Assembly (NCBI GenBank): GCA_947179485.1
Contig: CAMXBY010000004.1
Location: 124,001-188,000, forward strand
Direction of reading: 5' to 3'
Length of the DNA: 64,000 nucleotides
Source: Allacma fusca
Lineage: Eukaryota > Arthropoda > Collembola > Symphypleona > Sminthuridae
The translations under genes and the position numbers were made by a program. The notes under the pieces are model-generated. The model was not told where the DNA came from and ran no database searches. It saw only the letters and a program-made list of their open reading frames with translations. Each line of letters begins with the position of its first letter. Positions within the stretch are counted from its first letter, which is position 1. Positions 1 to 64,000 of the stretch are shown in pieces.

Positions 1-104
1 CAAAATTTTGAATGTTCGGAGATGATAGATTATGGATAAATAATATCTCAAATAAGCAATAAGACTCATGAATGGAAAATTTCTGACGATTCTTTCTTTT
101 TTAG

Positions 105-3100
105 ACTTTGATCAAAGAATCACATAATTCCCTGATAGTCTACTGGGCTGGCAAAGATGTGATAATTTGTCTTGGAAAAGATGTGAATGCAAATTCAGTG
201 TCCACATTCCACATTTCTAGAAATTATGGAGCCACATTTGATAATGCTACACCTCTTTTGAGAAAGGATATGCCTGATGGGGTAAAACCTGTACTCGACA
301 AATTCTTCAACCATCCAACTAATAACGGGAAGGTACAAAAAAGTCTTTCCTTATTCAGAATAGATGTACTGGTTGATGTCTTTTTGAATCAGTTTGGTCT
401 TTGTAATAACTTAATATTCATGACTTTCTTTGACAGTTTATTTTTACTGATGTGACAAATCATCTCATCTTTACAACTGATGATTATGGAACTAAATTCA
501 GAAGAACGAGTGTCTCGTTTGTTCCAGATGAGATTCTATTTGTTCCATATGCGGAGGAAACAATTTTTGCGTATGAAAAAAATACCGCAGAGAAGCGTGT
601 AAGTTTGTATGCGGAAATAATCCACATGATAGATCTCATCTATGAGTTACAGCTGAGAAGGTACAAGTGCATAATTATTACTGTGCCTGTTTTCGGTGTA
701 GATGTGGATCTCGAAGGATTTTGGGGCATCTTGGACGATGGCGCAAGATTTCGTCAAGTCTGTTTCTTGGGATGAATCTTCACATCCCGCAAAACTGTAT
801 ATTCATAGAGAAGAGCCTGGCGAAAAATCAGTTGTGCTAACTTCGGTATCATCATTCGTCGAACACGGAGATGTTGAAGTAAAATTTGCTGAAGTAGAGG
901 AGTTTGAAATTAAAGATGAGTACATGTTTGCTACTAAAAAGGGAATGAATGTAAGTTCAGAGTTATATCTGTTAGGGGTCTGAGTTGAGTGGAAATAACG
1001 TACTATAAATTCCCTCAAGTTTTGATTCTTCAAATGTTGAAGAAATTTTATTTAACTTTTGACAAATACAAAAATGGAACTTAATAATATCTTTGTTTGA
1101 TTTTCTAAAATATAAGTTAACACTAAGATTTAATTCTGATTATAAATATTAATTCAAAGAAGACCTTCTCTAAATCTAAATACAAAGTTAATAAAGTTAT
1201 AAAAGTTCAAGTTTAATTCCTATTACGAGTTATCAAAGCGTTACCCAAAATTCCTATCAAAATTCTAAATGTTTTCTCAAAATTTCTCGAAATACAATCC
1301 ACCAGCCTGAAGAGCTGTGGTAAAATCCTTCCTCTTCTGAGAGTAAAGGCTATCTTTCAGAAAAACTACTCGATTCTGAGAGCAAGAGTATTTTTGATAA
1401 AATGGGAGTAAAAAGGGAGAGAACCGAAACCCGAGTGCTATACGAAGAGAGAGAGAGTCCAAGAGGACAGCGTTTCGGATCGGCGTGTTCAGATCGACTG
1501 TGTATCTGTAAGATTTTCCTGGGGTATTTATACTCGGCCGCAACCGTACTCTCAAAATCCGAAGTCAATTGAATAGATTTTTATGACCTGACCATCCGGC
1601 CGAAACCAAGTTCCAACCCCGCCAGCCTGGCGCCGGTTGCTTTACATTTAAACACATGACAATACATACTTAGGCAATATCAGTTTCAATTACTTTCTTA
1701 ATCTTAGGTCTTATCGTAACTTATTTTTATTACGATCGTAAAGATCGAGACCATTGTCCGAGACAGATCCGGTTACTTAGGAAGGAGTTTTTAGATTCTC
1801 CCGGGGAAAACGTCTTACACTCTAAAATACAATGGATTTAAGCTTATTACGCACTAATAACTTATATATATATACGTCCTACGCATGGAGAGATTTCCCT
1901 CCTCTTCTCATCCGCTCGGACTGAGAGGAGCCAAAGGGTAATTTCTACACACACAGAGGAGGACTTTTCCAACTCTGGAGATTTTTATTAAAACCAACGG
2001 TCAGCAAGTTTATTCGCGTGCTATTCACGGGTACACATTCCTACGTTCATTCTAACATCCTGTTCTCATTACTACCATTACATAAAATCTTACGTTATTA
2101 TGTACGTATCAAATACTTATTTCTACGCTAAAAAGATCGTATCATATCGTTTCAAAATTATGAAAGTCGTATTCGCTGTTTTTTTGATGAATTTGTTATG
2201 GCGGCTATGTTATAGGACACACTTGAGCTTTGGATTTCTTATAAGCGCGGCCCGTTTCTGCAAGCCTTATTCCCCACACATAAACGAATAAAGAATTACC
2301 ATATTGCTGACGTTTTTGATGGCCAAGTAATAATCCCTTAATTATTCACATAAACGACGAAATGAAATAATATCATGGTTATTTGAGTTAAGTACTTATT
2401 TTCCATGTAGATGTTTGTCTGCGTGACTCACGAAAATAGCATTTCCGACTTATATGTCGGAAGTAGAAGCCCGTCACCAATGACCATGGTAAATCTTCGA
2501 TTTTCCTTATCTCTCAGTGGAATTGTTTTCTTCAAACCAAATATGACATGGTCTGATTCATGGATTAAGTACGTCATTCGGTTCATTTATTACTTAATCT
2601 TAAACTATTTTATTGCAGTTAATAATCGTATTAAGCTCTTAAATTTTACACCCATTATGTTGTTGTACATTTCTAGTAATGTCACTGATGATTCCTTTGT
2701 TGAACTGCATCGCGTGGATGGTTTGAGGGGAGTCTACATCGCTAACGTTCTAAAGAACTCTAGTGAAAGTACAAATAACATGATAAAATTGAATGAAATA
2801 ATTTCAAAAGTTACTTTTGATAATGGCGGGGAATGGCAAGTACTGAAACCACCGGAATTTGATGATGATGGGCAACCGTTGTATTGTCACTTGGTTAGAT
2901 GTATCATCATAATGATAGCGTTTATTCAAACTAGCTTTTGCATCCAATAATTCGTCAATTAATCGTAGGTACCGAGAAGCAATAATGGTGATAATTGCTC
3001 ACTTCAAATTAACCAAAGATTGAGTGAAATATTTCCTGTCACTCAAGCGGTTCCCGTACTCTCAAGAAAATCTGCAGTTGGAATCATTATGGCCACAGGA

Positions 3101-6100
3101 ACCGTCAATAATTCTCTTAAGGGTCATCAAGGTGTATTCATGTCAACTGATGGAGCTGTAACATGGAAACATGTACGCAGACTTGCTAATTAATTAAACC
3201 AAATTGTTTTATTCTACTCATGTATTGAGATCCTACCATTTTATGTGATTTTGTTTCCAAAGCTCCTTCAAGGGAACTGCTTGTTCGGATTTGGGGATCA
3301 CGGTGGTGTGATAGTTGCAGTTAAGTTCTATAAGCTTGGAGATGCCACGGACTCACTTTTGTATTCCATAAATGAGGGCGAAACGTGGAATAAATACAAG
3401 TTTTTTTACGAGAAGGTTCGCGTGTTAGGATTGATGACGGAACCAGGGGAAAATACTACTGTATTTTTGGTTTTTGGTTCTATTCCCAAAACCCAATATG
3501 GAAAGACAGGTCATTCTTGGATACTAATTCAAGTGGATCTTTTCAACGCTTTTGGTATGAATACAACCTTAAGTAAATTTTCTGATTGCATGACAGTCTG
3601 TATTGGGAGGTAGAATTTATAAGTAATTCTTCCAATGGGTTTAAAAACTGATTCGGCGTACTTTACAAACTCTTATACTCTTACTCTGTATATGGATGGA
3701 TGTAATCCGTGATACCAAGTGTCATGAATGTACACAGAAAAGCCTAGTTATAGTAAAACCAGCCTTACTGCAGGCAGCTGTTGTAGTATGACAAGATTTT
3801 TTGTTTGATGTCCTTTCGTGGCATTGCTAAAGTCCCAGTAATCGCTTGTAAGTAAAAATGAAGTGATCCTGAAATAATTGTAGGTGGCAGGAAATGCGAT
3901 CAAAATGATTACAAATTGTGGTCACCCTGGGACAGCCAACCTGGTCGTGACTGCTTGCTCGGCAAAAAGGATCACTACGAACGTCGAATTCCTTCTCATG
4001 GTTGTTACAATGGCAGATCCTACGAGCGTTTAGTAAATACTACTAAATGCCTTTGTTACAGAGTTGACTTCGAATGGTATGTCCATGGAGATAACACGCC
4101 ATTTATTTATTTCATCTAACCCTTGAATCGTACTCTCAATTTAATGTTTTTCATTTGTAGCGACTTTGGATATGTGGAAGATGAACTGAACGGTCAGTTG
4201 TGCGAGAAGGATATTTCCGATTTAAGCCCTGGTGTGAAGCCAGAATGGTGCAAGCCCGGTGACCTATATTATAATATAACCAAAGGCTACCGCAAAATAC
4301 CTGGTGATGAGTGTGAAGGTGGGGATGTGTCTAGATTTTTGCCAGAAACTAAATCGTGTGCATTGTCCAATGAAACCGAATTCAAGTTGGTAGCTAAGCG
4401 AGATTCGGTTCTCCGTATCGATTTAAATGATTTTAATAGAACTGAAGTTCTCCCGCTACTTAATGTTCGAGAAGTCACATCTGTGGATTACGATATGAAT
4501 TCTGGGTACATTTATTGGGCGGATGTGAATCGAGATAATGTCATGCGATTGAAACTTGATGGTAACAGCGAGCCAGAAATTTTGGTATCGACTGATTTGA
4601 AATCAGTGGAAGGACTAGCTTTAGACTGGATTGCGAAACATTTGTACTACTGTAATGCACTCAATGGTAGAATTGAAGTAATTAGTACAGATGTGAAAAA
4701 TATTGGAGGAAGGCGGAAGATTGTTTTGTATAAAACTCACCTGGACAACCCTCGAGGAATTGCAGTACATCCAGAAAAGGGATACTTGTTTTGGACGGAC
4801 TGGTCGAGCAATAATCCTTGTATTGGTCGTTCATGGTTGGATGGCTCAAATGTTAAACGTATTGTTGAAAACCCTACAGGAACTGGCCAAGAGATTATAC
4901 TAAAATGGCCCAATGGAATTGCCATCGATTACGAGAAAAACAATCTTTATTGGGTAGATGGATACTTAGATCACTTGGCACTTGTAGACTTTGATGGCAA
5001 AAATCTGAAAATTTTCCTGAAACAAGATTATCGTATACGACATCCATTACGTCATCCTGTGTCGGTATATAAAGATACGATCTACTGGAATGATTGGAAC
5101 ACACGTTCAATATTTGGCACAAGAAAAGATACCGATGACCCAGGGAAGGGAACTTTTTTGGTGATTGCTAATCACCCCCAATTAGTGGATCTAAAGATAT
5201 ATGGTCCTGGGAGACAAGTTGGTACAAACGCTTGTACAAATCATTCTTGCTCGCATTTATGTTTTAGCTTTCCGGGTGGACAAAATTTCACCTGCGAGTG
5301 TCCGGATGGTCTGATAAAATCAGATGGGAATTGCATATGTCCTGATGGAAAACCGACGGGCCAGAATGGTCGATGTAGCAGTAACAATTGTAACGGAAAT
5401 CCAATATTTACCTGCAAGAATTCATTCTGTATTCCAATTCACTGGAAATGTGATGGTAAGTTATTTCGAGATTATTTTTGCAAGCATTGTACTGTTGGAA
5501 CACGAAATTCAACGTTTACTCTGCGGATCAAGGTGACGACGATTGTGGAGACAATTCGGATGAAGACGGAACCACATGTGACCCAGATAACAGATGCAAC
5601 CCAGCGCAGTTTCAGTGTCTTTCTGAATTTCAGACGCCTGGCGGTGCGATTATGACAACGACTGTGCAGATGGTTCAGATGAACACAATTGCACTGATCT
5701 TTATCCTGTTTGTCATAATGCCACACATTTTCATTGTGCAAACAACAGATGTATACCTAGCCGATGGAAATGTGACGGTAAAATTTTATTTTGCATTTTA
5801 TTAACAAATAATGAAAGTCTTCAACTTACTGAATTGCATTTACTATGAACAGGAGACAATGATTGCAGGGATAATTCGGATGAACTCAATTGCACAACTA
5901 CTCCGTCTGGTTCTTGTGCTTTGAATAAATTTAGATGCAGGTCGTCAAAACGCTGTATCTCCGACCAGTGGAGGTAAAACAGTTCTAAATAATATTTTTT
6001 CAATGGTTTCAGTTTTAATTTCGAAATTATTTTTAATTCGAAACACGTTTCAAGGTGTGATGGTGACAATGATTGTGGAGATGGTTCAGATGAGAAGAAT

Positions 6101-6354
6101 TGCTCGGTTTTTACTTGCCCAGATTACAGATTTCATTGCGAGGAGAGTCATCAATGTATACTGGAAAGTTGGCATTGTGATGGTAAGTTAATCACGGAAA
6201 GGTTCAGAAGTTGGAAGACTATGGTTTCAAAAATAATTAAAATGATTTTTAACGACTAGGTGACACTGATTGTATGAAAGGTGAGGATGAACGCAATTGC
6301 TCTGCTCCTGTAACTCTCCCCCCTACTACTGTAATTCCATTTACCGTGGTATAA
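105..6354 (+). CDS. SorLA/SORL1-like sorting receptor, left copy, 5' partial
   Basis: Visible exons are 105-332, 437-598, 702-950, 2216-2326, 2411-2568, 2677-2893, 2969-3172, 3263-3554, 3884-4076, 4161-5455, 5533-5777, 5853-5973, 6055-6182 and 6260-6354, with GT-AG junctions in phase. They encode the VPS10 propeller, the cysteine-rich 10CC part, a YWTD propeller, an EGF-like module and five LDLR class A repeats. SORL1 family members are sorting receptors of the Golgi-endosome route. The signal-peptide exon would lie left of base 1. Compared with the right copy there is a 6-bp gain near 5,040 that turns the conserved HPFAVSVY motif into [10 protein letters not shown], plus missense differences (for example K instead of N in the exon at 2216). 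The frame break in LDLa repeat 2 is shared with the right copy. Confidence 0.85.
1277..1900 (-). other. Promoter-like block inside SORL1 intron, possible solo LTR, left copy
   Basis: Read on the minus strand, a GC-rich stretch (GGCGCCAGGCTGGCGGG at about 1,630) precedes a TATAAATA box at 1,525-1,532. A pyrimidine-rich transcript-leader-like stretch with CTCTCTCTC follows. Such a block in a large intron, antisense to the gene, resembles the U3-R-U5 of an insect gypsy-type LTR. No gag or pol sequence is adjacent and I could not fix ends or a target duplication. It could instead be an intragenic promoter. Confidence 0.35.
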
Positions 6355-7226
6355 GAAGTACGGACTCGCCAAATCTTATTCGGATTCTTTCATGGATCTG
6401 AGGCTAAAGTTTTGGGTTAAAGCCTGTCTAAAAATTCATAAAATATGAAATTCATTATCAGTTCAAGGTAGCCATACATGAGCAAGCTTTCAATGATATT
6501 TCCAGCCATTTATTTGCAAAAAGTTTCCGTTTTCCTTTGTCACATATAAAGTTCTGCAAATTGCGTAGATGTATATAGGCTCTCCAAAGCAAATGGGGAA
6601 TAAATTGAAAAAATTATTAAAATATTTCAAAAACCCATTTTTACGACTTAGCACGTTCCATGCATTGGATTATCTTCCTATAAGATCTCCCGTAGCAATT
6701 ACCTAATTAGTTCCAATATACAAGAGTATACAGTATTCCTGTTACTACTTCGTAGCCTAATCTGCCTATAATCAGTGTAGTAATAATAAAATTATCTCCC
6801 TTGCCACAATACATTTTATCATGTTATTCTAAATTTTTAATACTTTTATCATGACTGACACCAGGGTCAAGAACGAGTATTTAATACCAGCACGAAACTA
6901 TGAATATAAACGTGCTTATTGCTTGTCAACGTGCCCTAGCACACATACTCTTCAAAACAATTTAGTTCAGTACCAGTAGATTTAAATTACAAATCTTCCT
7001 CATTCTTATCCCCCTAATGGAGATAACAAAATTTTCTATGTCAGCGTAATTAATCATGAACTAGAAACATTGTAGTTTCCTCGTAACTGCTCATTACATC
7101 TGGCCTTTATCAAATAAATAGTAGTAAAATGCTATTGAGCACTATAGGATTAACTCTGTGATACTTTTTTAAACCCGAGTTTAGACTATATTCAAGTTTT
7201 TACATAAAAAAATTAAAATCTCCAAA

Positions 7227-9003
7227 ATGAGCTCTTCTCAATACAATCAAACTGAGGTGGATCCTTTTTTGGTAGCAAACTCCAAACTTGATAATACTCA
7301 GATAAATAGGGACGACAGCAATAGTACAGAAATTAACTGGTCATTGACTCATGAGTTACCTAAAATTGTCATTCCGCAGTAAGTAAATACATACAAAAAA
7401 ACTAATAAATCATTAAACAGTGAAAACATTATTATCGAAACGAAGGAAAAATCCAGTTCAAAGCGTCATCGTTTCACTGGGATAGCTTTGGCACTATTGT
7501 CATGTATGGGATTCTCTGCATCATCCCTAATCATAAAATATTTGAAAGAGTATGACCCTTTTACCAAAAGTGTATGGAGATTTCAAGGACTAGTACTTCC
7601 AGCGATCCCGATGATGTTATGTAGTCGCTATTTACACAAGCAACCTGTATTTGATACAATTTATCCGCCTTGTCAAGAGGACAATCGCAAAAATATCTTA
7701 TTTCTATTGGTAATGAATTTTAAATTACACAAACTTTGAACATTATGTCTTCAGATTTAATAATTATATTTTGATTTTCTTTTTCAGTTAAGATCCACTG
7801 CAGCTTTGAGCTCTCTCATTATCCAGTTTTACTCATTGCAGTACATATCTCTGGCGGATCAAATGGCAAGACTTTGTACCCTCCCTCGAAATGATATTTA
7901 TGAAATTTTAGAAGCCCAATAGGCTACGAATTTTACAAGATTCTGTAATTGAATAGGTAATTGGATCCAGTCAACCCGTGTTTGTATCGATAGTAGCTTA
8001 TTTCTTACTCGGAGAAAAATGTGGACTTATACCAGTTGTGAACTGCTTCCTAACTATCATTGGTACCCTAAATTTTTTAAACAACAAAACTAAAAATCAA
8101 TAAAATATTTTCTACATTTTTCATGTGCGCTCCAATTTTTTAAATAGGAATGTGCATTGTCGCCAAGCCTCCCATGTTAACAGGCCAGGAAAGTTTTGAG
8201 ACAGATCTCTTGGTAATCCATATAGAATAATTTTTAATATTAATATAATGTAATCTAAATTTGGCATACAAGTAATTAGATAATTGTACGTTTTTCTAGA
8301 TAGGATGTGCTCTGGCTCTTGCTAGCACAGGAATGTCAGTTATCTCAATTATTTTTACAAGAAAATTGAAACATCTTCACTTCACTATCACTGCTTTTAC
8401 CTTTGGCTTATTTTCGATCGTCGTTAGTTTGTCAGCTTCCCTGGCTTTGAAAACATTTCAGCTGCCTAAAAATGAAGCTCATCTGCTCATTGCTATTTTA
8501 TTAGCCATGTAAGTGATTTTATGAGTACACAATTTATCAAATGAGAAAACCTTAAAACAGTAGCGTTTTACCATTACCATTTAACTGAGTTTCTTTTCAA
8601 TGCTTCCTCAAGTTTCGTTTTCGTAACGCAAACGTCTACAATAGTCGCACTCAAGTATGAACAAGCGGGACCAGTGTCCTTGGTAAAAACTAGTAGCGTT
8701 GTTTTTGCATTCATTTGGCAGTACTTGTTCCTTGAGATTATCCCAGATGTTTACAGGTAAGTTTTCTATTTTTGCTTTCAAATTTAATTCTGACAGTCTA
8801 CTAAATTTTGCTGGCAGACATCGCATAACTTTTTACTTAAAGCATAAAGACAAAGTGTTTGTAAGTGTTTTACCTTATTGTGTAGTATTATTGGAGCCAT
8901 AATCATCATTGTGGCGGTTATTATTACAACCTTGCGAAAATGGGTTTCAACCTTGCCTGAAAATGACAGCAACCGAAAATTCTACAGCTTTCTTTTGAAA
9001 TGA
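7227..9003 (+). pseudogene. SLC35G-like (EamA/DMT family) gene, left copy with in-frame stop
   Basis: Exons are 7227-7709, 7788-7865, 7957-8062, 8148-8212, 8300-8508, 8613-8756 and 8886-9003. The first exon contains an in-frame TAA at 7,380-7,382, where the right copy has GAA; the codon two before it reads CCG instead of CAG. Everything downstream remains open, so loss is recent or a base-call error. The stop comes after about 51 codons, before the first membrane helix, and would abolish the transporter unless translation restarts at an internal Met, the nearest being just before the first helix (ATG at 7,488). AATAAA signals lie at 9,144 and 9,223. Confidence 0.7.
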
Positions 9004-9143
9004 TTAATTACATACCAGAGTGAAAATGAATGATTGTTACGTCCTTTTTAGTACCGTATGAGATACATATGTATCATGTGTAAAAATAAGTAAAAATGTA
9101 TTTAAATGCCCTGTATGTGTTTTTATTGACATTTTCGTTTATT

Positions 9144-9228
9144 AATAAAAATGTTTTGTTTATTGGAACCGAATATAGTATCAAAATTCTTTGCATCAGA
9201 TTATGATTCCGGCGAATCATTCAATAAA
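9144..9228 (+). promoter_or_regulatory. Polyadenylation signals of SLC35G-like gene (left copy)
   Basis: AATAAA occurs at 9,144-9,149 and 9,223-9,228, 140-225 bp after the stop codon. The mirror is at about 51,163-51,247 on the minus strand. The remaining convergent spacer to the lysyl oxidase-like 3' end (to 9,988) shows no further gene. Confidence 0.5.
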
Positions 9229-9988
9229 ATTTCGTAAGCATATCTGTTTTATTTTTTATGAAATAATAGTAAATCCGATATAGGATGTACATACATAATT
9301 CTAGTTTACAATATAGTTACGCTTTGTTTTTATTGTAATTCGTGTGCAAGATAAATTCGGCACCTAGATTGTAAAACTGAAAGAATTTTGCTACAAAAAT
9401 TATTATTTTGGAGCTATGGCTAGGTGAAAGGTCTCTTATGTATTGTAACATCGTATTTCACGGGCACTTGCGTCTTGCATAAAAAAGTACACCATCTATC
9501 TTAATTAGGTTAGGTTAAAATATGGCAAAATGATAATTTTAATATATTTATTGTTACCATGATGTGCACTTCTGACAATGAGCAAGGCAATACTTTACAT
9601 AGGTCACCTTATACTTGGCAAAGCTCCGAAACTACAAGTTTCTGCAAAACAGTTTTTTAATCGAAGCCCAAAATCCTGCTAATGCCAAGTTTTGTAGAAA
9701 ATAAATTATAGCTGTGACATGACTGGACTTGCTTCTATTATAGCAATACTGTTAAATGTTATACAAATGTTAAGCATTATCTATTTGTCAAATATGATTT
9801 TAAAAATACTATACTTTTAAAAAAGCTCTATAAATTGTAATGTTGGATTTTCAAAAATTTGCTAATTTCTTTAACGGAAAATACATATGATTATTTATCT
9901 ATTCAGTATTATAAGCTGATATTGTCCTGTACAAAATAGGTGTAACATCTTTTCTACTTGTAGGATATGCCCGTATAAAATTATTTTC

Positions 9989-12248
<2,260 letters not shown>

Positions 12249-13433
12249 TTTCTCCCTTGATTCTGAAATGCCAATTGAAATAAATGCACTCAAAAAAAAA
12301 TTATCTGCCAAACTTGACACTGTTGACCCACATAGACAGGAAAAATCTTCCCTCCCAAGATCCAACGGACTGTCAACGCTGAGACTGAGATAAGAACTAA
12401 AAGACAGGCCCTATTGCCCCAACTAATCTTTGTGCAGTGCAGGACCTCAGGAAATGAGAATTGCAGTGAACGAAGGATGAAAAAAGGGAAATGTAAGAAA
12501 AAAAAATCATCAGTTTGCATACGGACGAGAGAATTAAAGATGAGTGGGGAGAGAGAAATTTATCTGCGAAATCGTTTTATTTTTATATTTAGCGTTGACA
12601 AGAGCTTGGCCCAATAATTTGAATTGTACTCTTCAATAAAAGTATTTGTATGTAGACTAATATCCAAATGTAATCACTCGTATTTGCCACAAAGTTGTTG
12701 GAAATGCATGACTCAGCTTGGTCGCTTGGTATTTTGGCTCTCGTGTGTAATGTCACACGCATAAATAACCTACGAGGACTTATGCACGTTCACAATTTAA
12801 ATTACTTGTGACGGCTTGGAAACCTGAGAACTCCCGTTTTTTCTTTGCTCCTACCCTCACTACCGAAATTCATCTCTGCCCTCGCTCAAAAGCTTACGCA
12901 GACAAAACATCAGTTAAGGTTTTTTACACTCTCAATTTGTCTAAACATGCTGCTTCCATCCCGATTCTTCTGGCAAGATCTCATTCTTTCCTTTTGAATC
13001 TCTCAAAGGGTAACTTCAGCGTACACTAGACCATATCGCTTGACGTCTTTCCATTGATTTCCATTCTATTAATTTTGTGATATTCCTACCCTAAGTCTCC
13101 GTATTTAATTGCCACTCCCCAGAAACATGATCAAATTGCGTAAGCTCCGTGAATTTTTCTCGTTAAATAAGAACAATAATAATTGGCTTAAGAAGCAAGA
13201 AAGTTAGATTTGACAATCTTGCGTTGTTAATACTGTACTTGATCTGATGTCCAATAAAAATAAGGAATTAGGTCAAAAAAGAAGTGCACGAACTCATAAT
13301 CTATTTCCTAAGATTAGTTGAATCAATCCAAGGTTCCATGCACCCATTTTTGTGGGGATTTTTTATAAATATCTTGTATAAATCTCTGTTTTTCAATACG
13401 CCTTTGCCAAAGATTACAACTACTGCATAAGGA
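12249..13433. other. Upstream region of the lysyl oxidase-like gene, no gene seen (left)
   Basis: The mirror is about 46,958-48,141. It holds the non-coding leader and probable promoter of the lysyl oxidase-like gene, including a splice acceptor (ggcatttcag) just before the start codon. Short open frames here have no recognisable protein features. Confidence 0.4.
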
Positions 13434-13732
13434 CGGTGAAGAGGTAAAAGGATCGATATGCAATCTCACTAAAGGTAAAGTGAGATGCTTGCAAGAATAA
13501 TTAAAAGCAAAACGGTCTACATGCTATTTTCAAATAAAAACAAAACGGTATAAGTCCATTTTACGTTTTACATCTTACGTGGTTAATTTTGCTTTTAGTG
13601 AAAGCTGAATGTAAACCATTTTGCTTTCAGGGTGACTTGCACGAAGTTCATTTTGCTTTTAGGCGAAAATTCTTGTAGACAATTTTGCTTATAATTGAAA
13701 ATGCACCTGGACCATTTTGCCTCTTCACTGAT
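13434..13732. mobile_element. Short inverted-repeat element with internal TTTTGCTTTTAG repeats, left copy
   Basis: The ends are inverted: GGTGAAGAGGTAAAA at about 13,435 and GCCTCTTCACTGATG at about 13,720. Inside, a degenerate motif CATTTTGCTTTTAG recurs roughly every 40-45 bp (13,590-13,715). No coding capacity is seen. The layout fits a small non-autonomous DNA transposon. A diverged relative appears at 28,815-28,990. Confidence 0.5.
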
Positions 13733-14076
13733 GATATGAAGAGCCAAACAAGTGCATACACTCTGCTCCATATTCTCCATAAGGTAGTCTACAAATCTAG
13801 AACTTTTAACGTTTTGCTTACTATGTCATTTGGCTTGATGTTGTCAGCGGTTTGACTGGGGCACTGTGAGAATATAATTTACCAGCTTATTATTAGTGTG
13901 GAATTAACATTGATTGCAGCATTAATGACACTAACTAACAGACTAAGGGACTGGCTACTAACATGCATTATCGTTGATAGCATCAGTATACGGTAAAATA
14001 GTATGATCTACTTTCCCGACGGTCGTGAAACTTCGTATTTTATGAAATCCATTGCAGTTCTTAAATATACTTTATT

Positions 14077-14406
14077 TTATTGTTGAACATATTTGAGATT
14101 CTTGTCAATGATATTAAGTACATGTATGGAAATACTGTTGTTGTTCACTTGAAATAAATCAATACATATTTTCCCATTCTTACTAATACTTGAAATAGAA
14201 TCAAATGAGACAATGAAGTTCATATTTTCAAGAATAGAGATATAGTTAATCTGCACCCTTGTTTGAAGTAATCCATTGATTGAAACGAAAGCGAAAACAA
14301 CCACTCCGTTTTTCTTGATTGTGGTCTCCTTTGTCTGATTTGCTAGTATGGTAATAATTAGTTTGTAACCTATGAACACGAAAGCCAAAACAATCGTATT
14401 ATACAA
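14077..14406 (-). CDS. Hypothetical 109-residue open frame, left copy (doubtful)
   Basis: Open frame mirrored at 45,985-46,314 and unchanged in both arms. It starts with a hydrophobic segment (TIVLAFVFIGYKLIITILA), which could be a signal anchor, and an AATAAA overlaps its stop. It lies about 530 bp downstream of the unknown gene and may simply be that gene's 3' untranslated region. No family is recognised. Confidence 0.2.
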   Translation of the reverse strand: MYNTIVLAFVFIGYKLIITILANQTKETTIKKNGVVVFAFVSINGLLQTRVQINYISILENMNFIVSFDSISSISKNGKICIDLFQVNNNSISIHVLNIIDKNLKYVQQ

Positions 14407-14712
14407 AATCTAAGCAAATCTGTTCTTGTAATTATGAGAACATTCGGTATTTTGTACATTGTGTAATTTATCATTTATAACATGAACTTGGAAATAATGT
14501 AAGTTAACTGTATAAATTCGAGTAAAAAAGTTTGTTTCAGTTGCAAAAAATGATTATGATGGATCGTGTTTAAGATTCTAATAGCTGTGGAATATGATTT
14601 CATTTTCAGTATTAAAAAGAATGTCTTAAAAAAGACAAATATAAGCTAAAACATTTGTCCTTCTTTTTCTTACTTGATATCTGTTTTTAAAAAACATGTT
14701 AATCACACCAAC

Positions 14713-14858
14713 TACTGTAAAGTGAAATGAGAAAAAGAAGTCGTCAATCAAGAATAGAGGTAGGTAATCAACATTCTGGTTTATGGCAGTTCAGTAATGA
14801 AATCCAAAGCATACGGACATTTTTGAATGATTTTCTTTGTCTCCTTTCACTTTACAGA
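14713..14858. mobile_element. Small hairpin element (MITE-like), left copy
   Basis: Imperfect terminal inverted repeats of about 27 bp: ACTGTAAAGTGAAATGAGAA at the left end and TCTCCTTTCACTTTACAG at the right end. The total length is about 146 bp and there is no coding content. It lies just downstream of the unknown gene's stop codon. Confidence 0.55.
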
Positions 14859-14933
14859 AATTACTCTAGTTTGTAAACTTTAATTTTACAAAAGCATAAC
14901 AAATATTCATTAAAAATAACTGAAAGATGAACA

Positions 14934-17512
14934 TTATGGATATGGCCCAAACATACGCTGAGAAGCTGCACCATAATTTACACCGTATCCAGCAGACAAA
15001 AATGGATTTCCCGTCTGCCTAAAACTTTGCTGTATGGGATATCTGAATCCTCTCTGAGTGATCATTCTCGGTGTTATCCAGGGCTCTTGTGGAGTGGGAT
15101 AACGGTATGGGACTTGAAACAACGGCCGATGCTAAAAACGTAGTACAATATTAAATTTTTAGTCAACGAAATATTGTTGGCATCAATGGTTTAAAAATAT
15201 ACTTATTTATTATATACAAATCATAAATATTTACTGGGTTGCAATATGTCGTATCAAATGGATTTATATTTGAAAAATCCAAGGTTGTTTCGAGAGTTGA
15301 CCACGGACTCCAGTTTGAGGTATAAGTCGGCAGGCTTCTTGCTGAAGCTACCTGGTCTGAAGACTGGATTGCGAGAGCTAGGGATTGCTCCATCTTCTTT
15401 TTCTTCCTGTTCTTCTTCTCTTTGGTTTTTTGCATCTTGGATTTTAACTTGTTGGTTTTGGCCTTCTTCCGTCTCTTCTTCACGGGCACTTGTTCTGCTT
15501 GAACGTTTGCTCCAAAAATTAGATTCTCTTCTTCAGAACGTTTTGTAACCACCTGAGTTCCATCACTGTAACGTGTTTCGGTAATCTCCAAAGTCGATTT
15601 TTTCGAGGATACTATTGATGTGGCTGATCCCTCAAATATGGGCTCTTGCGTCAAATCTTTTTCCAAGTCTTCCTCAATTGGCACTACGTTATGATAGGAA
15701 GATTGACCATCTTCCAGATTGACTACAATCGAACCCTCATCCGAACACGTAACTGATGTCTCATTTGTTGCTGTACCGGGATCATCTTCAATATCAGAAG
15801 CCTGCTCGGATGGTGCTACGCTTTCTGACTCTGATACACTTTTAGTTCCAGGCGATTGATATTGATCCAATTTATCATGTTTAGAACGACGGGTTATTGC
15901 CAGGGTGAATTCGAAGACGTTGTAACGGATTATATTACCGTGCAACGAATTACACAATCTCCCCATTTGATTACAGTCCTCTAATTGAGTTAGGATTGTG
16001 TCGTAACTCTAAAAGAAAAAACAATCACATATTTAATATTTTTTAATAAACATAGCATTCTATTCTATTGTTTGATAATACACAGTTTACCTTGGAATAG
16101 TAGCAAGTTCCAATACTTTGGTTGACTGTGCAAGAGAATGTGAATCTCGCACATCCCGGCTGAATGATGATAGCATCGCCAATATTCATCGGAGCAATAA
16201 AAAATCCAATTTTCAATTGGAATAACGTCTTCAGAGTGAAAAAATATCGATGAGTTTCCAGATAATATGGACAATCTTTGTCACGAACAGCTCGTAACTG
16301 TTGCTTCTCAAACTGATAGATCCGCTGTCGGAGTAGATCCATCGACAACTGATCTTTTGCAGCTGGCGGCACTACAACCACAATTTTCTGTATCCAGTTT
16401 GGATTTCTATTCCTCCAATTGTAGGTGACAATGTCCAGCTCACCAAGTCCTGATACATAAAATTAAAAGCAACATAAAAATTAAATCAGTATATTGTACG
16501 TTTTTCTTTTGGTCACTTACTCTGCTCATTGTAGCAGAAAGGTGTGAACATTTGCCCGCCAAGCGTTACAAGGCAAGGTGATGTCACACCGTTTGTACCC
16601 TGTCCGGATAACCACTTTATGGGGTTATCCAGATAATGGGGGTTAATCTCAGGAATATAGCAAGCATCCAGGAACGGCGAATAAGAAATTTCATGAACTG
16701 GAGCAGCCTTCATGACACCCCCTGCACATCCCACGATAAGATTTTCGAGATGTCCAATCGTTTTTCCATCCGCATGGAATTTTAATTCCTTTCGTGTGCT
16801 GATATCTTTCTCAATCGAAAAAACTGAAACAAAAATGTAAATAACCAGTAGTAACTGATTTACAAAGCGAGTATGCAAAGCTTGAGCTCTACAACATCAA
16901 ATGGTACCTGTTGTTGTACTCCTATTGGTCCCTGTGAAATACTTACATTAATACAACACTAGTGTCAGCTAGTGTATGTGTGAAATCAATAATGTACTGT
17001 ACGTTACATTGTTTTTGTTTCATTTTGTCGACTAATACAATTTACAGCAGGATTAGAAACTACTACGACATAATGCACATCAAATATAAAATCAACATGG
17101 CGAAAACATGACGTTACCATCAGTCTCTGCAGAAAGGAGTAAATCTGAAGTATCAAAGAAAATGGCCATCTCTGACTCGTTTTTAACCTTGGGCAAATCG
17201 AATGCCTTCCATCTATATTCCCTCATTTCCTTGAACACTGAATTGAGCTCGAAATTGTGTTTAGAGGCCACAAAATTAAACGTTTTCAAATCCAACAACA
17301 CGGCGGGATATTGAAAGAATTTTGTTCGAACCTTATCAAAGGCCACTGATCTAACTGTTTCAAAGTCCATGAAGACTTGATTGCCAATATCGTCTTTTGA
17401 AAGCTTTGGAATAGTAATACATTCTAAAGCAGATAGGGCTACATCTTCCCAACTCCAACATTTTGAACCATTAACGCCAAACACCTCGGACCAGAAGGCA
17501 TCGGGGGTGTAT
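14934..17512 (-). CDS. Unrecognised Cys-rich protein with basic tail, left copy, 5' exon(s) not found
   Basis: Mirror of the right copy. Exons are 17118-17512, 16521-16823, 16091-16449, 15235-16008 and 14934-15131. Two amino-acid differences from the right copy are evident: DDIGNQ for DDLGNQ and IGDAII for IGDDII. The frame is intact over all five exons, so this copy may still be functional. Family unknown; see the right copy for description. Confidence 0.7.
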
Positions 17513-18744
17513 CTAAAAAATAAAAGAAGCAGAAAACATGCCAAACAATTTTAAACGGCTACCAAAAATATTTAGGCGGGAAGAAAAGGATAAACAAAGC
17601 ATAAACATAATAAATTCTGGCGTGCTGCAAGCTGCAACAGTTGAATCTAAACTTTATTTGCAAGCGAATTTTGATAAAAATCGAATGTATTCCTGTTTGT
17701 GCAAATTTCTGTATTCCTAGTTTGAGCCCATTCAATTTTTTACATAGTACATAATGGCCAGTAACATATGAACGCCAGAGTTTGATGCTATAAAAGGTTC
17801 ATGATATGCACGTAGAGGAGTTGTATAATTGGGGATAATTTTATTTTGGATAGGAAAAAAGAAATCAAAGCAATTGTTTAACAGTCTCAGTCTCAAAAGT
17901 TAAGAGTAGGAAACAAAAAATGTAGTCTGTTTCACGTTAGACTGCCTCCGAGTCTTTGCTGGAGCTTCTCAAAACCATTCGAACCGTTTTTGATGCTTTC
18001 CAGCATTGTATTATCGCTTTATGTAAGTCATTCGTGCTGGCGTTGCTCTTATAAATTTTCGGAATATGAATAGCCTCGACATTGCTATCGAGCAAAGTGC
18101 TTACGCGAATTTAGTTTTTGGTGAGTTTCCTGGCCATTTCGAAGCCTCAAAAATGTCAATTCAGTTATGCAGACAAGAGCTGTGTTGTTTTGCATGCATG
18201 TAATGGTCACAGATATATACATATAAAGGCCACTTTATTGGGGTCTACGCAATTCATGATTCTTCAGGAGTGAAAGAGTAAGCTTTCCAAGCGTAGAAAT
18301 ACTCCAAATATTCCAAGTTTTTCTTTACATTTTCGAAGCGTCATATTTTCCTGAAGCTGCTATAGGTCTTTAATTTTGTCGAGTCTAGCGGAAATGCAAT
18401 AGAAAACATAATAAGTGTTTATCAACCTTGTGAAGTTAAATGATGTGAAACTTTGTCGAATGCATTCCCTGTGAAATTTCCAACGTCAAATTTCCGTGAA
18501 CGAAAACCAGATGGCCTACGAAATTTTTAAGAACGTACATAATTTTGTTCCGTCAACGCTGCTGGAATATCTAGACACTACATTCGTTTGCATCACTTGG
18601 ACAGTAGAACACTCCAAAATTATGACTGTTCCTTTAAGTTCTAAATTGGTACTTAACCTAAAACCAGAAAATGTATACGCATCCAACTGAAATATGCGCA
18701 AGCATGATCTTAACATTTGTGCGTGCTACAATTATGATTTACAT
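17513..18744. other. Region upstream of the unknown gene, no gene seen (left)
   Basis: The mirror is about 41,646-42,879. Missing 5' exons of the unknown gene might be here or beyond the tandem array, but I could not identify one with a clear ATG and donor. Short open frames lack protein-like composition. Confidence 0.3.
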
Positions 18745-19235
18745 ATGACAATGTCAAACACCCCAATTGACGACGAGTTGTCCGACATCTGTGGCAGTTC
18801 AAAGTATGTTCTACGTATTACCATGTCAAACATCCCATCACAAGACGAGATCTTCGACCATATTAGTGCCATCTAATTTCATGATCTATACATCACCATG
18901 TCAAACATCCCATCACAAGACGAGATCTTCGACCATATTAGTGCCATCTAATTTCATGATCTATACATCACCATGTCAAACATCCCATGACAAGACGAGA
19001 TCTTCGACCATATTAGTGCCATCTAATTTCATGATCTATACATCACCATGTCAAACATCCCATGACAAGACGAGATCTTCGACCATATTAGTGCCATCTA
19101 ATTTCATGATGTATACATCACCTTGTCAAACATCCCATCAAGAAGACGAGATCTTCGACTATATTAGTGCCATCTAATTTCATGATCTATACATCACCAT
19201 GTCAAACATCCCATCAAGAAGACGAGATCTTCGAC
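18745..19235. repeat. 75-bp tandem repeat array, left copy (about 7 units)
   Basis: Unit landmark ATGTCAAACATCCCATCA recurs near 18,749 (variant), 18,822, 18,898, 18,973, 19,048, 19,123 and 19,199. Each unit also carries GACGAGATCTTCGAC and TAGTGCCATCTAATTTCATG. The period of 75 bp is 25 codons, so frames stay open over several units (18,767-19,177 encodes a 25-residue repeat), but there is no other evidence for translation. Confidence 0.9.
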
Positions 19236-19605
19236 GATATTTATGAGGCCTACATGCTTAATCTACATATCACCATGTCAATTATATTATTTATAGAATT
19301 TATTATTCATTAGAAGACGAGATCTTTGACAACATTTGTGGCAGCTAAAAGTATGACCTCTATATTACCGTGACAGACATATACCATCTGAAGACAATAT
19401 CTTCCACACGATACTTTTTAAAACTTATTATTAAAAGGTAGACCCACACCTTCGCTCACCATTATGAGCGACAAGTTAAAGGTTAAAGAAAACCGGACAT
19501 TATGTAAATTCAAACCTGCCATAATTTTTGTTTGGCTAGGCAATATACGTAAATCCGTATTTTAAGTTAAACACAGCGGTTCGTGTGCACTAACAAGAAA
19601 GGTCT

Positions 19606-21126
19606 TCCGTTGTAAAATGAGAACTAAATGAAACTTGGTGGAATTGTAGACACTACTAATAATGTTCATACAAACCACAAACTTCATGCCATCTCCTCTT
19701 GGTTCCGACAGTAGGACATCTGAAAGTTTGATAGGGAGATCCTTACTGACTTGAATTTTTGCAGTTAAATCAATCAATTAAATCAAGAGAAATCAATTTG
19801 AGCAACTCGAGCAAAATCCAAACCAATGTCAAGACATAGCACTATACATAATTAACTATATGTGAAATATGTGCAATCAGAAGCAGCACGAGCGATTATG
19901 ATCCACCTTTACTACCTTCAATGTTCTCCGGTGACCTAAAAATCTTCATCACTCCAGGACTGAAAAACGACGTTTTTCTTTCTTACGGGGATTAAGGATT
20001 CTTACGGGAGATCTTATTGCAGGGATTTTACATCTCCAGAGCACGTGCTGCTGATTGCACATATATATGTATGGTGCTACATATGTCTCAACATTGGTTT
20101 GGATTTTGCTCGAGTTGCTAAAGGGGTTTGTTTTTTTCAAAGCGGACAGTGCAAGGTTGAATATTTTTTTAATATAAAGTACATGTAATGTACATACATA
20201 TATTTCAAATATCGTGGTCAACCCTCACACCAATTTTGATTGGTGTAGGACCAATCATATAAAAAATATTACAAGAAATAAGTGGGACTATTTTGTGTGA
20301 CGGAAGAACGAACGCGGAGCTGCGTCATGCGGTTGTTTGTGTACATGTAAGGGCTGCATACTCGTTACGCTGCACGACAGCGCGCCTCTCACCTCCACAA
20401 GACAATCCTGCGTGTGTACGTATAAATACACTTGCATGGCCCCTTATGTGTATATGTATATGAATTACCCGTTTCGGTTTTTCTCGATTTTGAAGACGGG
20501 CCCACTCTAATGTGACACATTTTTAAATTTTAAATTGTGGTACCAATGCAGTCTCGTCGTTTAAGCTTCTAAAAATGATCACATTAGAGTGGGCCCGCAG
20601 TGAAAAAAATCTTGAATGTGAACAAATTTACATTGTAATTTTTCTGAAAAAACCGAAATATTAATGCCTTGATCCTGAAAAAAATCGTGAGGTGACCTTC
20701 CTTTGCGACAAAAAATTTAAGATAGGCAGTTTGTCTTTGAATATTAAATTATGGGTGTAAAAAATTACTTTAGTTTTCGGGTTTTTTCGGTTTTTTGACC
20801 TTCAAACTCGTTTTTACAAAAAAAAATTTGGTGTACAATTTTGTTCACATCGCTCTGCATTGAAGTACTTATACGAAAATATTGTTAAAAAAGTGACTTT
20901 CGTCACTGTCCGCTTTGAAAAAAAACAAACCCAAAGTTAATTTTTCTTATGGGATTTTACAGCAAAAATTTAAGTGAGTAAAGTGTCAAACTTTCAAAAA
21001 AAAAACTTTCAGATGTCCTACTGCCGGAACCAAGAGGAGATGGCATGAAGTTTGTGGTTTGTATGAACACTATTAAGTAGTGTCTACAATTCCACCAAGT
21101 TTCATTTAGTTCTGCATTTTACATCG
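19606..21126. mobile_element. 1.5-kb inverted-repeat element spanning the left inner arm end
   Basis: About 125-bp imperfect terminal inverted repeats: 19,606-19,733 and 21,002-21,126. Both contain the diagnostic stretch AAACTTGGTGGAATTGTAGA and its complement, and the CCAAGAGGAGATGGCATGAA core. No transposase is visible, so it looks non-autonomous. Internally, 19,797-19,905 and 20,045-20,120 form a second inverted pair (GCAACTCGAGCAAAATCCAAACCAA and its complement). The arm identity ends near 21,085, inside the right terminal repeat. Confidence 0.75.
20497..20597. repeat. 19-bp perfect inverted repeat inside the element (left)
   Basis: CGGGCCCACTCTAATGTGA at 20,497-20,515 is perfectly complementary to 20,579-20,597, with a 63-bp loop. 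The mirror lies at about 39,869-39,969 in the right arm. It could be the ends of a smaller nested element. Confidence 0.75.
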
Positions 21127-21760
21127 GTGGTTGTAAGTGTATACACCGAATAAACGTGATGGTTAGTTCATTTGCACCAGATGAATTAAATTTTTAAGTG
21201 TTTGCATAGTTGAAATTATGAGATGTATGCACCGAATGATTTTGAATTATGCATAGATTGTAAAGGAAAGAAAGATCACAAATGTCACGCATGAAAGATA
21301 ATTATTGTGTACCTCTTTACAGTCTCCATTGGTTTTCTTGGAGCTGCCATTCTTAGGGTCTAGCTACAAAAAGCACATAACATACTTAGCTTAACATTTC
21401 GTTCTCTATCCAGAACCTTGAAAAACTTATATTTTATCAAAATTGGATTTTTTCACCCTTATTTGTTTTCAGTAGACATCGTTTGAATACATAATTTTTT
21501 TTCGGGGGGTCCTAGGTCAAATATCTTTAATTCGAAAGGAAAATTCTATCGCTACAGCTTGTTTTTTCATTTTACAATGATTTTGGGGGGGGGGAAGTTC
21601 ATACATTACAACCAATCGTACACGTTCCTCAACATGGGAAAGTATTAACAAAACTTTTTTTTTATATATTCTTTATTCAAAAATAAATATTTAGGGGGAA
21701 ATAACAAGAAGTTGGGTACTTGTTACTCAGGTTATGCACAAACATGAATCTTAACATTGA
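21127..21760. other. Inner spacer edge, no gene seen
   Basis: Single-copy sequence just inside the left arm end. It contains low-complexity tracts such as a G10 run near 21,587 and T-rich stretches. No open frame or recognisable repeat boundary was found. Confidence 0.4.
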
Positions 21761-22568
21761 AAGGACACCGCACAATCCTTACGAGAAAATGCCCGCTGTT
21801 CGATTTCAACGAAAAAATTACTGCAGGGTGCGCCTATGATGCGTAGTTATGAGTTGCCTGTCAAGTTTGGTTCCAGTTTATGTCACGATGACCTAGCTGT
21901 GACCTCCAATCTCAATATTATACTCATACCGGATTTGGTACCCAAAAATCATTCGAATTGCCCGCAAATAGGCTAGAACTTTTGGTGTAAGCCCAGATGA
22001 GTCGCCTGTCAAGTTTGGTTCCATCTGGGCTTACATCAAACGTTCTAGCCTATTTGCGGGCAATTCGAATGATGTTTAGGTACCAAATCCGGTATGGGTA
22101 AGATATTGACCTCGGGGGTCACAGCTGGGTCATCGTGTCGCAAACTGTAACCAAACTCGGCACACGCTTAATATGTGTCTAATTAAAGCCCTAATTTCAA
22201 TCTGGGCCAGTTTTGTCACCGTTTAGATTATGAAACAGGTATCGACGCTCTTTGACCTCTTGAGGTCAGTATCTTGGATTTTTGAGGTCATATCTCGCTG
22301 AAATTTTTTTTGCACGTTATTTAATTTTTATTCTTGCCATTTTTAAAGTTATATTGCTAATTTTCACTGTTTGAATTTTTTGGTACCCCATGAGCCCCCC
22401 CCCCCTCATTTTTTGCTAACTTTGACCCGGGATATCTCCGAATCCCGTCGTCAGATTTTTTCGGGCCAATTATCAAAAATGATCTACGCATCAAGGCGCA
22501 CCCTGCAGTAATTTTTTCGTTGAAATCGAACAGAGGGCATTTTCTCGTAAAGATTGTGCGGTGTCCTT
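21761..22568. mobile_element. Non-autonomous DNA transposon with about 75-bp terminal inverted repeats
   Basis: Left end AAGGACACCGCACAATCC (21,761) and right end GATTGTGCGGTGTCCTT (to 22,568) are inverted, and the match extends through TTCGATTTCAACGAAAAAAT and CTGCAGGGTGCGCC on the left. Inside, 21,858-22,010 and 22,018-22,165 form a second long hairpin. No transposase is present. A clear target-site duplication was not seen, so the superfamily is undetermined. Confidence 0.8.
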
Positions 22569-22644
22569 CTTCCCATAAAAATATCAATATTTAATATAGA
22601 AACTGGAAACGTGACTCCTTGCTGGTAGATGGCGGGATTCAAGG

Positions 22645-24004
22645 GTGAGCGAATACAAGGCGGGATTTGAGGGATAAACGTGGTTTCTCCATTAAGCCTG
22701 GTAGAAAGACAAAAGGGTTGATACTAAACTAAGTGACGGGATAAGTTTTTACTGGACGGGACAAATTTTTGATGGAAATGTCGGATTGACTGCATGAGGT
22801 AATGAACTAGCGTACGGGTCAATCACTGACATGCACACGTAATTGTGAGGTGATTCGAAATAAAGAGCCGGACTGGACAATGAAACCAAGTAACTACTAA
22901 ACTAATAAACGTGATTGCCTGTGAAACGGGACAATGAGACCAAACACTAGACTGACAAACTTGACAGCCAGACTAACTGGACATCGTTTCAGAGGAGACA
23001 TTTTTTTATGCAATGTGTCACCGGCTTTGGGGTCACAAGTATAATTTCCTAGGGACGGGGCACAACCTTAAGAGACCAAAGGACAGGACAATTTCTGACC
23101 GCATGGAACTAGTAAAGGGAAAATTCAAAAAGAACGAAACATCAGCTCGGATAAAACGCAGAACCAGTGAGAATGCTGACAGGATAAGGTCATAATTTGT
23201 GGGACATGAAGACGGTATGCTCTAGCAGGTGGCTCACCAGCAAAACGGAATAAATCGAATTTCTCAATATTTTGAAAAACCAAAACAACGACGACCAATT
23301 TTCACAAACAGAACTTGACATTTCTTCGGCAGTACTGGTTGCACATGAGAGATGTGTACAACACTTTCACTCTTTTATGCTCGAGGCTTGAGTGCTATCC
23401 TAAAACATGAGTGCAAATGCTACATCAAGCAGCATGAAATCAAAACACGAGTGCAAGTGTTTGCCTTGTACTCATTCCGACGAATTCGAGCTAGTTGAGC
23501 TAAACATTCCTCAATGTTTCGGCACCGAAATCAATATCAATGATAATTGAAAGTAATTGTCGTAGTTTAATTTCTTTCACGGGAGTAGAGCTTCTAACGG
23601 GGACTGATTTTATCCCTGCTATTGAAAAGCAATTATTGTCTCCAGTCCCGCCCTGAGGAAATGTCTCATGAGTCGGTGACCCGTTCTGTGATAAACTGTC
23701 CGTGACCCCTGAGACCGTGTCCAGTTTGGTCTGGTTGTCACGTGCATTAGCTTACTGCTTGGTTTAATTGTCCCGTCCCGTCCGTCCGTTTAGTGTCAAT
23801 TGTCAATTCACAATGACTGGTCAATTCACTGCCTAATGCTGACCACCCGGCGTTTTCATCTTAAATTTGTCCCGTCCAGTAAAAAAAATAAAACTGGAGT
23901 ATAGAAACTCTCGTTCCTTAGTTTATTATCACCCCTTCCGTCTTTCTACCAGGTTTAAGCGAGATATCCCGTTAGGCTGCCATTCCTGAATTGTATTTGC
24001 TCAC
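22645..24004. mobile_element. Second inverted-repeat transposon-like element, 1.36 kb
   Basis: The ends GTGAGCGAATACAA (22,645) and TTGTATTTGCTCAC (to 24,004) are inverted. Deeper matches are CCTGGTAGAAAGAC with GTCTTTCTACCAGG, and TACTGGACGGGACAAATTT (22,750) with TTTGTCCCGTCCAGTA (23,864). The terminal repeats are about 150 bp but gapped. No transposase frame is evident. Only 76 bp separate it from the preceding element. Confidence 0.75.
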
Positions 24005-25944
24005 TTGCATTCATCAGCAGGGAATGCCGTCTCATAGTTCCCTCTGACAATGAAGATGTGGGACGTTGGGTTGTTGAATGCTTGATTGATGCATGGGTTT
24101 CTGGGATGTGAATTAGCAACTACCGAAAAATACAGTTTCGCACATTTACTACTTCTGTAAATTACTAAACAGTGATAAAACCACGGGGAGCACACCGTAG
24201 TGCTTAGACCAATTCAATTCTGAATTTAAAATTTTCGGCTCAGTTCAGTTCAATTCAATCTGCCCTCTGCCCAGTACATTTGAATTCAAAATCAACCGTT
24301 TACAAACTCTTTTCTTTACTCCCCTTCAACTAACGAGTTTTTCGCTTTGGCGTCCTTCCGTTGTTCAATCTGTAAAAACTCGTCGTTTCTAGAAAAACGT
24401 ATTATTTAAATGTCTAGGGAAACCCATGGTTTTCGATTTAGTTCAGTTCAATTCAATTCAAAATTATAAACTGATCTGAATTGAATTGGTTTTTACTTAA
24501 CTGAATCAAAACGTTGGTTTGAATTTAGTTCAGCTTGTGAATTGAATTGAATCGTTCCGACCATTAGACTACGTATCTCTACTTGGCCCCCAGAGGGGTA
24601 CGAGCCTCGACCCCCCGCCCCAGAAAAAAAATTTAAAATGACAAATTTAACTCCCATACTACATGAAAATTGTCAGGTAGGTGCTATCGTAGAACAAAAA
24701 TCAGTTTATTTCAGTTTATTATTTTAAAAGTTCGACTACCATCATAATTTAAGCTGTAAATCAAAATTTATAATGATAAAAACATCAAAGATAACACGAA
24801 CATCTGTATTCTATGATACATTACATGCAATACTGAATTAGAATTTACATGATTTGTTTTCCACACATAGTAACCTACAGAATAGATAGAACCAACAGAA
24901 TAATCCAAAATTGTTAATTCAACTCTGCACACTTAAAATTTCTAAAGCTTCGCGGACACAGAGCTTAGATTACAAGTAACCCTAATTAAGTCGTAAAAAA
25001 TAAATAATTCGATGTCTTTGAGATTTTTCAATAATCAAAAGGTAAGAGACAAAAATGCATAAGCTCTTCCCTGAGTAATAAGTGATTAGGCAATCGCGGT
25101 ATGATTACAATTATAAGTATCAATTTTTTGTGTATAAAATATTTTTGCTCTTCTGAAAATGTTACAACGGTGATTTGTTTTGTTAAAATTATTATGGTAT
25201 TTCCGATTCTATGTGTAATATTTTAATCCTGAATGTTGAAAATTGTAATTTAAAGCTTAAAACTATTATAATTTCCCTAGGCCAATTTATCCGGCATCAA
25301 GCTTCTAGTACGTGAATCAAAGTAGGGAATTTGTATGGACTGTTTGCTGTGTTCAGATGGGTTTTTATCCGCTCAAGTCGAACATATTGTTGCCAAACGC
25401 AAATGTAAGAAAATGTTGGAATGAAACAATCTTATTTCATATATATTTTTCATAACCTAGCGTCACATTTTAAATACATATTAGAGGTGTTGAAAAATCC
25501 GCTTCCGTTTGTATTACCCTCTGTAATTAATAATTCTATTTTTATTTATAAAAACCTGGTCAGTACGCAGTTTTTCTATATTGACATTGAAGCGAATTCT
25601 AAACTAGCTGACTTCAACATTGGCTGAAATAAGGCGGAACTACTGCTAAATGTTATTTGGCTAGACCAAAATACTAGACAAAGTGGGCCTGAAAAAAGCT
25701 TCTGACCTTTTTTAACAATAATAATTACTGCTTTTTTGTTTGTGAGGAATTACAAACGCTAATTTTATTTTTAGCTTGCTTTTGTTGTTAGGTTAATTTT
25801 TTTCACACCATGCAACAAAATATTGCTATAATGCAATAAAATATTTTACTTCAGTCTGCAAGTGAGACGGCCATTTTGTACCCCCCGGTAAAATATCTTT
25901 GGTTGAGCCCCTGATTGTGAGTACTAAATGTACTAGTACAAAAT
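24005..25944. other. Spacer with TTCAATTCAA simple repeats, no gene seen
   Basis: From 24,205 to 24,560 the sequence is dominated by scattered TCAATTCAAT/GAATTGAATT motifs. The rest is AT-rich without a convincing exon. C/G runs near 24,590-24,625 and 25,875 may be remnants of further element ends. Confidence 0.35.
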
Positions 25945-26482
25945 ATGCTAGTGCTGAAACGTTGTATAATATGCTTAATTTCTATGCTACAATGTTTCGT
26001 AACAAAATATGCACAACAAATTAACTTTTTATCAATATTCTTTTACAATTTTCATGAAAATTTGCACAACTTTAATTTCCGATCACAGTTTCCCGAATAC
26101 CACGAGCTGACTAATTTGAAGTTGGCAGGCTGCAAGGATTGCACTTTTTCCTACTGCAGCCCTCATTACTATACTCGTACAAGCTCTATGGAACTTTGGA
26201 TCTTAAGTGTTAAGTGACTCCATTCATTCCTCCAATTAATACTTGTAAGTTATACAGTAATGCCGACGCCGACATAGTAACTCATTTTTGGGAAATAGAG
26301 GCGTTGAATTGATTGTTATTTTAAAATTAAAAGCAAGTAATCATCCTGAAGGCCCATTAGTTAAATACAAATCAACAATAAAAGAACATTTTAACGTTGC
26401 AGAATATCAGATATCAGACCCTGGAAAGGTTGCTGTGCCAAGAATGAATCAAGAATCAACAAAAGAGTTCATTTCAAGGTGA
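25945..26482 (+). other. Two weak possible exons, unrecognised
   Basis: After a pyrimidine tract and acceptor (ccgatcacag at about 26,090) an open stretch encodes FPEYHELTNLKLAGCKDC and continues to a stop at 26,217. A second open stretch (26,288-26,482) encodes a polar peptide with KASNHPEGPLVKYKSTIKEH. Composition is protein-like but no family is recognised and no joined frame is proven. It could be the 3' end of a gene convergent with TMEM147, or chance. Confidence 0.2.
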
Positions 26483-26661
26483 ACATTTCATAACTCCATC
26501 TAAATTGATGGAAAATTTATTGAAAATGAAAATTAATAAGAAATAGGCAAAACTGAAACGGACAGGCAAACCACACTCGTCTCATCACAGGTTGAAAACA
26601 CTTGGAACGAATTAACTAACTCTTGAATATTTAGAATAATGACTACTAACGATTATAAATT

Positions 26662-28543
26662 TCATGCAACAGTTGAATATAGTCGCATGGTCACCACGCC
26701 TGACACGGTAGTTAAGACAGCCTTGAATAACAGTGCCGTCCAAGCATTCATCAAGAAAAATGCTGCAGTGTAGTCCACGAAAAGCCCCTTGTAGACGCTA
26801 AAGACAAGAATGAAGGAGACAAGTGGTAACAGAGAAGCCTTTAGGTCATGCCTGGTCCACACCCATATCAAGGTCGTCACAGTAAGATGATGTACCTAAA
26901 CACGATATTTGTTCATTATTAACAAGCAATCACTATAACAAATTATTTTTCCTCCTTTAAAGCATTCCACACAATTAATTACTTCTTCACCTAGGTGATT
27001 TTACTAGGTGACACAACGCCCGTAAATATACTTATTTTGAACTAACCAAGCTGATGTTGGCATCAAAACTTTCTTGCATATAGCGCCAGTTGAACTCTAT
27101 CCCCTTGGCTCCTACCCACAAACTTAGAAGTCTCGTCAAAATCAACTCCGCTGTTGCCCAACCAATTCCTGCTGTAAGAACTTTAGCGTGACCACGCCCT
27201 GGAATTCTTGACAACGTAAGAAAGACACCAATGAAGTCTATGAGATCCATAGAAGCCTTGAAGAACTCCTAAAGAAAATAATCAGCGTGAATGAGCTGTT
27301 TGTGATTTTAAACACAAATTAATTAGACAGTACGACAAAGATAAATAAAGTTAATTAACAAAGTCCTCTAAACGCATTCCCTAACTGCATGAAATATCTT
27401 TACACATTTGAAACCAAACACATATGAGCATGTACCATTGATTTTTCGTATTTTATATCTATACACTCCGTATTCTAGAAATGTCTGCTCCAATTTTTTC
27501 CGAATTGTATTTATCCCACTAGCCGTGGCACTCAATACAGCGCTAAAGAAATAGGGCAAGGTCATTTAAAAAAAATAAGTGAAATGTTTTACTTACATTG
27601 TTTTTAAAAAGATTAAATATGACTCTGTTTGCACGAAAAGGCTTTTTTCTAACAAACTAAACATAAGTCAGCTCTATCGAGCACTTTAGACAAAAGCAGC
27701 TAAACTGTAATACAACGATGAAAGGCTCATCGCCAAAAATTAGCATTGTGTGAAATAAATACCACTTGACTACTACGAGGTACCCATTTTAGGAATGACA
27801 GAGCACCCAAAATTGAAAACCCAGCCCTCCCACTACCGAGTAGAGATCTCAGTTTTGGATGTCCTTTCTTTTTATCCGAGCGTGTGTCCAATTGTTACTC
27901 CGAACCAATTTTTCGGATATGATGTTAAACTCAATTAGTAAGCTCAAAAAACATAGCAACAAACGATCAAATATGAGACCTCGGGACACCATCTCTTATA
28001 TTTTTACTTTCTTTCATCTTGAAATCCAGCCTCGTCTTAAAATCTGGAATTAAATTTATCTTCAGGCAATCTGTATGAACACTGACTGCATGCTCCTATT
28101 CCACCTTGTCAGCTTCATTTTGCTTATAAAGGTTACGCTGTTAGTTATAGCCAATAGTTACACACCAGAGTTGCAAGCCCTCCCTCATGATGACCATAGG
28201 TCGACTTCATTTCCTGAAAAGACACCCCTTCTTGACTACCACTGGGCAGAGGAAAAAATGTTGCCATTATTAACATTTTGATGAGCTGCGTGAACGTAAA
28301 GAGGAAGCCCGACTGAATACATTTCCAAAATGCTCCATAATCTGCCCTGAAAGTCAAACAAGATAATGTAATGATTTCAACATTCTCATCAAAACACAAT
28401 CAAATTGAAATCAGAAATTGTTGTACATATAGCAGATAATTAAAAAAAAATATTTTTGTTACTTACAATCCTGATAATTTATAAGTGAGGTAATATGGAA
28501 GGTATGCCAAAGCAATGCAGTTCCCAAAGTGGTAAAATGTCAT
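26662..28543 (-). CDS. TMEM147: TMEM147 orthologue (ER membrane translocon subunit)
   Basis: Four exons, 28467-28543, 28226-28346, 27047-27268 and 26662-26895, join in phase to 217 residues; human TMEM147 has 224. The start reads [20 protein letters not shown], matching the family N-terminus. Conserved blocks follow: [61 protein letters not shown] and SVYKG. About seven hydrophobic helices fit the known multi-pass fold. TMEM147 works in the ER membrane with nicalin and NOMO in the translocon assembly for multi-pass proteins. The donor of exon 2 (GGG|gtgtct) is the least certain join, but total phase supports it. It is the only recognisable gene in the single-copy spacer. Confidence 0.93.
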
Positions 28544-28814
28544 GATTAAAATTAAACTTTCTAATAAATGCTAAGTATTTTAAGTTCAATCCACTACACA
28601 AGTCAATCCTTCCAACCAAAACCCCCGAACTCCAAAATTCCCGAATATTAAGTCAACATGAACCGGAGAATATTTCGTATTACGCGCTCCTATCTACAGG
28701 CAAAATTCAGATCATGCACCACTCCATAGATGGGCGAGCCGTACGCTCAGAGTCACAGTAAGTTAGAGCTGGGCGCACTCCTGCATAAAAGCACACTCCA
28801 AAAAATCTTGTACT

Positions 28815-28990
28815 TTGTCGGTGAAGAGACAAGATGTTCTAGGGGTATTTTCGATTGAATGATCTAAATGCAATATCACTGAAGCCAAAATGAATTAATT
28901 GTAAGTGAGTGAAATTTTAAAAACAAAACGAACTACACACAGTTTTCTCTAAAAGCCAAATGATCCACGTACGAGTGATTAATGTAATTT
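28815..28990. mobile_element. Diverged relative of the 13.4-kb inverted-repeat element
   Basis: GGTGAAGAGACAAGATGTTC at about 28,819, followed by TATTTTCGATTGAATG, resembles the right-end region of 13,434-13,732 read in complement (AGTGAAGAGGCAAAATGGTCC, then CATTTTCAATTATAAG). AAAAGCCAAATGATCC further on fits the internal motif. It is decayed and its ends are vague. It lies a few hundred bases upstream of TMEM147. Confidence 0.45.
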
Positions 28991-29019
28991 AAAAACTCGA
29001 ATGCAAATTTAACAGTGTA

Positions 29020-29850
29020 CAGTTCAAAATTGTAATTTGAGTTCACTCTCAAGACGTAATATGAAACTGATTTTGAACTTCAGCATAGCCGGAAAGTCGA
29101 GTGCAATTTGAAGTTTGAGTTTAAACTCAAACGTAGCTCAAGTGCTGCTTGAAAGCCCAGTTCAAATTTGACTTAGAATTCGAGTTTACACTCGATTGTT
29201 ACATCACATTCAAGTTAGTTTAAGATGAAAGTAAGGTGTAACTTGAATTTCGACTTTGAACGTATGTGTAACTCAAAATTCGTGTTTGAACTCAAGTGTA
29301 ACTTGAAATTCAAGTTTGAACTCAAGTGTAACTTGAAATTCGAATTAGTACTCGAGTGTAACTCTGTCCAACTTGAAATTCGAATTAGTACTCGAGTGTA
29401 ACTCTGTCCAACTTGAAATTCGAATTCGAACTTCCGTGTTACTGGGAACTCGAGCTTGAATTCAAGTGTGACATTTACTTCGAGTTTGAACTCAATTGCT
29501 GCCTGAAGTTAGAATATGAGTGTAACCTGAAACTCTAACGGGACATGAAACGGAGTTTGACCTCAAGTGTTACTCAAGTGGGACATGAATTATGAGTTTG
29601 GACTCAAGTGTTACTCAAGTGCAGCTTGAAATTCGTGTTTGAACTCAAGTTTAACTAAAGGGTAACTTGAAATTCGAATTTGTATTCGAGTGTTATTCTG
29701 TCCAACTAGAAATCCCGATTTGACCTTCAGTGTGCCTTGGAATTTAAGTTTGAACTCAAGTGTAGCTGAAGTATAACTTGAAAGTTCAGTTTGAACGTGA
29801 GTGTACCTTCAAGTTTGAACTCAAATGGAACTGAAGTGCAGTTTCAAAAA
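29020..29850. repeat. Degenerate minisatellite with about 30-bp palindromic unit
   Basis: A unit close to GTTTGAACTCAAGTGTAACT followed by TGAAATTCGA recurs with heavy drift. The cleanest copies are at 29,280-29,460, including a near-exact 53-bp duplication at 29,342-29,425. The motif is partly self-complementary (ACTCAAG...CTTGA), so single strands could fold. Confidence 0.85.
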
Positions 29851-30289
29851 ATAATTTATTCCTATATTGCGTTTATTATAAATTACAAATTGTATCTAGG
29901 CCATCTAGATCATTTTGCTTTTAAAATTTGCAATTTTTGAACAATATATCTCTTGTTAATTAATAAGTATAGAATAATATACCTTAGCCGAAAATGTTTC
30001 ATACAGAGGTTAAGAAAGTGGAGCAAAGACATATTTTGTTTGTAAAATCATAGTTTTTGAAAATCTAAAAATATGCAAATATAAATTTTTTATCAGAACA
30101 TGGTGTGATGATCATTTGTGGTCCTTCAGTTTAGACCTCTGAGCATGACTCATAAACTTATTGATAGCGAGCAAGGTTGGAGAAATTCAGCTTGACGACA
30201 CAAATTCTAAAAAACTTAAAAATGAGACTTTTAAAATGAGATATTGTGGTAGAGAGAAAAAAAAATCCTAAATTGCAATCGGTTGACCT
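29851..30289. other. AT-rich spacer, no gene seen
   Basis: Between the minisatellite and the GCGAAGCG repeat region. No open frame, RNA gene or clear repeat end was identified. Confidence 0.3.
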
Positions 30290-32488
30290 AAAGCTCAATG
30301 AGCGAAGCGATAGGCGTCTTGTGCGTTTGACATGAGTATAAATGTAAATTACGTCATTTCGCAGCTTGTTGTGGTAGCGTAATTTGTTTTTAGGCGCGAA
30401 GCGAAGCGGGAGTCCCTATTGCGAAGGTCTGGTTGTCTGTAGAGGCTGTCTTGTCCTCACGATATCTGCAGAACCATTGCTACTACAGACTACAAAGTTT
30501 TTACCGGGACAGATCATGCAAAAAGGAAGAACTCTATTGTTTTTGAAGGACATCGTGTCATTCGTTCGACCTCAGAAAATTAAATGAGGTCACGTATAAA
30601 CTCATAGTAATACATATGTGTTCACATTGGGGAGTGCCATCTATTGTAGAATTTGTTAGTTACATTGAATTGTGTGTTCTAACCACCGGTAGAGGTCGGG
30701 AGTACTTGTGCATGGTGTTTTAAAATCGAATATGAAACGTTTTGCACAATTTACTATATGCGTACTGAATATAATACTACATACAAGGAATCACATATGT
30801 AAACCATTTTTTTCTTTTACCTCAGTTAACATCTTTGCCCAGTACATATAAATGTGACCAGTACGGGGGGAAATTAAATACACGTTTCCTTGTACACGCC
30901 ACATTACATACTGTTAAAAGCCCTTGTTGCCATATTCCGCCGGCGCTTCGCGCCCTGGTGAATTAGCACCTAGTGCTGATCACAGATGATTTCTTTATGA
31001 GCGAATTTCTTTCTGAAACTATTCCGAAGTTCTCAGAAACTAAAAAATTAGAACTGGTTTGCATACACGCATGCTGAAATGTTGAAGTGAAGTTTAAAAC
31101 GCATTCCCAGTTTGTATGATTATCTCTATTTATTTAGACATTTTGAATATTGGAAAATTCGAATTGGTTTGCACAACTCCATGTTAAGGGAAAGATGCAG
31201 GCGTGTGGTTGTTTAATCATTCATGAGGTCAGGGAAACTTGCAAACCAAATTTGAAGCGTAAATAGCGCTTTTGAAATTTTATGATTGTTTTTCCAAATT
31301 TCGAGAAATGAAAATATTTGAAGTGATTTACACATCTACATGGTCAGGAGGTTGTGCTCTTGAATTGGGTTTCCAGCTAAAAGTTGAATGGCATAGAAGC
31401 CCTCATGTCCGCAAGGTCCGATCCGAGATCATTCCATTATGTCGCTTCGCTCATAAAAGTAGTGAAACTATCGTACAATAAAATATTCCTCTGTGATTGC
31501 GGGAGGGGAGGAACAAAGTACCCTGGAATAAGATCACAAGATGAAATGGGGTCAGACGTGATGCGTCACAACGAAACTCAAAAAGCACACTTCACCAACC
31601 AATAGGAAATTAGTGTCCCTCAATTGCAATATACCCACATGGTAGCAATGATGAGCATGCTGGATTTTAACCGTCTGCACCAGAAGCTTTTAAAGCTATC
31701 AAATGAAACTTCTGTGTATTTCGTTTCAAACGTATCCTTCCCAGATGCATTATGTACACGGAGTATTTAGTTTTGAAAAGAGAAAGACTTGTGGTTAGCA
31801 AAGCAATTTCCAGTTCCAGAATTGTCAGTTACATTACGGTTCGTTACAAAATGAAATGTGAAATGATTTTAGTAGCTACAGTATATTTTATATACAGTAG
31901 TTACATCTACGGAGTTGCAACATTCGTGATTATTTTTGACGCCCTGTGGTTGTTTGATCATTCACGAGGTCAGGGCAACGTGTAAACAAAAATTTGAAGC
32001 GTAAATATCGATTTTAAAATTTTTCAAAATTTTTTCGAAAATTGGAAAATTGGAAGTTGTTTGCATATCAACATGGTCAGGAGTTTGTGTAGACCAAATT
32101 TGTTTTCACCAAGGCTTAATGGTATAGAAGCCTTTGTAAGTCCACAAGGTCAAAACCGACAACGCTCCAGGATTCCGTTTGGTGAGAAGTTTCCCATAAT
32201 TTTTGGAATTTTGGAAAACTGGGAAATTCAAAGTGGTTGTTTGATCATTCACGAGGTCAGGAGAATGTGCAAACCAAATTTGAAGCATAAATATGGATTT
32301 TGAAATTTTTCAAAATTTCAAAAAAAAAATCAAAAATTTGAAAATTTGAAGTGGTTTGCACATCTACGCAGTCAGGACATTGTGGTGCTGAAATTGGTTT
32401 TCAGCTAAGTTGAATAGCGTCGAAGCCCTTGTGTCCACGAGGTCAGGACCGAGATCATTCCATTATATCGCTTCGCTCATAATAAGGA
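30290..32488. repeat. Old repeat cluster with GAGCGAAGCGA motifs
   Basis: ATGAGCGAAGCGATA occurs near 30,298 and inverted at 31,440 (GTCGCTTCGCTCATAA) and 32,466 (ATCGCTTCGCTCATAA). GGCGCGAAGCG at 30,393 pairs with CGCTTCGCGCC at 30,943. A block with GTTTGATCATTCACGAGGTC and AAATTTGAAGCGTAAATA recurs at 31,205, 31,948 and 32,235. The 31,338-31,458 and 32,365-32,482 segments align end to end (GAAGCCC...GATCATTCCATTAT). It appears to be nested, decayed copies of one element family; no protein domain is recognised. Confidence 0.65.
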
Positions 32489-32504
32489 TTATGTTTCATG
32501 GGAA

Positions 32505-32840
32505 TCAGAATAAATATGTCAATCCTTGCTGCGTGTGGAAAACTAAAGGGTACTACGTGAAGGTTGATGTTGTCATGCGTGAGTACAGACAGTGTACGGC
32601 ACATGGACGCTTCCAAAGTGTCCCAAAACGTTAGGCACCCTTTCACTTTTTTCTCTCAAGGTAACCTGTCCATTGGAAGTCTCAGTTTAGGTTTCCGTGT
32701 GGAACCAGTATGTACCTGTTGATTGGTCCTATTAAATACTACCTGGTTCAGTGCTGCCTTCGAAAATTTTAGTTTACTCTACCAAAGTTATGGAATGGCC
32801 AGGAACGGGACACCTCTGAAGCTGTTGCACCAGAAGTAGC
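32505..32840. repeat. Diverged direct repeat, copy 1
   Basis: Aligns with 33,465-33,790. Shared landmarks in order are AATATGTCAATCC, GTGTCCCAAAAC, GTCTCAGTTTA, CAATGGAATGG-type sequence (ATGGAATGGCCAGG here) and TGAAGCT. Many substitutions and small gaps indicate age. Function unknown. Confidence 0.65.
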
Positions 32841-33464
32841 TAAGATTTATTTGTTTTTATTAAATTTTTCCTTTTCAGAAAACAGGAAACCTTCTAGTAA
32901 ACGAGGTGTTTCAGGCTGATATTTTATTTTTGCAAGTCTTTTACAATAGGTTAACAGTTTAGAAGATAGAATTACTTGAATAATACATATTTCATATATA
33001 ACCTCCCAGATGTGATTGAGATCAGAGTCCCATCCTTAACGTCAATTCAAATTTCCCCCATGGGTTATTGTGACCACGATGGGATAGTCTCTTAAACAGA
33101 TCTCCATCCCTCAATGGAAATATAATAATTAACTTTACACACACCCACATAAATTGAAGTAAGTGTCAGAAAAAAGACATAAATCCTGTAGGGTTACACA
33201 TGGCAACCCCCGTGGCATGTACTTTGAAGGTTACGTTGACATTCCTGGGAAAATGTCCATTCATTAGTTTATTCACTCAAATTTGCGGAGTCTGACCAAA
33301 AATTGGCATGTGTCCAGGTTATCACGAGTTAATCAAATGTATTAATATATTACACATGTATAATAATGTACATGAATATCAATACTTAATATACGGTTCA
33401 TATATTTTTTAATCCTAAATGAAAATATAAATTGTTAGGTAATAATCTCTAATGGTAGGAGTGT

Positions 33465-33790
33465 ACTGTATATACAAATATGTCAATCCCTCTGGAAAAA
33501 TCGAGGTTCCATGCTTTTGGTACGTGTGAGTACAACGCATGGACGCTTTGAAAGTGTCCCAAAACATTAAGTACCCTTTCTCTTTTTGCGTCGTCTCAAC
33601 GTATAAACCTGAACCTTGTAGTCTCAGTTTACATTAACATGGGGATTCAATTTACACCTGTCTGTGGTTCTTCTTAAAGACTACGGGTGTCAGTATGCTA
33701 CGTTTGAAATGTTTAGTTGGCCCTACGAAAGCAATGGAATGGCTGGGTAAGCTACCCCTTTGAAGCTATCGTACAACTCCAAGTCATCAA
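33465..33790. repeat. Diverged direct repeat, copy 2
   Basis: Same orientation as copy 1, about 960 bp downstream. It keeps CATGGACGCTTTGAAAGTGT, GTCTCAGTTTACATT and ATGGAATGGCTGGG. The intervening 32,841-33,464 shows no gene. Confidence 0.65.
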
Positions 33791-36162
33791 GCAGCTAATT
33801 GTAAGTTTTATCCATATTTTTAATTTTTTTTAACGAATCCTTTCTTATTTAGTCCTGTATTCAGGATTACTATTGTGCTCGTGGTGCCTATAAAAATCAA
33901 TGACGAGTTGAGATGAATTGCAAACATTTTCAAGAACATTTCCCCCAAAATACGGTATCGAAAAATTTGGGGAATACCTGTTTATTTGATTAAAGGTTAA
34001 ATGGTTTCCAAAAATTGGATTAAAATGTAAAACTTTGTCCTTACTAATTTAAGGGCTAGTGGAGCTAACCCTTAAAGATAGAAAGATGAAGATCATGCAG
34101 GGATTAATTTGGGTCATCACAGTGGTGTATATATTTTTAGCCTATGTTCTGTTACAGCAATGTTTTACTTTTCGGAGATATTACGGACTGCCTGTTTGTG
34201 AGTACCTGTTTGATATTTAAGGTTCGTTCAGCCAATTTGAGCTTACATTTCATGCCTCGTAGGGGCTTACAATTCGTAAGTTCAGTCTTAGCTGAGATGT
34301 TTTAAAGAATTTCTAGACTTTATAAAATTTGTTTCATTTTTAAGGATTTCATTAATTAATTATTTTTGTTGAAGGTCAAAAAAATGTTTTGAGTATCATG
34401 GGGATTTATTTTTACTTGAAAGTGCTTATTCTAATTTTTCATTAACTAAATAAAATTTGAAGATAAAAAGGTTAGTTCCTCTGAAATAAATATATTTGTT
34501 CAATTTTCCCAGTATTTTTTGAACTTATCCTTAACACACCTCATGTTCCGCAACCTTGCCAGACGTCCACATGACCTGATTTTTTACAATTAGCGCAGAT
34601 AATATCTCTACATTATCAACTTCAAAAAACATTGCAACTGTTATTTTAATATCCTTTTCGAAATTAAAATATCCGAATGCTTTTCCTGACGTAATCGCAA
34701 CTTTGATGCAAATATCTGGCGAATATAATCTTATGGATTGACTAAACTAATTGTAAGTCATGCCCAGAGATCGAACCACCCTGTTAACCCGGAATCAAAT
34801 TGTGTTGTCAATTTACGGGTTTTCCAGCCACATTTGCATATTACTAAATAATTGGGTTACTCAGGAGTCATACAGAAACATGACAAAGTTATCCACATAT
34901 GTTCCATAGTCAATTTTAGTACAGTAATTATCTATATTTGAGGAAAATATTATGAAAAGATACGGTCTAAGAATAGAACCTTTAGGTGGGGTTAAGGTTT
35001 AGAACGTTGTAGTCGTGTTTAGTGTAATAAAGAGGAATATTTTGAACTCGGTAGAGACTTGGAATACAGAATCAGACGCCAACACTTTAATGACTTCCAA
35101 AAGTCTTGCATTTATTCTGTCTAGTACTTAGTTAATATTTAATTTATAACCTTCGGAGACAGTGTGGAGTTAATTAGATATTATTTTCGTAAATTTTCCA
35201 AACCCTCTATTTTCCAAATATGCTGAGTGGTAGTGAAAGAGTTTTTCGGTTGCAACCAGCAACACACAAAACTACTGATTTTTGTTAAATGTTTGACATG
35301 TGCTAAAACTCTTAACGGGTAAAAATTCGTGTACGTTTTAATTACCTCAAGAATAACATTAAAAGCCCTTGACGAATTGAAAGGCTGATGCAACAACTAT
35401 GGTAAAAACTTCCTTCTAGAAAAAGTAAACGCCGATGAAACAGTATAGTTGCTTTTAGATACAAATTATAAAAATATTACCAGTGGTAATTTTAACATTA
35501 CCGTTACAAATTATTATAAATACCACAAATGAATACAAATTGAAACTGATTAGCTTTAGGTATTAGTAAGGTACGACCTTTCAATTTAAACGGAGAAAAT
35601 GGGGAAAGAGACAATCAAAAGCCTATGCACTATTATGGAGGTGTAACTTGTAGTTACTTACACCAGGGCTGGTGGATGTGAAACCGAATGAGAAAGTGAG
35701 CTAAATCTCCGTGAGTATGAATAAAAGGGTAACATGGAAATAGTACGCATGCTTTCATTTCCCAGCTACGCCTCAGAACGGTCGGAATAAACAACTGAAG
35801 TGAGTGTCTAAAACGAATCAGTGAAAGTCGAGATGCACGGATGCAAACACGTTTGTAAATTTCAAGAGTGGCTTTAAGCTTTTCCTCCATTCTGTAATAA
35901 TTCTGGCTTCTGATGCTTCCTTTCCGAATAATAATTTTGGAGAAGGAATCTGTTAGAATATACATATACAAATTTATCAGTGGATTAGTAAAAATCAGAA
36001 TCAGTGGTATATTAAAAGCAATTTCACCAGTGCAGTGGTGTGACGTGGATAGTGTGGTTGCAACTAATTGGCAAAATAGTTGGCCAAAAGGTGAAAGTGA
36101 AAGTTACACGTTATGTCATTTGATTCCCACTGACTTCTCGTCAGTGAGTAATTTATTAGAGG
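33791..36162. other. Spacer, no convincing gene
   Basis: AT-rich sequence with stop codons in all frames at short intervals. Short open frames (for example 35,654-35,971, minus) look random. If the gene candidate at 36,163 is real, its promoter and leader would be here. Confidence 0.3.
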
Positions 36163-37100
36163 ATGTTGGCCACATTGATAGTCTCTGAAGTTTTTGCACA
36201 ATATCTGGATAATATTGAGGAGCACATGACTTGGTAAGTGAGTGGATGTTAATTTTAATATTGTAGTTTATGAAACTAAACTTGTGATTGCTCTAATAAA
36301 ATTCAGTGCTTTCAGAGTGTGCAATTAAATCCGTTTTCATTTCAAGTAATTACATTTTGAGTAGTCTGAGTATGACAATAATAACATAATCAAGTGATCA
36401 GATCATGCAATGAAATATTTACAGTTTACTCCTGTCCACATTTTTACGTTTTTCCAGAAATAGTTTTGGTATTGAGATTCTTTGAAACTTGCGCAGAATT
36501 TTAAAAAAAAATGTTCACATGGTTGTTACAAAACTCTGGCAAAATTAATTTTTGAATACCTGCATTTACATTTGGCTAATAAAAAGACAAAAGCGGTCTC
36601 AAAGCGTAAGAAAGTCAGGGGAATCAAACTTGCAATTTAGTATTAAATGTGCCATGGATTTTAGTTCTTGTGCTAAAACTGGAATTCCTTGTGAGGCTTT
36701 GCATAAGTGAGGAGATATTTAATTTTAAGAGTTTAAAAGTTTTTAATTTCGTTTTTTGTTCAGGCCGAGCAAAACAAATCTTAATTTTTGCGAAAAACGA
36801 GTTAAGAAAGTAATGCACAGGAGCCTAAACATAGTTTTAGCTTGTCTTCAAGAACTTTTTGAAGAAAATATGAAAGAAATTATAATCACTTTGGGTATTA
36901 CCAACAGTACATTTAATTTTGAAGTCACAAAATCTTTGGACTGCTGTAAGACTCTGCGAACGAAACTACATAATGGTACACATGTATGGAACTATATTTT
37001 TGTTATAATGGAAACAAAATACATGCAAAATTTTTTTCTGAGAAACTTGAATCCTGTTAAAACCAAAATACTTGTATCTACTTTGACTTTAGTACTATGA
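36163..37100 (+). CDS. Possible unrecognised spliced gene (first two exons)
   Basis: An ATG at 36,163 opens MLATLIVSEVFAQYLDNIEE and reaches a strong donor (CTTG|gtaagt, 36,233) in phase 2. The acceptor tttttgttcag at 36,763 continues in frame (tryptophan across the junction) into a protein-like stretch, with EKRVKKVMHRSLNIVLACLQ and then CLQELFEENMKEIIITLGI, open to 37,100. A possible donor follows KLHNG at about 36,974. A further open block at about 39,006-39,243 (FTYQDYYRPLIQDPSEGSQE..., ending at TAG) follows a good acceptor and could be a 3' exon, but the link is unproven. The composition suggests a helical protein. No family is recognised. Confidence 0.4.
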
Positions 37101-39004
37101 ATTGTTTTCTAACTACCTGTGTATATCGGGTCTTTTCAATTGTTTCCACTGTAATTCCTCTCGTACATTCTAGCCATATGAACGTTTGAGAGTTCTGAGC
37201 ATTTCTACTAAAACTGAATGGAAACTGAATGTATGACCGTGCAAATAATTTTACTGTAATTGACTATGGATAATTGAGCCCTAATATCTGGAAACGAGAA
37301 GACTCTATGACATATTTTAATAATAGTGTGAGATTACTTCGTATTGAGTAGATCATACAAAGTTTTTAATCTTGAGGGCATTGACTGAATTAAAATAGAC
37401 TCGTAAGCGGCACGCGAGGGATAAATATAGACACGATTCTTGTACTTAGCCTGTCCTGGTCATGTAACAGCAGCAGCTGCCCTGTAGTTGGACACATGGT
37501 CAGAGTCATCATGAGTAAACGGGCTATGGATGTTTACACTTGAGTAAGGGTCCTCCTTTGATAAATGTGATATCAACATTGTCCATACCTCCACATACAT
37601 ACATACGCCACCAAGGCTGAGGGAATGGGTTCGTGAAAGGGTGTTGAGAATTGGATCAAGGGAGATACATATGTAATAAAAAACTAGGTGCAGGGACCAT
37701 TTTTTTTATATCAACTGATTCATCATTCTGAATGAATGAAAACCTTTTCTTGATTTTCTGGGTCCGGGATTTTTATTGTAACACACGGAAGGGAGATGGT
37801 GCAACCCTTTTTTATGATGCTCCTCATTATGATTCGTGGTAGAATAATCCAAGGCACATGACGTGTGCTTGTATCAAAGAGTTACACACAATGATAGCTA
37901 GGGAAAAAAATGCATTTCCAAACCTTTTACATTATCCTTTCTATACAAGCACGGGCTAAAAATCCGTGGACGCCTAAACCTATGCCAATGCAACAAATGA
38001 AAGCGTTATGCATTTTTCTTCAATAAAAATAACCGGCAATATTATGTCAGGGAGTGGCCTGACAAAAATATTCTACAGAATAGGGTTAGTGTCCGGAGTA
38101 GACGCTCATGCTCCAGCAGTGGTCGTGATAGCGGAGACCTTTCAAAGATACATTGTAGCTGGGACTTGTAAACGTTTCCAGTCTCATCTCTCACTTATCC
38201 GTAGTTAGTCACTCAAATAAAATATCTCTCAAGCTCTCCTCATTTTTAGTAAATTTCCAGAAATACCTAAAAACTAGATTCAAATTTAAATCCTATTTGG
38301 TGCTTGTGAAGAGTTAAATTTGCATTTTGGGTTGTTTCTTGAGCAACTTTTATTTTAGCGCCCAGATCTTTAATTCTTTGTCTTCTTGACCTTGCTTTCC
38401 TTTCTGAAAGTAGAATTTATTAAGACTTGCTAAGAGAAAACTGGGATCCCACAGTACTTCCCCTTAAAACGTTTTGACAAAGAGTCCAGGTACGAGGACT
38501 ATTTGGAAATAATTATCTGATTTTGGTACGCATCCCAAACTATAGTATTTTGTGCTTCTAAAATAAGTGCGTCGTAAATTTCCTGCATCATCTACAAACC
38601 TCATGAGTTAAGCATTTTTTTAATGTGCTGGAACCCAGGTTAACCATTAATCAGTCGTTTATAGTTTCGTTGGTGAAGAAATAATTAGTAATATTTTAGG
38701 GCTTTGTCTGACAATAAAATTTAAACAATCTGGAGAATTCAATTACTTGATAATGGACCTACGAAATCTAGAGTTTGTTATATTCTGTAATAGCTGTAAA
38801 AGCTACAGTAGGCGAACTTATTAATTAATGTCTAAAGGTTACTTAATTCAAAATCACAATCAGCGTTTAGACTGAAATCGAACATTAATCTTGAAGAAAC
38901 TAAGGCTCTGAAAGAATTAAATACAAGAAGGGGGAGATCGTCCTCAAACTAGCTTTAAAGGATGAAACAATTATTATTTCGAGTAAGGATTTGTACGTTT
39001 TTAC
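37101..39004. other. Spacer or intron, nothing recognised
   Basis: This would be an intron if the open block at 39,006-39,243 belongs to the gene at 36,163. It holds a short CATACATACATAC run near 37,595 and otherwise no repeat or exon that I can support. Confidence 0.3.
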
Positions 39005-39359
39005 AGTTCACATATCAGGATTATTATAGACCATTGATTCAAGATCCCAGTGAAGGAAGTCAAGAAATTGTGAGGGAATTAATATCAGTGATGTTTCATA
39101 AAATAAAACTCCCAGAGAGAATAATTATCGTCAAACTCATCCTCAAAACTACTACATATCTGAAAGATACTGTCAGCTACTTAAATTATCTAAATTCAAA
39201 TTTACTGGGCAGACAGGATGTATTGTCATATTCGTTAGAGTAGCTCTCTACACTTGTATATCTCATGAAGACATATTAACATTTATACAATATTTCCTTG
39301 GTCAATCTTCAAACCCAGAAGCCCTCTGAAGATCTCTGATTTTATATTTATTAATTGAA

Positions 39360-39393
39360 TTAGTAGTGGCATCCAAAAGGACGCCACTACTAA
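39360..39393. repeat. Perfect 11-bp hairpin at the right inner breakpoint
   Basis: TTAGTAGTGGC (39,360-39,370), a 12-base loop, and GCCACTACTAA (39,383-39,393). The right stem is also the first sequence of the right arm, so the left stem lies just outside the duplication. Confidence 0.85.
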
Positions 39394-40860
39394 TAATGTT
39401 CATACAAACCACAAACTTCATGCCATCTCCTCTTGGTTCCGGCAGTAGGACATCTGAAAGTTTTTTTTTGAAAGTTTGACACTTTACTCACTTAAATGTT
39501 TGCTGTAAAATCCCATAAGAAAAATTAACTTTGGGTTTGTTTTTTTTCAAAGCGGACAGTGACGAAAGTCACTTTTTTAACAATATTTTCGTATAAGTAC
39601 TTCAATGCAGAGCGATGTGAACAAAATTGTACACCAAATTTTTTTTTGTAAAAACGAGTTTGAAGGTCAAAAAACCGAAAAAACCCGAAAACTAAAGTAA
39701 TTTTTTACACCCATAATTTAATATTCAAAGACAAACTGCCTATCTTAAATTTTTTGTCGCAAAGGAAGGTCACCTCACGATTTTTTTCAGGATCAAGGCA
39801 TTAATATTTCGGTTTTTTCAGAAAAATTACAATGTAAATTTGTTCACATTCAAGATTTTTTTTCACTGCGGGCCCACTCTAATGTGATCATTTTTAGAAG
39901 CTTAAACGACGAGACTGCATTGGTACCACAATTTAAAATTTAAAAATGTGTCACATTAGAGTGGGCCCGTCTTCAAAATCGAGAAAAACCGAAACGGGTA
40001 ATTCATATACATATACACATAAGGGGCCATGCAAGTGTATTTATACGTACACACGCAGGATTGTCTTGTGGAGGTGAGAGGCGCGCTGTCGTGCAGCGTA
40101 ACGAGTATGCAGCCCTTACATGTACACAAACAACCGCATGACGCAGCTCCGCGTTCGTTCTTCCGTCACACAAAATAGTCCCACTTATTTCTTGTAATAT
40201 TTTTTATATGATTGGTCCTACACCAATCAAAATTGGTGTGAGGGTTGACCACGATATTTGAAATATATGTATGTACATTACATGTACTTTATATTAAAAA
40301 AATATTCAACCTTGCACTGTCCGCTTTGAAAAAAACAAACCCCTTTAGCAACTCGAGCAAAATCCAAACCAATGTTGAGACATATGTAGCACCATACATA
40401 TATATGTGCAATCAGCAGCACGTGCTCTGGAGATGTAAAATCCCTGCAATAAGATCTCCCGTAAGAATCCTTAATCCCCGTAAGAAAGAAAAACGTCGTT
40501 TTTCAGTCCTGGAGTGATGAAGATTTTTAGGTCACCGGAGAACATTGAAGGTAGTAAAGGTGGATCATAATCGCTCGTGCTGCTTCTGATTGCACATATT
40601 TCACATATAGTTAATTATGTATAGTGCTATGTCTTGACATTGGTTTGGATTTTGCTCGAGTTGCTCAAATTGATTTCTCTTGATTTAATTGATTGATTTA
40701 ACTGCAAAAATTCAAGTCAGTAAGGATCTCCCTATCAAACTTTCAGATGTCCTACTGTCGGAACCAAGAGGAGATGGCATGAAGTTTGTGGTTTGTATGA
40801 ACATTATTAGTAGTGTCTACAATTCCACCAAGTTTCATTTAGTTCTCATTTTACAACGGA
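39385..40860. mobile_element. Same inverted-repeat element in the right arm, truncated at its inner end
   Basis: Mirror of 19,606-21,085. The outer terminal repeat (about 40,733-40,860) is complete. The inner one (39,385-39,470) lacks its last 40 or so bases, because the arm ends there. Confidence 0.75.
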
Positions 40861-41224
40861 AGACCTTTCTTGTTAGTGCACACGAACCGCTGTGTTTAAC
40901 TTAAAATACGGATTTACGTATATTGCCTAGCCAAACAAAAATTATGGCAGGTTTGAATTTACATAATGTCCGGTTTTCTTTAACCTTTAACTTGTCGCTC
41001 ATAATGGTGAGCGAAGGTGTGGGTCTACCTTTTAATAATAAGTTTTAAAAAGTATCGTGTGGAAGATATTGTCTTCAGATGGTATATGTCTGTCACGGTA
41101 ATATAGAGGTCATACTTTTAGCTGCCACAAATGTTGTCAAAGATCTCGTCTTCTAATGAATAATAAATTCTATAAATAATATAATTGACATGGTGATATG
41201 TAGATTAAGCATGTAGGCCTCATA

Positions 41225-41645
41225 AATATCGTCGAAGATCTCGTCTTCTTGATGGGATGTTTGACATGGTGATGTATAGATCATGAAATTAGATGGCACT
41301 AATATAGTCGAAGATCTCGTCTTCTTGATGGGATGTTTGACAAGGTGATGTATACATCATGAAATTAGATGGCACTAATATGGTCGAAGATCTCGTCTTG
41401 TCATGGGATGTTTGACATGGTGATGTATAGATTATGAAATTAGATGGCACTAATATGGTCGAAGATCTCGTCTTGTCATGGGATGTTTGACATGGTGATG
41501 TATAGATCATGAAATTAGATGGCACTAATATGGTCTAAGATCTCGTCTTGTGATGGGATGTTTGACATGGTAATACGTAGAACATACTTTGAACTGCCAC
41601 AGATGTCGGACAACTCGTCGTCAATTGGGGTGTTTGACATTGTCA
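41225..41645. repeat. 75-bp tandem repeat array, right copy (about 6 units)
   Basis: Reverse complement of the left array. The landmark GGATGTTTGACATGG recurs near 41,262, 41,335, 41,410, 41,485, 41,560 and, as a variant, 41,632. There is one unit fewer than in the left arm, which accounts for the 74-75 bp jump in the mirror offset. Single-base differences also mark the units, for example AGATTATG at 41,430. Confidence 0.9.
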
Positions 41646-42879
41646 TATGTAAATCATAATTGTAGCACGCACAAATGTTAAGATCATGCTTGCGCATATT
41701 TCAGTTGGATGCGTATACATTTTCTGGTTTTAGGTTAAGTACCAATTTAGAACTTAAAGGAACAGTCATAATTTTGGAGTGTTCTACTGTCCAAGTGATG
41801 CAAACGAATGTAGTGTCTAGATATTCCAGCAGCGTTGACGGAACAAAATTATGTACGTTCTTAAAAATTTCGTAGGCCATCTGGTTTTCGTTCACGGAAA
41901 TTTGACGTTGGAAATTTCACAGGGAATGCATTCGACAAAGTTTCACATCATTTAACTTCACAAGGTTGATAAACACTTATTATGTTTTCTATTGCATTTC
42001 CGCTAGACTCGACAAAATTAAAGACCTATAGCAGCTTCAGGAAAATATGACGCTTCGAAAATTTAAAGAAAAACTTGGAATATTTGGAGTATTTGTACGC
42101 TTGGAAAGCTTACTCTTTCACTCCTGAAGAATCATGAATTGCGTAGACCCCAATAAAGTGACCTTTATATGTATATATCTGTGACCATTACATGCATGCA
42201 AAACAACACTTGCTCTTGTCTGCATAACTGAATTGACATTTTTGAGGCTTCGAAATGGCCAGGAAACTCACCAAAAACTAAATCCGCGTAAGCACTTTGC
42301 TCGATAGCAATGTCGAGGCTATTCATATTCCGAAAATTTATAAGAGCAACGCCAGCACGAATGACTTACATAAAGCGATAATACAATGCTGGAAAGCATC
42401 AAAAACGGTTCGAATGGTTTTGAGAAGCTCCAGCAAAGACTCGGAGGCAGTCTAACGTGAAACAGACTACATTTTTTGTTTCCTACTCTTAACTTTTGAG
42501 ACTGAGACTGTTAAACAATTGCTTTGATTTCTTTTTTCCTATCCAAAATAAAATTATCCCCAATAATACAACTCCTCTACGTGCATATCATGAACCTTTT
42601 ATAGCATCAAACTCTGGCGTTCATATGTTACTGGCCATTATGTACTATGTAAAAAATTGAATGGGCTCAAACTAGGAATACAGAAATTTGCACAAACAGG
42701 AATACATTCGATTTTTATCAAAATTCGCTTGCAAATAAAGTTTAGATTCAACTGTTGCAGCTTGCAGCACGCCAGAATTTATTATGTTTATGCTTTGTTT
42801 ATCCTTTTCTTCCCGCCTAAATATTTTTGGTAGCCGTTTAAAATTGTTTGGCATGTTTTCTGCTTCTTTTATTTTTTAG

Positions 42880-45458
42880 ATACACCCCCGATGCCTTCTG
42901 GTCCGAGGTGTTTGGCGTTAATGGTTCAAAATGTTGGAGTTGGGAAGATGTAGCCCTATCTGCTTTAGAATGTATTACTATTCCAAAGCTTTCAAAAGAC
43001 GATCTTGGCAATCAAGTCTTCATGGACTTTGAAACAGTTAGATCAGTGGCCTTTGATAAGGTTCGAACAAAATTCTTTCAATATCCCGCCGTGTTGTTGG
43101 ATTTGAAAACGTTTAATTTCGTGGCCTCTAAACACAATTTCGAGCTCAATTCAGTGTTCAAGGAAATGAGGGAATATAGATGGAAGGCATTCGATTTGCC
43201 CAAGGTTAAAAACGAGTCAGAGATGGCCATTTTCTTTGATACTTCAGATTTACTCCTTTCTGCAGAGACTGATGGTAACGTCATGTTTTCGCCATGTTGA
43301 TTTTATATTTGATGTGCATTATGTCGTAGTAGTTTCTAATCCTGCTGTAAATTGTATTAGTCGACAAAATGAAACAAAAACAATGTAACGTACAGTACAT
43401 TATTGATTTCACACATACACTAGCTGACACTAGTGTTGTATTAATGTAAGTATTTCACAGGGACCAATAGGAGTACAACAACAGGTACCATTTGATGTTG
43501 TAGAGCTCAAGCTTTGCATACTCGCTTTGTAAATCAGTTACTACTGGTTATTTACATTTTTGTTTCAGTTTTTTCGATTGAGAAAGATATCAGCACACGA
43601 AAGGAATTAAAATTCCATGCGGATGGAAAAACGATTGGACATCTCGAAAATCTTATCGTGGGATGTGCAGGGGGTGTCATGAAGGCTGCTCCAGTTCATG
43701 AAATTTCTTATTCGCCGTTCCTGGATGCTTGCTATATTCCTGAGATTAACCCCCATTATCTGGATAACCCCATAAAGTGGTTATCCGGACAGGGTACAAA
43801 CGGTGTGACATCACCTTGCCTTGTAACGCTTGGCGGGCAAATGTTCACACCTTTCTGCTACAATGAGCAGAGTAAGTGACCAAAAGAAAAACGTACAATA
43901 TACTGATTTAATTTTTATGTTGCTTTTAATTTTATGTATCAGGACTTGGTGAGCTGGACATTGTCACCTACAATTGGAGGAATAGAAATCCAAACTGGAT
44001 ACAGAAAATTGTGGTTGTAGTGCCGCCAGCTGCAAAAGATCAGTTGTCGATGGATCTACTCCGACAGCGGATCTATCAGTTTGAGAAGCAACAGTTACGA
44101 GCTGTTCGTGACAAAGATTGTCCATATTATCTGGAAACTCATCGATATTTTTTCACTCTGAAGACGTTATTCCAATTGAAAATTGGATTTTTTATTGCTC
44201 CGATGAATATTGGCGATGATATCATCATTCAGCCGGGATGTGCGAGATTCACATTCTCTTGCACAGTCAACCAAAGTATTGGAACTTGCTACTATTCCAA
44301 GGTAAACTGTGTATTATCAAACAATAGAATAGAATGCTATGTTTATTAAAAAATATTAAATATGTGATTGTTTTTTCTTTTAGAGTTACGACACAATCCT
44401 AACTCAATTAGAGGACTGTAATCAAATGGGGAGATTGTGTAATTCGTTGCACGGTAATATAATCCGTTACAACGTCTTCGAATTCACCCTGGCAATAACC
44501 CGTCGTTCTAAACATGATAAATTGGATCAATATCAATCGCCTGGAACTAAAAGTGTATCAGAGTCAGAAAGCGTAGCACCATCCGAGCAGGCTTCTGATA
44601 TTGAAGATGATCCCGGTACAGCAACAAATGAGACATCAGTTACGTGTTCGGATGAGGGTTCGATTGTAGTCAATCTGGAAGATGGTCAATCTTCCTATCA
44701 TAACGTAGTGCCAATTGAGGAAGACTTGGAAAAAGATTTGACGCAAGAGCCCATATTTGAGGGATCAGCCACATCAATAGTATCCTCGAAAAAATCGACT
44801 TTGGAGATTACCGAAACACGTTACAGTGATGGAACTCAGGTGGTTACAAAACGTTCTGAAGAAGAGAATCTAATTTTTGGAGCAAACGTTCAAGCAGAAC
44901 AAGTGCCCGTGAAGAAGAGACGGAAGAAGGCCAAAACCAACAAGTTAAAATCCAAGATGCAAAAAACCAAAGAGAAGAAGAACAGGAAGAAAAAGAAGAT
45001 GGAGCAATCCCTAGCTCTCGCAATCCAGTCTTCAGACCAGGTAGCTTCAGCAAGAAGCCTGCCGACTTATACCTCAAACTGGAGTCCGTGGTCAACTCTC
45101 GAAACAACCTTGGATTTTTCAAATATAAATCCATTTGATACGACATATTGCAACCCAGTAAATATTTATGATTTGTATATAATAAATAAGTATATTTTTA
45201 AACCATTGATGCCAACAATATTTCGTTGACTAAAAATTTAATATTGTACTACGTTTTTAGCATCGGCCGTTGTTTCAAGTCCCATACCGTTATCCCACTC
45301 CACAAGAGCCCTGGATAACACCGAGAATGATCACTCAGAGAGGATTCAGATATCCCATACAGCAAAGTTTTAGGCAGACGGGAAATCCATTTTTGTCTGC
45401 TGGATACGGTGTAAATTATGGTGCAGCTTCTCAGCGTATGTTTGGGCCATATCCATAA
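42880..45458 (+). CDS. Unrecognised Cys-rich protein with acidic then Lys-rich tail, right copy, 5' exon(s) not found
   Basis: Five exons (42880-43274, 43569-43871, 43943-44301, 44384-45157, 45261-45458) join in phase to about 675 codons. The nearest in-frame ATG (42,848) precedes a clear splice acceptor, so the true start exon lies further left and was not found. The first half is folded-looking, with scattered Cys and Trp (CWSWED, GCAGGVMKAAP, CYIPEINP, CPYYLETH, CARFTFSC), which suggests disulfides. From about residue 400 it becomes Ser/Glu/Asp-rich and then strongly basic (KKRRKKAKTNKLKSK), and it ends in a Tyr/Pro/Gly-rich stretch finishing GPYP. No membrane segment stands out. I recognise no family and assign no function. 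Coding constraint is supported by spliced frames kept in both arms. Confidence 0.75.
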
Positions 45459-45533
45459 TGTTCATCTTTCAGTTATTTTTAATGAATATTTGTTATGCTT
45501 TTGTAAAATTAAAGTTTACAAACTAGAGTAATT

Positions 45534-45679
45534 TCTGTAAAGTGAAAGGAGACAAAGAAAATCATTCAAAAATGTCCGTATGCTTTGGATTTCATTACTG
45601 AACTGCCATAAACCAGAATGTTGATTACCTACCTCTATTCTTGATTGACGACTTCTTTTTCTCATTTCACTTTACAGTA
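45534..45679. mobile_element. Small hairpin element (MITE-like), right copy
   Basis: Mirror of 14,713-14,858, with CTGTAAAGTGAAAGGAGAC at the left end and GAGAAA-type inverted sequence at the right end. It falls in the probable 3' untranslated region of the unknown gene. Confidence 0.55.
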
Positions 45680-45984
45680 GTTGGTGTGATTAACATGTTT
45701 TTTATAAACAGATATCAAGTAAGAAAAAGAAGGACAAATGTTTTAGCTTATATTTGTCTTTTTAAGACATTCTTTTTAATACTGAAAATGAAATCATATT
45801 CCACAGCTATTAGAATCTTAAACACGATCCATCATAATCATTTTTTGCAACTGAAACAAACTTTTTTACTCGAATTTATACAGTTAACTTACATTATTTC
45901 CAAGTTCATGTTATAAATGATAAATTACACAATGTACAAAATACCGAATGTTCTCATAATTACAAGAACAGATTTGCTTAGATT

Positions 45985-46314
45985 TTGTATAATACGATTG
46001 TTTTGGCTTTCGTGTTCATAGGTTACAAACTAATTATTACCATACTAGCAAATCAGACAAAGGAGACCACAATCAAGAAAAACGGAGTGGTTGTTTTCGC
46101 TTTCGTTTCAATCAATGGATTACTTCAAACAAGGGTGCAGATTAACTATATCTCTATTCTTGAAAATATGAACTTCATTGTCTCATTTGATTCTATTTCA
46201 AGTATTAGTAAGAATGGGAAAATATGTATTGATTTATTTCAAGTGAACAACAACAGTATTTCCATACATGTACTTAATATCATTGACAAGAATCTCAAAT
46301 ATGTTCAACAATAA
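45985..46314 (+). CDS. Hypothetical 109-residue open frame, right copy (doubtful)
   Basis: Identical protein to the left copy: a hydrophobic N-terminus, then a Ser/Ile/Asn-rich region without cysteine. AATAAA motifs at 46,310-46,320 suggest a transcript end here, possibly of the unknown gene at 42,880-45,458. No homologue is recognised. Confidence 0.2.
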   Translation: MYNTIVLAFVFIGYKLIITILANQTKETTIKKNGVVVFAFVSINGLLQTRVQINYISILENMNFIVSFDSISSISKNGKICIDLFQVNNNSISIHVLNIIDKNLKYVQQ

Positions 46315-46658
46315 AATAAAGTATATTTAAGAACTGCAATGGATTTCATAAAATACGAAGTTTCACGACCGTCGGGAAAGTAGATCATACTATTTTACCG
46401 TATACTGATGCTATCAACGATAATGCATGTTAGTAGCCAGTCCCTTAGTCTGTTAGTTAGTGTCATTAATGCTGCAATCAATGTTAATTCCACACTAATA
46501 ATAAGCTGGTAAATTATATTCTCACAGTGCCCCAGTCAAACCGCTGACAACATCAAGCCAAATGACATAGTAAGCAAAACGTTAAAAGTTCTAGATTTGT
46601 AGACTACCTTATGGAGAATATGGAGCAGAGTGTATGCACTTGTTTGGCTCTTCATATC

Positions 46659-46957
46659 ATCAGTGAAGAGGCAAAATGGTCCAGGTGAATTTTCAATTAT
46701 AAGCAAAATTGTCTACAAGAATTTTCGCCTAAAAGCAAAATGAACTTCGTGCAAGTCACCCTGAAAGCAAAATGGTTTACATTCAGCTTTCACTAAAAGC
46801 AAAATTAACCACGTAAGATGTAAAACGTAAGATGGACTTATACCGTTTTGTTTTTATGTGAAAATAGCATGTAGACCATTTGGTTTTAATTATTCTTGCA
46901 AGCATCTCACTTTACCTTTAGTGAGATTGCATATCGACCCTTTTACCTCTTCACCGT
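46659..46957. mobile_element. Short inverted-repeat element with internal TTTTGCTTTTAG repeats, right copy
   Basis: Mirror of 13,434-13,732, with the same inverted ends and internal repeats. A few bases differ, for example TTTGGTTTTAA in place of TTTTGCTTTTAA near 46,880. Confidence 0.5.
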
Positions 46958-48141
46958 CGTTATGCAGTACTTGTAATCTTTGGCAAAGGCGTATTGAAAA
47001 ACAGAGATTTATACAAGATATTTATAAAAAATCCCCACAAAAATGGGTGCATGGAACCTTGGATTGATTCAACTAATCTTAGGAAATAGATTATGAGTTC
47101 GTGCACTTCTTTTTTGACCTAATTCCTTATTTTTATTGGACATCAGATCAAGTACAGTATTAACAACGCAAGATTGTCAAATCTAGCTTTCTTTCTTCAT
47201 AAGCCAATTAATATTGTTCTTATTTCACGAGAAAAATTCACGGAGCTTACGCAATTTGATCATGTTTCTGGGGAGTGGCAATTAAATACGCAGACTTAGG
47301 GTAGGAATATCACAAAATTAATAGAATGGAAATCAATGGAAAGACGTCAAGCGATATGGTCTAGTGTACGCTGAAGTTACCCTTTGAGAGATTCAAAAGG
47401 AAAGAATGAGATCTTGCCAGAAGAATCGGGATGGAAGCAGCATGTTTAGACAAATTGAGAGTGTAAAAAACCTTAACTGATGTTTTGTCTGCGTAAGCTT
47501 TTGAGCGAGGGCAGAGATGAATTTCGGTAGTGAGGGTAGGAGCAAAGAAAAAACGGGAGTTCTCAGGTTTCCAAGCCGTCACAAGTAATTTAAATTGTGA
47601 ACGTGCATAAGTCCTCGTCGGTTATTTATGCGTGTGACATTACACACGAGAGCCAAAATACCAAGCGACCAAGCTGAGTCATGCATTTCCAACAACTTTG
47701 TGGCAAATACGAGTGATTACATTTGGATATTAGTCTACATACAAATACTTTTATTGAAGAGTACAATTCAAATTATTGGGCCAAGCTCTTGTCAACGCTA
47801 AATATAAAAATAAAACGATTTCGCAGATAAATTTCTCTCTCCCCACTCATCTTTAATTCTCTCGTCCGTATGCAAACTGATGATTTTTTTTTCTTACATT
47901 TCCCTTTTTTCATCCTTCGTTCACTGCAATTCTCATTTCCTGAGGTCCTGCACTGCACAAAGATTAGTTGGGGCAATAGGGCCTGTCTTTTAGTTCTTAT
48001 CTCAGTCTCAGCGTTGACAGTCCGTTGGATCTTGGGAGGGAAGATTTTTCCTGTCTATGTGGGTCAACAGTGTCAAGTTTGGCAGATAATTTTTTTTTGA
48101 GTGCATTTATTTCAATTGGCATTTCAGAATCAAGGGAGAAA

Positions 48142-50402
<2,261 letters not shown>

Positions 50403-51387
50403 GAAAATAATTTTATACGGGCATATCCTACAAGTAGAAAAGATGTTACACCTATTTTGTACAGGACAATATCAGCTTATAATACTGAATAGATAAATAA
50501 TCATATGTATTTTCCGTTAAAGAAATTAGCAAATTTTTGAAAATCCAACATTACAATTTATAGAGCTTTTTTAAAAGTATAGTATTTTTAAAATCATATT
50601 TGACAAATAGATAATGCTTAACATTTGTATAACATTTAACAGTATTGCTATAATAGAAGCAAGTCCAGTCATGTCACAGCTATAATTTATTTTCTACAAA
50701 ACTTGGCATTAGCAGGATTTTGGGCTTCGATTAAAAAACTGTTTTGCAGAAACTTGTAGTTTCGGAGCTTTGCCAAGTATAAGGTGACCTATGTAAAGTA
50801 TTGCCTTGCTCATTGTCAGAAGTGCACATCATGGTAACAATAAATATATTAAAATTATCATTTTGCCATATTTTAACCTAACCTAATTAAGATAGATGGT
50901 GTACTTTTTTATGCAAGACGCAAGTGCCCGTGAAATACGATGTTACAATACATAAGAGACCTTTCACCTAGCCATAGCTCCAAAATAATAATTTTTGTAG
51001 CAAAATTCTTTCAGTTTTACAATCTAGGTGCCGAATTTATCTTGCACACGAATTACAATAAAAACAAAGCGTAACTATATTGTAAACTAGAATTATGTAT
51101 GTACATCCTATATCGGATTTACTATTATTTCATAAAAAATAAAACAGATATGCTTACGAAATTTTATTGAATGATTCGCCGGAATCATAATCTGATGCAA
51201 AGAATTTTGATACTATATTCGGTTCCAATAAACAAAACATTTTTATTAATAAACGAAAATGTCAATAAAAACACATACAGGGCATTTAAATACATTTTTA
51301 CTTATTTTTACACATGATACATATGTATCTCATACGGTACTAAAAAGTACGCAACAATCATTCATTTTCACTCTGGTATGTAATTAA

Positions 51388-53164
51388 TCATTTCAAAAGA
51401 AAGCTGTAGAATTTTCGGTTGCTGTCATTTTCAGGCAAGGTTGAAACCCATTTTCGCAAGGTTGTAATAATAACCGCCACAATGATGATTATGGCTCCAA
51501 TAATACTACACAATAAGGTAAAACACTTACAAACACTTTGTCTTTATGCTTTAAGTAAAAAGTTATGCGATGTCTGCCAGCAAAATTTAGTAGACTGTCA
51601 GAATTAAATTTGAAAGCAAAAATAGAAAACTTACCTGTAAACATCTGGGATAATCTCAAGGAACAAGTACTGCCAAATGAATGCAAAAACAACGCTACTA
51701 GTTTTTACCAAGGACACTGGTCCCGCTTGTTCATACTTGAGTGCGACTATTGTAGAAGTTTGCGTTACGAAAACGAAACTTGAGGAAGCATTGAAAAGAA
51801 ACTCAGTTAAATGGTAATGGTAAAACGCTACTGTTTTAAGGTTTTCTCATTTGATAAATTGTGTACTCATAAAATCACTTACATGGCTAATAAAATAGCA
51901 ATGAGCAGATGAGCTTCATTTTTAGGCAGCTGAAATGTTTTCAAAGCCAGGGAAGCTGACAAACTAACGACGATCGAAAATAAGCCAAAGGTAAAAGCAG
52001 TGATAGTGAAGTGAAGATGTTTCAATTTTCTTGTAAAAATAATTGAGATAACTGACATTCCTGTGCTAGCAAGAGCCAGAGCACATCCTATCTAGAAAAA
52101 CGTACAATTATCTAATTACTTGTATGCCAAATTTAGATTACATTATATTAATATTAAAAATTATTCTATATGGATTACCAAGAGATCTGTCTCAAAACTT
52201 TCCTGGCCTGTTAACATGGGAGGCTTGGCGACAATGCACATTCCTATTTAAAAAATTGGAGCGCACATGAAAAATGTAGAAAATATTTTATTGATTTTTA
52301 GTTTTGTTGTTTAAAAAATTTAGGGTACCAATGATAGTTAGGAAGCAGTTCACAACTGGTATAAGTCCACATTTTTCTCCGAGTAAGAAATAAGCTACTA
52401 TCGATACAAACACGGGTTGACTGGATCCAATTACCTATTCAATTACAGAATCTTGTAAAATTCGTAGCCTATTGGGCTTCTAAAATTTCATAAATATCAT
52501 TTCGAGGGAGGGTACAAAGTCTTGCCATTTGATCCGCCAGAGATATGTACTGCAATGAGTAAAACTGGATAATGAGAGAGCTCAAAGCTGCAGTGGATCT
52601 TAACTGAAAAAGAAAATCAAAATATAATTATTAAATCTGAAGACATAATGTTCAAAGTTTGTGTAATTTAAAATTCATTACCAATAGAAATAAGATATTT
52701 TTGCGATTGTCCTCTTGACAAGGCGGATAAATTGTATCAAATACAGGTTGCTTGTGTAAATAGCGACTACATAACATCATCGGGATCGCTGGAAGTACTA
52801 GTCCTTGAAATCTCCATACACTTTTGGTAAAAGGGTCATACTCTTTCAAATATTTTATGATTAGGGATGATGCAGAGAATCCCATACATGACAATAGTGC
52901 CAAAGCTATCCCAGTGAAACGATGACGCTTTGAACTGGATTTTTCCTTCGTTTCGATAATAATGTTTTCACTGTTTAATGATTTATTAGTTTTTTTGTAT
53001 GTATTTACTTCCTGCTGAATGACAATTTTAGGTAACTCATGAGTCAATGACCAGTTAATTTCTGTACTATTGCTGTCGTCCCTATTTATCTGAGTATTAT
53101 CAAGTTTGGAGTTTGCTACCAAAAAAGGATCCACCTCAGTTTGATTGTATTGAGAAGAGCTCAT
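51388..53164 (-). CDS. SLC35G-like multi-pass membrane protein (EamA/DMT superfamily), right copy
   Basis: Seven exons join in phase to about 400 codons, close to SLC35G proteins. After a polar N-terminus of about 90 residues come hydrophobic helices; the first begins GIALALLSCMGFSASSLIIK. The stretch SLADQM-VIGSSQPVF aligns with the family pattern LADA..I.FSSPVF, followed by a GEK motif (FLLGEKCG). A late EamA-type segment (YEQAGPVSLVKTSSVVFAFI) and a basic C-terminus follow. The intron after LADQM uses GC rather than GT (ATG|gcaaga), which is the only join that keeps both frame and alignment. Family members are putative nucleotide-sugar or organic-solute transporters of internal membranes; the substrate cannot be read from sequence. 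The gene lies tail-to-tail with the lysyl oxidase-like gene. Confidence 0.85.
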
Positions 53165-54036
53165 TTTGGAGATTTTAATTTTTTTATGTAAAAACTTGAA
53201 TATAGTCTAAACTCGGGTTTAAAAAAGTATCACAGAGTTAATCCTATAGTGCTCAATAGCATTTTACTACTATTTATTTGATAAAGGCCAGATGTAATGA
53301 GCAGTTACGAGGAAACTACAATGTTTCTAGTTCATGATTAATTACGCTGACATAGAAAATTTTGTTATCTCCATTAGGGGGATAAGAATGAGGAAGATTT
53401 GTAATTTAAATCTACTGGTACTGAACTAAATTGTTTTGAAGAGTATGTGTGCTAGGGCACGTTGACAAGCAATAAGCACGTTTATATTCATAGTTTCGTG
53501 CTGGTATTAAATACTCGTTCTTGACCCTGGTGTCAGTCATGATAAAAGTATTAAAAATTTAGAATAACATGATAAAATGTATTGTGGCAAGGGAGATAAT
53601 TTTATTATTACTACACTGATTATAGGCAGATTAGGCTACGAAGTAGTAACAGGAATACTGTATACTCTTGTATATTGGAACTAATTAGGTAATTGCTACG
53701 GGAGATCTTATAGGAAGATAATCCAATGCATGGAACGTGCTAAGTCGTAAAAATGGGTTTTTGAAATATTTTAATAATTTTTTCAATTTATTCCCCATTT
53801 GCTTTGGAGAGCCTATATACATCTACGCAATTTGCAGAACTTTATATGTGACAAAGGAAAACGGAAACTTTTTGCAAATAAATGGCTGGAAATATCATTG
53901 AAAGCTTGCTCATGTATGGCTACCTTGAACTGATAATGAATTTCATATTTTATGAATTTTTAGACAGGCTTTAACCCAAAACTTTAGCCTCAGATCCATG
54001 AAAGAATCCGAATAAGATTTGGCGAGTCCGTACTTC

Positions 54037-57000
54037 TTATACCACGGTAAATGGAATTACAGTAGTAGGGGGGAGAGTTACAGGAGCAGAGCAATTGCGT
54101 TCATCCTCACCTTTCATACAATCAGTGTCACCTAGTCGTTAAAAATCATTTTAATTATTTTTGAAACCATAGTCTTCCAACTTCTGAACCTTTCCGTGAT
54201 TAACTTACCATCACAATGCCAACTTTCCAGTATACATTGATGACTCTCCTCGCAATGAAATCTGTAATCTGGGCAAGTAAAAACCGAGCAATTCTTCTCA
54301 TCTGAACCATCTCCACAATCATTGTCACCATCACACCTTGAAACGTGTTTCGAATTAAAAATAATTTCGAAATTAAAACTGAAACCATTGAAAAAATATT
54401 ATTTAGAACTGTTTTACCTCCACTGGTCGGAGATACAGCGTTTTGACGACCTGCATCTAAATTTATTCAAAGCACAAGAACCAGACGGAGTAGTTGTGCA
54501 ATTGAGTTCATCCGAATTATCCCTGCAATCATTGTCTCCTGTTCATAGTAAATGCAATTCAGTAAGTTGAAGACTTTCATTATTTGTTAATAAAATGCAA
54601 AATAAAATTTTACCGTCACATTTCCATCGGCTAGGTATACATCTGTTGTTTGCACAATGAAAATGTGTGGCATTATGACAAACAGGATAAAGATCAGTGC
54701 AATTGTGTTCATCTGAACCATCTGCACAGTCGTTGTCATAATCGCACCGCCAGGCGTCTGAAATTCAGAAAGACACTGAAACTGCGCTGGGTTGCATCTG
54801 TTATCTGGGTCACATGTGGTTCCGTCTTCATCCGAATTGTCTCCACAATCGTCGTCACCTTGATCCGCAGAGTAAACGTTGAATTTCGTGTTCCAACAGT
54901 ACAATGCTTGCAAAAATAATCTCGAAATAACTTACCATCACATTTCCAGTGAATTGGAATACAGAATGAATTCTTGCAGGTAAATATTGGATTTCCGTTA
55001 CAATTGTTACTGCTACATCGACCATTCTGGCCCGTCGGTTTTCCATCAGGACATATGCAATTCCCATCTGATTTTATCAGACCATCCGGACACTCGCAGG
55101 TGAAATTTTGTCCACCCGGAAAGCTAAAACATAAATGCGAGCAAGAATGATTTGTACAAGCGTTTGTACCAACTTGTCTCCCAGGACCATATATCTTTAG
55201 ATCCACTAATTGGGGGTGATTAGCAATCACCAAAAAAGTTCCCTTCCCTGGGTCATCGGTATCTTTTCTTGTGCCAAATATTGAACGTGTGTTCCAATCA
55301 TTCCAGTAGATCGTATCTTTATATACCGACACAGCAAATGGATGTCGTATACAATAATCTTGTTTCAGGAAAATTTTCAGATTTTTGCCATCAAAGTCTA
55401 CAAGTGCCAAGTGATCTAAGTATCCATCTACCCAATAAAGATTGTTTTTCTCGTAATCGATGGCAATTCCATTGGGCCATTTTAGTATAATCTCTTGGCC
55501 AGTTCCTGTAGGGTTTTCAACAATACGTTTAACATTTGAGCCATCCAACCATGAACGACCAATACAAGGATTATTGCTCGACCAGTCCGTCCAAAACAAG
55601 TATCCCTTTTCTGGATGTACTGCAATTCCTCGAGGGTTGTCCAGGTGAGTTTTATACAAAACAATCTTCCGCCTTCCTCCAATATTTTTCACATCTGTAC
55701 TAATTACTTCAATTCTACCATTGAGTGCATTACAGTAGTACAAATGTTTCGCAATCCAGTCTAAAGCTAGTCCTTCCACTGATTTCAAATCAGTCGATAC
55801 CAAAATTTCTGGCTCGCTGTTACCATCAAGTTTCAATCGCATGACATTATCTCGATTCACATCCGCCCAATAAATGTACCCAGAATTCATATCGTAATCC
55901 ACAGATGTGACTTCTCGAACATTAAGTAGCGGGAGAACTTCAGTTCTATTAAAATCATTTAAATCGATACGGAGAACCGAATCTCGCTTAGCTACCAACT
56001 TGAATTCGGTTTCATTGGACAATGCACACGATTTAGTTTCTGGCAAAAATCTAGACACATCCCCACCTTCACACTCATCACCAGGTATTTTGCGGTAGCC
56101 TTTGGTTATATTATAATATAGGTCACCGGGCTTGCACCATTCTGGCTTCACACCAGGGCTTAAATCGGAAATATCCTTCTCGCACAACTGACCGTTCAGT
56201 TCATCTTCCACATATCCAAAGTCGCTACAAATGAAAAACATTAAATTGAGAGTACGATTCAAGGGTTAGATGAAATAAATAAATGGCGTGTTATCTCCAT
56301 GGACATACCATTCGAAGTCAACTCTGTAACAAAGGCATTTAGTAGTATTTACTAAACGCTCGTAGGATCTGCCATTGTAACAACCATGAGAAGGAATTCG
56401 ACGTTCGTAGTGATCCTTTTTGCCGAGCAAGCAGTCACGACCAGGTTGGCTGTCCCAGGGTGACCACAATTTGTAATCATTTTGATCGCATTTCCTGCCA
56501 CCTACAATTATTTCAGGATCACTTCATTTTTACTTACAAGCGATTACTGGGACTTTAGCAATGCCACGAAAGGACATCAAACAAAAAATCTTGTCATACT
56601 ACAACAGCTGCCTGCAGTAAGGCTGGTTTTACTATAACTAGGCTTTTCTGTGTACATTCATGACACTTGGTATCACGGATTACATCCATCCATATACAGA
56701 GTAAGAGTATAAGAGTTTGTAAAGTACGCCGAATCAGTTTTTAAACCCATTGGAAGAATTACTTATAAATTCTACCTCCCAATACAGACTGTCATGCAAT
56801 CAGAAAATTTACTTAAGGTTGTATTCATACCAAAAGCGTTGAAAAGATCCACTTGAATTAGTATCCAAGAATGACCTGTCTTTCCATATTGGGTTTTGGG
56901 AATAGAACCAAAAACCAAAAATACAGTAGTATTTTCCCCTGGTTCCGTCATCAATCCTAACACGCGAACCTTCTCGTAAACAAACTTGTATTTATTCCAC

Positions 57001-60000
57001 GTTTCGCCCTCATTTATGGAATACAAAAGTGAGTCCGTGGCATCTCCAAGCTTACAGAACTTAACTGCAACTATCACACCACCGTGATCCCCAAATCCGA
57101 ACAAGTAGTTCCCTTGAAGGAGCTTTGGAAACAAAATCACATAAAATGGTAGGATCTCAATACATGAGTAGAATAAAACAATTTGGTTTAATTAATTAGC
57201 AAGTCTGCGTACATGTTTCCATGTTACAGCTCCATCAGTTGACATGAATACACCTTGATGACCCTTAAGAGAATTATTGACGGTTCCTGTGGCCATAATG
57301 ATTCCAACTGCAGATTTTCTTGAGAGTACGGGAACCGCTTGAGTGACAGGAAATATTTCACTCAATCTTTGGTTAATTTGAAGTGAGCAATTATCACCAT
57401 TATTGCTTCTCGGTACCTACGATTAATTGACGAATTATTGGATGCAAAAGCTAGTTTGAATAAACGCTATCATTATGATGATAAATCTAACCAAGTGACA
57501 ATACAACGGTTGCCCATCATCATCAAATTCCGGTGGTTTCAGTACTTGCCATTCCCCGCCATTATCAAAAGTAACTTTTGAAATTATTTCATTCAATTTT
57601 ATCATGTTATTTGTACTTTCACTAGAGTTCTTTAGAACGTTAGCGATGTAGACTCCCCTCAAACCATCCACGCGATGCAGTTCAACAAAGGAATCATCAG
57701 TGACATTACTAGAAATGTACAACAACATAATGGGTGTAAAATTTAAGAGCTTAATACGATTATTAACTGCAATAAAATAGTTTAAGATTAAGTAATAAAT
57801 GAACCGAATGACGTACTTAATCCATGAATCAGACCATGTCATATTTGGTTTGAAGAAAACAATTCCACTGAGAGATAAGGAAAATCGAAGATTTACCATG
57901 GTCATTGGTGACGGGCTTCTACTTCCGACATATAAGTCGGAAATGCTATTTTCGTGAGTCACGCAGACAAACATCTACATGGAAAATAAGTACTTAACTC
58001 AAATAACCATGATATTATTTCATTTCGTCGTTTATGTGAATAATTAAGGGATTATTACTTGGCCATCAAAAACGTCAGCAATATGGTAATTATTTATTCG
58101 TTTATGTGTGGGGAATAAGGCTTGCAGAAACGGGCCGCGCTTATAAGAAATCCAAAGCTCAAGTGTGTCCTATAACATAGCCGCCATAACAAATTCATCA
58201 AAAAAACAGCGAATACGACTTTCATAATTTTGAAACGATATGATACGCTCTTTTTAGCGTAGAAATAAGTATTTGATACGTACATAATAACGTAAGATTT
58301 TATGTAATGGTAGTAATGAGAACAGGATGTTAGAATGAACGTAGGAATGTGTACCCGTGAATAGCACGCGAATAAACTTGCTGACCGTTGGTTTTAATAA
58401 AAATCTCCAGAGTTGGAAAAGTCCTCCTCTGTGTGTGTAGAAATTACCCTTTGGCTCCTCTCAGTCCGAGCGGATGAGAAGAGGAGGGAAATCTCTCCAT
58501 GCGTAGGACGTATATATATATAAGTTATTAGTGCGTAATAAGCTTAAATCCATTGTATTTTAGAGTGTAAGACGTTTTCCCCGGGAGAATCTAAAAACTC
58601 CTTCCTAAGTAACCGGATCTGTCTCGGACAATGGTCTCGATCTTTACGATCGTAATAAAAATAAGTTACGATAAGACCTAAGATTAAGAAAGTAATTGAA
58701 ACTGATATTGCCTAAGTATGTATTGTCATGTGTTTAAATGTAAAGCAACCGGCGCCAGGCTGGCGGGGTTGGAACTTGGTTTCGGCCGGATGGTCAGGTC
58801 ATAAAAATCTATTCAATTGACTTCGGATTTTGAGAGTACGGTTGCGGCCGAGTATAAATACCCCAGGAAAATCTTACAGATACACAGTCGATCTGAACAC
58901 GCCGATCCGAAACGCTGTCCTCTTGGACTCTCTCTCTCTTCGTATAGCACTCGGGTTTCGGTTCTCTCCCTTTTTACTCCCATTTTATCAAAAATACTCT
59001 TGCTCTCAGAATCGAGTAGTTTTTCTGAAAGATAGCCTTTACTCTCAGAAGAGGAAGGATTTTACCACAGCTCTTCAGGCTGGTGGATTGTATTTCGAGA
59101 AATTTTGAGAAAACATTTAGAATTTTGATAGGAATTTTGGGTAACGCTTTGATAACTCGTAATAGGAATTAAACTTGAACTTTTATAACTTTATTAACTT
59201 TGTATTTAGATTTAGAGAAGGTCTTCTTTGAATTAATATTTATAATCAGAATTAAATCTTAGTGTTAACTTATATTTTAGAAAATCAAACAAAGATATTA
59301 TTAAGTTCCATTTTTGTATTTGTCAAAAGTTAAATAAAATTTCTTCAACATTTGAAGAATCAAAAGTAAACTTGAGGGAATTTATAGTACGTTATTTCCA
59401 CTCAACTCAGACCCCTAACAGATATAACTCTGAACTTACATTCATTCCCTTTTTAGTAGCAAACATGTACTCATCTTTAATTTCAAACTCCTCTACTTCA
59501 GCAAATTTTACTTCAACATCTCCGTGTTCGACGAATGATGATACCGAAGTTAGCACAACTGATTTTTCGCCAGGCTCTTCTCTATGAATATACAGTTTTG
59601 CGGGATGTGAAGATTCATCCCAAGAAACAGACTTGACGAAATCTTGCGCCATCGTCCAAGATGCCCCAAAATCCTTCGAGATCCACATCTACACCGAAAA
59701 CAGGCACAGTAATAATTATGCACTTGTACCTTCTCAGCTGTAACTCATAGATGAGATCTATCATGTGGATTATTTCCGCATACAAACTTACACGCTTCTC
59801 TGCGGTATTTTTTTCATACGCAAAAATTGTTTCCTCCGCATATGGAACAAATAGAATCTCATCTGGAACAAACGAGACACTCGTTCTTCTGAATTTAGTT
59901 CCATAATCATCAGTTGTAAAGATGAGATGATTTGTCACATCAGTAAAAATAAACTGTCAAAGAAAGTCATGAATATTAAGTTATTACAAAGACCAAACTG

Positions 60001-60944
60001 ATTCAAAAAGACATAAACCAGTACATCTATTCTGAATAAGGAAAGACTTTTTTGTACCTTCCCGTTATTAGTTGGATGGTTGAAGAATTTGTCGAGTACA
60101 GGTTTTACCCCATCAGGCATATCCTTTCTCAAAAGAGGTGTAGCATTATCAAATGTGGCTCCATAATTTCTAGAAATGTGGAATGTGGACACTGAATTTG
60201 CATTCACATCTTTTCCAAGACAAATTATCACATCTTTGCCAGCCCAGTAGACTATCAGGGAATTATGTGATTCTTTGATCAAAGTCTAAAAAAGAAAGAA
60301 TCGTCAGAAATTTTCCATTCATGAGTCTTATTGCTTATTTGAGATATTATTTATCCATAATCTATCATCTCCGAACATTCAAAATTTTGTACATATACGT
60401 ATATGTAAGCACAAATTGCATGTCTACTTAAACTCTCAATATCAATTTCATACGCTCAAATAATTACGATCAGTATTAAAAAAAAATTATCGATAAGTAT
60501 GACGATCGTCGATAAAAAAAACTACTGCAGTGCAGAAAAAATCTTCAAGCGTCAGAGGTTATACATAACACTCGGCTGGACAGAACTAGACTGGTCAAAT
60601 ATACTAATAACACTGACATTAAATTGTAATAATTACAAAAAACAATTAAAAATACGCACGAAAAACGTATTTTACCATCAAATTACGCTTACCACATGAG
60701 TTGTAATATTAGGATGAGATGCTTCTGTGTGAATATCTCGTTTCCTCCTTTCATTCTCCACTCGAGTCTCTACAAATTCTTGCTCATTGGAATTATAATA
60801 CACCTGTTGAGGTGTATTTCTCTCAGAATTCGAGACAGGCTGAAATGATAGCCCCGACAATTGATTGCTATACGAAACACAAACGGTGAGCAACAGCAAG
60901 ATCACTGCTCCAGGAGATCTCTGTAACCTCAAAGATGACAACAT
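54037..60944 (-). CDS. SorLA/SORL1-like sorting receptor, right copy with first exon
   Basis: Fifteen coding exons run from 60,944 down to 54,037: 60693-60944, 60058-60285, 59792-59953, 59440-59688, 58059-58169, 57817-57974, 57492-57708, 57213-57416, 56831-57122, 56309-56501, 54936-56224, 54614-54858, 54418-54538, 54209-54336 and 54037-54131. Exon 1 gives a hydrophobic signal peptide ([19 protein letters not shown]) and a furin-type RRKR site, as in SorLA propeptides. VPS10, 10CC, YWTD (motifs YWAD, FWTD, YWVD, YWND), EGF-like and five LDLa modules follow, the order of animal SORL1. The 1,289-bp exon holding the whole YWTD propeller is unusually long. Reading frame is lost inside LDLa repeat 2. 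The last exon stops after a Thr/Pro stretch, with an alternative GT donor (GTG|gtataag) just before the stop. No FnIII, membrane or tail region is visible, so the product would be secreted or the gene is broken. Confidence 0.88.
58485..59108 (+). other. Promoter-like block, possible solo LTR, right copy
   Basis: Mirror of 1,277-1,900. The TATAAATA box is at 58,853-58,860, preceded by GC-rich sequence at 58,746-58,770 and followed by a CT-rich segment at 58,920-58,980. It lies in the intron between SORL1 exons 59440-59688 and 58059-58169, antisense to the gene. Presence in both arms at the same place means it was inserted before the duplication. Confidence 0.35.
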
Positions 60945-62129
60945 TCTCGTCCCACAAACTTTTTTAAAATGCCGACTGAAATAAAAAGAAAAACTTCAGC
61001 TCCAAGCTACCAAACATATATGTATGTACATCAAATTAGGATACTCAGTACTGGGCGTTAATTCTGTTAACAAACAATCCTAATGATAAAAGCATACTCC
61101 CCTAGAATGAAATGGCAAGCTTATACATTATAATAATTCAAGTAGTTGTGAATGAGAATCTGACAGTCAAACTAAGTGCTATTTGTCAAACTGATATGTA
61201 ATAAAATTCCTAGGAATAGTGACTTCATTCAGAGGTCATCCTTTCTTGAAGCCATCATATTTTCAGAAATCTTAGTTCCCGTTGCCCACAAGCTGGAAAT
61301 AATCAATAAAAAACCTTTCATACCCCTTCCTCTCTATTAGTTGTACGTCATTTAAAAAAATCAACAAATTTCAAATTCAAGCTTCCACTTCACGTTTCAG
61401 AAATAGGCAGAGCCATTTAATTTTGTCCCTTCTGCCATCCATCATATCTGTATCTACATCTACCATATCATAAACATAACATTTTTGCAAACCCCTTGTT
61501 TTGCCGGCTGTCACGGATGTGTACCATGTATATTAGACTGAGCATGAGGAATAAGATTTCAAAAAGGGGGGACACTGCGATGTTCCTGCCAATTAAAAAT
61601 TTTAAAACATTAGAAGGAGTGGCTCGCGAAACAAAACTGGTGTTTTTTGGTTTTTGAAGGATTCGGTTAGTCAATATCTTTCTTACATTTCCTTATTTAC
61701 AAAAAAAGGATTAACACATAAAAGGGAGGGAGTGGAACATTCTCGAATAGTTACATTAAAAAATAACATTGATCTTATAAAGAGTCAAATGGATCATGTA
61801 CCGCTGTGTTGATAACCTGAAACCCTTTACATAATCTCAGGAGCCGATAAGGATAAAAAGGTAAAGAAAAACTTTGGGCAACAAGATAGTGTCAACAGGG
61901 ACTAAATCACGTCGGGAAAAGTGGGGGGTACAACGACCCTCGTCAAAAATGCTTCAAGTATATGACAAAAATGACATATTGTTTTGTTTTTTAGCCTTTT
62001 ATTTTTGTATTGTGACTTTGGCGTTTATGTAGAACAGAACAGTGATCACTAAATTGGGTAAAAAGCGTTGCAAATTCCCAAAAACCTTTTGTCACTATTT
62101 ACGAATGTCCTCATGAGTTCTTCATTTTC
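60945..62129. other. Upstream region of SORL1-like right copy, no gene seen
   Basis: It should hold the leader and promoter of the minus-strand SORL1-like gene starting at 60,944. No TATA box at a typical distance is obvious. A short minus-strand open frame (61,468-61,674) has no recognisable features. Confidence 0.35.
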
Positions 62130-63060
62130 CAGTTCCTTTGCAATATCTGGGAAGCAGTGAATGACGCAGCAGTAGTTTAGTCTTTCCTGTTCAATTATGA
62201 ATCTTACATGTTTTTATTCTCCGTAAAGTGGAAAATGATCTCTCAGCCGTCGTGGAGTTGATTGGGAGCCCGATTCGAATTTTTAAAAGTTCTTAACTTC
62301 GGAGAACATTTGACGAACTGTTGGATTGAAGTCCTTAATCCATGACAAAAATCGTATAGAGCTTCTCTCTACTCCTTCAATCCCATGTCATTTGAACATT
62401 AAGTCTCTCAGAATTGAACCTGCCCAAATCTGAAATAGCATCTACTTGGTACTCCTGTGATTTTGGTTCTAGTTAATTCCAGTTAAGCAATAGTTCTCTA
62501 ACTCATGAACTTTCTTGATCCCGGGCTGATCAAAACGACGCTTGAGTTCCGCAACAACAAGGTCGATCGAAGTGTTGAATACGTTTTGGTACTTTACTTC
62601 TGCAGTTGTAAGGATAGGCGGATTATTTATTCCATACCGCTTTCATGTTTTGCGCATTCGGTCTAGAGAAGAACGTTCTAAATGAAAACAGCCACAGGCT
62701 TCGTACTTGCGATTCCAAAGCCCACTGACGATGTACTGACCTTTCTGCTTTCTAAAATTGTCAATGCACACATTCAAAGCTTGAACAGTTCCACTGATGG
62801 TAGAACGCTGTGTTTGTGTGATTTTGCTCAAAATCTCGGTTGGGTTCAAAATGTTGTGTAGAAGGAGAAAACCAAAATAAGTCTTCCTTTTTTGAGCTGT
62901 GTATATAAACCAGATGCTTTAGTTGCACATTTGCCCGCTGACTTCGCCAGTGTGTAAACATTTTAAGAGGCACTCATAATTTTGCGGTGTAGTGGTTGAT
63001 ACAAGGCCCTCTAACTGTCCATCTCTTGGAACAAAGGGGCTGAACCCTAACTTCTGAAAA
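62130..63060 (-). pseudogene. Decayed hAT-type (ZMYM1-like) transposase
   Basis: On the minus strand, 62,209-62,259 encodes NSTTAERSFSTLRRIKT, the signature of the hAT C-terminal dimerisation domain. Upstream, about 62,465-62,600 encodes YQNVFNTSIDLVVAELKRRF and then a DQPGIKKVHELENY segment, the ZMYM1/TTF-type stretch that normally precedes it. A further open piece at 62,643-62,849 carries SGTVQALNVCIDNFRKQKG. The pieces lie in different frames with stops between them, so it is inactive. It lies outside the visible duplicated block. Confidence 0.75.
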
Positions 63061-64000
63061 TTCTTCATTGTCTTCAAATGAAACTTTCCTGTGCTCAATT
63101 CATAGTCATCATTCCACTATATGTACTGTGTACTACCTAAACCTTGAGGTTCTCTAACTTAGAAGCTTGAATGACGTACCAAAGATGACTGGTGCGACAT
63201 GATGCACTATCTGTAAACTGATAGGAGCGAAACGTTTTCACTGTTTTTCTGTCATGGTTGGGCATTTGTACACTCATGTAATTACATTTTAGGTTACTAA
63301 CTGATCTCACGAATGTCTGAATTTGGTAAATTTAGAGCTACTAATTTTGGAACTTGACATTTATTGTCGAAATTGAGGGGGGTACAATCCATATACTGTA
63401 CCACCCTGGATACAATCAGAGGGGTACACTGTACCACCTGTACCATAGGGTTGTTTAGTCCCTGAGTGTCAACACTCCCTTGTGACCTTTTGGGAAGTCG
63501 CACAACACGAATGATCCCAAAGTAGATATACATGCACCTGATGTTAAACTTTAGATATGATAATCACTCTAATGAAAAACAATTCGGAAATCTTTAAAAA
63601 ATATATGATTCCAATATGACACGAAGTGTAACAACCTCTTAAGTTGCAGCATTCAAACCAAAATATAAACATAAAGTTCTTTTAGTATAAGGACACCATG
63701 TAAGAGAATTTTTCTACATGGGCAAGGATATTTTTAAGAATTCTCCTGCCCACAAAGTAATGATTATAATTTTGCAATAGATAATTCGAAGGCTACTATT
63801 CAAGATTATGAAGTAAATTATTAATTTTAAATTTTGCTCCCTCATCAAAATTCAGAATTTCTTATGGGAAATAACATTCAAAACTTGAGTCAAGACGCAC
63901 GTCCCCTGTGGAATGTTTTCGACCTAAAACATTATGCGGGCACTATCACAGCTCTAACCAGAAAGACTCCGCAACTTCTGTGTTACTGAAGTCACATACG
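63061..64000. other. Window end, no gene seen
   Basis: AT-rich sequence. Repeated GTACC/GGTAC motifs cluster at 63,380-63,450 (GTACCACC repeated three times) without a larger structure. The 5' part of the hAT relic could extend into the start of this stretch. Confidence 0.3.

Follow-up and report, generated by a model that had tools for sequence, protein, structure and literature searches.

The window, a 64,000-bp stretch (positions 124,001 to 188,000) of C11, a separate 209-kb contig of the Allacma fusca assembly qeAllFusc8.1, contains a mirror repeat in which positions 1-21,082 match the inverted 60,389-39,385 with 99.6-99.7% identity on either side of an 18.3-kb core. The arms, their genes and the core with its two edges are as follows.

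1..21082, minus strand: left arm, inner 21.1 kb of 28,275 bp, placed by alignment
105..6259, plus strand: part of a SORL1-like gene (Vps10, LDLR class B and class A domains), left arm
7185..8981, plus strand: EamA-type transporter gene, left arm, on Pfam matches under the cut-off
10209..12410, minus strand: LOXL2-like gene (SRCR and lysyl oxidase domains), left arm
15163..17550, minus strand: gene of unknown family, four long ORFs, left arm
18820..19241, no strand: minisatellite of 75-bp units, 5.6 copies, left arm
21082..21083, no strand: edge of core U1 read as native (arm-U1 continuity)
21083..39384, plus strand: core U1, 18,302 bp, one per unit of the array described below
39355..39384, plus strand: novel edge J1, a 30-bp insertion between U1 and arm
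39385..64000, plus strand: right arm, inner 24.6 kb of 28,209 bp, placed by alignment
41225..41571, no strand: minisatellite of 75-bp units, 4.6 copies, right arm
42842..45229, plus strand: right-arm copy of the unknown-family gene
47980..50182, plus strand: LOXL2-like gene, right arm
51409..53206, minus strand: EamA-type transporter gene, right arm, inner end mirrored from the left copy
54131..60995, minus strand: SORL1-like gene, right arm, inner end placed by mirror

Alignment of window 1-19,205 with the inverted 60,389-41,185 gives 99.58% identity over 19,215 columns (61 mismatches and 20 gap positions), and that of 18,895-21,082 with the inverted 41,571-39,385 gives 99.68% over 2,189 columns. 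The length of this match excludes chance, and the large inverted duplication proposed in the original prediction is borne out, together with its inner junctions, which had been put at about 21,085 and 39,383 and lie within three bases of there, at 21,082/21,083 and 39,384/39,385. Position 60,389, however, had been taken for the outer right junction, whereas it mirrors the first base of the window and the arm continues beyond it. The suspicion that the arms might be longer than the view was justified since, on C11, the complete left arm covers 116,808-145,082 (28,275 bp) and the complete right arm 163,385-191,593 (28,209 bp). The outer 7.2 kb of the left arm lie to the left of the window, the final 2 kb being one end of a Polinton-like element, and the true outer end of the right arm corresponds to window position 67,593, beyond the window.

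Four genes per arm had been predicted, which is roughly right: a SORL1-like gene, an EamA-type transporter, a LOXL2-like gene and one with no Pfam match up to an E-value of 0.1. The extent of the SORL1-like gene in the left arm was drawn from ORFs, without a gene model, and its right copy has a likely first exon at 60,678-60,995, picked by eye and devoid of Pfam matches. A SORL1-like exon was found in 13 close places and is stop-free in 11 of them. Rfam and tRNA scans gave no hits. The largest length difference between the two arms of the window is in the minisatellite, which is one unit shorter in the right arm.

No gene was recognised in U1, which was found with a 1-kb probe at ~100% identity in two places on C11 and in three on C10, the 66,084,411-bp sequence of chromosome 3, an autosome that is neither X1 nor X2. 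We infer that its 21,082/21,083 edge is ancestral; the same arm-U1 continuity is present at all three C10 copies. The opposite edge, J1, carries an insertion that is missing at the chromosomal left flank (the native flank being at C10 47,906,319) and that forms, together with the start of the arm, a perfect inverted repeat of 10 bp around a 16-nt loop. This was matched in 7 of 200,000 shuffles of the insertion, in a test picked once the repeat had been seen. The J1 letters are read again at C10 48,056,224, in one C10 U1 only, while for the third C10 U1 the adjacency is deduced from coordinates. As assembled, U1 orientations are (-,-,-) on C10 and (-,+) on C11, and the C11 copies correspond to C10 copies a and c over 4 kb, on one SNP.

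The palindrome is part of a longer structure, a multi-copy array whose second core derives from a transposon, which was beyond the reach of the original prediction. Across all 209,059 bp of C11, arm, a second core (U2), arm and U1 alternate, and the same alternating order is found on C10 in an array of ~286 kb with seven arm copies, the full unit (arm, U2, inverted arm, U1) measuring ~90 kb. A supposed contig gap at C10 47,979,460 turned out to be a 497-bp deletion without N. A third junction, which occurs on C10 and C11 in opposite orientations, is an arm-to-arm turn with a 5.4-kb spacer and a 20-bp insertion; a deletion of U1 alone could have produced it, yet a fold-back also accounts for the mirrored order of C11. 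The spacers at the three turns measure 5.4, 15.4 and 18.3 kb, and each palindrome centre (U1, U2 and the third junction) has one native and one novel edge, which is the signature of a fold-back inverted duplication followed by amplification. C10 extends ~18 Mb past the array. A diverged edge copy of the arm (C10 48.16-48.19 Mb), whose identity falls unevenly outwards from ~100% to 88%, retains the element-free site. That the right edge of the array grades into this copy is not predicted by a simple one-step model. A candidate full arm at 48.71 Mb was discarded, three surrounding stretches having no arm or U1 match.

Polintons, or Mavericks, are characterized by an rve-type integrase, an adenovirus-like protease and a protein-primed DNA polymerase B, to which are added a packaging ATPase, a double-jelly-roll capsid protein, terminal inverted repeats and a target-site duplication. 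U2 is the interior of a Polinton-like element, near-identical copies of which are dispersed in the genome, ruling out a plain unique spacer. The element, of which ~17 kb is present in the array, contains an rve-type integrase (PF00665, E 6.6e-12, 46.0 bits against a cut-off of 32.6) and an adenovirus-type protease match (PF00770) that scores 21.0 bits, just under the cut-off of 21.3, with packaging ATPase and double-jelly-roll capsid protein represented by sub-cut-off matches only. A 1,353-aa ORF, presumed to encode the protein-primed DNA polymerase B, has no Pfam match above cut-off, no PHROGs match and no PDB match. The array copies, which lie at palindrome centres, lack one end of the element. 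The U2 edges in the array are not element ends with a target-site duplication, since three other copies continue past one edge and an ORF spans the other. All three other element copies that were fetched diverge from the array at the same base, J2, which is identical in the three U2 slots of C11, and the other edge of U2 is passed unbroken in 28 of the 43 matches listed outside the array (75-100% identity). A 4-bp CTGG microhomology at J2 was dropped, the microhomology being 1 bp only. U2 orientations are (+,-,+) on both contigs. A search for literature on springtails and Polintons found no papers.

We consider it probable that the locus is an array within chromosome 3 in which inverted repeats alternate and which was amplified recently, the window displaying one of its palindromes, and we infer for it an origin by fold-back or template switching. 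A Polinton-like element would have landed at the arm's outer end, after which breaks inside the element (J2) and at the far end of U1 (J1) would have led to fold-back or template switching on the same molecule, leaving long inverted repeats with spacers of 15.4 and 18.3 kb, respectively. Such paired, opposite U-turns would allow several copies of the unit to arise through replication or unequal exchange, a further U-turn within the arm (the third junction) would have mirrored a block, and homologous arm-arm exchange could mix arm sequence and flip the cores.

The replication route is deduced from its end product, and stepwise inverted duplication with unequal crossing-over would look similar. 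A stepwise segmental duplication, in which one or two inverted duplications are followed by unequal crossing-over that makes the units and arm recombination that flips the cores, is in fact quite possible. It concerns the route alone, which would involve neither a rolling-circle nor a bridge-cycle step, the array itself being common to both explanations. The U1 copies (0.008% mismatch) and two of the three U2 copies (0.026%) differ less than any C11 arm pair (0.076-0.26%), as if the palindrome had preceded the units, and two of the C10 U1 copies are spaced by 90,176 bp, the length of one unit. However, the third U2 copy (0.07-0.08%) overlaps the closest arm pairs, and the other spacing (149,932 bp) contains the third junction. 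Moreover, several independent flips would be needed for the U2 orientations seen on both contigs, and the mirror of C11 about the third junction is simpler as one extra fold-back.

The C11 arms are 99.6-99.95% identical in their main alignments, some reaching 100% over 2 kb, and the window's own pair mismatches at 0.26-0.32%. Recent formation is the best supported of the options originally offered for this similarity. Gene conversion, also proposed, fares less simply. Among the five C11 arms, 35 of 91 informative site pairs fail the four-gamete test, so the arms seem to have exchanged sequence, although assembly switching could mimic such a pattern; nevertheless, the likeness of the arms need not be due to conversion, U1 and two U2 copies being closer than the arms. 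A conserved palindrome, maintained by selection for conversion between its arms in the manner of mammalian sex chromosomes, would fit both these site pairs, which do not conform to a tree, and the lysyl oxidase exon, identical and open in all 12 array places including the diverged edge copy. This scenario is nonetheless very doubtful, considering that the location is autosomal, that U1, outside the arms, is more alike than they are and that recent age is enough. As to the analogy with sex chromosomes, the placed array is on chromosome 3 and not on X1 or X2.

All of this is taken from assembly sequence. Allacma DNA was sheared to 12-20 kb in an ultra-low-input protocol (PMC10427803), which is shorter than the arm, and copy number and orientations are therefore provisional; few if any reads would span a 28-kb arm, and the core orientations could be assembler choices. 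With the two contigs aligned in a common order, C10 carries one U1 and the third junction reversed relative to C11, which may bear on the inversion polymorphism that had been suggested. Most variable sites in 4.6 kb of arm (five C11 and three C10 copies) are private to one copy, and they give no pairing of slots between the two contigs, so that C11 may be the other haplotype or an additional part of the same array; a slot-by-slot allelism of the two contigs is neither backed nor excluded by these arm variants. That the array is an assembly product, in which copies of a simpler duplication were collapsed or mis-phased, with C11 an unplaced haplotig and the cores scrambled, appears unlikely. The separate 209-kb contig, the DNA sheared below arm length and the missing slot match to C10 are in line with it, but J1 and the third junction, insertions included, are each read once per contig, no two of the five C11 arms (87 differing sites or runs, ten pairs) are identical for more than 5,985 bp, which is within a HiFi read, and three checked stretches of the C10 array contain no N. 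A head-to-head joining of two haplotypes during assembly, another of the original suggestions, is scarcely credible: the arms are near identical and the closest C11 pairs (0.076%) approach an autosomal heterozygosity of 0.08%, derived in this analysis for one other individual, but the window's own pair, at up to 0.32%, exceeds this value about fourfold. A stronger counterpoint is that chromosome 3 has seven arm copies besides those of C11 and that the novel junction bases are present on both contigs.

Several known systems resemble the array. Alternating inverted arms with two cores are a feature of the double rolling-circle replication (DRCR) HSR-type inverted intrachromosomal arrays of yeast (Watanabe & Horiuchi 2005, following the account in PMC3147054), in which sequences between the inverted repeats occur in either orientation, as the cores may do here on C10 and C11. 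However, those arrays come from a designed system, whereas the springtail array is natural, in an animal and known as an end product. Fold-back inverted duplications with disomic spacers (PMC3907307) likewise have a spacer with a native and a novel edge, with spacer lengths (0.77-70 kb) that embrace those found here and insertions at some junctions; their novel edges are marked by 2-8 bp of microhomology or an insertion, compared with insertions of 30 and 20 bp and a single base at J2 here. These rearrangements, from patients, are nonrecurrent and come with terminal deletions, translocations or rings, unlike the springtail array, in which the distal chromosome is retained and the unit amplified. 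ODIRA inverted triplications (PMC10766183) are also interstitial, with inverted arms and flanks kept, and the short inverted repeat at J1 recalls them, but ODIRA uses pre-existing short inverted repeats within ~100 bp and the spacers here are kilobases long. Secondary change after an ODIRA-type start could still have occurred at the springtail junctions. Mammalian sex-chromosome ampliconic palindromes (PMC6790999, PMC8981503) share gene-bearing arms that are >99% identical, whereas the springtail palindromes are autosomal and form an alternating array with two cores. In Atlantic cod, Mavericks are enriched where one rearranged region of chromosome 12 has its breakpoints (PMC12368964), a density effect at two-breakpoint inversions, while in the springtail a single element is the palindrome centre and the junction base is known. 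Among the papers surveyed by title and opening of the abstract, none described a Polinton as a palindrome turning point, and none beyond PMC3907307 was judged relevant to bridge-cycle palindromes in arthropod germlines.

For the animal, the array would mean additional copies of the gene block, most of them with open reading frames; any selected function is hypothetical. A bolder scenario, rather unlikely but possible, is that paired fold-back or double-rolling-circle replication, set off by a break within a freshly inserted Polinton-like element, built a natural array in the germline whose cores still flip between individuals, in a species with paternal genome elimination. If true, the springtail would offer a standing, testable case in an animal of an amplification described from tumours and from designed systems in yeast. 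In the part of the literature surveyed, support for fold-back and rolling-circle amplification models comes mostly from yeast selections, patients and tumours. One turning point of the palindromes lies inside a virus-like transposon, the Polinton-like element, so that a rearrangement more familiar from yeast and tumours can be read in the chromosome of an animal. In the assembly of one animal, the edges are readable together with the spacers and inserted bases, the copies of the unit and the diverged edge copy and, with an element-free site also surviving, the succession of events can be reconstructed. Population samples could reveal whether changes in copy number and in core orientation are still going on.

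The large inverted duplication claimed by the original prediction is real, and it is larger than noted: the window samples an autosomal array of alternating palindromes. In a self-alignment, window bases 1-21,082 match inverted 60,389-39,385 at 99.58-99.68% identity around a core of 18,302 bp, in agreement, within 3 bases, with inner junctions predicted at about 21,085 and 39,383. Position 60,389, however, is not an outer junction but the place on the other arm that matches window base 1. Self-comparison of the entire contig (C11, 209,059 bases) outlined an alternation of gene-bearing arms of up to about 28 kb (A1-A6) with two cores, U1 and U2; the window (C11 124,001-188,000) spans U1, a portion of A4 and the greater part of A5.

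Repeat units on contig C11, from self-comparison of the entire contig
1-12,651, U1 (partial)
12,652-40,851, arm A1
40,852-56,290, U2
56,291-81,536, arm A2
between 81,536 and 81,557, 20 bp separating A2 and A3
81,557-101,368, arm A3
101,369-116,807, U2
116,808-145,082, arm A4
145,083-163,384, U1
163,385-191,593, arm A5
191,594-207,049, U2
207,050 to contig end, arm A6

The C11 arms are 99.6-99.95% identical in the main alignments (the final 2 kb being identical in some pairs), with 0.076-0.26% mismatches among the ten pairs of A1-A5. The U2 copies are 99.79-99.97% identical (mismatches 0.026-0.084%), and over 12.65 kb only a single base and a single gap set the two U1 copies apart. U1 holds a cluster of imperfect tandem repeats (window 29236-29713, units of ~18-41 bp), and the arm a high-copy repeat of ~810 bp (window 20124-20933, found as query 2025-2833 of window 18100-24100) with more than 30 dispersed matches at 92-99%.

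A second contig, C10 (66,084,411 bases), carries the array between 47,906,319 and 48,192,420 (286 kb). An arm query returned 13 rows, five on C11 and eight on C10 (47.94, 47.98, 48.00, 48.04, 48.09, 48.13, 48.18 and 48.71 Mb), seven of the latter within the array, which also holds three places matching U1 and three matching the U2 edge. An arm on C10 lacks 497 bp that all five C11 arms covering that place retain. We take the searched genome (392,743,791 bases, 91 contigs) to be a slightly different version of qeAllFusc8.1, for which the published account gives 392,786,974 bases in 95 scaffolds, a scaffold N50 of 66,084,411, longest and N90 scaffolds of 81,897,997 and 48,066,046, and chromosomes of 81.9, 75.61, 66.08, 58.81, 55.59 (X1) and 48.07 (X2) Mb (PMC10427803). 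By its length, C10 is thus chromosome 3, an autosome. A heterozygous inversion is reported on this chromosome at about 5-45 Mb (PMC10427803); the array lies ~3 Mb outside it.

Could the window arms be two haplotypes? They differ at 61 of 19,215 positions (0.32%), ~4x the autosomal heterozygosity of 0.08% that we derive for one other individual from a count of 227,570 autosomal variants left after filtering in 282 Mb (PMC9630974), although filtered calls may understate it; the same source gives a far lower heterozygosity for a second individual. Since such understatement is possible and the closest arm pairs (0.076%) are no more divergent than 0.08%, mismatch alone would still allow haplotypes. 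More weight against two haplotypes comes from the junctions that the contigs share and from the seven other arm copies that C10 carries.

U2 is the inside of what we take, from family knowledge and domain matches, to be a Polinton-like element. It encodes an rve integrase (PF00665, E 6.6e-12). A protease match of adenovirus type falls barely short of its cut-off (21.0 bits, with 21.3 required), and the matches for an ATPase and a double-jelly-roll protein are also sub-threshold; an ORF of 1,353 aa, without a Pfam match over cut-off or any match in PHROGs or PDB, we read as its putative polymerase. About 2 kb at one end of the element belongs to the arm. A search across the U2/arm-end edge listed 43 rows: 12 belong to the array, three are short pieces, and the other 28, outside the array, run unbroken across this edge at 75-100% identity. 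At the right edge of the C10 array, near 48,192,420, a diverged arm copy (A*) presents an element-free site, A* and arm being alike through GATTAGG and diverging thereafter. C11 ends at 209,059, within ~ten bases of the expected meeting of Polinton-like end and arm proper, which suggests that assembly halted at this repeat boundary.

The opposite edge of U2 (J2) is different. Before ACAGAAG, all three other fetched element copies read ...GACACTCG, whereas the array reads ...TTTGCTGG, the opposite end of the same element, inverted, identically in the three C11 U2 slots. At J1, a 30-bp insertion stands between U1 and the arm, as read on C11 and at C10 48,056,224 and, we infer from coordinates, at the third C10 U1; where U1 meets the left flank of the chromosome, it stops at C10 47,906,319, and the sequence beyond has no counterpart in C11. 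Together with the start of the arm, the insertion makes a 10-bp inverted repeat around a 16-nt loop; when the insertion was shuffled 200,000 times, 7 shuffles equalled this, in a test picked after the repeat was seen. At a third junction, arm offset 2,961 meets inverted offset 8,401 across 20 inserted bases; this junction is found reversed on C10 (1,201 bp, 99.4%, five mismatches, two gaps). These readings define three palindrome centres, with spacers of 18.3, 15.4 and 5.4 kb, each bounded by a native edge on one side and a novel edge on the other. The fold-back inverted duplications described in PMC3907307 likewise have such spacers (766-70,466 bp at 21/21 sequenced junctions), with related repeats at three of the 21, microhomology of 2-8 bp at 13 and insertions at five. 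The microhomology at J2, only 1 bp, is a weak point for the fold-back reading.

U1 is oriented -,-,- on C10 and -,+ on C11, and U2 +,-,+ on both. C11 from 1 to ~157,700 is a mirror about the third junction, with main alignments at 99.88-99.97%; a single additional fold-back would yield this arrangement at once. Aligned to reversed C10, C11 has only one U1 flipped, but it would overrun the point of the native left flank. Cores of DRCR arrays in yeast are reported to be randomly oriented (PMC3147054). Because the DNA was sheared to 12-20 kb (PMC10427803), shorter than an arm, the core flips may be true or may be assembler choices; likewise, amplification may have been replicative or by unequal exchange. 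The longest identical run between any two of the five C11 arms (ten pairs) is 5,985 bp, which counts against wholesale mis-assembly.

Among five arms, 35 of 91 informative-site pairs are incompatible with an exchange-free tree. Within alignment columns 7382-8314, 15 SNPs in less than 1 kb, a density far above the rest, divide A1/A4 from A2/A5; A* is nearer the A1/A4 form (99.05 versus 98.4-98.5%), and the stretch is likely a conversion tract. A* is ~100% identical to the arms over the first 3 kb beside U1, then 97.4-97.6, 98.4-99.1, 96.8-96.9, 98, ~92-94 and 88%: its divergence is uneven, yet identity falls outwards. The right edge thus grades into an older, diverged copy, a transition that we read as recombination. 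Farther out, a SORL1-like copy (93%) lies at C10 48.71 Mb; three stretches near it match neither the arm nor U1.

The arm genes are SORL1-like (Sortilin-Vps10, Ldl_recept_b and Ldl_recept_a domains), LOXL2-like (SRCR and Lysyl_oxidase), an EamA-type transporter (Pfam matches under cut-off) and a fourth without a Pfam match. Of 37 rows for the SORL1-like exon, 13 are close places, 11 of them stop-free and two with one TGA (the remaining 24 are distant, at most 45% identity). At all 12 array places, A* included, the lysyl oxidase exon has the same sequence and is open, the other two of 14 rows being a 72-75% relative on C5 (X1); its unchanged state in the diverged A* may point to constraint on the protein.

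Taken together, we consider it probable that this is an autosomal array of alternating palindromes made by a fold-back type of rearrangement, one of whose turning points lies in a Polinton-like element. Elsewhere, at least ten main places (ten of 158 candidates scored, the array's own U2 copies not among them) carry U2-like sequence, seven of them at 99-100% (C1:58.39 and 19.70 Mb; C9:41.92 and 4.15 Mb; C10:51.72 Mb; C8:30.55 Mb; C13:258545-266435); judged by such similarity, this Polinton-like family looks to have been recently active in the Allacma fusca genome.
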